Virus record (IMG/VR): IMGVR_UViG_3300027833_000089
Location: 1 to 43,391 of that record
DNA length: 43,391 bases
Direction: 5' to 3' (one strand)
Origin: a virus
Shown here: one piece after another, positions 1 through 43,391 of the stretch
How positions within the stretch are numbered: position 1 is the stretch's first letter
How the letters are laid out: every line of letters begins with the position of its first letter
Translations under genes and position numbers: made by a program
The notes under the pieces: model-generated
What the model saw: the letters and a program-made list of their open reading frames with translations, nothing else
What the model was told of the DNA's origin: nothing
Databases searched by the model: none

Positions 1-2
1 GC

Positions 3-227
3 GATACAGATAAGAATGGCTTTGGTAAAAAGTCTATATCAATACAGCCGGAGCAAGGATACATGTATATATTCCCTGCTAGTTTAATGCACTACACAAC
101 GCCTATACTAGGCAACAGTGTACGTTACAGCATTGGTTGTAACTTTACAATTACTAACTTAGCAAGAAATATGCAAAACAAACTGAAAAAGTCAAAAGCG
201 CCAAACAAGCCAAAGAGTAAATTTTAA
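3..227 (+). CDS. 2OG-Fe(II) oxygenase, C-terminal part (5' end outside window)
   Basis: The open frame runs in from the left edge and ends at TAA 225-227; 74 residues are visible. It contains a His followed about 13 residues later by Arg in the pattern LMHYTTPILGNSVRYSIGCN, which fits the last metal-binding His and the 2-oxoglutarate-binding Arg of phage 2OG-Fe(II) dioxygenases, followed by a basic Lys-rich tail. The HxD motif would lie outside the window. The substrate is unknown; such enzymes are common in T4-like marine phages. The stop overlaps the next start by one base (TAATG), so it is co-translated with the next gene. The family call rests only on the C-terminal signature. Confidence 0.6.
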   Translation, partial: DTDKNGFGKKSISIQPEQGYMYIFPASLMHYTTPILGNSVRYSIGCNFTITNLARNMQNKLKKSKAPNKPKSKF

Positions 228-817
228 TGAAGTTTGATTTTGATGTAGACATTGATATGGCTAACAGGGATGACTTTCTTAAGTTGTCTAAGCATACTGT
301 TGCAAGCATTAAACGTGATGACAATTTCACAAAGCACAACACTGGTGTGTATTTTCAGAGTATTCCAAAGTTTCCACTAGAACAATATAGTACAATAGAT
401 CATAAGCAAGCAGAAGTAGACGGCTGGTTTAAAGTAGACTTCCTCAACAACAGCGTATACACTAGTATACATGATGAGGCTCACCTTGATAGATTACTTG
501 CAATGGAACCGCTGTGGGACTTATTAGAACATGCAGAAGTTGTAGAGCAGTTGTATCATGTAAGTAACTACTTAACTGTATTGCAAGCATATAAGCCGAC
601 TACAGTTGAGCAACTAGCAATGATACTTGCTATTATAAGACCTGGCAAGAAACACTTAATGGGCAAGCCGTTTGATGAGATTGAAAAGACTGTTTGGGTA
701 AAGCCTACTAGTGATGAATACTATTTTAAGAAAGCGCATGCTATTGCATTTGCTACAGCAATTGTAGTACAATTAAATAGATTAGTAGAAATGTCCGGAC
801 AACAACACGCTGGTTAG
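227..817 (+). CDS. Miniature DnaE-like (family C polymerase core) protein
   Basis: 196 residues, starting one base inside the preceding stop. I see four stretches in the same order as in bacterial DNA polymerase III alpha: FDVDIDMANRDD (5-16), like FDVDFCMEKRDQ of E. coli DnaE with both catalytic Asp (D6, D8); GWFKVDFLNNSVYTSI (66-81), like the third catalytic Asp segment VKFDFLGLRTLT (D71 here); YKPTTVEQLAMILAIIRPG (122-140), like the KPxxFEDLIALxALxRPGP segment; and YYFKKAHAIAFATAIVVQ (165-182), like GFNKSHAAAYALxxYQ. The PHP domain, the GRGSxxGSLV nucleotide-binding loop, most of the fingers and the C-terminus (about 950 residues in total) are absent. Polymerase activity is therefore unlikely. 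T4-like phages replicate with a family B polymerase, so its role is unknown. The homology is inferred by eye. Confidence 0.6.
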   Translation: MKFDFDVDIDMANRDDFLKLSKHTVASIKRDDNFTKHNTGVYFQSIPKFPLEQYSTIDHKQAEVDGWFKVDFLNNSVYTSIHDEAHLDRLLAMEPLWDLLEHAEVVEQLYHVSNYLTVLQAYKPTTVEQLAMILAIIRPGKKHLMGKPFDEIEKTVWVKPTSDEYYFKKAHAIAFATAIVVQLNRLVEMSGQQHAG

Positions 818-1179
818 TCAGTTTTCTTAACTAGCTGAATGCCTCTACGCTTAATGCGTTTCTTTAGCATATTCTGCAACGTAGTCATTGGGCCAAATAG
901 ATGCTCTACATCTTTCATAACAACTGTTGTTAGATAACGCTGAAATGGTCTCATTTCGATGTGTAAGAATACATCAATTGGTAACATTCGATTAGACTCC
1001 CACCACCATGTTTCTCCTAGAAGGATGAATAGTTTTCTGGTGTCTAAATCAGGCATCTTAGATAAGTCATACATTGTAAGAATGTTGTTGTCGTAGTTAA
1101 CAACTATTCCGTAATATTCTGACTTTGCGTAAGTGATGCCTGTTAAGAAAGGGAACTTGTCTTGGTCGATTTCTTGCAT
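814..1179 (-). CDS. Conserved phage hypothetical protein, lone minus-strand gene
   Basis: 121 residues on the minus strand, with the 3' end overlapping the neighbouring plus-strand gene by 4 bases. The C-terminus is strongly basic (LKKRIKRRGIQLVKKTD) and the middle has an aromatic stretch (GETWWWESNRMLPIDVF). The general look (MRPFQRYLTTVVMKDVEHLFGP) resembles conserved hypotheticals of T4-like marine phages, but I cannot assign a function. An AAAGG ribosome site lies about 12 bases upstream of the ATG, inside an inverted repeat shared with the divergent gene at 1233. No late promoter is visible on its own strand. Confidence 0.65.
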   Translation of the reverse strand: MQEIDQDKFPFLTGITYAKSEYYGIVVNYDNNILTMYDLSKMPDLDTRKLFILLGETWWWESNRMLPIDVFLHIEMRPFQRYLTTVVMKDVEHLFGPMTTLQNMLKKRIKRRGIQLVKKTD

Positions 1180-1185
1180 AACGAT

Positions 1186-1228
1186 ATTTACCTTTCATAA
1201 AGATAAATAGTACACTAGAAAGGTAAAT
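1186..1228. repeat. 11-bp inverted repeat covering the ribosome sites of two divergent genes
   Basis: ATTTACCTTTC (1186-1196) and GAAAGGTAAAT (1218-1228) are perfect complements. The right arm is the ribosome-binding site for the gene at 1233, the left arm that of the minus-strand gene starting at 1179. The late promoter sits in the spacer. Confidence 0.8.
1202..1209 (+). promoter_or_regulatory. T4-type late promoter GATAAATA
   Basis: GATAAATA differs from the T4 late box TATAAATA only at the first base. With T4 spacing the transcript would start at about 1215, inside the inverted repeat and just before the AGAAAGG ribosome site of the gene at 1233. The same box precedes many other structural-type genes here. 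Confidence 0.75.
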
Positions 1229-1232
1229 TTAT

Positions 1233-2024
1233 ATGAACTATGGTGATAACCGTCTCTTTTTGTACGATAACAACGTTGACCTCGTGGTTACCGCCGACAA
1301 CCTATACGTGGATAACAGACCAATGAACAATAACTCGCTAATTGCACACAAAGGATTGACTAATACAATCAACTTTAATATTAGAAACAGAGACAGGAAA
1401 CTGCAGAATGTCTTTGCAGACAACCTAGTAGCATACTTTGTTAACCCTAGTACTAAAAGTAGAATGCTAACAAAGCGTTTAGAAAACTCTAGTAACGTAG
1501 GCATTGTCCATCTATATTTAACAGCAGGTGACTTACAAAACATTGATGTAGGTTTGTATAAGGTTTACATCACACGAACAAATGATACAAGTGCTGATAT
1601 GCCAGTGTACTCTAGTCAAAATAACGATGTTTGTTTTGATATAGAAATATCCGGGCAAGCAGTATTTGATCCAGTCCCAACTCAAACAGATACAACGTTA
1701 ACTGAAGTAGCCAGCAATGTATTTGTATCAAGTGCATTCTTTGGTAACTTGGACAGAAACTTCCAGGATGCCAAACATAGTATTGCAATCTATCCAACAA
1801 CATATACCGGTAATGTCAAGATACAAGCAAGTTGTTTACCAACTACACCAAACAGCGATGCTACTAGTGATGACTGGTTTGATCTAAGTGCTAAAATTGC
1901 AATCACAGGTGCATCGAGTGCTATCATACATAAGACATATTCGGTAAATGCTAACTGGATTAGACTAGTAAGCTATCCTGATAACGCTGACAGTACTATT
2001 GCAAGCGTACTCGTAAGAAACTAA
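1233..2024 (+). CDS. Virion structural protein, BppU-like N-terminus (baseplate or fibre associated)
   Basis: 263 residues, ATG at 1233 after AGAAAGG and a late promoter, so probably expressed late. The N-terminal part (about 35-120) has the pattern of BppU-type baseplate upper-protein beta-sandwich domains: an alternating segment NTINFNIRNRD, then VAYFVNPSTK and LTAGDLQNIDVGLYKVYITR. The C-terminal half is Thr/Ser/Asn-rich beta-type sequence (WFDLSAKIAITGASS), as in receptor-binding or fibre proteins. No enzyme motif is seen. The structural assignment is inference from composition, promoter class and weak motif similarity; which virion part it belongs to is open. Confidence 0.55.
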   Translation: MNYGDNRLFLYDNNVDLVVTADNLYVDNRPMNNNSLIAHKGLTNTINFNIRNRDRKLQNVFADNLVAYFVNPSTKSRMLTKRLENSSNVGIVHLYLTAGDLQNIDVGLYKVYITRTNDTSADMPVYSSQNNDVCFDIEISGQAVFDPVPTQTDTTLTEVASNVFVSSAFFGNLDRNFQDAKHSIAIYPTTYTGNVKIQASCLPTTPNSDATSDDWFDLSAKIAITGASSAIIHKTYSVNANWIRLVSYPDNADSTIASVLVRN

Positions 2025-2033
2025 AAAAACATA

Positions 2034-2062
2034 TTGACTTAACGTATTAAGAATGCTATAAT
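2034..2062 (+). promoter_or_regulatory. Sigma-70-type early promoter for the replication operon
   Basis: TTGACT (2034-2039) and a perfect TATAAT (2057-2062) are separated by 17 bp. Only 6 bases (AAGCGC) separate the -10 box from the ATG at 2069, so the expected +1 is the A of the start codon: a leaderless mRNA. No Shine-Dalgarno sequence is present. Confidence 0.85.
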
Positions 2063-2068
2063 AAGCGC

Positions 2069-3046
2069 ATGACTGTGGATACTATAGTAGAACAAGTACA
2101 CCGCTTATTGATAGATAATTTGCCGGTGCGTAACAACCGTACTCCTAGTGGGTGGGTTACATTCAATTGCCCAATATGCACTGACAATCGTAAACGTGCA
2201 GGTGTTATTACTAGCGGCCCTAAGATTAGCTTTAACTGTTTTAACTGTGGGCATACCACAGGTTGGTCTCCTAATCCTCACATGGGAAAGAAGTATAGAG
2301 ACTTAGTAGATAAACTAGGTGCAACATCGGCAGAAATACACACTGTACAAATGGAGTTGCTAAAACATAGCGAAGATTTGCAAGATACTGAAAGCACAGA
2401 GTATGTATACAGTTTTAGCAAGTTCGACACAGTTGAATTACCAGGTGATGTGCAAACTATAGACAGCTTAGAAGATGGGCACTTGTTAAAAGAGTATGCA
2501 AGGGCCCGAGGCATATTAGGAGTATATCCGTTACTACACTTCTCAGACTTTGTTAACAAGAAAAGAGTTATAGTACCGTTTACATACAACGGAGAAATAA
2601 TAGGATGGACAGGCAGACATATTGCACCACCTGATAAGAACACGCCTAAATATTTAAACAATGTACCGAGTGGGTATGTGTTTAACGTAGATGCATTTGC
2701 AGGAACAGAACGAGAAATAGTTATTGTAACAGAAGGTATTTTTGATGCAATATTAGTAGATGGTGTTGCTGTACAAGGCAATACAGTGACTCCGGAGCAA
2801 GCGCATTTAATTGACAAATTAGGCAAGCGTGTTATACTATGCCCAGACAGAGATAAACCAGGTAAAGATTTAATAGAACAGGCGTTAACATTAGGATGGG
2901 AAGTAAGTTTCCCACCGTGGCATCCAGATGTTAAAGATGCCGCTGAAGCAGTTAACAAATATGGTAGATTACTAACGGTTGCAAGTATTATTAAATACGC
3001 AACAAGTAATAATGTTAAAATACAAGTACAGAGTAAAATGTTATGA
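2069..3046 (+). CDS. 61: DNA primase, T4 gp61-like
   Basis: 325 residues. It makes RNA primers for lagging-strand synthesis together with the replicative helicase encoded two genes downstream. The N-terminal zinc finger is complete: C34-x2-C37 (CPIC) and C57-x2-C60 (CFNCGH). The TOPRIM catalytic core follows, with E222 in VTEGIFDAILVDG and D260/D262 in CPDRDKPG. The length is close to that of T4 gp61 (342). It is the first gene of an early operon and overlaps the next gene by 4 bases (ATGA). The promoter geometry implies a leaderless message, so initiation would depend on 70S binding at a 5' AUG. Confidence 0.92.
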   Translation: MTVDTIVEQVHRLLIDNLPVRNNRTPSGWVTFNCPICTDNRKRAGVITSGPKISFNCFNCGHTTGWSPNPHMGKKYRDLVDKLGATSAEIHTVQMELLKHSEDLQDTESTEYVYSFSKFDTVELPGDVQTIDSLEDGHLLKEYARARGILGVYPLLHFSDFVNKKRVIVPFTYNGEIIGWTGRHIAPPDKNTPKYLNNVPSGYVFNVDAFAGTEREIVIVTEGIFDAILVDGVAVQGNTVTPEQAHLIDKLGKRVILCPDRDKPGKDLIEQALTLGWEVSFPPWHPDVKDAAEAVNKYGRLLTVASIIKYATSNNVKIQVQSKML

Positions 3047-3807
3047 AGTTATATACAAATGGGTGCAGTTTTACACAGGGCCATGCTACAGAAGGTAATA
3101 GTACTATATATAAGGCAAACAATTTTAAGTATATATCAGATGTTAAAGATGATAGAGCTTGGCCATGGCAGTTAGGCTTCGACCACGTATTTAATCACGG
3201 AGCAAAAGGTGCAAGTAGTTCTCGCATTACTCGTACTACAATAGAATTCTTAAGTCACATACCGGATAATGAGATAAAGGACTGGACTGTTATTATGCAA
3301 TTTAGCACACCTGATCGATACGAAGTACTAGTGGATAGTACTGTCGAAGAGTTTGCTACAATTAACGAAGTCGGCGAAAAAGGCATACATGACTTAGGTG
3401 CAATCAGAGATGTAGATCTAGACGCTAAAACAGCAGGCCAAATGGTTGCGTACTTTGCTGGCGCAAGATCGTATAAACAAAAATTATATACCCAAGTTAA
3501 AGAAATGTTAATAGCTGTAACATATCTTGAGAGTAGAGGTGCTAATTATTTAATAACAGGCCTAGACGAATTATGCAGTGATATAGAAAAGATAAAACAA
3601 GCATCACAAGTTGAATTATACGACTGCTATAGTCCTGCCCTAACACGACTTTGCGATGCTGTGCCTACGCACAATATTGTAGAAGCTATGCACTTAGATG
3701 GCAAAGCTGAATTACATGACTCTTGCGGGCATCCGAATAAAGAAGGTCATAAGTGGTTTTCTGACTATATACTTAATGAACTACAGACACGTGGATATAT
3801 TACATGA
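3043..3807 (+). CDS. SGNH/GDSL hydrolase-like protein inside the replication operon
   Basis: 254 residues, overlapping primase and helicase genes by 4 bases at each end. The N-terminus MKLYTNGCSFTQG has the GxSxTxG block of SGNH hydrolases with Ser9 as likely nucleophile. GAKGASSSRIT (around 55-65) fits the glycine block, and the C-terminal CGHPNKEGHKWFSDYIL fits the His block. The usual Asp three residues before the His is replaced here by Ser/Cys spacing (DSCGH), so the catalytic triad may be altered. An esterase or acetylhydrolase role would be the family expectation; the substrate is unknown. Its place between primase and helicase is odd for a carbohydrate esterase. Confidence 0.65.
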   Translation: MKLYTNGCSFTQGHATEGNSTIYKANNFKYISDVKDDRAWPWQLGFDHVFNHGAKGASSSRITRTTIEFLSHIPDNEIKDWTVIMQFSTPDRYEVLVDSTVEEFATINEVGEKGIHDLGAIRDVDLDAKTAGQMVAYFAGARSYKQKLYTQVKEMLIAVTYLESRGANYLITGLDELCSDIEKIKQASQVELYDCYSPALTRLCDAVPTHNIVEAMHLDGKAELHDSCGHPNKEGHKWFSDYILNELQTRGYIT

Positions 3808-5189
3808 GCGAAATAAAAGACTATAATGAAGATATTGAGAGACTGTTTATACAGTTTCTAATGAGCGATCACGACTTATTTGCTCGCTGTCAGGCCATTG
3901 TATCACCTGACTATTTTAGCAGAAAGTTTAGAGGCAGTGTTAATTTAATGCTTCAACACAGCAATGAATACAATAGTGTACCCACATTAGAGCAGTTAAA
4001 TGCTGTTGGCGGGCAGGGTATTACACTTATTGAAAACGTAACACCAGACCACCAGAACTGGTTTATGGATGAGTTTGAAACTTTTTGCAGGCACAAGGCG
4101 CTTGAAAGTGCTATTATAGAAAGTGCTGATTTACTTGAAAACAAAGATTACGGTGCAGTAGAAAATAAGATTAAAGAAGCTGTACAGATAGGCTTAGTAA
4201 AAGACTTAGGACTAGAGTACTTTGAAAATCCTAAAGAGCGACTAGAATGGATTAAGCAACAAGCTGGTGCAACAAGCACAGGTTGGAAAGGTGTCGATCA
4301 GAAGTTATACGGCGGCATGAACAGAGGCGAGATTAATATCTTTGCGGCACCTAGTGGCGGTGGTAAGAGTTTATTCTTACAAAACTTAGCAGTCAATTGG
4401 GCACTAAGCGGACTTAATGTTGTGTATATTAGTTTAGAGCTTAGTGAGCAACTTATTAGTATGCGACTCGATGCAATGGTAAGTGGTTACAGCACAAGAG
4501 AGATTATGAAGAACATGGATGATGTTGATCTGCGTGTGCGTATGAAAGCTAAAGGCGCAGGCAAGTTCCGTGTTAAGCAAATGCCAAGTGGCATTAATGC
4601 AAATGATATTAGGGCATTCTTGCGTGAATATGAAATACAGTGTGGTGAAAAGGTAGATGCATTGTTGGTAGACTATTTAGACTTAATGATGCCTATTAGT
4701 GCTAGGATATCAGCAGAAAATATGTTTGTTAAAGACAAATACATATCTGAGGAATTGCGTAACTTAGCAATGGAGCGTGATATACTACATGCAACAGCAT
4801 CGCAGTTAGGCAGAAGTGCAGTAGAAGAAGTAGAATACGACCACAGTCATATTGCAGGCGGCATTAGTAAGATTAATACAGCAGATAATGTGATAGGTAT
4901 CTTTACAAGTAATGCAATGCGAGAGCGTGGCAGGTATCAGATACAGTTTATGAAGACACGTTCTAGTGCCGGTGTCGGTAGCAAAGTTGATCTTAAATTC
5001 GATACAGATACATTAAGAATCGAGGACCTAGAAGAAGGTGATGAAGATTCGTTAACTGTTACAACTAACAGTTTAGTTGATCAATTAAAGCGTAACAACA
5101 GCATTAAAGCAGACGATGCTGAAAATAAAAGCACTGTATCCCAGGCAATGAATATGAGAGAGTTTTTAAGCAAGAACGATGACTTCTAA
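3804..5189 (+). CDS. 41: Replicative DnaB-type helicase, T4 gp41-like
   Basis: 461 residues, close to T4 gp41 (475). It is expected to form a hexameric 5'-3' helicase that unwinds the fork and binds primase. The N-terminal helical domain (1-140) is followed by a RecA-type core: Walker A FAAPSGGGKS with K188 and S189, the segment VVYISLELSEQLISMRLDA typical of DnaB, Walker B ALLVDYLDLMMP with D290, and HIAGGISKINTADNVIGI near the C-terminus. It is the third gene of the early operon and overlaps the SGNH-like gene by 4 bases. The operon ends here and a late promoter follows at once. Confidence 0.93.
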   Translation: MSEIKDYNEDIERLFIQFLMSDHDLFARCQAIVSPDYFSRKFRGSVNLMLQHSNEYNSVPTLEQLNAVGGQGITLIENVTPDHQNWFMDEFETFCRHKALESAIIESADLLENKDYGAVENKIKEAVQIGLVKDLGLEYFENPKERLEWIKQQAGATSTGWKGVDQKLYGGMNRGEINIFAAPSGGGKSLFLQNLAVNWALSGLNVVYISLELSEQLISMRLDAMVSGYSTREIMKNMDDVDLRVRMKAKGAGKFRVKQMPSGINANDIRAFLREYEIQCGEKVDALLVDYLDLMMPISARISAENMFVKDKYISEELRNLAMERDILHATASQLGRSAVEEVEYDHSHIAGGISKINTADNVIGIFTSNAMRERGRYQIQFMKTRSSAGVGSKVDLKFDTDTLRIEDLEEGDEDSLTVTTNSLVDQLKRNNSIKADDAENKSTVSQAMNMREFLSKNDDF

Positions 5190-5191
5190 AT

Positions 5192-5199
5192 GATAAATA
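5192..5199 (+). promoter_or_regulatory. T4-type late promoter GATAAATA
   Basis: GATAAATA lies 3 bases after the helicase stop codon and 30 bases before the GTG start at 5230. It would start the first long late operon of putative head-internal proteins. Confidence 0.75.
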
Positions 5200-5229
5200 C
5201 AACTATGCCTATTACACGGGAGCAAAAAA

Positions 5230-5505
5230 GTGCGTAAAACTCGCAGTATTATAGAAGAACTAAATCTTATTTCTGTAGACAGAGACAGAAATCATGCGGT
5301 AGAGAACCGCGGAGAGCACCTAATTGAAAGTGTAATTCACCTCATTGAGCGTATTGAAGAGAACTATTCGCCTGAGATAGCTAAAGATCTATCTAACAGG
5401 ATTGTGAATAGTATTCGAGCAAAAGACTCATCTAAATTTTCCCGTGGCATTAGAAAAGTAATTAAAGAAGGCCAACAGGAAAATAAAGATGAATCAAATT
5501 CGTAA
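5230..5505 (+). CDS. Small late protein, possible capsid-targeted internal protein
   Basis: 91 residues with a GTG start chosen because ACGGGAG lies 8 bases upstream and the frame begins there. The N-terminus MRKTRSIIEELNLI resembles the short N-terminal segment shared by several downstream genes, with a possible prohead-protease site after SIIE. The rest is charged and helical (SVIHLIERIEENYSPEIAKDL) with a basic C-terminal third, and lacks any known motif. It overlaps the next gene by 17 bases. The late promoter suggests a virion protein; capsid targeting is a weaker inference here than for its neighbours. Confidence 0.6.
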   Translation: MRKTRSIIEELNLISVDRDRNHAVENRGEHLIESVIHLIERIEENYSPEIAKDLSNRIVNSIRAKDSSKFSRGIRKVIKEGQQENKDESNS

Positions 5506-8431
5506 TGACTTAAACTTAATAACAGAAAGCCTTCAAATAGATGATGCATATCAAGCATTACCACTTGCAGTTAGGGAAGATCTAAAAACAATATTTAGTG
5601 AGATTTCTAAACTCAACGAGGCGGCACTTGCACCAGAACAAATTCAAAGTGTATTCCAGAGCATGGTTACTAACCGAGGCGAAGGAGGCAACACTGCCCA
5701 AGTAGCGAAAAAAGCACAAGCACAGCTAACACCTTTATTTGCAAAGATAACAGGCAATCCTAAACTTAAAGCAATATTATCTAAAGTAGGTAGCGCAGTT
5801 CCTATCGAAGGCTTAAAGAAAATGGTTGCAAAGTTACCGGATCCTGCAGGCTCGAATGCGCAGGCTGTTGTTGCTTCTATTCAAAAAGGCGCACAGTCAA
5901 TTGAAAACGATGAAGACGTAGCGGCATTTAAAGGATTAATGCTAACAGTTATTACTATTGGTATGGGTGTTGCAGGCGCAGGCGGCCCAGCAATGCTAGG
6001 TATTATCGGTACAACAGCAATATTTAGAACAGTAGTAGAAGCAGGTATTAAGGCGGCAGCTGGCGGCACAGTTGCAGACGTTGCTAAAACAGCAGGTATA
6101 GGTTTAGCTAAAGGTGCTGTTGCTGGCCTTGCAGGTGGCTTACTAGGTGGACTCGGAGATGTAGAAGTATCAGGTGATGAACAACTAATATCTGCATCTC
6201 TACCGACTCAGACAATTGACGTGACTGCACCGTTAGAAGACGCAGGAATGAGCATGGAAGAAATCGATCAGTTCATTGCTAATATGAACGCAGACGATGA
6301 AATCATGGCGCAACAGTACTTCCCTCAATTCGTTGATGACATGGAAAATGACGTTATAGATTCGATGGATAAATTCAATGTAGGCCCAGAATATGCAGAA
6401 AAATACGAGAATATGATGTCTGCTAGTGCAACTGTTGATGGTAGTACTATTAGTATGGGTGTTGATAACTTTGGGTCATCTATGGGCGTTTTGTTTAATC
6501 CAGAAGAATATGCAGAATATAATGCTATTGTTGCTCAAAACGGCGGCGGAACAGATGGACTGTTTTCAGAAGAAGCAACTGCTTTTAGAAAGTCTATCGC
6601 ATCGCAGGTTAGTTCCTCAGCAAAAAGCGAAGTAGGTGGTGATGTATCAGACAACTTAACCCAAAGTTTTGTACACCCAGAGTGGAAAAATGTACTATCA
6701 GAAGAAGTTGGCGAAGAATTTGATACACTAGTAGAGCAAGTAGGCGAGGCAGTAGCAGTATATGCTATGCTAGAATGGTACAATAGTTATGTAAAAGATA
6801 CTCAGCCTATAATTGAAGGGATGGAGTATTTACAAAAATACCAACTAATAGAAAGTGTTGAACAAACAATGTCTGAAGCACCGTCACTAGGCGATATGGC
6901 TAAGAAAGTTGGCGGCGCATATAAGTCAGCAGTAGGCAAAGCAGGCGCAGTTGCTAAGAAAGCAGGCGGCGCTGTAGTAAATACTATTATTAAGCCTATT
7001 ATAAACAGTGCTCCAGTAAAAGCATTCACAAATAAATTAACAGCATTAGTAGGTGCGCAGGGCGCAATTGATCCTGAAAAACTACAAGCAGATTACACAG
7101 CGGCGAAGTCGCCAACTGATTCAGATGCAGTTGGTAAATTCTTACAACAGAATGCAGGAGCAACAAAAGATGAAGTTGATACAGCATTTAAAGCGGCAGG
7201 TGTTCAAGCAGTAGCACCAGAAGAAGAGCCAGAGGCAGACGCAGAGCCAGCAGTAGCACAAGTAGATGCTAACCAAGACGGAAAAGATGACGCCACCGGC
7301 GCTCCTATTCCTACAGCACAGCCAGGTGATGCTGATGGTGCACCAACTTCAACAGCACAGGCACAAGTAGATGCTAACCAAGACGGAAAAGATGACGCTA
7401 CAGGCGCTCCTATTACGCCAACGGGTACTAGTACTCCAGGTGATCCTAAAACAAGCGCACAAGGCAATACAAGCAGTCCTGCAGGTGCTACAGCGGACGG
7501 TAAGACCCCGGGCGGTGCAATAAAACAAGGCATGGATAATGCTGAAGCTGGCGATAACGAAATTAAAGATGGAACCAAAAAGTCAGTTAATAAGATTCCA
7601 CATACTTGGAGTGCAGAGCAAGGAGAATGGATTAACGCACAAGGCGTACCGGCTATCGGCTTAATGAAGCAAGAGTTAATGAAGCAAGTTGGCAAAGATG
7701 TAGCTGGTGGTAACGAAAAGCCAGGCATGATGCAACGTGCTAAAGATTATGTAACAGGTAAAACGCCAGGACTAGCTCAAGCAACACGAAGCGACCCCAA
7801 GGCAAGTATACTAAAGAAAGCAGGTGCTACGGCAGCCGCAGGATTAGGCGGCATGATTGGTAAAGCACTGGGAGGCGGACAACCAGCTCCAACTCCAGGT
7901 GAACCAGCTCCAACTCCAGGTGAACCAGCTCCAGCTGGACAAGCACAGCCTGAGAAGACTCCGGGTCAATTTAAGCAAGCACATGTACCAGGCGGTAAAG
8001 GTGAAACGCAAAATGATCCATATGAAGTTGCTAAACAAGCAATACGTGGCGAACAAGGTAAAGATGCTAACAAGAAACAATTACCAGGTGGTAAATTACC
8101 GCCAGCGGCAGGTAAGAAAGTTAGTGACATGCTAGGACAATTAGCAAACGGCAATAAAGACGCTGGTGCTATTGCAGGGCAACAAATACTTGCGTATGCT
8201 AAACAAGGCTACGATGTTAGTAATGCGGCACAAGTATTCTTAGCTAAGGCAAAACAAGGTGAAAGATTCCTAAAACAAGAAAGCTACGAGTACTTTACAC
8301 AGATGTTAGAATCTTTCGGACTAGGATGGGGTGATATTGGCATTACTGTACGAATAGATGAGAGTGTTAGCGAAGGTGTTTGGCTTATATCGAGCGATTT
8401 ACTACGCATGAAAGACTTAGCAGGAATATAA
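5489..8431 (+). CDS. 980-residue Gly/Ala-rich late protein, putative head-internal protein
   Basis: The start MNQIRNDLNLITE-S contains a (I/L)xE site at residue 13, matching the T4 gp21 prohead protease pattern. Residues about 150-225 form hydrophobic, glycine-rich stretches (LTVITIGMGVAGAGGPAML, GLAKGAVAGLAGGLLGGLGD) that could insert in a membrane. A Pro/Ala/Asp low-complexity region carries two copies of VDANQDGKDDATGAPI (starting near residues 592 and 627), resembling calcium-binding type 3 repeats, and PAPTPGE repeats (799-815). The C-terminal 60 residues (YEYFTQMLESFGLGWGDIG) look folded and conserved. No enzyme motif is seen. Together with the late promoter this suggests a large protein packed in the head and perhaps ejected with the DNA. 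Function unknown. Confidence 0.6.
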   Translation: MNQIRNDLNLITESLQIDDAYQALPLAVREDLKTIFSEISKLNEAALAPEQIQSVFQSMVTNRGEGGNTAQVAKKAQAQLTPLFAKITGNPKLKAILSKVGSAVPIEGLKKMVAKLPDPAGSNAQAVVASIQKGAQSIENDEDVAAFKGLMLTVITIGMGVAGAGGPAMLGIIGTTAIFRTVVEAGIKAAAGGTVADVAKTAGIGLAKGAVAGLAGGLLGGLGDVEVSGDEQLISASLPTQTIDVTAPLEDAGMSMEEIDQFIANMNADDEIMAQQYFPQFVDDMENDVIDSMDKFNVGPEYAEKYENMMSASATVDGSTISMGVDNFGSSMGVLFNPEEYAEYNAIVAQNGGGTDGLFSEEATAFRKSIASQVSSSAKSEVGGDVSDNLTQSFVHPEWKNVLSEEVGEEFDTLVEQVGEAVAVYAMLEWYNSYVKDTQPIIEGMEYLQKYQLIESVEQTMSEAPSLGDMAKKVGGAYKSAVGKAGAVAKKAGGAVVNTIIKPIINSAPVKAFTNKLTALVGAQGAIDPEKLQADYTAAKSPTDSDAVGKFLQQNAGATKDEVDTAFKAAGVQAVAPEEEPEADAEPAVAQVDANQDGKDDATGAPIPTAQPGDADGAPTSTAQAQVDANQDGKDDATGAPITPTGTSTPGDPKTSAQGNTSSPAGATADGKTPGGAIKQGMDNAEAGDNEIKDGTKKSVNKIPHTWSAEQGEWINAQGVPAIGLMKQELMKQVGKDVAGGNEKPGMMQRAKDYVTGKTPGLAQATRSDPKASILKKAGATAAAGLGGMIGKALGGGQPAPTPGEPAPTPGEPAPAGQAQPEKTPGQFKQAHVPGGKGETQNDPYEVAKQAIRGEQGKDANKKQLPGGKLPPAAGKKVSDMLGQLANGNKDAGAIAGQQILAYAKQGYDVSNAAQVFLAKAKQGERFLKQESYEYFTQMLESFGLGWGDIGITVRIDESVSEGVWLISSDLLRMKDLAGI
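7256..7309 (+). repeat. 54-bp direct repeat, copy 1 of 2
   Basis: Nearly identical to 7361-7414, with only a few third-position changes. It encodes AQVDANQDGKDDATGAPI, an Asp-rich D-x-N-x-D-G motif like calcium-binding loops. Confidence 0.85.
7361..7414 (+). repeat. 54-bp direct repeat, copy 2 of 2
   Basis: Second copy of the 54-bp unit at 7256-7309, 105 bases downstream in the same frame. The differences are synonymous, so the protein repeat is under stronger constraint than the DNA. Confidence 0.85.
7883..7934 (+). repeat. 21-bp tandem repeat encoding PAPTPGE
   Basis: CCAGCTCCAACTCCAGGTGAA occurs twice in perfect tandem (7883-7903, 7904-7924), followed by a partial, diverged third unit. 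It gives a Pro-rich flexible linker and is a likely slippage hotspot. Confidence 0.85.
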
Positions 8432-8434
8432 TAA

Positions 8435-9724
8435 ATGAGATTTGTAGAAATATCAAAGCCTCTTGTAACTAAGATAATAAGTGAGAGCTTTTTACTAGAA
8501 GCAAAGAATACGCATATGGAACACCTAGAAGACAATATCTTTAATAAAGGGTATGCAGGTGCTAAAGAAGCAGTAGACTACTTATACAGTTTGCATCAGA
8601 TGCTCGACGGGCATGGCAAAAGTAAAATGGATATGACAATCAAGTGGGATGGCGCACCTGCATTAGTATGCGGAAAAGATCCACAAACAGGTAAGTTTTT
8701 TGTAGGTACAAAGGGTGTGTTTGCGGGCAAAGCAAAACTAAACTTTACAGAAAAAGACATCGAAGAGAATCATGCAGACCGCGGTGAGAACAGCGGCGAA
8801 GGTTTGAGAGTTAAACTTCGACTAGCACTTAGAACATTAGGTAAACTAAATTGGGACACTGTAGCACAAGGTGATATGATGTTCATGAAAGGTGACATCA
8901 AAGAAATAAGCTATGACGGCATACAATACATAATGTTTAAGCCTAATACACTTGCGTATGCTGTACCAAAAGATAGCGACTTAGCAAAGCAAATGTTATC
9001 CGCTGAAATTGGAATGGTATGGCACACGGAATACTCCGGAGGACCAACACTAGCTGATACATCTGCTTCGTTTGGATTCGACGCATCGCGATTAGGTGAT
9101 GGCAGTAATGCTGGTGTATGGCAGACAGATGCTAACATTAAAAACTTAGCGGGCACAGTTACAATGACTGCCGAAGAGTCAGCAGAAGTATTATCCTCAA
9201 TTAAGGCGGCAGATGCATACACTAAACAGATCGGGTCTGATGTATTTAATTGGTTACAAACAGGTAATGATTTAGTTGGTAAGGAATTCCTACAGCAATT
9301 AAAGGCCACAGTTAATAACAAAGTTAGAGCAGGAGACTTCGGTAGTCCAGAAAGCCTAGCAAAAGAATTCGTAGTTAAATGGATAGACAAAGCTACAAAA
9401 GATATCGATAAAGTTAAACTGCAAAAAACTAAAGATGTTAAAATAGAAAAAATGGTTAAGACAGTTGCATTTATCAAGGAACATGTAAAAGAAATTACAG
9501 CAGTATATGACTTATACTTGATGCTTATTAAATCAAAGATAATTGTTATGCGTAAGATAGCAAATTTACAAACAACGCAAACGTTTGCACAAGAAGGCGA
9601 CGACTTTGTGCCAACAAGTGGTGAAGGATTTGTTGCTATTGATAGATTAGGCAATGCTATTAAGTTAGTTGACCGTATGGAGTTTAGTAGACTCAACTTT
9701 GGCACAGGTAAACCGGGCGCATAA
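8435..9724 (+). CDS. Ligase/nucleotidyltransferase-like late protein with capsid-targeting type N-terminus
   Basis: 429 residues, 3 bases after the previous stop. The N-terminus has two candidate prohead protease sites, IISE-S (14-17) and FLLE-A (19-22). Residues 66-80 read DMTIKWDGAPALVCG, with K70-x-D-G matching motif I of ATP-dependent ligases and capping enzymes, where Lys takes the nucleotide. FFVGTKGVF and QGDMMFMKGDIKEISYDG follow at distances plausible for motifs Ia/III, and IMFKPNTLAYAV comes after. The C-terminal half is Lys-rich and helical. A nucleotidyltransferase fold is inferred from motif I and spacing; substrate and activity are unknown. Its stop overlaps the next start (TAATG). 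Confidence 0.6.
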   Translation: MRFVEISKPLVTKIISESFLLEAKNTHMEHLEDNIFNKGYAGAKEAVDYLYSLHQMLDGHGKSKMDMTIKWDGAPALVCGKDPQTGKFFVGTKGVFAGKAKLNFTEKDIEENHADRGENSGEGLRVKLRLALRTLGKLNWDTVAQGDMMFMKGDIKEISYDGIQYIMFKPNTLAYAVPKDSDLAKQMLSAEIGMVWHTEYSGGPTLADTSASFGFDASRLGDGSNAGVWQTDANIKNLAGTVTMTAEESAEVLSSIKAADAYTKQIGSDVFNWLQTGNDLVGKEFLQQLKATVNNKVRAGDFGSPESLAKEFVVKWIDKATKDIDKVKLQKTKDVKIEKMVKTVAFIKEHVKEITAVYDLYLMLIKSKIIVMRKIANLQTTQTFAQEGDDFVPTSGEGFVAIDRLGNAIKLVDRMEFSRLNFGTGKPGA

Positions 9725-10530
9725 TGGACTTAGAATTTATAGACAATGAGATATCAGAGAGTAGGTTGTACAGATCATCTGGCAACATGGCTCGACTTAC
9801 TGGCAGAGACGTAGCAGACTTAGCATACTTAAATACATTAGTACTGTACATGATGTTACAAGATGATGTACAACATGACTATGCAAAACAGTATGCACAA
9901 AAGACATCACAATATGCTGGTTACTCATTGTTTAGAACTAACGCCACAGACTTATATTTGTTATGTCATGTTCTCAAAGAACCAAAGACAACAAAGATAA
10001 ACCTACAAAATAAAAGAGAAAGCATACGTTTCTTAGATACATTGCATTTTGATTTCCGTAAACATTTAATGTTTATGAAGAAATTAGCAAACTCATCGGA
10101 CAAGAAAAATGAAGCAGTGAGTTTCTTTTTTAGACTAGAAATGCAACTTAACATTAAAGACAGTAAGTTTAAACAGTATAGACGATATATAACAGATTGG
10201 GGCAATTTAAAAACTGCATCTAGGCAAACAGTAGTTGCTAGAATATTACAGTCAATGAGAGCATTAGGCAGAGGTAGTGAATTAATAGGCCCGATGACTA
10301 GCATGACTAAGTATAGAAAGTTCACCACAGAGCCTGCATACGATGTTCCTAGAACAAGCATGGCACAGAAGTTTGCAGGAGCCGCAGTAGGCGCAGTAGC
10401 TGGACGATATGTTGGAAAGAAAGTAGCACAGTATGCTAAAAATAATCCCGACACTGTTAAAAAAGTTGGAACAGGTATCGGTGCAATAGCAGGTTATTGG
10501 GCCGCTGGACGTAAGAAGAAGCAAATATGA
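9724..10530 (+). CDS. Late protein with C-terminal glycine zippers, putative head-internal protein
   Basis: 268 residues. The N-terminus MDLEFIDNEISE-S has an (I)xE site at residue 12. The central part is helical and rich in Lys/Phe/Tyr (RKHLMFMKKLANSSDKKNE). The C-terminus has two glycine-zipper-like stretches, KFAGAAVGAVAGRYVGKKVA and GTGIGAIAGYWAAGRKKKQI, typical of membrane-inserting helices with a basic tail. This would suit a protein that crosses or anchors in the host membrane after ejection. It overlaps neighbours on both sides (TAATG and ATGA). Family not recognised. Confidence 0.55.
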   Translation: MDLEFIDNEISESRLYRSSGNMARLTGRDVADLAYLNTLVLYMMLQDDVQHDYAKQYAQKTSQYAGYSLFRTNATDLYLLCHVLKEPKTTKINLQNKRESIRFLDTLHFDFRKHLMFMKKLANSSDKKNEAVSFFFRLEMQLNIKDSKFKQYRRYITDWGNLKTASRQTVVARILQSMRALGRGSELIGPMTSMTKYRKFTTEPAYDVPRTSMAQKFAGAAVGAVAGRYVGKKVAQYAKNNPDTVKKVGTGIGAIAGYWAAGRKKKQI

Positions 10531-11030
10531 AAATAAGAGATATTATACTAGAAGTTACTGCAGAAGATCGTAAGAAACTCATTGATCTAAGAAACTTTGG
10601 CAATGTTGACCTCGCTAATAGAATACAAGTGTATATTAACATGGGATTGGATTGGGATACTGCATCAGAGAATGCACGAATTGATCGCAAAGAAAAAGCA
10701 GAATCAGGAAAAGACGCATTTGCAAGACGTAGAGCTAATAGAGCTACTAACACTACTAACGATCAAGCAACACCTGCTAAATTACAACGTAAAGATGCGC
10801 CAAAGCCAGATGGGAAAACATTACCGGTTGACCGAGCAGGGTCAGGATGGAGTGATGAGACACATGGTCATCTACGCCGCGGGGATGGCGGCACGATTAA
10901 GAAGGCATTGAAAAAGCTAAACCCTACTGCAGGTTTAGATACAACAGACCTAGGTACTACAATTGGGTCAGCTATTGCAAAGCAAAAAAGTAAGTCTAAG
11001 AACTTAGACTCATTTAAGATACAGAAATAA
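10527..11030 (+). CDS. Late protein with clear capsid-targeting type N-terminus
   Basis: 167 residues, overlapping the previous gene by 4 bases. MKIRDIILE-V is among the clearest copies of the shared N-terminal segment, with a predicted prohead protease cut after Glu9. The body is basic and polar (DAFARRRANRATNTTNDQ; SAIAKQKSKSKNLDSFKIQK), suggesting interaction with packaged DNA. DETHGHLRRGDGG is the only motif-like stretch and I do not recognise it. It is the last gene of the operon from the promoter at 5192; a perfect palindrome overlaps its stop codon. Confidence 0.6.
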   Translation: MKIRDIILEVTAEDRKKLIDLRNFGNVDLANRIQVYINMGLDWDTASENARIDRKEKAESGKDAFARRRANRATNTTNDQATPAKLQRKDAPKPDGKTLPVDRAGSGWSDETHGHLRRGDGGTIKKALKKLNPTAGLDTTDLGTTIGSAIAKQKSKSKNLDSFKIQK

Positions 11031-11045
11031 CCCGGGTTATTTTCT
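11025..11045 (+). terminator. Palindromic hairpin with short T run after the late operon
   Basis: AAATAACCC (11025-11033) and GGGTTATTT (11034-11042) form a perfect 18-bp palindrome covering the stop codon, followed by TTC. As RNA it can form a 7-bp stem with a CCGG loop and a short U run. A terminator is the likely role; a protein-binding palindrome is the alternative. Confidence 0.45.
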
Positions 11046-11054
11046 TACACAAAT

Positions 11055-11062
11055 GATAAATA
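11055..11062 (+). promoter_or_regulatory. T4-type late promoter GATAAATA
   Basis: GATAAATA lies 44 bases before the ATG at 11106, which has a strong TTTAGGAGAA ribosome site. It begins a one-gene transcription unit that ends at the terminator at 11389-11415. Confidence 0.8.
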
Positions 11063-11105
11063 ATAGCATAGAACATTTAATGTTCGGCATTTTAGGAGAA
11101 GTATA

Positions 11106-11366
11106 ATGGCACAACCAGATCGTAGAGCGGCAGCAGCCGGCGAATTTATCGGCAAAGACGTATTTTTAAAGTCTTTCCAACAGCAGTCAGGCAACATATC
11201 ACCAACACAACTAACAGCATTAGTAAGTTCAGTTCAAAACTTGAACTTATCAGTACTTAAAGTTGGTGCTCCAGTAACTGACACAGTTAACATCATCGTC
11301 GAAGGCGCTGATAACTTAGCAAACGGCGATATCGCTGGGCACGTCATTGCAGACGTAGCATTCTAA
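11106..11366 (+). CDS. Small, strongly expressed late protein (possible capsid decoration)
   Basis: 86 residues, with its own late promoter, strong AGGAGA ribosome site and own terminator, which suggests high-level late synthesis. MAQPDRRAAAAGEFIGKD is followed by a short beta-rich domain with Val/Ile alternation (DTVNIIVEGADNLANGDIAG). The start MAQ-x-Ala-rich segment resembles the next gene (MAQANPNAAVRAANGFVG), so the two may be diverged relatives. A small head decoration or other abundant virion protein is plausible; there is no direct motif evidence. Confidence 0.6.
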   Translation: MAQPDRRAAAAGEFIGKDVFLKSFQQQSGNISPTQLTALVSSVQNLNLSVLKVGAPVTDTVNIIVEGADNLANGDIAGHVIADVAF

Positions 11367-11388
11367 GTTAGTAATAACATAAAATAGA

Positions 11389-11415
11389 AAAAGACAGTTT
11401 TAACTGTCTTTTTTT
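11389..11415 (+). terminator. Intrinsic terminator
   Basis: AAAAGACAG (11389-11397) pairs with CTGTCTTTT (11404-11412), loop TTTTAA, followed by more T. It separates two single-gene late units. Confidence 0.85.
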
Positions 11416-11426
11416 ATGACAAAAAA

Positions 11427-11434
11427 GATAAATA
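11427..11434 (+). promoter_or_regulatory. T4-type late promoter GATAAATA
   Basis: GATAAATA follows 12 bases after the terminator T run and gives a leader of about 45 bases to the ATG at 11486. Confidence 0.8.
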
Positions 11435-11485
11435 TATACATAGGGTGCTTACTTTAGTATCCGACAAATAATTAGGAGAAATATC

Positions 11486-11728
11486 ATGGCACAAGCAAAC
11501 CCAAACGCGGCAGTTAGAGCGGCAAACGGATTCGTAGGAACTACTCACATTTTGGAAGTAGATGACGTAACAGCAGTAACAGTTGAAGCGGCATGTACAG
11601 AAGCACAAGTAGAAGGCTTCGTAGTTGTAGCAGTTGAAGGTCTAGTAAGTGGAAGTCACATTGCAGTACAAGGCGCAGGAGCTACACCAGCTATCGCCGG
11701 CACTACAATAATTGCAACATTTAGCTAA
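11486..11728 (+). CDS. Small, strongly expressed late protein (possible capsid decoration)
   Basis: 80 residues in a one-gene unit: late promoter, TAGGAGAA ribosome site 7 bases before ATG, and a very strong terminator. After MAQANPNAAVRAANGFVG the sequence is nearly all Val/Ala/Thr/Gly with alternating hydrophobics (DVTAVTVEAACTEAQVEGFV; AVEGLVSGSHIAVQGAG), as in a compact beta-sandwich. It lacks Lys. The expression signals and size suit an abundant virion surface protein; there is no recognised family. Confidence 0.6.
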   Translation: MAQANPNAAVRAANGFVGTTHILEVDDVTAVTVEAACTEAQVEGFVVVAVEGLVSGSHIAVQGAGATPAIAGTTIIATFS

Positions 11729-11776
11729 GACTTAAAGAATCCTTACTACCTTAGGGATCGTGCGTTATGCACATCT

Positions 11777-11805
11777 AAAAAGCACTCTTCGGAGTGCTTT
11801 TTTTT
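11777..11805. terminator. Strong bidirectional terminator with TTCG loop
   Basis: AAAAAGCACTC (11777-11787), TTCG loop (11788-11791), GAGTGCTTTTT (11792-11802), then TTT. The 11-bp stem is flanked by A and T runs, so it can end transcription from both convergent genes (11486 plus strand, 11813 minus strand). Confidence 0.95.
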
Positions 11806-11812
11806 GACTTGA

Positions 11813-12949
11813 TTATTTGCTGAAGAAATCGTTTGAGAGATTAAGCCATGATTGCTGAGCCATTTCGGATATTATTTTAGCAGAAGCCTCAACTATTTTA
11901 GGATTCCATGTTTTACGATCAATTAATCCATGGTGCGCACCACCGACAAAGAACTGGTAGTGTTCCTGTGTTCTGTAAAAGAAATAAGGATCGTCCATTA
12001 GTGTCATTAACAGTTTAGCGGCATTGCGTTGGCTCAGTAATTGTTTATTTGTAATTAGATCCCATGCATCATATTCGTATGAGATGAAGTCTTGGAATGT
12101 ATGTAGTATGCCAAAGTGTTCTGCAGACTTTTCGTCATAGTACGGGTTAGTACTGAGGAATCGTTTGTAACTATTTTGACTTGATAATCTAGGAGTGTCA
12201 CTGTTACTGCGCTTATGACGTCCATTGCCATCGTGTATGCTTGTTCCAACTTCGGCTGGGTAGTGTTCTCTTAACCAGTCAGTGTAGTCGCCTAGAACTA
12301 CGAGTTTACACTTGTCGAACATAGCATAGAATGCTAATTGTATTGATAAACAAGGAACAAGATGCGAATCGTTTAACGTAAAATCAAACCCATTGATCTT
12401 ATTTTTATTAACCTGTTCAATTTTCCTGTCAACTTCGGAATAGTTAGTGTAGTTATTATTAAAATCACTCCACCCTGGGTGTTCTCCGCGATTCTCTACA
12501 AAGGTTAATTCTTCTTGCGTTATATGCATTGGCGCATCGTATTTTGTACCTAAAATCATTTCACTAGCAGTAAGATATCTGTTCCATGGATCGCGAACAA
12601 TTGATATAATTTCAGCGTCTGCATATTTAGGCTGACTGAATACATATAGGTCTCTTAATGCTATATTCATTGTGTACCCATGTAGTTGTAGCTCAGGGTC
12701 AGTTTGACTAGACATTGAAGTTCTAATTAAATCAGTTATGTGTTTTGAATCACTAGAAACCGGATCTTTGTCGAAGCTATTTTGCTGATTAGCAAAAACA
12801 GCGTAATCGTTATCTCGTAATCCGTTGTATAACTCTTCTAATTTTGTCCAACCTAGGTTGCCAGCAATTTCGTTAGTGTAGGATGATCCACATCTTAGTG
12901 GTGCTTGTATAAATCTATTATTGCGTTTGTCATAATATGTTTGAAACAT
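11813..12949 (-). CDS. Sulfotransferase-like protein
   Basis: 378 residues. APLRCGSSY (16-24) fits the 5'-phosphosulfate (PAPS) binding loop of sulfotransferases, where PKCGSTxL is usual; Arg replaces the common Lys. IISIVRDPWNRYLTA (114-128) fits the 3'-phosphate binding motif RDPxxR. The rest is variable, as expected for acceptor-binding regions. Family role: transfer of sulfate from PAPS to a sugar, peptide or lipid. It is the only gene of a minus-strand late unit from a CATAAATA box at 12983-12990 and ends at a shared terminator. A virion or host-surface glycan target is possible but unproven. Confidence 0.7.
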   Translation of the reverse strand: MFQTYYDKRNNRFIQAPLRCGSSYTNEIAGNLGWTKLEELYNGLRDNDYAVFANQQNSFDKDPVSSDSKHITDLIRTSMSSQTDPELQLHGYTMNIALRDLYVFSQPKYADAEIISIVRDPWNRYLTASEMILGTKYDAPMHITQEELTFVENRGEHPGWSDFNNNYTNYSEVDRKIEQVNKNKINGFDFTLNDSHLVPCLSIQLAFYAMFDKCKLVVLGDYTDWLREHYPAEVGTSIHDGNGRHKRSNSDTPRLSSQNSYKRFLSTNPYYDEKSAEHFGILHTFQDFISYEYDAWDLITNKQLLSQRNAAKLLMTLMDDPYFFYRTQEHYQFFVGGAHHGLIDRKTWNPKIVEASAKIISEMAQQSWLNLSNDFFSK

Positions 12950-12982
12950 AGTGTTTGTCTGCCTTTGTGTGTATATAAGAAA

Positions 12983-12990
12983 TATTTATG
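12983..12990 (-). promoter_or_regulatory. T4-type late promoter CATAAATA, minus strand
   Basis: The plus-strand sequence TATTTATG reads CATAAATA on the minus strand, 34 bases upstream of the sulfotransferase-like start. It is divergent from the late promoter at 13010, with 19 bp between the two boxes. Confidence 0.65.
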
Positions 12991-13009
12991 ATCTATTGCT
13001 TACAAAGAT

Positions 13010-13017
13010 GATAAATA
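13010..13017 (+). promoter_or_regulatory. T4-type late promoter GATAAATA
   Basis: GATAAATA is 20 bases before the ATG at 13038; the ribosome site ATAGGAGA lies between them. It starts the second long late operon. Confidence 0.8.
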
Positions 13018-13037
13018 CTGTAATATAGGAGACACAC

Positions 13038-13445
13038 ATGACATTACCAGCAAGAGCAGGAGCTATGAATAGCCAGGAAGTTGTTACGGGTAATATTGAA
13101 TTTTACACACTGTATACATCATTGGATCTTACCCATACAGGCAACTTTAGTGATGTTACGCAAAAGGACTTTGAATGTGTTGTTCAGGTAATTGGATTGC
13201 GAGCAATGCCAATTATTATGAATAAACCAGTTGCGTTAAGCGGAGTAGGAAGTTTAGTATTAGAGAATTACGGAGCACCAAGTTTAACAGGTGCAGGCTG
13301 GATTTTTAAATTTGCGTTTGAAAGAGAAGCAGTTCATACTATAGCAACATTAACAGACGAACTCGATAGTATTGTATTAAATGCAGGCACTATCGACACT
13401 ACGGGTTCCATTAACATGGAATTCACTAAACAGGATTTATTGTAA
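13038..13445 (+). CDS. Late structural-type hypothetical protein
   Basis: 135 residues, first gene after a late promoter, with an AGGAGA ribosome site. The sequence is a beta-rich single domain (NIEFYTLYTSLDLTHTGNF; MPIIMNKPVALSGVGSLVLE; WIFKFAFEREAVHT) without enzyme motifs, as in small tail or head proteins of T4-like marine phages. No family is recognised. It is followed after one base by a small membrane protein and the packaged-protein genes, so it may be a virion component. Confidence 0.55.
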   Translation: MTLPARAGAMNSQEVVTGNIEFYTLYTSLDLTHTGNFSDVTQKDFECVVQVIGLRAMPIIMNKPVALSGVGSLVLENYGAPSLTGAGWIFKFAFEREAVHTIATLTDELDSIVLNAGTIDTTGSINMEFTKQDLL

Positions 13446-13446
13446 G

Positions 13447-13701
13447 ATGCCAAAGAAGATATTACCAGAAGAAGCTATTACTGAATTAGATCGGGCAACT
13501 GGTTATTCGGGTAATATAGAAGCACATATAATTGCGGACATGTTACGCATAGAATCGATCACTACAGAGTTACGTGAGTTTAAAACTGACACTAAAAAAC
13601 GATTTGATAAAATAGAAGGATGGCTTGTTAGCATAGTTGCAATAACATTTACATCACTAATAGGTACAGTAGGTACTTTAATTTATAGGATGCTTGTATA
13701 A
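13447..13701 (+). CDS. Small membrane protein, coiled coil plus C-terminal helix (XhlA or holin-like)
   Basis: 84 residues, with the ATG at 13447 chosen because the longer frame runs back into the upstream gene. The middle is a charged helix (IADMLRIESITTELREFKTDTKKRFDKIEG) predicted to coil, followed by one transmembrane segment (WLVSIVAITFTSLIGTVG) and a short basic end. This arrangement is like XhlA-type small holin-associated proteins. Its place among head-internal genes also allows a role in DNA ejection. The stop overlaps the next ATG (TAATG). Confidence 0.55.
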   Translation: MPKKILPEEAITELDRATGYSGNIEAHIIADMLRIESITTELREFKTDTKKRFDKIEGWLVSIVAITFTSLIGTVGTLIYRMLV

Positions 13702-13982
13702 TGAGAATTGATGAATTTGTCGATGAAGAAATTGTCGAAGCACGAATGGTTTGGCGCCGTATGGGCAACAAAATTAAACGTGCAGTTCGTTGTACTAGTG
13801 GACGAAGAGCCGGCAGGGTTGTAGCTAATCCAAGTCAGTGTTCCGCTCCGTTGGATATCAAAAAGCGTATGACGCTGAAGAGAACTAAAGCAAAACTCGG
13901 TAAGCGCATGATTCGTAAGGCCCGCAGAACAAAGAGATTCAACCCTACTGCAAAACGATTAAAACAACTTAACAGGCGATAA
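13701..13982 (+). CDS. Very basic, capsid-targeted DNA-binding protein
   Basis: 93 residues. MRIDEFVDEEIVE-A matches the T4 prohead protease pattern after Glu13, with an acidic leader that would be removed. The mature part is extremely Arg/Lys-rich (GNKIKRAVRC, KKRMTLKRTKAKLGKRMIRK, KRLKQLNRR) and has a conserved-looking core (CTSGRRAGRVVANPSQCSAP) with two Cys. An acidic removable leader and a polycationic body are what one expects for a protein packed with DNA in the head, like the T4 internal proteins. The function is inferred from charge, N-terminus and operon context. Confidence 0.65.
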   Translation: MRIDEFVDEEIVEARMVWRRMGNKIKRAVRCTSGRRAGRVVANPSQCSAPLDIKKRMTLKRTKAKLGKRMIRKARRTKRFNPTAKRLKQLNRR

Positions 13983-13984
13983 TA

Positions 13985-16900
13985 ATGAAAGGTACGGACA
14001 TACGCACAGTTGATGCGTTAATTACAGAGTATGGCATGAGCCAAGGCAGTAGCACTCCTACTAGTCAGCAACAAAGCGGCGCATCTGCAAAAATAAGTGC
14101 CGCAAGTAAGCCACAGAAAAGTCCAACAACCGCGCCTAGTCAAAGTCCTACTACACAGCAAAATAAAATGGATACTAGCGCACCTGCAGAGCCTGAAGCA
14201 CCGGTTGTTAACAAAGCAAGAGAACTAGCCCAAGATTTAGAATACCAAGACGATGCTGGCGATACTGTTAAAGTTATTAGCCCACACGGTCAGGGTAAAA
14301 ACAAGAATAGTGTTATTGTGCAGAATCAAAAAAGTAAAGAATTCTACACAATAGATCCTAACGATGATATCGAACTACCGGCTATAGAAGAAAAAATAGA
14401 CCTCGATAAAATTTCAAAGCGTAAGAAAAAGCTACATAAAAAAATAAAAAGATTACTCCGTGCGCAAAAGCACTTACAACAAGGAGAAATCGTAACTGAA
14501 ATTAACTTCAACAGTAAAAATCTTGCCCAAGAAGCATTGCAAGCATCAATAAGATGCGGATTTGAAGCAGAAACAGTATGGGAAGGTATGTCAGAAGTCG
14601 ATGAAGACGACGACATGTCAGACAAGACTTGGTCAGAGATTGAAGATTTGATCAATGACCAAGAAGGCTATCGCGGTGTAGAATCAGTAGAAGAAGGATT
14701 TAGGGAGTGGATCCAAGAAACTGATTACTTCTATGATGCAGAAAGAGAAGTAATAGATGACCTAGTTAGCGACCGCAAAGACGACGAAGAGTTTGCTAAT
14801 CGTTACGTAGACAACAGTGTATCTATGGACGATGTTGACGAATATAAAGAAATGATTATGTCAGATTTAGCCATAGATGCTGACAGCGAAGAAGCACAAG
14901 AAGAAATCGAAGAGCGCAATTCATGGGACGAAGCGGCATGGGCTAGAGAATATGTCGAAGTAAATGAAGCTGATGCATTCGAAGAATGGCTAATAGACGA
15001 TGTTAGAGATAATGGCGAAGCATGGGATCAAGCATGGGATACTGTTTTAAATCAACATGATCCAGGTACTTGGTGCGATGAGGAGTATAGAGGCAGTTGG
15101 CGCGAGCTGTTAGGTAATATGGACATCTGGTTATACGCAGATGACGGCGGCGGCATGGACGCAGTTGCTACCCAGCTAGAAGAATGGGCAAGCAATAATA
15201 GTTTTTCAAATGATGTCCGGGCAGGTAGCTATCACAGCGGTAAAAGTGTTGATAACAACTACTGGCGTGTAGAAGATGACAGTTCAATTGAAGCCAACAG
15301 CGGCCTCGGTGCAGAGCTTATTAGTCCGGTATACGATACCCCAGCAGACATGCTTAACGAAATGAAGAGTTTGTTTGAGTTTATGCAAGAGAGAGATATT
15401 GTAACGAATAGATCAACTGGCATGCACGTTACTATGAGTATGAAAGATAAGGGCGCAGAGAAAGTGAACGCTCTAAAAATAGCATTATTACTAGGTGACA
15501 AGTATGTGCTAAAGCAGTTTGGCAGAGAAAATAATACTTATACCGACAGTCAACAAGCAAAAATACAATCTTATGTAGAAAACTTAACTGCTAATTTTAA
15601 AGATCAAAAGAGTCTCGAAGGATTAGAAGAAATACTTACTGGTGCTATAGGCGCAGGCAAGTTTAGTAGTATTAATTTTAAGACATCAGGCGGTGACCCT
15701 GTTACTAATGACGAAGGTAACCAGTTAATTGAGTTCCGTGTTGCAGGTGGTGATGATTATCACAGAGACGATACTAAACTTATAAAAACAGTTATTAGAT
15801 ATGCGGCAGTAATGCAGGCAGGTCACAATAAAGATGCATACAGAGCAGATTATATTAAAGCATTATTCCGTGTTCTTAATTCAGTAGGTGAAGTTGACCC
15901 TGACACTGAAAAGAATGCAACATCATATATCGATCCCGAAACAGTAGATACTAAAACAGTAGACGCATTTAAGGCAATAGCAAGTAAGCAGTCTTACAAA
16001 GATGTACTAGAATATTTAGGCATGGCTTATTCAGCTCGTGCAAAAGCAAATAAACTTAGCTCTGCTAATCCTCAACAAGAACTACAGTTTGAGGATGCAC
16101 ATGAAGACAGACAGTTAAGCCGAGAACTCCAAGAGAAAGCAAAGCAGTATTTTACTAAAGCAATGTCTTTGTTAATAGCTGATATTGCAACTGGACGAAA
16201 TCGTACCGAGCCTAAAGTGCAACAAATTGCAGGAATACGAGCGGCAGTTAAAGACTTTGGTATACCAGTACCTGAGCTATATCAAGCAACGCTAAAGTCA
16301 AGGCAATTTGAAGTTATCCCCGGTGGACAGCATGACCGCGAAGAAGCGTTTGCTACTGCGTTAAACAATTTACTAAAAGTTAAAACAGCTACAGCAAGAC
16401 AAGCAGAGTTTACAATTACATTTGATCGAGATAAAGATACACTCTGGATGCCTACTGCATACCGGGATTATTTAAGTAACGAAGGCAACTTAAACATATT
16501 TGGCACTGATACACCTGGCACTAAACCGCCTAAGATATCTGCTGAACTCTTTAAGAATGTACCTAAAACTAGTCATGACACTGTCCGTGGTGCAATAAGT
16601 CACTATTCGGATATTGCAGATGACGTGAGACGTGAAACAGACCTTATACAACGCATGGCCGCTGATCCTGATGTGGATCTCGTACCACTAAACGCAAGAA
16701 AAGAAAAGGTAGCAGGCTGGCAAAAAGAGATGGAAAAACATCTCCAAATCATAGACCAATTTAATAAAACTTATCAGTTTGTTCCTACTGCGCATCTAAG
16801 AGACTTGAAAGCGATATTTGGAGACAAAAAATATAATCTATATAGTAGAGTGAACAATGAAATAATAGACTATATAACTAAAAAATACAATATTCGATTC

Positions 16901-18358
16901 ACCGCAAAAGCAACAGAGAGTAAAAATATGTTTGAAAAATTTGAAAAATTATCATTAAAAGAGCAACTAGCATTTGTTAGCAAATTTGATACTAAGCAGA
17001 TTAACGAAGCGCACACGATAAGCAGAAAGAAAATGCTAAAGGAAGGCGCAGTACCTAACAATAGTGCAGACAGAAAAGTCAAGCAACTATTAAACGTACC
17101 GTTACTAGCAAACGATCTTAAAGCACAGATGGAAGCATATTTTGTTATGCCTATTCCTAGCATGATCAAAGCATTTAGAGAAGCAAGATCGTATGCAGGC
17201 GATAACTTTGATTTAAGACCAATATTTAAAAGTTTCTTAGATAATAATGCGCACCCAGAACTTAAAAAGAAAGCAGGCATTACAGAAAGTACTTTACTCG
17301 AGTATACTGATCTTAGTGTTGAGCGTGATTCGATTATAAAAATTATTAGCCAGCTGGACGTAACAGACGAGCAACAAGCACAACTGTTAGATAAAATTTA
17401 CAAGATAATTAACAGCGAGCATATATCAACTACAATTGGTACAGCATTTTCGAAGCCACTAGACAAAGAACCGCTGGGCGATACTGAAAAGCTACAAATT
17501 AAAGCAGACATGGCAGTTGTTATTGCTGGATTGAACAGTAACTTTGCCGCTATTAACCAGTTCTTAGACCAATTATTAAAGACAGGCAGTATTGTAAATT
17601 TAAAAGAACTATCAAAGCCCATGAACACGCTTAGTGCTTGTTTAAACGGCAGTGACGTAGCACTACAGGCACTACAAGCACTTTCTACATACGGCGTAGG
17701 TAAGAAGCAAAAAGGCCCGGGCGAGTATGCATTAGCTATTCTTAGTGATAAGATACACTTAGCAACAGGCGAAGGCGATTTAGAAATAGAAGGAATAGGC
17801 AAAGTAGAACTTAAAGCGGCTAACTCGAGTGCTGGCGGACGTATTGGGTATGGCGGCGGCTCTCAGAAAATGAAACGTGATGCAATTGCACAGTTTGCAG
17901 AATATATTCCAACTATAATGGCACACACTGACAGCAAAGGCGGAAGTATGGGCCTAAGACCATTTATTGACGCATTGAATGCTGACTTACCGATAACCGA
18001 TATGCAGAATCAAGCAGTGCGTAAGAAAATTATGACGGCATTGCTTGTAATGGATATGGAAAGTTATGCAGGCCCGATTATAAACAAAATAGCAACGTCA
18101 GATAATATTAGTGAAATTGAAAGCATATACTTACAGCAAAACTTCTTATGGTATAAAAACAGAGATGCATTTGATGCACTGTTACTAATACACATACCTA
18201 ACCAAAAAACGTCAATGATTAAGAATGAACAAGATCTTGCCGCATGGCACAGAAGCGGTCATGCACAAACGCTTAGTGTAAGTATCATTCCTACACAAGC
18301 AGGCGCAGGACGCGAGCAGTGGGCCCAGTTAACAATTAATAAAGCGAAAGTAGGCTAA
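13985..18358 (+). CDS. 1457-residue late protein with amidoligase-like domain and capsid-targeting type N-terminus
   Basis: MKGTDIRTVDALITE-Y ends in an (I)xE site at residue 15. A disordered Ser/Thr/Gln/Pro-rich linker (20-75) leads to a Lys-rich helix. SIRCGFEAETVWEG (about 189-202) fits the first strand of amidoligase (COOH-NH2 ligase) domains; a very acidic helical insert of about 240 residues follows. GLGAELISPVYDTPADML (about 438-455), NRSTGMHVTMSM (near 480) and QLIEFRVAGGDDYH (about 580-593) fit the later amidoligase strands and His motif. Residues 650-1457 are mostly helical with no motif I recognise. Family role: ATP-dependent amide bond formation. Substrate unknown. The enzyme may be delivered into the host with the DNA. 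Stop overlaps the next start. Confidence 0.6.
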   Translation: MKGTDIRTVDALITEYGMSQGSSTPTSQQQSGASAKISAASKPQKSPTTAPSQSPTTQQNKMDTSAPAEPEAPVVNKARELAQDLEYQDDAGDTVKVISPHGQGKNKNSVIVQNQKSKEFYTIDPNDDIELPAIEEKIDLDKISKRKKKLHKKIKRLLRAQKHLQQGEIVTEINFNSKNLAQEALQASIRCGFEAETVWEGMSEVDEDDDMSDKTWSEIEDLINDQEGYRGVESVEEGFREWIQETDYFYDAEREVIDDLVSDRKDDEEFANRYVDNSVSMDDVDEYKEMIMSDLAIDADSEEAQEEIEERNSWDEAAWAREYVEVNEADAFEEWLIDDVRDNGEAWDQAWDTVLNQHDPGTWCDEEYRGSWRELLGNMDIWLYADDGGGMDAVATQLEEWASNNSFSNDVRAGSYHSGKSVDNNYWRVEDDSSIEANSGLGAELISPVYDTPADMLNEMKSLFEFMQERDIVTNRSTGMHVTMSMKDKGAEKVNALKIALLLGDKYVLKQFGRENNTYTDSQQAKIQSYVENLTANFKDQKSLEGLEEILTGAIGAGKFSSINFKTSGGDPVTNDEGNQLIEFRVAGGDDYHRDDTKLIKTVIRYAAVMQAGHNKDAYRADYIKALFRVLNSVGEVDPDTEKNATSYIDPETVDTKTVDAFKAIASKQSYKDVLEYLGMAYSARAKANKLSSANPQQELQFEDAHEDRQLSRELQEKAKQYFTKAMSLLIADIATGRNRTEPKVQQIAGIRAAVKDFGIPVPELYQATLKSRQFEVIPGGQHDREEAFATALNNLLKVKTATARQAEFTITFDRDKDTLWMPTAYRDYLSNEGNLNIFGTDTPGTKPPKISAELFKNVPKTSHDTVRGAISHYSDIADDVRRETDLIQRMAADPDVDLVPLNARKEKVAGWQKEMEKHLQIIDQFNKTYQFVPTAHLRDLKAIFGDKKYNLYSRVNNEIIDYITKKYNIRFTAKATESKNMFEKFEKLSLKEQLAFVSKFDTKQINEAHTISRKKMLKEGAVPNNSADRKVKQLLNVPLLANDLKAQMEAYFVMPIPSMIKAFREARSYAGDNFDLRPIFKSFLDNNAHPELKKKAGITESTLLEYTDLSVERDSIIKIISQLDVTDEQQAQLLDKIYKIINSEHISTTIGTAFSKPLDKEPLGDTEKLQIKADMAVVIAGLNSNFAAINQFLDQLLKTGSIVNLKELSKPMNTLSACLNGSDVALQALQALSTYGVGKKQKGPGEYALAILSDKIHLATGEGDLEIEGIGKVELKAANSSAGGRIGYGGGSQKMKRDAIAQFAEYIPTIMAHTDSKGGSMGLRPFIDALNADLPITDMQNQAVRKKIMTALLVMDMESYAGPIINKIATSDNISEIESIYLQQNFLWYKNRDAFDALLLIHIPNQKTSMIKNEQDLAAWHRSGHAQTLSVSIIPTQAGAGREQWAQLTINKAKVG

Positions 18359-18894
18359 TGAAAATAATCGACTTTTTAACAGAAGCAAAGAAAGTTCTTG
18401 TACAAGAAAGATTACCGTATGGTAAAAAAGATCTCGACCCTGTAATGAGCGAAAGCACTATTAACTATCACTATGGCAAACTTGCAAAGGCATACGTTAC
18501 TAAGTTTAATGCAGGTGAAGGAGATGCTACATTTAACGAAGCAGGTGCATTCTTGCACAACGTATTCTTCCCACAATTAAAAGCACCGGGCGGCAGTAAT
18601 GCCCCAACTGGTGCAAGTAAAGAACTTATTATTAGCAAGTACGGTAGCTATGACAACTTTAAAGAAAAGTTTACAGAAGTAGCAATGAAAATCCAAGGAA
18701 GTGGCTGGGTTTATATGAGTACATCTGGCGATATTAAGACTATTACAAATCACCAAGTAAAAAATGATATAGCAATGTTAGTCGACTGGTGGGAACATGC
18801 ATGGGCACTGGACTACCAACAAGACAAGGCAAAATATCTCACCAATATGTGGCGCATTATAAATTGGGACGTCATAAACATTAGACTAAACTAA
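18358..18894 (+). CDS. Fe/Mn superoxide dismutase with capsid-targeting type N-terminus
   Basis: 178 residues. MKIIDFLTE-A carries a prohead protease site after Glu9. The rest is a clear Fe/Mn superoxide dismutase, slightly shorter than the usual 190-200: LPYGKKDLDPVMSESTINYHYGK at the N-domain, FLHNVFF, GSGWVYM, and LVDWWEHAWALDYQ followed by WRIINWDVI. All four metal ligands can be placed: H38, H67, D143 and H147. It converts superoxide to oxygen and hydrogen peroxide. It overlaps the amidoligase-like gene by one base (TAATG) in the late operon. Late expression plus targeting leader suggests it is carried in the head. Confidence 0.88.
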   Translation: MKIIDFLTEAKKVLVQERLPYGKKDLDPVMSESTINYHYGKLAKAYVTKFNAGEGDATFNEAGAFLHNVFFPQLKAPGGSNAPTGASKELIISKYGSYDNFKEKFTEVAMKIQGSGWVYMSTSGDIKTITNHQVKNDIAMLVDWWEHAWALDYQQDKAKYLTNMWRIINWDVINIRLN

Positions 18895-18902
18895 CCCAAT
18901 CC

Positions 18903-18910
18903 GGTAAATA
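18903..18910 (+). promoter_or_regulatory. Possible variant late promoter GGTAAATA
   Basis: GGTAAATA differs from the GATAAATA box by one base. Five bases later comes the ATG at 18916, so the T4-type +1 would be the start codon itself. No Shine-Dalgarno is seen before that ATG. Confidence 0.35.
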
Positions 18911-18915
18911 CTATT

Positions 18916-19098
18916 ATGAAAATTTCAGATATAATTATAGAAACAACAGCTGGCAGTATTGCTACAGTTGCAATGCCTATGGGCGGAATGAGAAAGCGTC
19001 CTAATCCAAGTGTGTTTGCAAAGACAAAAAAGACAAAGAAAAAACTTAAAGCAGGAATAACAGGCGCAGTAGAAGGTGCAGATGATACAAGCAGATAA
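18916..19098 (+). CDS. 60-residue basic protein with capsid-targeting type N-terminus
   Basis: MKISDIIIE-T is a very clear copy of the shared N-terminal segment with an IxE site at Glu9. A short hydrophobic stretch (GSIATVAMPMGGM) and a Lys/Arg-rich part (RKRPNPSVFAKTKKTKKKLK) follow. The gene has no visible ribosome site; a GGTAAATA box ends 5 bases before its ATG. It overlaps the downstream gene by 17 bases. It may be a small internal protein that binds packaged DNA, or a peptide released by proteolysis. No family recognised. Confidence 0.6.
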   Translation: MKISDIIIETTAGSIATVAMPMGGMRKRPNPSVFAKTKKTKKKLKAGITGAVEGADDTSR

Positions 19099-20023
19099 TC
19101 GTTGGGCTCAAATGTATGGCAACGCATTCGCAAAAGAAATAAGCAATCAAAAAACACAAGAAGTAACACGCAACAATGTAAGACGTACCATAGAGTATAG
19201 CTCAACACAACCTTATATATTTCGAAACACACAAGAAGGACTAGCGGCAGTAGGAATTGAAGTTTTATCAGAAGATACCTATACTGCATGTAAGTGGTCC
19301 CCAGCTGATATCTGGCTTAATCCTAAGTCACCTAAATATAAAATAACTAATAGACAAAAGAAGCAACTCAAATTCTACGGCTGGTGGGACAACGAAACAG
19401 ACCAAGTAGCAGACATTTGGTATAAAACAAATAATCAGGGTTTCCGTGATAAACATTTTGGCGGGGATGAACCGGGCATAGCATGTTTTGGATGTAGCCA
19501 CACATATGGATCAGGTATACATAGCCATCAAAATTGGCCTTCGCAACTAGCAGAACTAACAGGTGAAAAAACATTTAACTTAGGAACGCCGGCATGTTCA
19601 TTACAGTTAGGCGTTTGGTATGCACTAAACTTTATAGATAGAGACATTCCTAACTTAACAGGCATTGCAGTGTTTGTTCCACCTATGGGCAGGGCACCTG
19701 TTGCTATGAAGAGGCCAGATCAAGACCATTACTTTGTTAGCAATATGAGAGTAGAACTGCTAGAGAATGTCTCCCCGGAACTAGAGCTAGATACTGCTAC
19801 ACTAGACAAATATGTTAATATGATGGGAGCAAGTGCGCAAATGTCCTACGACATGCATCTAAAAACATTACAGTTACTTGCAAAACAACGTGGTATCCCA
19901 ATTGCTATAATACACCCGCAAGACATAACACCAAGCGACTGGGCCAGGGACCTAATGCATTTTGGTCCTGATACACACAACAGTATAGCAAGAATGGCAA
20001 TGCAAAAATTAGGTAGATTTTAG
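19082..20023 (+). CDS. SGNH/GDSL hydrolase, first of a tandem pair
   Basis: 313 residues with ATG 19082, preferred over the upstream GTG at 19076 because AGAAGG (19071-19076) is correctly spaced. IACFGCSHTYGSGI contains the nucleophile block GxSxTxG with S139; NLGTPACSLQLGVWY provides the glycine block; the C-terminal DLMHFGPDTHNSIA gives the Asp290-x-x-His293 pair and the usual GPxTH. The N-terminal 130 residues are specific to this pair (QKKQLKFYGWWDNETDQVADIWYKTNNQGFRD). Family role: esterase or deacetylase on glycans or lipids. It is probably a virion or cell-surface-modifying enzyme. 67-70% look-alike gene follows immediately (by eye, not computed). Confidence 0.75.
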   Translation: MIQADNRWAQMYGNAFAKEISNQKTQEVTRNNVRRTIEYSSTQPYIFRNTQEGLAAVGIEVLSEDTYTACKWSPADIWLNPKSPKYKITNRQKKQLKFYGWWDNETDQVADIWYKTNNQGFRDKHFGGDEPGIACFGCSHTYGSGIHSHQNWPSQLAELTGEKTFNLGTPACSLQLGVWYALNFIDRDIPNLTGIAVFVPPMGRAPVAMKRPDQDHYFVSNMRVELLENVSPELELDTATLDKYVNMMGASAQMSYDMHLKTLQLLAKQRGIPIAIIHPQDITPSDWARDLMHFGPDTHNSIARMAMQKLGRF

Positions 20024-20024
20024 C

Positions 20025-20921
20025 ATGAGTGCAGATCATCGATGGTCCCAGATGCGCGAGCATGGAAAAACTAGGCAAATAGACAAAACAGAATTAAGCA
20101 TAGCAACTAAAGAAACAATAAGGAAGACAATAGAGCATAGCTCTACTGCACCTTACTTGCATCGCACCCAATCGGGCATCGAATTAATCCAAGACGACGA
20201 CTACAATCTTTGCAAATGGACACCTGCAGATATATGGCTCAAGGATGGATTCAGCAGTAGACAAAAGAAGCAACTCAAGTACTACGGCTGGTGGGATTTA
20301 GATACTAACGAACTAGCTGATATATGGTACAAAACAAACAGGCAAGGTTTCCGTGATGACCACTTTAGTAATAGGCAAGGTATAGCATGTTTTGGATGTA
20401 GTCACACATACGGCTCAGGTGTACATAGCCATCAAAGTTGGCCTTCGCAACTAGCAGAACTAACAGGCGAAAAAACATTTAACTTAGGAACACCCGCAGG
20501 CTCTTTGGCGTTAGGCATTTGGTATGCACTGCATTGCTTAGACGAAGACTTGCCTAACTTAACAGCTATTGCTGTTCTTGTTCCGCCTATGGGCAGGGCA
20601 CCTGTTGCTATGAAGCATGATGATTTTTACTTTGTTAGCAATATGAGAGTAGAATTACTAGAAATTATCTCACCTGAACTAGAGCTAGACATTACTACTA
20701 TAGACAAGTATGTGGATATGATTACTGCCACTTCTCACATGACTTACGATATGCAATTAAAAACATTAGAACTAATTGCTAAGGCAAGAGGTATTCCGTT
20801 AGTAGTAACTCAACTAAGCGAAATAACTCCTAGTGATTGGGCTAGAGATATGGTACATCACGGTCCTCGTACACATCTAGACGTTGCAAAAGTAACTATG
20901 CAAAAATTAGGTAAATACTAG
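20025..20921 (+). CDS. SGNH/GDSL hydrolase, second of a tandem pair
   Basis: 298 residues, one base after the previous stop. It is collinear with the preceding protein over nearly the whole length: matching SRQKKQLKYYGWWD, CFGCSHTYGSGVHSHQ (S126), WPSQLAELTGEKTFNLGTPA, PPMGRAPVAMK, and DMVHHGPRTH (D275, H278). All catalytic residues are retained, so both copies may be active. It lacks about 15 residues of the first copy, mainly before GWW. The pair arose by tandem duplication. Differences concentrate in the N-terminal third and in the stretch after YFVSNMRVELLE, which may set substrate choice. Confidence 0.75.
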   Translation: MSADHRWSQMREHGKTRQIDKTELSIATKETIRKTIEHSSTAPYLHRTQSGIELIQDDDYNLCKWTPADIWLKDGFSSRQKKQLKYYGWWDLDTNELADIWYKTNRQGFRDDHFSNRQGIACFGCSHTYGSGVHSHQSWPSQLAELTGEKTFNLGTPAGSLALGIWYALHCLDEDLPNLTAIAVLVPPMGRAPVAMKHDDFYFVSNMRVELLEIISPELELDITTIDKYVDMITATSHMTYDMQLKTLELIAKARGIPLVVTQLSEITPSDWARDMVHHGPRTHLDVAKVTMQKLGKY

Positions 20922-20922
20922 T

Positions 20923-21141
20923 ATGAGAGCAGTTAAATGTAAAGACAATCAGATTAGTTTAATAAACGGTGCGCAAGCAAGACTGTTTAACCTAGCCGAA
21001 ATTAGCAAACTTAAAGCAATAGACTTGTCAGAACGTGACGCATATATTGCAGAAGAAATGTATCAGCAAAACATATTTAAAAAATCAGCAGATGCTGGCA
21101 TTGTTTGCTACACAACCTACTCAGCAAAGCAAGAAAAATAA
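20923..21141 (+). CDS. Small hypothetical protein
   Basis: 72 residues starting one base after the preceding stop, so probably translationally coupled. MRAVKCKDNQISLINGAQARL begins with a short beta-type segment, followed by a helix (SERDAYIAEEMYQQNIFKK) and a short Cys-containing end (ADAGIVCYTTYSAKQEK). No motif or family is recognised. It closes the SGNH pair unit before the CATAAATA box at 21152. Confidence 0.5.
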   Translation: MRAVKCKDNQISLINGAQARLFNLAEISKLKAIDLSERDAYIAEEMYQQNIFKKSADAGIVCYTTYSAKQEK

Positions 21142-21151
21142 TTCATCTGTT

Positions 21152-21159
21152 CATAAATA
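21152..21159 (+). promoter_or_regulatory. T4-type late promoter CATAAATA with start codon at +1
   Basis: CATAAATA ends 5 bases before the ATG at 21165. T4 late transcripts start 6 bases after the box, so the mRNA would begin at the A of the ATG. There is no ribosome-binding site before that ATG. Confidence 0.6.
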
Positions 21160-21164
21160 CCTGT

Positions 21165-21554
21165 ATGAACAAGAAAAGACTAACTAAGCAACTAGATACT
21201 ATAGCCACAAACGTAGCGAAGAAAGGAATCTTTATCGTTACTAAATCCGACGACTTCTTTATAGTGCAAGAACACATCACTAAAAGAGTAGTACATAGAG
21301 ACTTACCTATGCGAGGTATTGCCGAGTATTTGTGCAAGATGCAGAACAAAGGCAAAACACCGAACGAGCACGTCAAGAGAGAGATAAAGCAATTAGTATC
21401 ACAATATTTCAAGTTAAATAATGACATGTTGTTTTATCAGCATACACTAAAATCCACTAAGGATTCAACAAGATGGCATGCTACATACGCAAGACTACAC
21501 GAATGCAGAGCTAGATTCACGTTCACAAAGAAAGAGCTCGCGAGCTTCAAATAA
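21165..21554 (+). CDS. Conserved-type phage hypothetical protein
   Basis: 129 residues. The start at 21165 is chosen because the longer frame extends back into the upstream gene without a ribosome site, and the MNKKRLTKQLD start directly follows a late promoter. It is basic and mostly helical, with a beta hairpin near the N-terminus (KGIFIVTKSDDFFIVQEHIT) and a Cys-containing helix at the end (RLHECRARFTFTKKELASFK). No motif is recognised. Likely leaderless late expression. Confidence 0.55.
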   Translation: MNKKRLTKQLDTIATNVAKKGIFIVTKSDDFFIVQEHITKRVVHRDLPMRGIAEYLCKMQNKGKTPNEHVKREIKQLVSQYFKLNNDMLFYQHTLKSTKDSTRWHATYARLHECRARFTFTKKELASFK

Positions 21555-21570
21555 AATCATCGACAAAGAT

Positions 21571-21578
21571 GATAAATA
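21571..21578 (+). promoter_or_regulatory. T4-type late promoter GATAAATA
   Basis: GATAAATA lies 42 bases before the ATG at 21621. It heads a unit of three or four late genes that ends at the terminator 23585-23609. Confidence 0.8.
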
Positions 21579-21620
21579 ACAGTAATATAGAATTATAGTT
21601 AAACACTGGGATTGGATAAC

Positions 21621-22901
21621 ATGTTTTTAAAAGAATTTAATTTAACAGGCGCTAAAAAAATCGCCAAAATCAATAAGATGCTAAGAGAAGAATTTGGCGT
21701 ATCGCTGAAGACTAACGGTTTTCCGCGTAAAGCAAAACTCGATAGCTTACTTGAATCAGCGAATAATTTCATTATTCAACTTAAAGGTTCACACAAGAAA
21801 TTTCAACTAGAGCCAGAGTATGCAAAATACTTAGGCATTAAAGACGTAGTTGAAACAATGATTGCAGAAGGGCAGTATGCAGAATCACAAGCATACACTG
21901 AAATGAAGTCTATGATTTCTGCAAGTGTTAAGAACTTAATGGACAGCGGATACACTGTAGACGAAGCATGCAACGAATGCATGAATCAGTTTAGAATGGA
22001 TAATCGCTTTGCATATGATGACGAGCATGTATTGCCTATCGTAATTAAAGCATCAAAAGAATACATGGAATCATGTGGCGCTTTAGAAGAAGTTGTTGAA
22101 GAGGAATTCCCAGAAACCAATTCAGATCTAAACGAATACTTGTTGCGTGAACTTGCTAAAGAGTGTGGTGTAGAATTATCAGATGCTACAAGTTACGATG
22201 CAATTGAAGAAAAGTTAAATATGTTTTCCGCAGTAAGTGGCAAGAGCAGAGATACTGTTGTTGGCTTCTTAAACGGACTAGAAGAAGATTCAGTTAGCAA
22301 CGGTATTAAAATGTTCGGTGCTAAAGTAGCAGAACAGAACAAATTCACAGGTTCTAGACAAGATGCTATTGATGCAGGCGAAGAAGAATTTGAAGTAGGC
22401 GGTAAGAAGTTTAAAGTTACTGGCGAAGAAGTTAAGGAAGCCGGTATGTTTGATGACATACTAGGCGAAATGATTTCAGAAGAAGTTGATGTAGAGCAAG
22501 CTGAAGTAATTATGGCAGTTAGGGCATTAGCAGATGATATCCAAGACCAAGTAGAAAGAATCGGCCGCATGATGAATGAAGATGTTCCTGCAATTGCAGA
22601 TCAAATGCGTGGCGAGATGGGCGCACAAACTGCTCAAGCATTCGCAGACAGCATTAATGGTGTACTAGCAGGGTATATAGATGCCGCTAAAGGTGCAAAA
22701 GCTGGCGTTGACCAAGCAACTGCAACTGTTACCGGTGAAGAAACATTAGCTGGTGGCGAAACAGGCTTAGGCGATACAGCTGAACTTGGTGTAGAAGCAC
22801 CTGCAGATGATTTAGGTCTAGATACTGCACTTGATACTAACGAACCAGCCATGGCTGGACCAGAGGACGAGCCACTAGGCAGAACACCTGTAGAGGTATA
22901 A
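21621..22901 (+). CDS. Virion/head-type protein with acidic C-terminus
   Basis: 426 residues from the ATG at 21621; a TTG at 21612 in frame is less likely. The N-terminal half has MLREEFGVSLKTNGFPRKAK and long helices, with segments like YAKYLGIKDVVETMIAEGQY. The middle has short repeats rich in Glu/Val (GEEEFEVGGKKFKVTGEEV). The C-terminus (about 335-426) is Ala/Gly/Glu/Asp/Thr low-complexity. The Met-poor, acidic, helical composition and late promoter fit a scaffold or core-type or other structural protein seen in T4-like marine phages. There is no clear similarity to gp22 by eye. Function inferred from context only. Confidence 0.5.
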   Translation: MFLKEFNLTGAKKIAKINKMLREEFGVSLKTNGFPRKAKLDSLLESANNFIIQLKGSHKKFQLEPEYAKYLGIKDVVETMIAEGQYAESQAYTEMKSMISASVKNLMDSGYTVDEACNECMNQFRMDNRFAYDDEHVLPIVIKASKEYMESCGALEEVVEEEFPETNSDLNEYLLRELAKECGVELSDATSYDAIEEKLNMFSAVSGKSRDTVVGFLNGLEEDSVSNGIKMFGAKVAEQNKFTGSRQDAIDAGEEEFEVGGKKFKVTGEEVKEAGMFDDILGEMISEEVDVEQAEVIMAVRALADDIQDQVERIGRMMNEDVPAIADQMRGEMGAQTAQAFADSINGVLAGYIDAAKGAKAGVDQATATVTGEETLAGGETGLGDTAELGVEAPADDLGLDTALDTNEPAMAGPEDEPLGRTPVEV

Positions 22902-22903
22902 CA

Positions 22904-23239
22904 ATGTTAATCAGAGAAGTCATTTTATCTGAAGGTTACTTTAGCGAGCTAATTACAACTGTACAAGACTTGTTAGTTCGTGTAGCCGCTAAAGACATTA
23001 AAGAAGTTTCGACAGAGAAGTTTAGAAAAGTATTAGCAAAGCAAGGATTTATTACAACAATCGATGAACTAATCACAGCAATTGATCAAAGTGGATATGC
23101 ATCAAGCGTAGACAAAGACAAGATTGTTCCTAATAATCAACTACCAGACACAGTAAGCACAGGCGAAGAAGAAGACGAAGTTGACGTAGCCGGAATGGCA
23201 GGCGATCAAGCAATCGCAGATATTAAATCGGAGTTATAA
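22904..23239 (+). CDS. Small late protein with capsid-targeting type N-terminus
   Basis: 111 residues, 2 bases after the preceding stop. MLIREVILSE-G has the M-x-I-x-x-hydrophobic-x-x-E pattern with a predicted prohead protease cut after Glu10 and Gly next. A helical domain follows (SELITTVQDLLVRVAAKDIK; ITTIDELITAIDQSGY), then an acidic tail (STGEEEDEVDVAGMAGDQA). No family recognised. It is the only member of the proposed targeted set in this operon, beside the large head-type protein. Confidence 0.55.
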   Translation: MLIREVILSEGYFSELITTVQDLLVRVAAKDIKEVSTEKFRKVLAKQGFITTIDELITAIDQSGYASSVDKDKIVPNNQLPDTVSTGEEEDEVDVAGMAGDQAIADIKSEL

Positions 23240-23245
23240 GGTACT

Positions 23246-23563
23246 ATGCCTGGAATATTCATAAATGCAACTACTGCTAGAAGTAGTACTCGCAACAATA
23301 CTGTAATACATAATGAGATTACAGCAATTGAAAACGCTGTATTTGCAAATGTAGATGCGGGCATATTGTACGCTAACGTAAATAATACTGTTATGACTAA
23401 CAGCAATGCTTACTACTACGTGAATAATTCTGTTACTACTGATCCTACAAAGAAAGATCAACTAAACTATGTGAAAAGCTACTTCACTAAGCTAGGGTAT
23501 GGTGTTAGCATTGTAACAGATCCCGATAATGCTACATCATTACAATGGAATATTAGTTGGTAG
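23246..23563 (+). CDS. Small late structural-type protein
   Basis: 105 residues. MPGIFINATTARSSTRNNTV, then NEITAIENAVFANVDAGI, NNTVMTNSNAYYYVNNSVT and a C-terminal QLNYVKSYFTKLGYGVSIV with QWNISW at the end. This arrangement (N-terminal ARSxxRNN-x-I-x-NEI, central TxMT, C-terminal YFTxLGY followed by Trp) is one I associate with conserved small structural proteins of marine T4-like phages. No enzyme motif is seen. It is the last gene before an intrinsic terminator. Confidence 0.6.
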   Translation: MPGIFINATTARSSTRNNTVIHNEITAIENAVFANVDAGILYANVNNTVMTNSNAYYYVNNSVTTDPTKKDQLNYVKSYFTKLGYGVSIVTDPDNATSLQWNISW

Positions 23564-23584
23564 TATCTATAAGTTATTGAAAAC

Positions 23585-23609
23585 AAAGGCATTTTTAAGT
23601 GCCTTTTTT
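23585..23609 (+). terminator. Intrinsic terminator
   Basis: AAAGGCA (23585-23591) pairs with TGCCTTT (23600-23606), loop TTTTTAAG, followed by TTT. It separates the late unit from the early promoter that begins 2 bases later. Confidence 0.85.
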
Positions 23610-23610
23610 A

Positions 23611-23639
23611 TTGACAACAATATCGTAATGTGTTATACT
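23611..23639 (+). promoter_or_regulatory. Sigma-70-type early promoter
   Basis: TTGACA (23611-23616), 17-bp spacer, TATACT (23634-23639). Expected +1 near 23646 gives a 21-base leader with AAAGG before the ATG at 23667. Confidence 0.85.
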
Positions 23640-23666
23640 ATTGTTTAAATTATAAAGGCTTATTAC

Positions 23667-24341
23667 ATGCTAGTAGAAAAGTTCACTTACCCAACTCTCA
23701 AACGGGTAACAGCAAAAAACGGACAACGCCAGTACACCGGTGAAGACAATCAACCTGTACCTAGTGTAACTACGGTGCTTTCGGATACAGGTGATAAGAC
23801 AGCTCTTATCAATTGGCGTAAACGTGTAGGCGATGTTGAAGCTACCCGTATCAGCCAAGAAGCCGCTGGATTAGGCACTAAGGTACATAATGCATTAGAA
23901 AAGTATGTTCTAGTAGAAGATTACGAAATCAAAGGTAATAATGTTGTAAGCGTAATGGCTAGAGACATGCTAAATGTAATGATCGAAAAAGGATTAAGCC
24001 AAGTAGATGAGATATGGGGTGTTGAAGTAGCTCTGTTAGCAAAAGGCTTATACGCAGGTACAAGCGATGCTGTGGGCATGTTTAACGGTGTTGAGAGTAT
24101 CATTGACTTTAAAACTGCTAAAAAGATCAAGAAGCGTGAGTGGATTGAAGATTACTTTATGCAAGGTTGTGCATACGCACTAGCACACAATGAAATGTTT
24201 GGTACAAATATCAAGCAAGTTGCTATCCTAATGGTAGACCGCGAAGCTAACTATAAAGACTTTGTTATAGAAGGCGACGAATTCGAAGAATACTGCACTA
24301 AATGGGCAAGGAGACTAGCGGACTATTATAATAAAGTTTAG
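23667..24341 (+). CDS. PD-(D/E)XK exonuclease, MGME1/Cas4-like
   Basis: 224 residues. The RecB-family nuclease motifs are visible in order: GLGTKVHNALEKY (H74), GVEVALLAKGLYAGTSDAVG (E120, D134), SIIDFKTAKK (D147, K149) and YFMQGCAYALAHNEMFG (the Q-xxx-Y motif). This is the arrangement of phage exonucleases similar to mitochondrial MGME1. Expected role: metal-dependent single-strand DNA trimming in phage recombination or host DNA breakdown. It has its own sigma-70 promoter, so is expressed early, and stands alone between two late units. Confidence 0.8.
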   Translation: MLVEKFTYPTLKRVTAKNGQRQYTGEDNQPVPSVTTVLSDTGDKTALINWRKRVGDVEATRISQEAAGLGTKVHNALEKYVLVEDYEIKGNNVVSVMARDMLNVMIEKGLSQVDEIWGVEVALLAKGLYAGTSDAVGMFNGVESIIDFKTAKKIKKREWIEDYFMQGCAYALAHNEMFGTNIKQVAILMVDREANYKDFVIEGDEFEEYCTKWARRLADYYNKV

Positions 24342-24353
24342 TTAGTTCAAAGT

Positions 24354-24361
24354 GATAAATA
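24354..24361 (+). promoter_or_regulatory. T4-type late promoter GATAAATA
   Basis: GATAAATA is 28 bases before the GTG start at 24390, with AAGAGAGG as the ribosome site in between. Confidence 0.8.
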
Positions 24362-24389
24362 CTGTTAAGTAAACAAGAGAGGCTTAACA

Positions 24390-26879
24390 GTGGCAACAGA
24401 AACAGTAAAAATCGTACGAATGCAACAGCGCAGGGGTCAGAAACAAGACCTGCCTAAGCCGTTGCGTCCAGGTGAAATTGGCTTTGCAACAGATAGCAGA
24501 CAAATCTATATAGGTGCAGATACATCTGACATCGTATCAGATGGATATAATAAGACTGCTTCTTTTGAGAAAACATCTAGCTCACAGAGCACTACAGCAA
24601 GTGTAGCTAACGTACAGATAATTAAGTTTACTGTTCCGCATAAGATATACGACAAAGGTGAATTCGATGGTGTCACAGATTCTATCGTATGGACTCCGGA
24701 CAGCAATGTAGCTGTTACATCAACAGACAAACAATATTCTAGACTGAATAAAGTCTACCACGAAGATGATACCCAATTTTTAAATATATTCACTCTAGAG
24801 AAATTCATATCATCAGATTTAAAAGCAGTACAAAATGGTAAAGTATTATCTCCATCGCAAAATGGCGCCGGAGAAATTGGTTCAAGTAACGATTATCACT
24901 TTGCACAAACCGGCAACATAACACTACAAAATCATAGTCACACTCTTAGATTCAGAACTGCACCTAGTGGTTCAGAAGAAATCGCAGTTTCATATTATAG
25001 TAATACTGATGTTATATCATCATTTACTGATACAAAAATTGGTGATACTACTGTAGACGGTTTTTACAATGCCAAAAGTATTGCAACGTACAGACAATTA
25101 AATGCAAACAATGTTAGCGTAGCAGAAGGAACAGGCATTGGCTTTATTGGATTACAGTATAAGCATATCCAAGTTGCAACTGATGTATTACATACACCGA
25201 ATGTATCTGACTATGGTACAACACTAGGTAATGTATTATTATCTAAAAACGAAGATGCTGTAGCAGGTTTAACCGCTGTAACAACAACAGCTGACGTAAC
25301 TATGACAGGTGCTATTCCTGACCCTAGTTACGGTGTTAGTATAACTGGTAATGTCAATTCTGTTATTAATCATGTATACGTTACAGGCGGTGCAGATTGG
25401 TTAAATGAAAAAGTATTAGAAGTTAAAACATATGACGCTGGTAACGGTATTTTAGCCGCATACTTACCGAGCAATGCATCAAGTATTACTCGTTCAATTA
25501 CAGCTATCGTAGACTCCGGCTCAGGCACAATTAAGTTAACATCACAGAGTAACGTAGATGATACTGCCAGTGGTGACACTATACGCTTCTTAGAAGAAGG
25601 CGGCGGAAACGTGTCTCAACTAGATGCAATAGTTGGTACTGTTACGGATGTAAATACAGCATCTAAACAAATTACAGTAGATACCGCAATCGGTGGCTTA
25701 GATACAACGTTAGCAAATACGCTGACATTCATGACAATGAAAGCTGGTGATGTGAGAGACTTAGTTGTATATAGTCCAAGGCACGGCAACAGCAACGGCA
25801 ATATGATTACACTTAGTTCCGGAGCTTTAGCAGGAAACTACTCAGTGGCAGTAGGAACTTCTGCTGATACGTTTGTTATTACTACTCTAATTGATCAAAC
25901 CAGCAATGTTTCTTCTGCGTTAACAGTTACACCAGTAGTAAGTAATGCAACTGTTAGTGCAACGCCTGTTATAGCGTTTAACCTTGCAACAGCAACAGAT
26001 ACTAGTGCTGTTTTAGCACTTATTAATGGCACTAACAAATGGCCAAAGATTGCAACAATACCTGGTTCAGCTAATAAAATGTATATTACTCACGCTGAAG
26101 CAATACAAAAGACACCCTTTACATTCAAACTGTTTGATGATGTAGTTGGTACCGTTAGTTTATTAGGTTTAACACCTGGCGAATACTCACGTGAAAATGC
26201 AACTGTTAAAGCCAAGTTAGAAGAGTGGATGTATTCCATATACGGTGCGCAGGACCCATCTATTAACTTATTCAAAGAGATTTACAGCAACAATGAATTC
26301 TCGGCTGGGGCACAGAAGTTTGCAAATTGGGACTTAGGTATCAACAGTGCAATTGGTGAGATGAATTTCGAATCAAGAACCGAAGTAAAAGACTTTACTA
26401 GAATTTTAAACGATTTGTACTTTGAATCAGTTAATCCAGATATACGCGGATTACTTAACATAAAAACAAATATAGAATTCCTAACAACAGAAGCACTAGC
26501 GGCGGGCACTGCAACAACACAGTTTACATCGCCAGAGCAATTAGTATTTGCAACAGGTAGTCAGCCTGTTACCGAGTTTGACTTACCTCTAAGTGGTGAT
26601 TTTAAGACAGTGTTTGTTGAATACAGTATGTTTGGCGGCACTGGAGCAGATAGATATCGCAGAGTCGGTACACTATCCTACTCGGCAGACACTGATGCAC
26701 TTGATGTTATTATACAAGACAACTATTCGGATATGGTGTCAGGGTCTATGACTGGAAGCGTTTCGTTTACAGCCGAAGTACCAGCTAGTGCCGTTGACGC
26801 ACAGATTACATTGCATAATTCATTAACTCCTGTTTCATCACTAACTATGCGTTATGTTGTTCGAAAATGGGGCGACTAA
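24390..26879 (+). CDS. Large tail fibre or baseplate-type structural protein
   Basis: 829 residues from GTG 24390, which follows AAGAGAGG. The N-terminal MQQRRGQKQDLPKPLRPGE and GEIGFATDSRQIYIGAD match the RRG...L.xGEIGxxTDxxxxxIG signature found at the N-terminus of many phage fibres (major tropism determinant type N-domain), which often fastens the fibre to the tail. The rest is beta-rich and Thr/Ser/Val/Asn-heavy (ITGNVNSVINHVYVTGGAD; TVDTAIGGLDTTLANTLTF), with a compact helical segment about 610-690 and a C-terminal beta domain. It is probably a host-recognition or baseplate fibre protein. Position in the tail cannot be told. Confidence 0.65.
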   Translation: MATETVKIVRMQQRRGQKQDLPKPLRPGEIGFATDSRQIYIGADTSDIVSDGYNKTASFEKTSSSQSTTASVANVQIIKFTVPHKIYDKGEFDGVTDSIVWTPDSNVAVTSTDKQYSRLNKVYHEDDTQFLNIFTLEKFISSDLKAVQNGKVLSPSQNGAGEIGSSNDYHFAQTGNITLQNHSHTLRFRTAPSGSEEIAVSYYSNTDVISSFTDTKIGDTTVDGFYNAKSIATYRQLNANNVSVAEGTGIGFIGLQYKHIQVATDVLHTPNVSDYGTTLGNVLLSKNEDAVAGLTAVTTTADVTMTGAIPDPSYGVSITGNVNSVINHVYVTGGADWLNEKVLEVKTYDAGNGILAAYLPSNASSITRSITAIVDSGSGTIKLTSQSNVDDTASGDTIRFLEEGGGNVSQLDAIVGTVTDVNTASKQITVDTAIGGLDTTLANTLTFMTMKAGDVRDLVVYSPRHGNSNGNMITLSSGALAGNYSVAVGTSADTFVITTLIDQTSNVSSALTVTPVVSNATVSATPVIAFNLATATDTSAVLALINGTNKWPKIATIPGSANKMYITHAEAIQKTPFTFKLFDDVVGTVSLLGLTPGEYSRENATVKAKLEEWMYSIYGAQDPSINLFKEIYSNNEFSAGAQKFANWDLGINSAIGEMNFESRTEVKDFTRILNDLYFESVNPDIRGLLNIKTNIEFLTTEALAAGTATTQFTSPEQLVFATGSQPVTEFDLPLSGDFKTVFVEYSMFGGTGADRYRRVGTLSYSADTDALDVIIQDNYSDMVSGSMTGSVSFTAEVPASAVDAQITLHNSLTPVSSLTMRYVVRKWGD

Positions 26880-26905
26880 TTAACCTTTACCAGTTATAAG
26901 AGTAT

Positions 26906-27337
26906 ATGTTTCATAAACATCAAAACGCAGAAGAACGTTTAAAGGCCTGGCGCACACTACGACAGCAGAAATTTGAGACAGTCAACGAGCTATTAGAATC
27001 ATTTGCTAACGTTAAGCCGATACCTCGTTACATTGACTATTACACTCCAAAAGACTGGCCAAACGTCTTCGACATAGTTAAAGAAGGGTACCTTTGTCAA
27101 ACTGGCATAACACTTATTATTGTCGCAACTATGCATAATAAAGGATTCATATCTGGCGAAGAATTATACTTTGAAGTGATAAGTAATCATATAAATGGGA
27201 ATGATGGATTGATATATATTAATGACAATCTAGCATATAATTTTATACCAGGCAGAACGGCTAGCATGCAAGAAGTTATTGATAATAGTGTTCGACACCA
27301 ATCACATAAAGTTCAAATATCTAGTCTTTTCAGTTGA
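26906..27337 (+). CDS. Hypothetical protein
   Basis: 143 residues. MFHKHQNAEERLKAWRTLRQ opens with a basic helix, then NELLESFANVKPIPRYIDYYTPKDWPNVFDIVKEG and a hydrophobic strand (QTGITLIIVATMHNKGF). No family or motif is recognised. It follows the fibre-type gene after 26 bases with a weak AAGAG site; its stop codon TGA lies inside the -35 box of the ribonucleotide reductase promoter. It probably belongs to the late unit upstream. Confidence 0.5.
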   Translation: MFHKHQNAEERLKAWRTLRQQKFETVNELLESFANVKPIPRYIDYYTPKDWPNVFDIVKEGYLCQTGITLIIVATMHNKGFISGEELYFEVISNHINGNDGLIYINDNLAYNFIPGRTASMQEVIDNSVRHQSHKVQISSLFS

Positions 27338-27362
27338 CATTAACACAGTTTTATTGTATAAT
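27334..27362 (+). promoter_or_regulatory. Sigma-70-type early promoter for nrdAB
   Basis: TTGACA (27334-27339), 17-bp spacer, perfect TATAAT (27357-27362). The TGA in the -35 box is also the stop codon of the upstream gene. Expected start near 27369 gives a leader of about 58 bases. Confidence 0.9.
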
Positions 27363-27426
27363 TTGCATCTGGTAAATATAAAACTAAACATAGAATTAGA
27401 AACAAACAAACGACTGAGAAAAACAC

Positions 27427-29706
27427 ATGCAGGTAAAGAAACGTTCTGGAGAGCTTGAGTCCATAGACATAGACAAGTTGCACAAGGTAGTAGCATACGC
27501 TTGTGAAGGCATTAGCGGAGTTAGTCCAAGTGAAGTAGAGATTAACAGCCAAATTCAATTTTACAGTGGTATTACTAGCACTGACATACAAGAGACACTT
27601 ATCAAAAGTGCCGCTGATCTTATTAGCGAAGAAACTCCAAATTATCAATATGTAGCAGGAAGGTTAATCAACTATCATTTGCGTAAGCAAGTGTACGGCA
27701 CATTTGAGCCACCATGCTTATGTGATGTTGTAGAAAAGAATATCAAAGCAGGGTTTTACGATAAAGAAATTACAGACGTTTATACAACACAAGAATTCGA
27801 TATATTAAACAAGTACATCAAACATGATCGCGATGAGGGGTTAACTTATGCGGCTATGGAACAATTTCGCGGCAAGTATTTAGTACAAAACAGATCATCC
27901 GGCGAGATATTTGAAACACCGCAAGTATGTTACATGCTAATTGCAATGACACTGTTTAACAAATACCCAGCAGAAACTAGAATGCAGTATGTAAAAGATT
28001 ACTACGATGCAATCAGTACCTTTGAACTTAGTTTACCTACACCTGTTATGGCTGGTGTACGCACACCACAGCGACAGTTTAGTAGTTGTGTACTCATTGA
28101 GTCCGGAGACAGCTTAGACAGCATTAACGCAACAACTAGCGCAGTTGTTAAGTACGTTAGTCAAAAGGCAGGCATTGGTATTAATGCAGGTAGTATTAGA
28201 GCAATCGGCTCACCTATTAGAAATGGAGATGCAACTCACACAGGAGTTATCCCCTTCTATAAATTATTCCAATCAGCAGTTAAGTCATGCAGTCAAGGTG
28301 GAGTAAGAGGCGGTGCGGCAACATTATATTATCCTATTTGGCATCTAGAAGTAGAAGATATGCTTGTACTAAAGAATAATAAAGGTACAGAGGATAACAG
28401 AGTACGCCATATGGACTACGGCGTACAGTTTAACAAGTTAATGTACGAACGTTTAATCACAGGCGGAGACATTACACTGTTCTCACCACACGCTGTACCT
28501 GGAATGTACGATGCGTTCTTTAACGACCAAGACAAATTTAAAGAGTTATACGAAAAAGCAGAACGTATGACTAGTATTAAGAAGAAAACTATTAAAGCAA
28601 TGGACTTGTTTAGTGCATTTGCTACTGAAAGAAAAGATACAGGTAGAATTTACTTAATGAATGTCGACCATGCAAACACACATGGCGCATTTATAGAAGA
28701 CCTTGCACCTATCAAACAAAGCAACCTATGTTGCGAAATTAACTTACCTACTAAGCCGTTAAACGACATTAACGACCCAGACGGTGAGATTAGTTTATGT
28801 ACTTTAAGTGCTGTTAATTGGGGTGTAATTAAAGACTTCAAACAGATGGAGAAGGTATGTAACCTCGCTGTACGGGGCTTAGATGCGCTCTTAGACTACC
28901 AGAGTTACCCAGTACTCGCCGCAGAATTAAGTACAATGAAACGTAGACCACTAGGTGTTGGTATCATTAACTTTGCATATTGGCTAGCAAAGAATGACAC
29001 AACATATCAAGATCCTAACTTAGAGTTAGTAGACGAATGGGCCGAAGCATGGAGTTACTTTTTAATTAAAGCAAGTAACACACTTGCTAAAGAAGCTGGA
29101 TCGATTAGCGGAGCACTAGAAACAAAATACGGCCATGGCATTACACCTAATCAAACATATAAGAAAGATGTTGATGAACTAGTTCCTCACCAAGAGAGGC
29201 AAGATTGGGTCGGACTTAGAGCAAGTTTAAAAGAGCATGGTATCCGTAACTCAACACTAATGGCACTTATGCCAGCAGAAACATCAGCACAGATTAGTAA
29301 CAGCACAAACGGTATTGAACCACCACGCAGTTACATTAGTATTAAACAAAGTAAGCATGGCGTACTTAAACAAGTAGTGCCAGGCTACCCTAGACTTAAA
29401 AATAAGTATGACTTACTATGGGATCAGAAGTCACCAGAAGGCTATTTGAAGATAATGGCTGTTCTACAAAAGTACATTGACCAAGGCATTAGTGTTAATA
29501 CTAGTTACAATCCAGAACATTACGAAGACGAAAAAGTTCCAATGTCTCAGTTATTGTCAGACATTATTACGTTTTATAAATATGGCGGCAAGCAGTTATA
29601 CTATAATAATACATACGACGGTCAGGGTGAAATAGATACATCATCATCTGAACCACTATCTTTAAGTGAAATCGACGAGGACGACTGCGAGTCGTGCAAA
29701 ATTTAA
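27427..29706 (+). CDS. nrdA: Ribonucleoside-diphosphate reductase, class Ia alpha subunit
   Basis: 759 residues, full length. It reduces ribonucleotides to deoxyribonucleotides for phage DNA synthesis together with NrdB. The N-terminal ATP-cone domain (MQVKKRSGELESIDIDKLHK) is present. Redox and active-site residues are in place: FSSC (C221), NLCCE with N433, C435 and E437, SLC (C458), and the swinging C-terminal pair C754/C757 in DCESCKI. The NGIEPPRS and GVRGGAATLYYPIWH segments are typical. It is first in an early operon and only one base separates it from nrdB. Regulation by ATP/dATP through the cone is expected. Confidence 0.97.
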   Translation: MQVKKRSGELESIDIDKLHKVVAYACEGISGVSPSEVEINSQIQFYSGITSTDIQETLIKSAADLISEETPNYQYVAGRLINYHLRKQVYGTFEPPCLCDVVEKNIKAGFYDKEITDVYTTQEFDILNKYIKHDRDEGLTYAAMEQFRGKYLVQNRSSGEIFETPQVCYMLIAMTLFNKYPAETRMQYVKDYYDAISTFELSLPTPVMAGVRTPQRQFSSCVLIESGDSLDSINATTSAVVKYVSQKAGIGINAGSIRAIGSPIRNGDATHTGVIPFYKLFQSAVKSCSQGGVRGGAATLYYPIWHLEVEDMLVLKNNKGTEDNRVRHMDYGVQFNKLMYERLITGGDITLFSPHAVPGMYDAFFNDQDKFKELYEKAERMTSIKKKTIKAMDLFSAFATERKDTGRIYLMNVDHANTHGAFIEDLAPIKQSNLCCEINLPTKPLNDINDPDGEISLCTLSAVNWGVIKDFKQMEKVCNLAVRGLDALLDYQSYPVLAAELSTMKRRPLGVGIINFAYWLAKNDTTYQDPNLELVDEWAEAWSYFLIKASNTLAKEAGSISGALETKYGHGITPNQTYKKDVDELVPHQERQDWVGLRASLKEHGIRNSTLMALMPAETSAQISNSTNGIEPPRSYISIKQSKHGVLKQVVPGYPRLKNKYDLLWDQKSPEGYLKIMAVLQKYIDQGISVNTSYNPEHYEDEKVPMSQLLSDIITFYKYGGKQLYYNNTYDGQGEIDTSSSEPLSLSEIDEDDCESCKI

Positions 29707-29707
29707 T

Positions 29708-30808
29708 ATGAGTTCAGTTCTAAATACAAATAAAAAATACAACCACATGGAAGCTAAGATGTTCTTAGATAAAGAAGGTGGAGTATGTATGCAACGGTAT
29801 GATACTATTAAGTATCGACAGTTTGATAAGCTAACTGATAAGCAGTTAGGCTTCTTTTGGCGACCCGAAGAAGTAGATATTACTAAAGATTCTAAAGACT
29901 TTAAAGACCTAGAAGAACACGAAAAGCATATCTTTACAAGTAACTTAAAGCGCCAAATACTGCTAGACAGTGTACAGGGCCGCTCACCTAATCTTGCTTT
30001 CTTGCCTATTGTAACTCTGCCAGAGTTAGAGACATGGATTGAGACTTGGGCATTTAGTGAAACAATTCACAGCAGAAGTTATACGCATATTATCAGAAAT
30101 GTGTACCCGGATCCTAGTAAAGTATTTGATGAGATGTTAAACATTCCAGAAATTACAGATTGTGCTGATAGTATTACACACTATTACGATGACTTGATTG
30201 CAATGAATCATGCAAGAGACAAAGGACTAGCTAGTTACAGCGAATACAAACATAAGAAAGCATTGTGGTTATGTATTATGAGTGTAAACATACTTGAAGG
30301 TGTACGCTTTTATGTATCATTTGCATGTAGTTGGGCGTTCGCTGAAGTTAAGAAGATGGAAGGTAATGCAAAGATTATTAAACTTATTGCTAGAGATGAG
30401 AATGTTCACTTAGCAAGCACACAGCACATGCTAAAGTTGTTGCCAAAAGAAGATAGTGACTTTGCTAAAATTAAAGAAGAGACAGCAGAAGAGTGTAAGC
30501 AAATGTTTATCGATGCGGTTGATCAAGAAAAGAAATGGGCACAGTACTTGTTTAAAGACGGTAGTATTATCGGATTAAACGCACAGTTACTAGAGCAATA
30601 TGTAGAGTACACTGCCGCTAAACGTATGCAAAACATAGGTTTAGAAAAAGTTTACACAGCAGGCACACATCCGTTACCATGGACTAACAAGTGGGTTGGT
30701 GGCAGTGATGTACAGGTAGCACCACAAGAAACTGAAATTAGCAGTTATGTAATTGGTGGTACAAAACAAGACGTAACACAAGACACATTCAAAGGCTTTA
30801 GTCTTTAG
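29708..30808 (+). CDS. nrdB: Ribonucleoside-diphosphate reductase, class Ia beta subunit
   Basis: 366 residues from ATG 29708; an in-frame GTG upstream lies within nrdA and is not used. It carries the diiron-tyrosyl radical needed by NrdA. Iron ligands can be placed: D87 (LLDSV), E118 and H121 (FSETIHSRSY), E197 (NILEGVRFY), E231 and H234 (RDENVHL); the radical tyrosine is Y125. The C-terminal TQDTFKGFSL would be the part binding NrdA. It ends 12 bases before the next gene, where AGGAG marks a strong ribosome site. Confidence 0.96.
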   Translation: MSSVLNTNKKYNHMEAKMFLDKEGGVCMQRYDTIKYRQFDKLTDKQLGFFWRPEEVDITKDSKDFKDLEEHEKHIFTSNLKRQILLDSVQGRSPNLAFLPIVTLPELETWIETWAFSETIHSRSYTHIIRNVYPDPSKVFDEMLNIPEITDCADSITHYYDDLIAMNHARDKGLASYSEYKHKKALWLCIMSVNILEGVRFYVSFACSWAFAEVKKMEGNAKIIKLIARDENVHLASTQHMLKLLPKEDSDFAKIKEETAEECKQMFIDAVDQEKKWAQYLFKDGSIIGLNAQLLEQYVEYTAAKRMQNIGLEKVYTAGTHPLPWTNKWVGGSDVQVAPQETEISSYVIGGTKQDVTQDTFKGFSL

Positions 30809-30820
30809 GAGAAAACACAC

Positions 30821-31126
30821 ATGTATGATTTAGAAAATTTAACCGGCGATATCGTAACCATGAAATTAACAAATGGTATAGAACTACTCGCACAGCTATT
30901 AAGCACAGACGAAGATAACAACTACTTTACACTAGGCGAGCCTAGAATTGTAGTTATTAACGGAGCAGACTTAGCACTTATTCCTTATGTATTTACATGC
31001 GACACCGTTGAGGTAGTTATACCAGCATCAGCTGTACTTAGCATAAATAAAAGTAGTGAGGACAGTACCGCAGACTATGAAAAATTAGTTAGTGATATAG
31101 TAGAAGACGCAGTCACAGAAGAATAG
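30821..31126 (+). CDS. LSm/Hfq-like small protein
   Basis: 101 residues after AGGAGAA. The order LTGDIVTMKLTNGIELLAQL (5-24), then a turn with DNNYFTLGEP and PYVFTCDTVEVVIPASAVLS fits the Sm1-Sm2 five-stranded barrel of LSm-type proteins (V-x-V-x-L-x-x-G-x-E...). The tail is acidic. If right, it may form a ring and bind RNA; the alternative is a small virion protein with a similar barrel. It lies directly after nrdB but may also be read from the late strand. Family call by eye only. Confidence 0.5.
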   Translation: MYDLENLTGDIVTMKLTNGIELLAQLLSTDEDNNYFTLGEPRIVVINGADLALIPYVFTCDTVEVVIPASAVLSINKSSEDSTADYEKLVSDIVEDAVTEE

Positions 31127-31175
31127 AGTACGAGTACGCTGGCCAAGGATGGCACTTTTATAAACAGAGATTATT

Positions 31176-31445
31176 ATGGCAGGTATAGCAAGAGTTAAAA
31201 CAGATAAAGCAAAGGGTGTAATTTTAGGCCCTGGTGCTTCCACTGTATTTGCAGACGGCAAGAAAGTATCGCTTATAGGTGATAAGATATCATCGCATGG
31301 TAAGTCTCCTCATTCCTCACCTGCATTAGTTTCAAATGGTGCAACCACTGTAATGGCAGATGGTGGAATACCTTCCAAAAAAGGATCAGTTGCTACATGC
31401 GGGCATGCAGTAACAGGCGGTTCGGGTACAGTAGAAGTTTCTTAA
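31176..31445 (+). CDS. PAAR-repeat tail spike tip protein (T4 gp5.4-like)
   Basis: 89 residues. Repeated PAAR-type hairpins are visible: GPGASTVFADGKKVSLIGDK followed by SHGKSPHSSPALVSNGATTV and GHAVTGGSGTVEVS. The His and Cys/His residues near SSHGKSPH and TCGH fit the zinc site at the spike point. PAAR proteins cap the central spike of contractile tails and pierce the host envelope. The gene's 3' end overlaps the minus-strand gene that follows by 4 bases. Its promoter is not clear (TTATAAAC upstream is only a weak late-box match). Confidence 0.85.
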   Translation: MAGIARVKTDKAKGVILGPGASTVFADGKKVSLIGDKISSHGKSPHSSPALVSNGATTVMADGGIPSKKGSVATCGHAVTGGSGTVEVS

Positions 31446-32410
31446 ATAACTTGCAAGATATCATTTATATTACTTTCGTAAATGCTTATTGTAGATAAAT
31501 CTTTTCCAGCAAATAACGATAATTCATATAACGCAGATACGTTGTATTCTTCTTCTGTATCTATTGCATTGACAGCCCAATCATCGCATAATGCATGGCT
31601 AAACACTTGTGCTATGCCCGAGCCTTTTATCACATGACCCTTAATAGTTACATTAATTATATCATCTGTTTCTAGTCTAATTGCCGTAGGCGGCACTGCA
31701 ATTCTAGTTAACTGATCAATTGGTAAGCCAGATACTTTACTTGTTTTTGTTTTAATAGTGTGGTAGCCAATCATTGTTTTTTGTAAAGTAGCATGAGGTG
31801 AACTAGCTTTATGTATGTCGTATAACCACTTGCCTTCTTCGGATATAACACTAAAAGTGTCGCCGCCAAACAACGGGTCTTCTAGTACTTCAAACGTTGC
31901 GCCTGTAGCGTTACAGAACTTATGTAGTGCATGTTGCTGGTGAGCATTGTGCTTAAATTTATGAAATCTTACATGCGCCTTTGTGTTCATAGTGGCGATG
32001 TTTTGCTTTATGTGTTTCCACTCAGCACCTAAGAATACTTTACCGCAGTGCTCGTATATACCATCTATGTCAAATATTACTTGCACACTTGCATCTTTTA
32101 TCTTTTGTAGCACATTGTGATTACACATACCGTAAGTGTTAATCATTGTGTAAACACCCTGCACAGTCATAACTAAAACGTAAGGGACCATGTATTTCCA
32201 CTCTAGTGCATCACCGTACTCGCTATACATTGTTACTGACTGTAAGTCCTTTAATTCCTGGATCATCTCAACAATAACTGGATAAGACAGATCAATTTCA
32301 CCGATAGATCGTTTACTAAACGTAGAACAAAACCATTGGCCACTAGCACTTAACGGATTAAAAATCCTATTGCGTGTAGTTGGATCAACTCTGATATTTT
32401 GTATAGTCAT
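31442..32410 (-). CDS. Radical-SAM-like protein lacking the CxxxCxxC motif
   Basis: 322 residues, starting at ATG 32410 (the frame runs 5 codons further, but that stretch is the upstream terminator stem). Several stretches match the barrel of phage radical SAM proteins: IDLSYPVIVEMIQEL (39-53), VTMYSEYGDALEW (59-71) like the f-x-GefGDPl strand, MINTYGM (89-95) like iiTNG, VIFDIDGIYEHCGKVF (111-126) like vFSIDGLedtn, and HKFKHNAHQQ (150-159) like vFkHNEHQ. The CxxxCxxC loop that holds the iron-sulfur cluster is absent, only C28 remains. It is thus likely non-catalytic or uses another chemistry. Function unknown. Confidence 0.55.
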   Translation of the reverse strand: MTIQNIRVDPTTRNRIFNPLSASGQWFCSTFSKRSIGEIDLSYPVIVEMIQELKDLQSVTMYSEYGDALEWKYMVPYVLVMTVQGVYTMINTYGMCNHNVLQKIKDASVQVIFDIDGIYEHCGKVFLGAEWKHIKQNIATMNTKAHVRFHKFKHNAHQQHALHKFCNATGATFEVLEDPLFGGDTFSVISEEGKWLYDIHKASSPHATLQKTMIGYHTIKTKTSKVSGLPIDQLTRIAVPPTAIRLETDDIINVTIKGHVIKGSGIAQVFSHALCDDWAVNAIDTEEEYNVSALYELSLFAGKDLSTISIYESNINDILQVI

Positions 32411-32442
32411 AAAAAAAGGCACCAAACGTATTTAGTGCCTTT
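32411..32442 (-). terminator. Intrinsic terminator directly abutting a start codon
   Basis: On the minus strand AAAGGCAC (32442-32435) pairs with GTGCCTTT (32422-32415), 12-base loop, then a run of seven T reaching 32411. The next base pair is the ATG of the downstream gene (32410). It ends the subtilase transcript and leaves no room for a ribosome site. Confidence 0.85.
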
Positions 32443-32468
32443 AGATATTTTTTCTACTGTTATCTGAC

Positions 32469-34079
32469 TTAGTTTTTGCTAGTACCAGCAGTATATGTTA
32501 CTACTTGTTCGTATTCATCTTCGTCATCATCGTAATAGTACTCAGTTGAGTCGTTAATTTCTGTTTCGCTTGTTGCAAAAACACCTACAGAATACTCTTC
32601 AACATATACCTTTTCATCTACTGTGCCTTTGACCGCAAAGTGATATACACCTGGCGCAATACTAGCTGGCGCTGTTGTAGCATCAGTAGTATCAAAAGTT
32701 ACAATACCTGTAGCGGCATCGAATGCCATCCAAGGTGATAAAGGACTAAAGTCGAGTATTGCTACATCTGTAACTGTATCGCTTAAACCAATATCAATTG
32801 TTGTCGGTGCTCCACCATATTGTATGTTATCTAATCTACCTGATGGTATACTAGTAAACGTTACTTCTGATGCCATAGGACATGATAATACTGAGAAACT
32901 AACTTTCCTAAAGTCCGCTGTTTTACCAGTAGGGAATGAAAGATCTTCGTAACTTAGTAGTGTATGATAATCGCTTTCTGTTGAAGTTGTTCTTTTAAGA
33001 TTAGCCATTTCAGTGCCACGTGTTACCATGTAAGACTTAATAGTTTCAGCTGAAGTTGTATCATACAAGTTCATAAAGTGAGTAGCAATAGCAGATGTAC
33101 TTGCCGCCGCAGGACTAGTGCCTGTTGCAGTAGTGTAATTTGCTACGTTAGCAACGTCTGCTACGCAAACATCTACGCCTAGTGCAAACAAATCAATCTT
33201 TGCCGCGTTCTGTACGAGTGCTTTTACTACTGGAGTTGTTGCTTCATCAACGTAATCAATTATAGGCATCTGGCTAAAGTCAGCTACCTCAAAATAGACA
33301 TTGTGCGCTCCAACTGTTGTGATTGTATCCAAACCACCTGGTGTTACTGTGTCAACATCAACACCGTTACCTGCATTACCTGCAGAAGTAACTAGCATTA
33401 AGTTGTGACTTAGCAACTCGTCTAACTTTTCATCAATCATTTGATTCTTAGTTATTGACCAAGGCATGCAAACAACCTTTGGTTTGGCTGGATCTACTGT
33501 TTGGTGATGAGTAAGGATCGCATCAAGTGCGTCGATTACTTCGCCAGCAGTAATAGTACCGTTAGCCTCATCAAACATTTTAACGTTGTGTACAGTTGCG
33601 CCTTTAGCAGACCCAAGTGCCTCACCAACCATGATACTTGCCATAGCAGTTCCGTGCCCGGCAGTATCAACAAATCCTGTTGCTGATGTTACGTTATGTA
33701 AATTTTGAACGTCTGCATTACCAAATTCTTGGTGATCTTCATCAATACCGGTATCCATTAAATAGATATGCTGACCTGCGCCAACCCCGCTATCTAGCGG
33801 ATGCCAATAGTACTGATAGTTCTTGTTAAGTGCTGTAGTTTGCTTGTGCTCGTGCGTTGCAACAGCGCCCTCAAGGACGGTTGTTAACGCAGTTGCGTTT
33901 TCTTCTGTACGAAGCACACCTGCAATACCTGAGATATCTGAGGTAGTACCAGTTACACCGTACGTTAAAGGAAACTTGTAAGTTTTTGTTATTGTGACAC
34001 CTGCGTTGTTTATCGCTATTTCAGCGGAAGCTGGATTAGCGTAAGTCGAAGGATCTAGTGAAATTATATATGCTGCCAT
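32469..34079 (-). CDS. Subtilisin-like serine protease with C-terminal Ig-like domain
   Basis: 536 residues. The catalytic triad and oxyanion residue are all visible: D109 (LMDTGIDEDH), H142 (GHGTAMAS), N235 (SAGNAGN), S322 (GTSPAAAS). Residues 1-85 resemble an inhibitor I9-type prodomain. Residues about 420-500 (PLSPWMAFDAATGIVTFDTT; APGVYHFAVKGTVDEK) match a cadherin-like/He-PIG sandwich. The end is acidic (YYYDDDEDEYEQ). There is no signal peptide, so it is probably virion-borne or released at lysis; it could cut host surface or virion proteins. Expressed from a minus-strand late promoter. Confidence 0.88.
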   Translation of the reverse strand: MAAYIISLDPSTYANPASAEIAINNAGVTITKTYKFPLTYGVTGTTSDISGIAGVLRTEENATALTTVLEGAVATHEHKQTTALNKNYQYYWHPLDSGVGAGQHIYLMDTGIDEDHQEFGNADVQNLHNVTSATGFVDTAGHGTAMASIMVGEALGSAKGATVHNVKMFDEANGTITAGEVIDALDAILTHHQTVDPAKPKVVCMPWSITKNQMIDEKLDELLSHNLMLVTSAGNAGNGVDVDTVTPGGLDTITTVGAHNVYFEVADFSQMPIIDYVDEATTPVVKALVQNAAKIDLFALGVDVCVADVANVANYTTATGTSPAAASTSAIATHFMNLYDTTSAETIKSYMVTRGTEMANLKRTTSTESDYHTLLSYEDLSFPTGKTADFRKVSFSVLSCPMASEVTFTSIPSGRLDNIQYGGAPTTIDIGLSDTVTDVAILDFSPLSPWMAFDAATGIVTFDTTDATTAPASIAPGVYHFAVKGTVDEKVYVEEYSVGVFATSETEINDSTEYYYDDDEDEYEQVVTYTAGTSKN

Positions 34080-34082
34080 TTA

Positions 34083-34123
34083 GTTTTGCTCCAAAAAACG
34101 AATTTGTATTCGGTTTTGCTCCA
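34083..34123 (-). repeat. Duplicated ribosome-site element with a small hairpin between copies
   Basis: GTTTTGCTCCA occurs at 34083-34093 and 34113-34123 (reads TGGAGCAAAAC on the coding strand of the subtilase). Only the copy next to the gene has an ATG at the right distance. Between them CGAAT (34099-34103) and ATTCG (34108-34112) form a 5-bp stem with a TTGT loop. Confidence 0.75.
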
Positions 34124-34140
34124 TAAGTATGTATTAACTA

Positions 34141-34148
34141 TATTTATC
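34141..34148 (-). promoter_or_regulatory. T4-type late promoter GATAAATA, minus strand
   Basis: Plus-strand TATTTATC is GATAAATA on the minus strand, about 61 bases upstream of the subtilase ATG. Confidence 0.75.
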
Positions 34149-34174
34149 ATCTTTCGCTAAGGAACTAATCATTA

Positions 34175-35197
34175 ATGATAACTTTTGGATCACCCCCAGC
34201 CATCAAATACAATGTTGAATCTCAACTGCTCAGTATAAAAATTTCTGAGCCAAAAGATTCACTTTCCTTGGTCGATAAAATAACTCAACAACTACAACAT
34301 GTAACCATCGCAAACGTATGTTTGAGTGGCGGCATTGATAGTCAGTTTATGTTGCGTATCGCAAAAAAATTAAACATACCTATAAAAGCATACACCTATT
34401 TAGCATCTTGGCAAGGAAGTCCTATAAATACTGATGACGTAATACTAGCTAAAACCATTGCTGAGAAAGAAAATGTCGAATTAGAAATAATGGACATCGA
34501 CTTATACGAGTTCTTTAGTACTAACATGCACTTACAGTATGCTAAAGAATTTTCAGTTAACAGTCCACAGATAGCAGTACACTTGCACTTTCTTAAAATG
34601 TTTAAAGATATACCTGGTACAGTTTTTATGGGTGGCGAGATGCCAATGCTAATTAAAAATTCAGATAACGGCTCCGGGCCACGCGACATTGCCGGCATAC
34701 CACAAAAGTTCTTGATGATTAATTCAGTAGCATACAGACAAGTTGCAGAGAAGTTTGGCATTGACCTAATCAAAGATATATTGCTATACACTCCTGAGAT
34801 TATTTACAAGACATTAGAAGTGAGCATAGACTTAGTGGAGAAGTTACACATACACAGTGAAAATGTTTCAGACAATCCACTTATTTCTTTATATGCACAC
34901 AAAATAAAGTATCACATTTATGAACAAATTATTCCAGGTGGAATCAATCCGTTAACTAAGAATACAGGATTTGAAAAACTTAAAAAGTATCTAGCAATAC
35001 AGTCAGGCATTTATAATCAGTTTGATATAAATTATAGGTTTCCAATGTTCGAAGAATACATCTCTAGGTTTGGGTCTGATCAGGGATTAATGAAGTACAA
35101 AGCAGGCAATATACCTAACGATTTAACAGACAGGTATAGAGAAGCTATCGCTAAATACAATAGCGAAGGCATACACGAATACTCCTTTGACTTTTAA
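34175..35197 (+). CDS. PP-loop ATPase, asparagine-synthase-like
   Basis: 340 residues after TAAGGAAC. VCLSGGIDSQFMLRIAKKL (48-66) is the SGGxDS PP-loop that binds ATP and releases pyrophosphate, as in asparagine synthase C-terminal domains, NAD synthase and tRNA/queuosine thiolation or ligase enzymes. The following strand IPIKAYTYLASW and the acidic helix DDVILAKTIAEKENVELE fit this fold. An N-terminal glutaminase domain is absent. YRFPMFEEYISRFGSDQG near the end resembles the asparagine synthase family C-terminal signature. The substrate is unknown; amidation of a metabolite, protein or nucleoside is possible. Confidence 0.7.
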   Translation: MITFGSPPAIKYNVESQLLSIKISEPKDSLSLVDKITQQLQHVTIANVCLSGGIDSQFMLRIAKKLNIPIKAYTYLASWQGSPINTDDVILAKTIAEKENVELEIMDIDLYEFFSTNMHLQYAKEFSVNSPQIAVHLHFLKMFKDIPGTVFMGGEMPMLIKNSDNGSGPRDIAGIPQKFLMINSVAYRQVAEKFGIDLIKDILLYTPEIIYKTLEVSIDLVEKLHIHSENVSDNPLISLYAHKIKYHIYEQIIPGGINPLTKNTGFEKLKKYLAIQSGIYNQFDINYRFPMFEEYISRFGSDQGLMKYKAGNIPNDLTDRYREAIAKYNSEGIHEYSFDF

Positions 35198-35198
35198 T

Positions 35199-35813
35199 AT
35201 GAATCTATTACCTACTAAATATTTTGAAAACGCAGTAAGCACCGAAGTAGTTGCAGAACTAAAAAGGATTTACTACGCACAAGAAGCCTACGACACTGAT
35301 GTTATGAAAAAAGCATCCGGAGATACTCCTGAGATTTACGAACTTTTAAAAACTATTCCACAGATCGACATTGATAGAATACAAGTAAGTAACTTTTATA
35401 ACCATGCAACACCTTATTTGCCGCATACTGATTTTAGAAACGGTGTTAGAGAAAACTTTGTTATTCCTTTGCAAACAATGAACGGGCCTAATCCTTCGTT
35501 AGTTATTTTCGATCAGTGGTGGCCATTAGAAAGCAATACGTGGGTGTTTAGTACTAAAGCAACATTTGAATTCAACAAAGAGTTACTAGGTAGACCTTGC
35601 GATTACGATATACAAGATAATACTAACACTAGCATTAGTGATGAACTATACGAACAGCTTAATTATTTCCCCAAGAAGTACTGGAAAGGTTTATCAGGTA
35701 AAGCATACGAACTTAAACCTGGTAATCTATTAGAGTTTGATACTAAAATGATACATGCAACTGGCGTAATGGAGTGCGATCGTAAACTTGGCTTGACTAT
35801 ACGTTATAGGTAA
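35199..35813 (+). CDS. 2OG-Fe(II) oxygenase-like protein
   Basis: 204 residues from ATG 35199, one base after the preceding stop (an upstream TTG is not needed). The iron triad can be placed as H76-x-D78 in PYLPHTDFRN and H186 in TKMIHATG, and R195 in CDRKLGLTIRY is the likely 2-oxoglutarate anchor. FVIPLQTMNGPNPSLVIFDQWWP lies between. This is a prolyl-4-hydroxylase-like jelly roll. The substrate is unknown; it may work with the preceding PP-loop enzyme. Its end contains a sigma-70 promoter for the next gene. Confidence 0.7.
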   Translation: MNLLPTKYFENAVSTEVVAELKRIYYAQEAYDTDVMKKASGDTPEIYELLKTIPQIDIDRIQVSNFYNHATPYLPHTDFRNGVRENFVIPLQTMNGPNPSLVIFDQWWPLESNTWVFSTKATFEFNKELLGRPCDYDIQDNTNTSISDELYEQLNYFPKKYWKGLSGKAYELKPGNLLEFDTKMIHATGVMECDRKLGLTIRYR

Positions 35814-35820
35814 ATATAAT
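35793..35820 (+). promoter_or_regulatory. Sigma-70-type promoter inside the end of the 2OG gene
   Basis: TTGACT (35793-35798), 16-bp spacer, perfect TATAAT (35815-35820). It would begin transcription near 35827, 32 bases before the lipase ATG at 35859. Confidence 0.7.
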
Positions 35821-35858
35821 ACATACCAAAATATAGACAAACAACAGGAGTTTTACAA

Positions 35859-36662
35859 ATGGCAATAGATAAATTATCTATTAAAGAGAAGGGATCTATC
35901 TTGAGCCTTTTTGCTGGACAATGCTATCAGGATCCGGAGTTCTTATTCGAGCCAAAAGACGGCTTTGACGATATATCATCACTTACTAAATACTTAAATA
36001 AACCACTGCCGCCAACATACATAGATGTTGATGGCGCACAGGCGTATGTAATGAGTGATGCTAATGACGTACTTATTGCATGTAGAGGCACAGAGCCTAC
36101 AGAATTAAATGATGTAAAAGCAGATCTAAACACAATTAGAATGGCACACCCTGATGGTGGCAAAGTGCATCAAGGCTTTTACGGCGAGTATTTAAAAGTA
36201 ATAAACGATATTAAAAAAGCAGTAGCAAAACACAACAAGAAAGGTACTAAAAAACTTTGGATATGCGGACATAGCTTAGGCGGCGCAATGGCTGTACTAG
36301 TTGCTATGGAACTTAAACCTACTGGAGGTCTGTATACATTCGGGCAACCCAGGGTAGGCAACACAGAGTTTATCAATAAAATTGACTTTCCTTACTTCCG
36401 ATATGTAAATAACAATGACGTAGTGACAAGTGTACCTCCTTCGATAGGCGGCATTTGGTACAAGCATCAAGGTCATTTACGTTACATTAATATGTACGGA
36501 AATATCAGAAAGCTAACGCCATGGCAGAGAACCAAAGATGCATGGAGAGGTAGATGGTCAGCACTCAAGAAATTTGAATGGTTTGACGGAGCTAGAGATC
36601 ATTCTATGAACAAGTATTACGGTTATATTTCTAAAATGGACGATGAAGGCGAAAGTAAATAG
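35859..36662 (+). CDS. Class 3 lipase
   Basis: 267 residues after CAACAGGAG. The alpha/beta-hydrolase lipase motifs are clear: CRGTEP (75-80, oxyanion region), VHQGFYGEY (103-111), WICGHSLGGAMAV with nucleophile S139, YTFGQPRVGN (159-168), VNNNDVVT with D187, and DHSMNKYYGYI with H248 as the likely catalytic His. There is no signal peptide. Family role: hydrolysis of acyl esters in glycerolipids. In a phage it may attack host membrane lipid during takeover or lysis, or be virion-associated; regulated by the sigma-70 promoter just upstream. Confidence 0.85.
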   Translation: MAIDKLSIKEKGSILSLFAGQCYQDPEFLFEPKDGFDDISSLTKYLNKPLPPTYIDVDGAQAYVMSDANDVLIACRGTEPTELNDVKADLNTIRMAHPDGGKVHQGFYGEYLKVINDIKKAVAKHNKKGTKKLWICGHSLGGAMAVLVAMELKPTGGLYTFGQPRVGNTEFINKIDFPYFRYVNNNDVVTSVPPSIGGIWYKHQGHLRYINMYGNIRKLTPWQRTKDAWRGRWSALKKFEWFDGARDHSMNKYYGYISKMDDEGESK

Positions 36663-36673
36663 GATTGTAAATT

Positions 36674-37297
36674 ATGAACAAAGAAGAAGTAGCTAAATTT
36701 AAACCGGACTTTGTGACTCCGTATATAGATTATTCTAGCCGCATGCCCACTAGTAAAATGTACACTGAAATGACAGGTATGTTTAATACTGATGCTCTAG
36801 TAAAATATTGCTGGGAACAAATTGCAGAGCCTAGTTACGGAAACAGTTGGTATACTCTTTATTACTTCCAGATGTTAAACTTGAATAAACAAGACGTATT
36901 TGAAGCATGCCCTATGTTAGCGGAGGTGGATAAACACACTCCTATTAAAGGTATGGGCATAACACTTATGACTCCGGGTTTTTATTATAAACTACATACG
37001 GATCATGGCAGAGGTGTTTGCTTTAATATGCTTTTAAATACAAACGAAAGTATAACTGCTTATGTAACACCTCCGACTGCAGAACATATACAAGGCGAAA
37101 CATTTAGACTAAAATACAACCTCAACGAAATGTATTTGTTTAACACTCAAATTCCACACACTGTGTTTAACTTTGTAGAAAACAGATATATGTTTACAGT
37201 TGAGTTCCATGAAAATAAAGAATTACTAAACTACAGGGGTTTAAAAAAGCGATTGAAACAGCAAGGCCTCATAGGCAACACCACAGTGCAAATATAG
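36674..37297 (+). CDS. 2OG-oxygenase/aspartyl hydroxylase-like protein
   Basis: 207 residues. KLHTDHGRG (107-114) gives H108-x-D110 and IPHTVFNFVENRYMFTVEF (160-178) gives H162 and R171, a full iron/2-oxoglutarate set in a cupin-type jelly roll similar to aspartyl/asparaginyl hydroxylases. MGITLMTPGFYYKLHTD and CFNMLLNTNESITAYV are typical strands. Substrate unknown. It lies 11 bases downstream of the lipase and likely shares its promoter. The TAG stop contains the G of the late box at 37297. Confidence 0.7.
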   Translation: MNKEEVAKFKPDFVTPYIDYSSRMPTSKMYTEMTGMFNTDALVKYCWEQIAEPSYGNSWYTLYYFQMLNLNKQDVFEACPMLAEVDKHTPIKGMGITLMTPGFYYKLHTDHGRGVCFNMLLNTNESITAYVTPPTAEHIQGETFRLKYNLNEMYLFNTQIPHTVFNFVENRYMFTVEFHENKELLNYRGLKKRLKQQGLIGNTTVQI

Positions 37298-37304
37298 ATA
37301 AATA
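37297..37304 (+). promoter_or_regulatory. T4-type late promoter GATAAATA
   Basis: GATAAATA overlaps the upstream stop codon and lies 28 bases before the TTG start at 37333, which follows TAGGAGA. Confidence 0.75.
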
Positions 37305-37332
37305 CATACATATAAATTTATAGGAGACTACA

Positions 37333-37497
37333 TTGTCTAATAAAACCCCATACGAGATTAGGCTCGAGTTGCTCCAAGAAGCTCGACTGATACTACAAGC
37401 GAAAGCAAAAGATAATCAACAAATGCCCACCACTGAAGAAATCGTAGCAGAAGCTGAGAAGCTGAACTCTTTCATAAGTAGCAAACCTACCAGATAA
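37333..37497 (+). CDS. 54-residue conserved small late protein with TTG start
   Basis: TTG at 37333 follows TATAGGAGACTACA and opens MSNKTPYEIRLELLQEARLI, then a helix QAKAKDNQQMPTTEEIVAEA and EKLNSFISSKPTR before TAA 37495-37497. I recognise the TPYEIRxELL ... PTTExIxxEAEKLN pattern as a small protein recurring in T4-like marine phages, function unknown. The strong ribosome site and late box support real expression despite the rare start codon. Confidence 0.75.
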   Translation: MSNKTPYEIRLELLQEARLILQAKAKDNQQMPTTEEIVAEAEKLNSFISSKPTR

Positions 37498-37509
37498 AAA
37501 CAAATTCAA

Positions 37510-37541
37510 AAGCGAGCTAAAACTAGCCAGTTATCTCGCTT
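37510..37541 (+). other. Nested hairpin between the small late gene and tRNA-Thr
   Basis: AAGCGAG (37510-37516) pairs with CTCGCTT (37535-37541); inside, AACT (37521-37524) pairs with AGTT (37529-37532). No long T run follows, so a processing signal for the tRNA or a weak terminator are both possible. Confidence 0.5.
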
Positions 37542-37585
37542 ACACTTTATGTTTAAAAGTAAATATAGATGAAGAAGGAAACAAA

Positions 37586-37661
37586 GCTCGGATAGCTCAG
37601 TTGGTAGAGCAGTACACTTGTAATGTTCAGGTCGCAGGTTCGACTCCTGTTCCGAGCTCCA
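37586..37661 (+). tRNA. tRNA-Thr (anticodon TGT)
   Basis: 76 bases with encoded CCA. Acceptor GCTCGGA pairs with TCCGAGC; D arm GCTC/GAGC; anticodon loop CTTGTAA gives TGT; T arm GCAGG-TTCGACT-CCTGT. The anticodon stem has one T-T mismatch. It reads ACA codons, which are frequent in this genome. A long open frame through it is not coding here. Confidence 0.95.
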
Positions 37662-37690
37662 AACACACACTATATACACAGGAAATAAAC

Positions 37691-38635
37691 ATGGCGAAGA
37701 AAGGCAAAGGTAGCACTAAAGCTAACCCGCAAAAAGCAACATCGCAATCAAAGCAAAACAAGAATGAGAATGATAAAGATGTAATGCATAATTTGCTTGA
37801 TGCAAAGATCGAAATCCCATTAGGCCTACTTAGGCAAAAACACATTTTCATTGCAACACCATGCTACGGCGGGCAGATCGGCGAGCCATATTTTAGAAGT
37901 ATGATGCGCTTTGCAATCCTGTGTAACAAGTACGATATTAAATATACTATTAGCACACTAGCAAATGAGAGCTTAATCACCAGAGGAAGAAATACACTTA
38001 ACAGTTTCTTTATGGAGAATTCAGAAGCAACTCACTTGTTCTTTATTGATGCTGACATTGAATTTAATCCAGAAGATATACTAAGAATGGTTGCATACGA
38101 TAAGCCTATTATCGTTGGTGCTTATCCTAAGAAAGCAATGAACTGGAAAAGTATTATCGAAGCCGCTAGACGCGACCCATCCGAAACAGAAGATACAATC
38201 GAAGGCCATAGTTCTAACTATGTTGTAAACTTTGACTTCATTAAAGATGAGAACGGTAAACGAACTCCAGCTGTTCAGATTGTAGATAACCTTGTTAAGT
38301 TAAAAGATGCTGGTACTGGTTTTATGTGTATTGAGAAATCTGTTATGAAACAGATGTTTGCCGCACACCCAGAAACCAAATATGCAAACGATATTAATGT
38401 TGATGCTAAGTTCGAAGAACACATGTATGCATTGTTTGATTGTATTATTGACCCAGAAAGTAAACGTTACTTGTCAGAGGATTACACATTCTGCAGACGT
38501 TGGCAAGAGCTTGGCGGAGATGTTTGGTTAGATCCGAGAACTGCTCTTAACCATATCGGCCACTATACTTTCAGAGGAAACATCCGTAAACTATTCACTG
38601 GTGAGAATCAAACTCCGCCTGTTACTAACAATTAA
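37691..38635 (+). CDS. Glycosyltransferase, family 2/Anp1-like
   Basis: 314 residues from ATG 37691 after ACAGGAAA; the frame runs back into tRNA-Thr, so that extension is rejected. The N-terminus (1-35) is Lys/Asn-rich and disordered. HIFIATPCYGGQIGEPYF (51-68) is the nucleotide-sugar entry, and HLFFIDADIEFNPEDI (115-130) holds the D120-x-D122 metal-binding motif. LITRGRNTLNSFF and SEDYTFCRRW (acceptor-side ED) follow. Family role: sugar transfer from a nucleotide sugar. It may decorate a virion protein, a host glycan or DNA. Paired with another glycosyltransferase next. Confidence 0.8.
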   Translation: MAKKGKGSTKANPQKATSQSKQNKNENDKDVMHNLLDAKIEIPLGLLRQKHIFIATPCYGGQIGEPYFRSMMRFAILCNKYDIKYTISTLANESLITRGRNTLNSFFMENSEATHLFFIDADIEFNPEDILRMVAYDKPIIVGAYPKKAMNWKSIIEAARRDPSETEDTIEGHSSNYVVNFDFIKDENGKRTPAVQIVDNLVKLKDAGTGFMCIEKSVMKQMFAAHPETKYANDINVDAKFEEHMYALFDCIIDPESKRYLSEDYTFCRRWQELGGDVWLDPRTALNHIGHYTFRGNIRKLFTGENQTPPVTNN

Positions 38636-38647
38636 TAGAGACATACA

Positions 38648-39514
38648 ATGAACGCAGAAAAGAAAATAACAGTTCTATTACCTACCAGGGGTAGACCCGA
38701 ACTACTTGAAAAAAGTATTAAGTCACTTATAGAGAAAGCTTCTAGTCCAGGTGATATTGAAATTATGTTTGGACTCGATGACGACGATCAACCTACTATC
38801 GACTTCATTAAGGATACTATTGCACCGTACTTGCAAGAGAAAGGTGTAGAAGCTAGAGCAAACATTTTTAAACCAATTGGCTACGAAAACTTACATAACT
38901 ATGTAAACACACTAGCAGGTAACGGACAAGGCGAGTGGTTATTTTTCTGGAACGACGATGGATTGATGACTACAGAAGGTTGGGACGATGTTATTAATAG
39001 CTATACTGGTCAGTTCAAGTTACTAGCACCTAAAGATAACCATAACGGGCATCCTTATGCTATTTTCCCTGTAGTGCCTAGAGACTGGTTTATACTAGTA
39101 GGACATTTAAGTCAAAATGCACAAAACGATGCATGGCTAAGCCACATTGCATACATGCTAGATATCTTTGAAAGAATTGACGTCGAGTTTATTCATGATA
39201 GAGCAGATATCACAGGCAATAACAATGACGAAACGTTTAAGAACCGTAAATACATGGAAGGTAATCCAGAGGATCCTAGAGACTTTGGGCATACTGATAT
39301 GCAGAGTGCCCGTGTTGCGACAGCACACAAGATTGCTTGGTTTATGGAACGTGCAAACTTAGGCGATTTAACATGGTGGAATGCTGTTAAAGCAGGCGAG
39401 CAAAATCCGTTTGAAAAGATGGTATGGAGCGAAGATGTTAAAGGTGCTGGCCAATTAGCACCAGTTAGCGCAAATGATGAACAACTGCCAGATGAGACTG
39501 TTCTAACATTGTAG
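38648..39514 (+). CDS. Glycosyltransferase, GT-A fold (family 2-like)
   Basis: 288 residues, 12 bases after the previous gene. KITVLLPTRGRPELLEKSI (6-24) is the classic start of GT-A glycosyltransferases; DIEIMFGLDDDDQPT carries an acidic sugar-nucleotide segment and EWLFFWNDDGLMTTEGW (96-112) the D103-D104 metal site. PRDWFILVGHL and HIAYMLDIFERI complete the fold. Probably acts with the neighbouring transferase on one glycan. Target unknown; virion decoration or host-surface change are the usual options in T4-like marine phages. Confidence 0.75.
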   Translation: MNAEKKITVLLPTRGRPELLEKSIKSLIEKASSPGDIEIMFGLDDDDQPTIDFIKDTIAPYLQEKGVEARANIFKPIGYENLHNYVNTLAGNGQGEWLFFWNDDGLMTTEGWDDVINSYTGQFKLLAPKDNHNGHPYAIFPVVPRDWFILVGHLSQNAQNDAWLSHIAYMLDIFERIDVEFIHDRADITGNNNDETFKNRKYMEGNPEDPRDFGHTDMQSARVATAHKIAWFMERANLGDLTWWNAVKAGEQNPFEKMVWSEDVKGAGQLAPVSANDEQLPDETVLTL

Positions 39515-39553
39515 AGCAACGTAAGTCATTGTTTTAACTAGAGGATTTTAATG

Positions 39554-39582
39554 TTGACATTCGGTCATGTTTTTGTTATAAT
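39554..39582 (+). promoter_or_regulatory. Sigma-70-type early promoter, leaderless geometry
   Basis: TTGACA (39554-39559), 17-bp spacer, perfect TATAAT (39577-39582), then AATAAC and the ATG at 39589. The +1 is expected at the start codon, exactly as for the primase promoter. No ribosome-binding site is present. Confidence 0.9.
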
Positions 39583-39588
39583 AATAAC

Positions 39589-40128
39589 ATGAAAACACAT
39601 GCAATGATAGATATAGAAACACTCGGAACAGGGCCAGACGCTGTTGTACTAAGCGTTGGCGCTGTTAAATTTAGCCCATATAACCCTCAAGAACCGCATG
39701 CTAAGACACTGTGGAAACCTAATATTGACGAGCAAACAACTGCTGGGCGTAGTGTATTAGAAAGCACACTCGAATGGTGGGCAAAGCAACCAAAGCATAT
39801 ACAAGACGAAGCATTTAGTGATGGAGGCCGTATTACTGTTAAAGATTTTATGGGCCAACTTAACAAGTACTTAGTAGGTGTAGACAAGATTTGGTGCCAA
39901 GGTCCGCAGTTTGATATGGTAATACTTGAGAATTTATACGGTCAATTTGAACACCACACTGCGTGGGCATTTTGGCAGATTATGGATTGCCGGACTATAT
40001 TTAATATGATGCCCGTTGATCCACGTAAAGCAATTCAGCAAAATCTACACAGTGCTGATGCTGATGCATATTATCAAGCAGTTTGTGTACAACAAACTTA
40101 CAAGCATTTTAACGTTCTAGAAGGATAA
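39589..40128 (+). CDS. dexA: DEDD-family 3'-5' exonuclease, DexA-like
   Basis: 179 residues. MIDIETLGTGPDAVVLSVGA gives the first D8/E10 pair; IWCQGPQFDMVILENLYGQ gives the second Asp; NLHSADADAYYQAVCVQQ gives the final His-Asp (DEDDh) group. It is shorter than T4 DexA (227) but shares its order. Expected role: 3'-5' DNA (or RNA) exonuclease, perhaps host DNA degradation or repair. It has its own strong early promoter and an apparently leaderless mRNA, and is followed by a zinc peptidase after 4 bases. Confidence 0.8.
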   Translation: MKTHAMIDIETLGTGPDAVVLSVGAVKFSPYNPQEPHAKTLWKPNIDEQTTAGRSVLESTLEWWAKQPKHIQDEAFSDGGRITVKDFMGQLNKYLVGVDKIWCQGPQFDMVILENLYGQFEHHTAWAFWQIMDCRTIFNMMPVDPRKAIQQNLHSADADAYYQAVCVQQTYKHFNVLEG

Positions 40129-40132
40129 CATC

Positions 40133-40600
40133 ATGTCTATTACAGTTACCGGTCCTGCCGGAGGGAAACCGTACGACACTAGTATTGCAGTTAAGTTAGA
40201 GTTAGCAGTTAATATAATGGCTACTAAATTAGGTATTGCACATATACCAATGGAGTTTGATATTAGCATAGGCCGTACTGTAGATAAAACAGACGGCGAT
40301 TGCAAAGGCTGGTGTTGGGCACAGCAAGTTAAGAAAAATGTTCCATGGGAAGTCAGTATCTTTGTTATGCGTAAAAAACGTTCATCAGACATGATTAAGA
40401 TACTTGCACACGAAATGATACATGTTAGGCAATTTGTTAAAGATGGGTTAAACTTAGACAGTAGCAAGTTTAAAGGTAAGAAGTTTGTGGCTCGTAGTAA
40501 TCAAAGTGAGTATTGGGATTCACCGTGGGAAAAAGAAGCCTACTTAAAAGAGAAGGCCCTAGCTGAATATTATTTTAAATATGTTAGAAATAATAGTTGA
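40133..40600 (+). CDS. SprT-like zinc metallopeptidase
   Basis: 155 residues. ILAHEMIHVRQFV (90-102) contains HExxH with H93, E94 and H97; the segment WDSPWEKEAYLKEKALAEYY supplies the likely third ligand Glu. GDCKGWCWAQQ may hold two structural Cys. SprT-like peptidases in other organisms cut DNA-bound proteins; phage versions are small and conserved in marine T4-like genomes with unknown substrate. It is second in the early unit after the exonuclease. Its stop TGA is embedded in the next promoter's -35 box. Confidence 0.75.
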   Translation: MSITVTGPAGGKPYDTSIAVKLELAVNIMATKLGIAHIPMEFDISIGRTVDKTDGDCKGWCWAQQVKKNVPWEVSIFVMRKKRSSDMIKILAHEMIHVRQFVKDGLNLDSSKFKGKKFVARSNQSEYWDSPWEKEAYLKEKALAEYYFKYVRNNS

Positions 40601-40625
40601 CTTGACCAGTAATATACTGTATAAT
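40597..40625 (+). promoter_or_regulatory. Sigma-70-type early promoter
   Basis: TTGACT (40597-40602), 17-bp spacer, perfect TATAAT (40620-40625). Expected +1 near 40632; AGAAAGG lies before the ATG at 40653. The upstream stop codon TGA is inside the -35 box. Confidence 0.85.
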
Positions 40626-40652
40626 AGCTAAACTTTAGAAAGGTAGACAACA

Positions 40653-40916
40653 ATGGCAAGAGATAGATTTGATTTAGAACAAGACATCATGCACTGCTGG
40701 CAAGTAGTAGATGATCTAAAGATGCTAATAGCACAAGACAGTGTTAGTAATATTACTGTTGATGCAATTAGTGTATTATATACTGCCCGGTTTGAACAAC
40801 TATGGCAGTCATTTGAATCTAGTGTAAGCCTAGGACAGTTTAACGACGTAGAGTTTGAACACGACGACCACGAAGAGCGTATACAAGCAGAGATAGCAAA
40901 CTCGCACTCTGCATAA
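40653..40916 (+). CDS. Small early hypothetical protein
   Basis: 87 residues. MARDRFDLEQDIMHCWQVVDDLK is followed by a helix (VDAISVLYTARFEQLWQSFESSV) and an acidic, His-containing end (DDHEERIQAEIANSHS). The opening RFDLEQDIMxCWxVxDDL resembles small conserved proteins in marine T4-like phages. No enzyme motif. It has its own sigma-70 promoter and is followed by tRNA-Leu on the same transcript. Confidence 0.65.
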   Translation: MARDRFDLEQDIMHCWQVVDDLKMLIAQDSVSNITVDAISVLYTARFEQLWQSFESSVSLGQFNDVEFEHDDHEERIQAEIANSHSA

Positions 40917-40924
40917 CAATTAAA

Positions 40925-41011
40925 GCCCGGATGGTGGAATTGGTAGACACAAGGGACTTAAAATCCCTCGCTAGAAATAGCATGACGGTTCAAGTCCGTC
41001 TCCGGGTACCA
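40925..41011 (+). tRNA. tRNA-Leu (anticodon TAA)
   Basis: 87 bases with encoded CCA and a long variable arm, as expected for class II. Acceptor GCCCGGA pairs with TCCGGGT (first pair G-U); anticodon stem AGGGA/TCCCT with loop CTTAAAA giving TAA; T arm GACGG-TTCAAGT-CCGTC. It reads TTA, the main Leu codon here. Confidence 0.95.
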
Positions 41012-41028
41012 ATACAAGAGAAATAATA

Positions 41029-41289
41029 ATGCAAGCAAGTCATATTTTAGTAGACTCATTACAAAAAGCAGAAGCAATTCTAGCAGAAGCAACTCCTCAG
41101 AGTTTTTCTTCATTAGCAAAGCAACATAGTAGTTGCCCGAGTAAAGCACAAGGCGGGAACTTGGGAACGTTTAGTTCCGGTGCAATGGTTAAGCCGTTTG
41201 AGGAAGCAACATTGCGTACAGCTATTGGTGCAATTAGCAAGCCAGTTCAAACACAATTTGGATTCCATCTAATTCATCGCACTGGATAA
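41029..41289 (+). CDS. Parvulin-type peptidyl-prolyl isomerase
   Basis: 86 residues, just a single parvulin domain. QASHILVDSLQKAEAIL, then FSSLAKQHSSCPSKAQGGNL, GTFSSGAMVKPFEEATL, GAISKPVQTQFGFHLIHRTG matches the PpiC/Pin1 core from start to finish, with the substrate-site Cys/Phe and the closing FGxHxIxR. It is expected to catalyse cis-trans change of Xaa-Pro bonds, perhaps aiding folding of virion proteins. It lies between tRNA-Leu and a structured RNA; its TAA stop lies in the late box at 41285. Confidence 0.85.
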   Translation: MQASHILVDSLQKAEAILAEATPQSFSSLAKQHSSCPSKAQGGNLGTFSSGAMVKPFEEATLRTAIGAISKPVQTQFGFHLIHRTG

Positions 41290-41292
41290 ATA
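41285..41292 (+). promoter_or_regulatory. T4-type late promoter GATAAATA, for the RNA and tRNA array
   Basis: GATAAATA overlaps the stop codon of the isomerase gene. T4 spacing puts +1 at about 41298, leading into a long structured non-coding stretch and then tRNA-Pro. Confidence 0.7.
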
Positions 41293-41297
41293 ATACC

Positions 41298-41475
41298 TTA
41301 CAAGCACAGTAACTATGTGCTAGTAGTAAGTTGCTCCTTCTATGAAAGAACTTAGGGTCGTTCCTAGGAATTGGAGCACGATGACAGTAGTCCGTACAAT
41401 TGGGTGCGTTAGTTCGAAGCGTCGGAGGATATCGAAAGATTCCCGTGAAGAGGTGACGGGCACCAGTACTAATAC
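41298..41475 (+). ncRNA. Candidate structured RNA of unknown family
   Basis: No convincing gene lies in this stretch, but stems abound: AGCACA/TGTGCT (41303-41308, 41316-41321); a three-way junction closed by TGCTCC/GGAGCA (41332-41337, 41373-41378) with inner hairpins TTCT/AGAA (41338-41341, 41347-41350) and CTTAGG/CCTAGG (41351-41356, 41363-41368); ATC-GAAA-GAT (41431-41440) with a GNRA loop; CCCGT/ACGGG (41442-41446, 41456-41460); and GGTGC/GCACC (41403-41407, 41460-41464), closing the distal half. It starts at a late promoter and ends at tRNA-Pro. It does not match tmRNA, RNase P or intron signatures I know. Confidence 0.55.
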
Positions 41476-41552
41476 CGGAGTATAGCACAGCTTGGTAGTG
41501 CGCCTGCTTTGGGAGCAGGAGGTCCGAGGTTCGAATCCTCGTATTCCGACCA
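41476..41552 (+). tRNA. tRNA-Pro (anticodon TGG)
   Basis: 77 bases with encoded CCA. Acceptor CGGAGTA pairs with TATTCCG (one G-T pair), D arm GCAC/GTGC, anticodon stem CCTGC/GCAGG with loop TTTGGGA giving TGG, T arm CGAGG-TTCGAAT-CCTCG. Confidence 0.96.
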
Positions 41553-41558
41553 GAAAGA

Positions 41559-41633
41559 TCCGAATTAGCTCAGCGGTAGAGCAGTTGACTGTTAATCAAT
41601 TGGTCCGTGGTTCGATCCCACGATTCGGAGCCA
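41559..41633 (+). tRNA. tRNA-Asn (anticodon GTT)
   Basis: 75 bases with encoded CCA. Acceptor TCCGAAT pairs with ATTCGGA, D arm GCTC/GAGC, anticodon loop CTGTTAA giving GTT in stem GTTGA/TCAAT, T arm CGTGG-TTCGATC-CCACG. Confidence 0.96.
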
Positions 41634-41659
41634 GTTTTAAGTAGTAAGTGTAGGTAGTT

Positions 41660-41736
41660 GGGCCTTTAGCTCAGTTGGTTAGAGCATACGACTCATAATC
41701 GTCAGGTCCTAGGTTCAAATCCTAGAAGGCCCACCA
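41660..41736 (+). tRNA. tRNA with CAT anticodon, probably Ile2 (AUA) rather than Met
   Basis: 77 bases with encoded CCA. Acceptor GGGCCTT pairs with AAGGCCC; anticodon arm ACGA-CTCATAA-TCGT resembles E. coli tRNA-Ile2 (GCGA-CTCATAA-TCGC), and C4-G69, C5-G68 are present as in tRNAs modified by lysidine synthase. ATA codons are common in this window, which favours Ile2. Elongator Met cannot be excluded. Confidence 0.85.
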
Positions 41737-41742
41737 AAATAA

Positions 41743-41817
41743 GAGTTAGTGTTCTAATGGTAAGATGCAGGTCTCCAAAACCTTGCGATTGGGGTTCAAA
41801 TCCTTACTAGCTCGCCA
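41743..41817 (+). tRNA. tRNA-Trp (anticodon CCA)
   Basis: 75 bases with encoded CCA. Acceptor GAGTTAG pairs with CTAGCTC (one G-T pair); anticodon loop CTCCAAA gives CCA; T arm TGGGG-TTCAAAT-CCTTA has two wobble pairs; the D stem and the outer anticodon pair are imperfect. It is the least regular of the tRNAs and may be diverging. Confidence 0.8.
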
Positions 41818-41838
41818 TATTGAAATAGGATAGATGCA

Positions 41839-42219
41839 ATGACTGATGATAGAATAATTTATAATGCATTAAAAACACCAGATGGTACAATAATTGAAAG
41901 CCGTCACCGACATGATTATGTTACCCACACTGATAAAAACGGTAAAGAGTACATGATTGACGGTGGGTTAGATTATGTTAGATCCAGTGCCCATGCTGAT
42001 CAGGAGTACCTAACTGTCCGCATAGATGATGGACATGATAAAGTGCGTGAAGCATGTAAATGGGGAACATATGGCATTAGCGGTGACCAACCGCTAAGTT
42101 ATAAAAAGTTGTGTGATATGGATACTGCCCATATTGAAGCAGTACTTGAAACCCAGAACCGGATCTACCCAGCAATTAAAACTGCATTTGAAACTGAGTT
42201 GGTATATCGAAATGAGTAA
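41839..42219 (+). CDS. Conserved phage hypothetical protein
   Basis: 126 residues after ATAGGAT. MTDDRIIYNALKTPDGTIIE, then SRHRHDYVTHTDKNGKEYMI and DGGLDYVRSS. The pattern RIIYNALxTPDGTxxxSRHRHDY-x-T-H-x-D-x-NG-x-Y-M-x-DGGxDY is a small protein I recognise from several unrelated phage groups, of unknown function. The His/Asp density could support metal binding, which is inference. It heads a chain of overlapping small genes and follows the tRNA array by 21 bases. Confidence 0.7.
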   Translation: MTDDRIIYNALKTPDGTIIESRHRHDYVTHTDKNGKEYMIDGGLDYVRSSAHADQEYLTVRIDDGHDKVREACKWGTYGISGDQPLSYKKLCDMDTAHIEAVLETQNRIYPAIKTAFETELVYRNE

Positions 42220-42682
42220 GAATAAATGGCAAGAGTTTGCTGGCTCTATAGAGATTGCAAACATACAAGAAGCATTCAGTGATGCTAGAAAAGTATACGA
42301 AGTAGATAACGATAAGTGGTGGGAAGGTTTAACTGAGGTTGAACGTGAAGATGCCTTTTATGCAGTCATTAAACGTATGCACACAGCAGAAATAAAAGAC
42401 CAAGGATCATATCGTTATGCATTGTATAATGTATTTGGGTTTGCTCCTAACATGTATACACAAGGTATGAATTGTGGCTATATGGCTATTCATAATGCTA
42501 TTTTTGATGGTGAAGAACTACAGCGTATGAAAGGTGTGACCCGCTTTGAAGTTATTGATGAGAACGGACGTAGCTATACAAAGTATCTCAAAGATGACGA
42601 AGGTATCAAATATAGTCTGCAAGATGATGACCGTACACTAAAAGTGTTTATTGATAGCAAAACTTGGAAGGAAGACCTATGA
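42212..42682 (+). CDS. Small phage hypothetical protein
   Basis: 156 residues from ATG 42212, which overlaps the previous stop region; the longer frame (from 42113) lies inside the upstream gene and is rejected. MSKNKWQEFAGSIEIANIQE is followed by WWEGLTEVEREDAFYAVIKR, a Cys-containing segment and EVIDENGRSYTKYLKDDEG with a beta hairpin at the end. Acidic, no motif recognised. Coupled translation with its neighbours is likely. Confidence 0.6.
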   Translation: MSKNKWQEFAGSIEIANIQEAFSDARKVYEVDNDKWWEGLTEVEREDAFYAVIKRMHTAEIKDQGSYRYALYNVFGFAPNMYTQGMNCGYMAIHNAIFDGEELQRMKGVTRFEVIDENGRSYTKYLKDDEGIKYSLQDDDRTLKVFIDSKTWKEDL

Positions 42683-42700
42683 AGATTGGGAGAAATGAAC

Positions 42701-42910
42701 ATGACAATGCCGAATGAACGAAGATGGGCAGTAAACAACACTCGTCAGTTCTTAGTTGACTTAATGGACCCTAAGAAAACACCAAGAGTGCCAAGTGCTG
42801 TAAGGAAAGAAGCATATCGTTGCTTAAAGCATTATCCTGGTAATTACTATATGGAAAAAGCGGCAATACAGGCACCTACTGTATTTGGAGATTGGGACAG
42901 TGGATTATAG
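42701..42910 (+). CDS. Small phage protein of the BPSL0761 type
   Basis: 69 residues. ATG 42701 is chosen over 42695 and TTG 42686 because GGGAG (42688-42692) is 8 bases away. MTMPNERRWAVNNTRQFLVD, then PSAVRKEAYRCLKHYPGNYY. The pattern M-T-M-P-x-ER-x-x-A-V-x-x-T-R-x-FL and S-x-VR-x-EA-x-x-x-L-x-HYP is that of small BPSL0761-type proteins found in many phages and prophages. Function unknown. It overlaps the following gene. Confidence 0.75.
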   Translation: MTMPNERRWAVNNTRQFLVDLMDPKKTPRVPSAVRKEAYRCLKHYPGNYYMEKAAIQAPTVFGDWDSGL

Positions 42911-43226
42911 ACCAGACAATTGGGTAGTACTTAAACTAAAACAAGGCAAAGGCACGTTCCCTTTCTACAAAGTTCTAGCAGGATGGAGTGGTGGTTACTC
43001 GTCCGGCGACTCGTGGAGGATAAACAGTGGTATCACCGAAGTTAAAGAGGATGGTGACTACTATGAGTTCTATGGTTACAGTGGTTCTTGTTATAAATGC
43101 CACAAAGAAGGGTATGGATTGCGTATGAATAACTCAAGTGTCTATAATGAATTAAGAGAACAACAACAATTCAAAGGACAAGTATTCATGATGCCAGATG
43201 ACACAGATTGGATGGAGTTAGTATGA
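42900..43226 (+). CDS. Small phage hypothetical protein
   Basis: 108 residues from a likely GTG at 42900 preceded by GGAG (42887-42890); a TTG at 42885 is the alternative. MDYRPDNWVVLKLKQGKGTF, then FYKVLAGWSGGYSSGDSWRI and a Cys pair in GSCYKCHKEGYGLRM. The segment KVLAGWSGGYxxGDSWRxNSGI recurs in small proteins of diverse phages. The C-x2-C-H could bind a metal. Overlaps both neighbours. Confidence 0.65.
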   Translation: MDYRPDNWVVLKLKQGKGTFPFYKVLAGWSGGYSSGDSWRINSGITEVKEDGDYYEFYGYSGSCYKCHKEGYGLRMNNSSVYNELREQQQFKGQVFMMPDDTDWMELV

Positions 43227-43391
43227 TTAGTTATAGCACAAACATGATGGGTCCATGGCACACCAGTTGGTATACTGAAAGAGGACTTACTCGCAAAGCA
43301 ACTCGTGTAGTAACAACAGATGTTATTAAAGGATACAGTCCTGGCGATGTGATAGAGTATGACGAGATTACTACTCACTATGCAGGCGGAC
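43223..43391 (+). CDS. Conserved phage protein, 3' end outside window
   Basis: The ATG at 43223 overlaps the previous stop (ATGA). The visible 56 residues begin MISYSTNMMGPWHTSWYTER, followed by GLTRKATRVVTTDVIKGYSP and a short acidic segment, and run off the right edge. The MISY-x-TN-x-MGP-x-x-x-x-WY-x-ERGL pattern is known to me from small proteins of many phages. Function unknown. Confidence 0.65.
   Translation, partial: MISYSTNMMGPWHTSWYTERGLTRKATRVVTTDVIKGYSPGDVIEYDEITTHYAGG

Follow-up and report, generated by a model that had tools for sequence, protein, structure and literature searches.

Nine open reading frames (ORFs) between positions 5489 and 23239 of a 43,391-nucleotide stretch of marine phage DNA (the window), a fragment of a PA5oct-like jumbo myovirus, start with a leader of 9-22 residues that ends in (I/L)xE (Table 1). 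These leaders are very probably capsid targeting sequences of the T4 type, which load cargo proteins into the phage head. In T4, a leader of ~10 residues with hydrophobic residues at positions 4, 7 and 8 and Glu at position 10 is present on IPI, IPII, IPIII and Alt, where positions 4 and 7 serve targeting and positions 8 and 10 processing (PMC9026906). The leader is cut by gp21 after the Glu, and the tag is common to otherwise unrelated proteins, as is the case in the window. The window differs from T4 in that nine tagged proteins lie in one block, including superoxide dismutase (SOD), ligase-fold and glutamine-synthetase (GS)-fold enzymes, and in that the M-K-I-x-(D/E) leaders are one residue shorter whereas others extend up to 22 residues, with cleavage being predicted. 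The T4-type targeting mechanism is already known; the cargo and the phage group are new.

Table 1. Leader-bearing ORFs and neighbouring leaderless genes in the window (cleavage predicted after the last residue of each leader)
Feature	Position	Strand	Protein or match
Virion-type protein without leader, PA5oct gp259 homolog	5230..5505	+	phrog_11854 'virion structural protein', E 3e-17
Leader MNQIRNDLNLITE	5489..5527	+	980-aa Ala/Pro-rich protein, ORF 5489-8431; outside exact T4 register
Leader MRFVEISKPLVTKIISESFLLE	8435..8500	+	DUF6267 protein, ORF 8435-9724
Leader MDLEFIDNEISE	9724..9759	+	268-aa protein, C-terminal glycine-zipper-like stretch, ORF 9724-10530
Leader MKIRDIILE	10527..10553	+	167-aa protein, no function assigned, ORF 10527-11030; exact T4 register
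Leaderless homolog of PA5oct gp250 (MS-detected)	13038..13445	+	36.6% identity, E 4e-24
Leader MRIDEFVDEEIVE	13701..13739	+	93-aa very basic protein, ORF 13701-13982
Leader MKGTDIRTVDALITE	13985..14029	+	1457-aa protein with GS-fold amidoligase domain, ORF 13985-18358
Leader MKIIDFLTE	18358..18384	+	Fe/Mn superoxide dismutase, ORF 18358-18894
Leader MKISDIIIE	18916..18942	+	60-aa small basic protein, ORF 18916-19098
Homolog of PA5oct gp247 (MS-detected), no leader site in window copy	21621..22901	+	
Leader MLIREVILSE	22904..22933	+	111-aa protein, ORF 22904-23239
Leaderless homolog of PA5oct gp245 (MS-detected)	23246..23563	+	36% identity, E 7e-16
Homolog (N-terminal part) of PA5oct gp243, MS-detected structural protein	24390..26879	+	

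An earlier note on this DNA had listed about ten shared leaders. Such leaders do exist and exceed chance, but nine were counted and several of the listed coordinates were wrong; MKIRDIILE, for example, had been suggested for 5489 and actually starts at 10527. The start of ORF 5230 (MRKTRSIIEELNLISV), previously regarded as a weaker leader, was rejected, as the same N-terminus is conserved as a part of the protein itself in relatives and in PA5oct gp259. Likewise, ORF 21612 (real ATG at 21621) was set aside, the leader position of the window copy being without a site. The T4 spacing hxxhhxE, with h for a hydrophobic residue, is found in exact form at the cut site of ORFs 10527, 13985, 18358 and 18916 and farther upstream within the leaders of 8435 and 13701, while the exact T4 register is absent from the leaders of 5489, 9724 and 22904. 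The hxxhhxE spacing therefore holds for the nine-leader set and not for each protein. Among the T4 controls, IPII, IPIII, Alt and gp24 are in register, and the IPI leader is longer and ends in ITE↓A (the arrow denotes the cut).

The short form of the motif was matched by 5 of the 868 start codons in the window, all inside the block, and by 0 of 563 in the reversed window (P(≥5) ~1e-4 against the pooled reversed background). The genome-wide leader search envisaged earlier was run on G018, a close relative of 340 kb with a 12-kb block syntenic with the leader block of the window. The same pattern was found at 7 start codons, 6 of which fall in the syntenic block (p ~2e-9 for this placement); the seventh is a GTG that lies inside a frame, 176 codons from its start. 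Similar N-termini could in principle arise from biased start sites or composition (MK-rich starts in an AT-rich genome) with no targeting role, given that the pattern is short and degenerate, that a few non-virion proteins fit it, and that the exact T4 register by itself also matches UvsX (MADFLKQIIKE) and unrelated starts. Such an origin is highly improbable, however, since the matches in the 340-kb genome cluster in a single block, the P3 and P1 residues are maintained in divergent orthologs, the T4 positions are conserved in DUF6267, and the leaders coincide with virion proteomes.

Among orthologs, (I/L)xE is kept while the remainder of the leader varies. P3 is I or L in 65 of the 67 distinct leaders from nine families, with cleavage sites placed by eye. 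The nearest orthologs of ORF 5489 keep LITE, those of ORF 9724 keep EISE↓(S/A)RLYR, and those of ORF 13985 keep L(I/L)xE↓Y; the 10 distinct ortholog leaders of ORF 13701 all read (I/L/V)xE followed by (A/G/N/T)RMVW. More variable starts are displayed by the orthologs of ORF 18916 (MLIKDIITE↓, MKINDIIQE↓ and MKINEIISE↓, with two copies in G018) and ORF 22904 (MLIREVISE↓G, MLIKDITE↓S and MRIAEVFLLE↓S). At the 10527 locus the relatives encode different proteins with the leader kept (MKINEIILLE↓, MRIDEIIAE↓ and MKIKEIIRE↓). At the 5489 locus, other relatives encode another protein, which also begins in a leader-like way.

The SOD assignment of ORF 18358 was supported by matches to both Fe/Mn-SOD Pfam domains (Sod_Fe_N/C) and by the metal-ligand motifs YHYGK, HNVFF and DWWEH, which align with those of solved SODs. 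Its N-terminus is ~12 residues longer than in cellular SODs, and LTE↓A of the window SOD aligns to IAE↓A of the MS-detected PA5oct SOD gp223. Across phage SODs, the leader site was present in 23 of 23 distinct N-termini, compared with 3.3 by shuffling, and it is suggested that many phage SODs may be packaged; the SOD of Vibrio phage 2.275.O is without a leader.

ORF 8435 matched Pfam DUF6267 (E 1e-96), a family with 465 phage records in the collection searched and no mention found in the literature search. Motif I of the covalent nucleotidyltransferase (RNA/DNA ligase) superfamily, KxDG (KWDG in the window), is invariant at K70, D72 and G73 in 19 sequences. In the structural model, residues 1-26 have a pLDDT <50 and the fold begins after the leader. 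Ligases made up nearly all of the top 50 structural matches by VIA-align, with a best Z of 7.8 (below 8; rmsd 4.3 over 189), while Foldseek alone returned no significant match for the model and the sequence had no match in the PDB. Hydrophobic-x-E is kept ahead of the core in the orthologs, and the 10-residue leaders of marine phages (n = 34) have F4 in 31/34, L/I8 in 34/34 and E10 in 34/34; positions 2, 3, 5, 6 and 9 are free and the T4 positions 4, 7, 8 and 10 conserved. The DUF6267 proteins of P-HM2, S-PM2 and S-CRM01 start without a leader, and comparing its profile to PA5oct gp256 gave a weak match, confined to a motif-V-like stretch. In agreement with the ligase-like identity guessed previously, motif I and the VIA-align matches lead us to propose that DUF6267 is an RNA-ligase-like enzyme with a nucleotidyltransferase fold, probably packaged at least where the leader is present.

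The guess of an amidoligase-like protein was similarly upheld for ORF 13985, which matched Amidoligase_2 (E 7.5e-5) at 23.2 bits in Pfam, just above the cut-off of 22. The top 50 structural matches of its model (pTM 0.44) all belong to the glutamine synthetase family (Z 7.5-9.5; the best with rmsd 3.6 over 177), and a PDB search with the sequence of the amidoligase region found no match. The model and the family profile together point to a GS-type fold. The earlier statement that the leader-bearing proteins otherwise share nothing holds at the level of fold for the three identifiable ones (SOD, ligase fold and GS fold).

The leaders might instead be scaffold-binding or assembly tags of structural or core proteins, like gp22, gp67 and gp68, and not mark host-delivered enzymes. 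The short basic and glycine-zipper proteins could be core proteins, and PA5oct gp333 (MKINDIITE↓) adjoins the portal gene directly behind it, in the place of T4 gp67/68; the glycine-zipper match of the 9724 protein is weak (Pfam, E 0.09). However, an SOD of canonical fold and enzymes of GS and ligase fold make poor scaffolds, and the leader stays while the cargo at one locus differs between relatives, which makes such tags an unlikely explanation, though the least unlikely of those considered here.

The T4-type targeting proposed in the earlier note is strengthened by the block clustering in a relative's genome, the conservation of the site in orthologs and the match to the T4 functional positions, as well as by the S77 protease and gp23 of relatives and the overlap of leader-bearing proteins with virion proteomes published for other phages. 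The relatives share the T4-like trait of an S77 protease with a gp23-type capsid: G018 encodes a T4-type S77 prohead protease and gp23 with a candidate site HLQE↓S, and a second candidate gp23 site is FLVE↓N. Searches for gp21 and gp23 in the 43-kb window and close fragments found none, and the gene order of the long fragments tested breaks off ahead of the gp21/gp23 module. The jumbo phages SPN3US and phiKZ resemble this arrangement in that N-terminal propeptides of head proteins are cut by a prohead protease and some of the proteins are ejected, but these phages belong to another lineage, and most of the propeptides have 111-254 residues and no common short tag.

For the window phage we infer packaging and cleavage. 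During head assembly, the leader (hxxhhxE or a close variant) would bind the scaffold core, and the cargo would be enclosed once the gp23-type shell closes. Cleavage behind the Glu of (I/L)xE by the S77 prohead protease would then release the mature form within the head, from where it could be ejected with the DNA and act ahead of phage gene expression. The cargo set consists of SOD, the RNA-ligase-like DUF6267 protein, the GS-fold amidoligase, small basic proteins and several proteins without assigned function, the last being candidates for host take-over or anti-defence. More speculatively, ejected cargo may serve in, e.g., superoxide removal or RNA/tRNA repair against host defences.

The gene order around the block is common to the window and the PA5oct structural block gp262-gp239, which contains several MS-detected homologs (ESI-MS/MS, as noted in the GenBank record). 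Leaders are present in PA5oct on SOD gp223 and on gp246, the MS-detected ortholog of ORF 22904 (MKIKDILVE↓S). PA5oct differs in having fewer leader proteins in the block and the SOD located elsewhere, and its ligase-like gp256 is without a clear leader and undetected by MS. In PA5oct, the short motif was found in 5 of 87 MS-detected and 0 of 118 undetected proteins of the central region (p 0.013; p 0.05 with gp103 counted). A looser pattern, in which a hydrophobic-x-E anywhere within residues 1-25 counted, had no power (30/87 versus 40/118). The MS list also has ribonucleotide reductase, thymidylate synthase and FtsH, and consequently is not purely virion.

The presence of such nucleotide enzymes, together with the statements of the S-CREM2 and S-SCSM1 authors that contamination is possible, would fit a scenario in which the proteins detected with the virions of relatives are contaminants, soluble and abundant, and the leader has a different task, for example association with the membrane or the nucleoid. 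We consider this improbable, as the odd virion enzymes carry T4-register leaders whereas the leaderless soluble enzymes NrdA and NrdB of S-CREM2 were not found in virions. With all three S-CREM2 loci taken together, the exact register against detection gave a p of 0.04 only, as the detected set is diluted by tail proteins; two undetected S-CREM2 proteins also fit the leader pattern and are false positives.

Returning to capsid targeting, we lean slightly towards (I/L)xE being a general, modular cargo-loading code in T4-related marine and jumbo phages, in which the gain of a leader would yield a virion-delivered effector and an antioxidant, RNA-repair and amide-ligation toolkit would be injected at time zero. 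If true, this accounts for the unexplained enzymes in cyanophage virions and turns them into a testable system, with a sequence rule for predicting the phage enzymes that are carried in the head, possibly as the first to reach the host. In the literature search, 'capsid targeting' and 'cyanophage' co-occurred only in a T4 review, and the S-CREM2 paper is silent on both capsid targeting and cleavage. Several leader-bearing cargo proteins of other phages had no Pfam match, and neither had the S-CREM2 Cas9-like protein, a name that rests on its record. The likeness to S-CREM2 and S-SCSM1 lies in non-structural enzymes of CsCl-purified virions, on which the present analysis found the same kind of leader. 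Those MS-detected in S-CREM2 virions are a SAM hydrolase (MKDFDSFLEE↓), a kinase (MKRFDAFLTE↓), a cytidylyltransferase (MKNFSSFLTE↓) and the Cas9-like nuclease (..RFASFMAE↓), and in S-SCSM1 virions an NMNAT with the leader MKSFLQFLKE↓ was likewise detected.

Nine open reading frames (ORFs) of the window carry an N-terminal leader of 9-22 residues ending in (I/L)xE (table; a slash marks the predicted cut after Glu). The earlier note had proposed T4-type capsid-targeting N-termini on about ten unrelated proteins; the leaders it listed are present, its pairing of motifs with coordinates was mixed up, and ORF 5230, to which it had assigned a weaker leader, is not of this kind. Of 868 start codons in the window, 5 fit the short form of the motif, each of them inside the leader-bearing block; in the reversed sequence 0 of 563 do. 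Across the whole of G018, a 339,794-base metagenomic contig of a close relative, 7 starts match, six of them within 190,243-202,448, which is syntenic with the block. An extra basic protein with a leader-like start lies in G018 just upstream of its superoxide dismutase (SOD) gene, and was not seen in the window.

Leader-bearing ORFs of the window and further features, with leader or motif
Location	Feature	Leader or motif
Window 5489	leader ORF	
Window 8435	leader ORF, DUF6267	KxDG
Window 9724	leader ORF	
Window 10527	leader ORF	MKIRDIILE
Window 13701	leader ORF	
Window 13985	leader ORF, weak Amidoligase_2 match	
Window 18358	leader ORF, Fe/Mn SOD	MKIIDFLTE
Window 18916	leader ORF	MKISDIIIE
Window 22904	leader ORF	
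Window 19076-20921	two tandem paralogs	CFGCSHTYGSG
Window 32469-34079 (-)	subtilase, Peptidase_S8, E 1e-18	
Window 34175-35197	weak asparagine-synthase-type match, E 2.5e-4	
Window 35859-36662	Class 3 lipase, E 3e-26	
G018 195301-195498 (-), locus L333	basic protein, 65 aa	MKIVEITE/N
T4 locus L346:14062-14886	gp2, DNA end protector	MAIFQIINE/S
PA5oct locus L043:10525-11862	gp256, at DUF6267 position	KIDG; EGYV..KIVD (motif-V-like)
PA5oct locus L068:23678-25301	gp103-gp105, second leader cluster	HELxHALD (metallopeptidase-like; gp104, gp105)
S-CREM2 locus L342:7704-10313	Cas9-like nuclease	RFASFMAE/A

The 43,391-base record is a virus fragment. Its primase, helicase and neighbouring genes have matches in PA5oct, MIJ3 and Callisto, all Pseudomonas jumbo phages, and window 227-30808 is parallel in gene order to PA5oct gp264-gp240. 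Closer kin than these named phages are metagenomic contigs, including G018, whose SOD is 80% identical to that of the window. Between orthologs the leader residues are mostly altered and the cut site is kept, as in the basic protein (MRIDEFVDEEIVE/A, MKLDEVTGGELVE/A, MRIDEFTDVEITE/G, MILEDIAQDIVVE/N) and the SOD (MKIIDFLTE/, MKVNDFLTE/, MKLHDFLTE/). At the 10527 position some relatives encode a different protein that likewise begins with such a leader (MKINEIILLE/, MRIDEIIAE/, MKIKEIIRE/), indicating that cargo swaps while the tag persists. Since the split points in the comparison of 67 leaders were set by eye, only its preference for I/L at P3 (65/67) carries weight.

In the 10-residue targeting sequence of T4 IPIII, targeting depends mainly on residues 4 and 7 and processing on residues 8 and 10 (PMC9026906). 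The targeting spacing is fitted by T4 IPII, IPIII, gp24 and Alt; IPI has a longer leader ending in ITE/A. The start of T4 gp2 also fits the targeting register. Relatives of the window DUF6267 protein occur in hundreds of marine phages, and 55 of 67 distinct N-termini pass an automatic leader test, the failures being mostly very short forms (e.g. MLLVE/, MELLNE/). The 34 leaders of 10 residues show F4 in 31, L/I8 in 34 and E10 in 34, with more variation at positions 2, 3, 5, 6 and 9; they were picked by length, from which E10, and not F4 or L/I8, partly follows. UvsX also fits the pattern, which by itself is therefore no proof of targeting.

The window SOD contains the ligand motifs, and solved SODs align only from its residue 17 onward, so that the leader is an added extension. 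All 23 distinct phage SOD N-termini from about 80 loci read have a (hydrophobic)xE site ahead of the fold, against 3.3 expected from shuffling, the sequences being related and the independent cases thus fewer than 23. Direct alignment places IAE/A of the PA5oct SOD (gp223, marked as detected by ESI-MS/MS in the record notes) opposite LTE/A of the window. The SOD of Vibrio phage 2.275.O and the DUF6267 proteins of P-HM2, S-PM2 and S-CRM01 are leaderless; packaging is hence either not universal or achieved there by other means.

The DUF6267 model has a pLDDT of 81, and the low confidence of its leader part is consistent with disorder. Foldseek gave no significant match for this model; on finer alignment of the candidates, RNA/DNA ligases made up nearly all of the top 50 (Z 6-7.8), the best being Naegleria RNA ligase, T. 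brucei REL1 and T4 Rnl1/Rnl2. Together with the invariant KxDG, these structural matches make a ligase-type nucleotidyltransferase likely. PA5oct gp256 lacks a clear leader and was not detected by MS. For the middle part of the ORF 13985 product, a model of modest quality resembles glutamine synthetase, with Z up to 9.5.

Among proteins of the PA5oct central region, the short motif occurs in 5 of 87 marked as detected by ESI-MS/MS in the record notes versus 0 of 118 undetected (p 0.013; p 0.05 when gp103, with the later-found leader MKLSEICILE/, is counted), in a list that also includes ribonucleotide reductase and so is not clean. Both gp104 and gp105 are MS-detected. A cleaner test is offered by CsCl-purified S-CREM2 virions, whose published table contains as non-structural proteins a SAM hydrolase, an APH/ChoK-like kinase, a cytidylyltransferase, a Cas9-like nuclease and two endolysins, contamination being left open by its authors (PMC10665884). 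The first four all carry a leader, which lies within the first ten residues in three; in the virion-detected nuclease its site is at residue 25 but in exact T4 register. Pfam did not confirm the Cas9-like annotation; it would be striking for a nuclease to be packaged. Leaders are also present on the detected but unnamed ORFs 13 and 136. Over all genes of three S-CREM2 loci the strict pattern gave 4/44 detected versus 2/123 undetected (p 0.04), a signal diluted by tail proteins. For S-SCSM1, the authors of the virion study flagged three non-structural proteins, of which NMNAT starts MKSFLQFLKE/A. The S-CREM2 paper reports that S-CRM01 virions contained a putative kinase (PMC10665884), which is likely the product of the S-CRM01 kinase gene starting MISFDQFLSE/.

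Prohead protease and gp23 genes were not found in the window; an S77 prohead protease and gp23 are encoded by G018 and by a 355-kb contig also bearing a leader-SOD. Candidate gp23 N-terminal sites (HLQE/S in G018, FLVE/N in PA5oct) lie about 28 residues ahead of the conserved IRRVMP. In the window phage, most likely, the leader would bind the core, the shell would close, the protease would cut after Glu, DNA would fill the head and the cargo would exit with the DNA. All of these steps have been established with the internal proteins of T4, and the shared tag and machinery suggest a similar course here. The SOD might then act against superoxide, and the predicted ligase against RNA/tRNA cleavage by host defences.

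The tandem paralogs, directly behind a small leader protein, gave no Pfam match and are possibly SGNH-hydrolase-like. Further along the window, a subtilase and a lipase are encoded in a phage.
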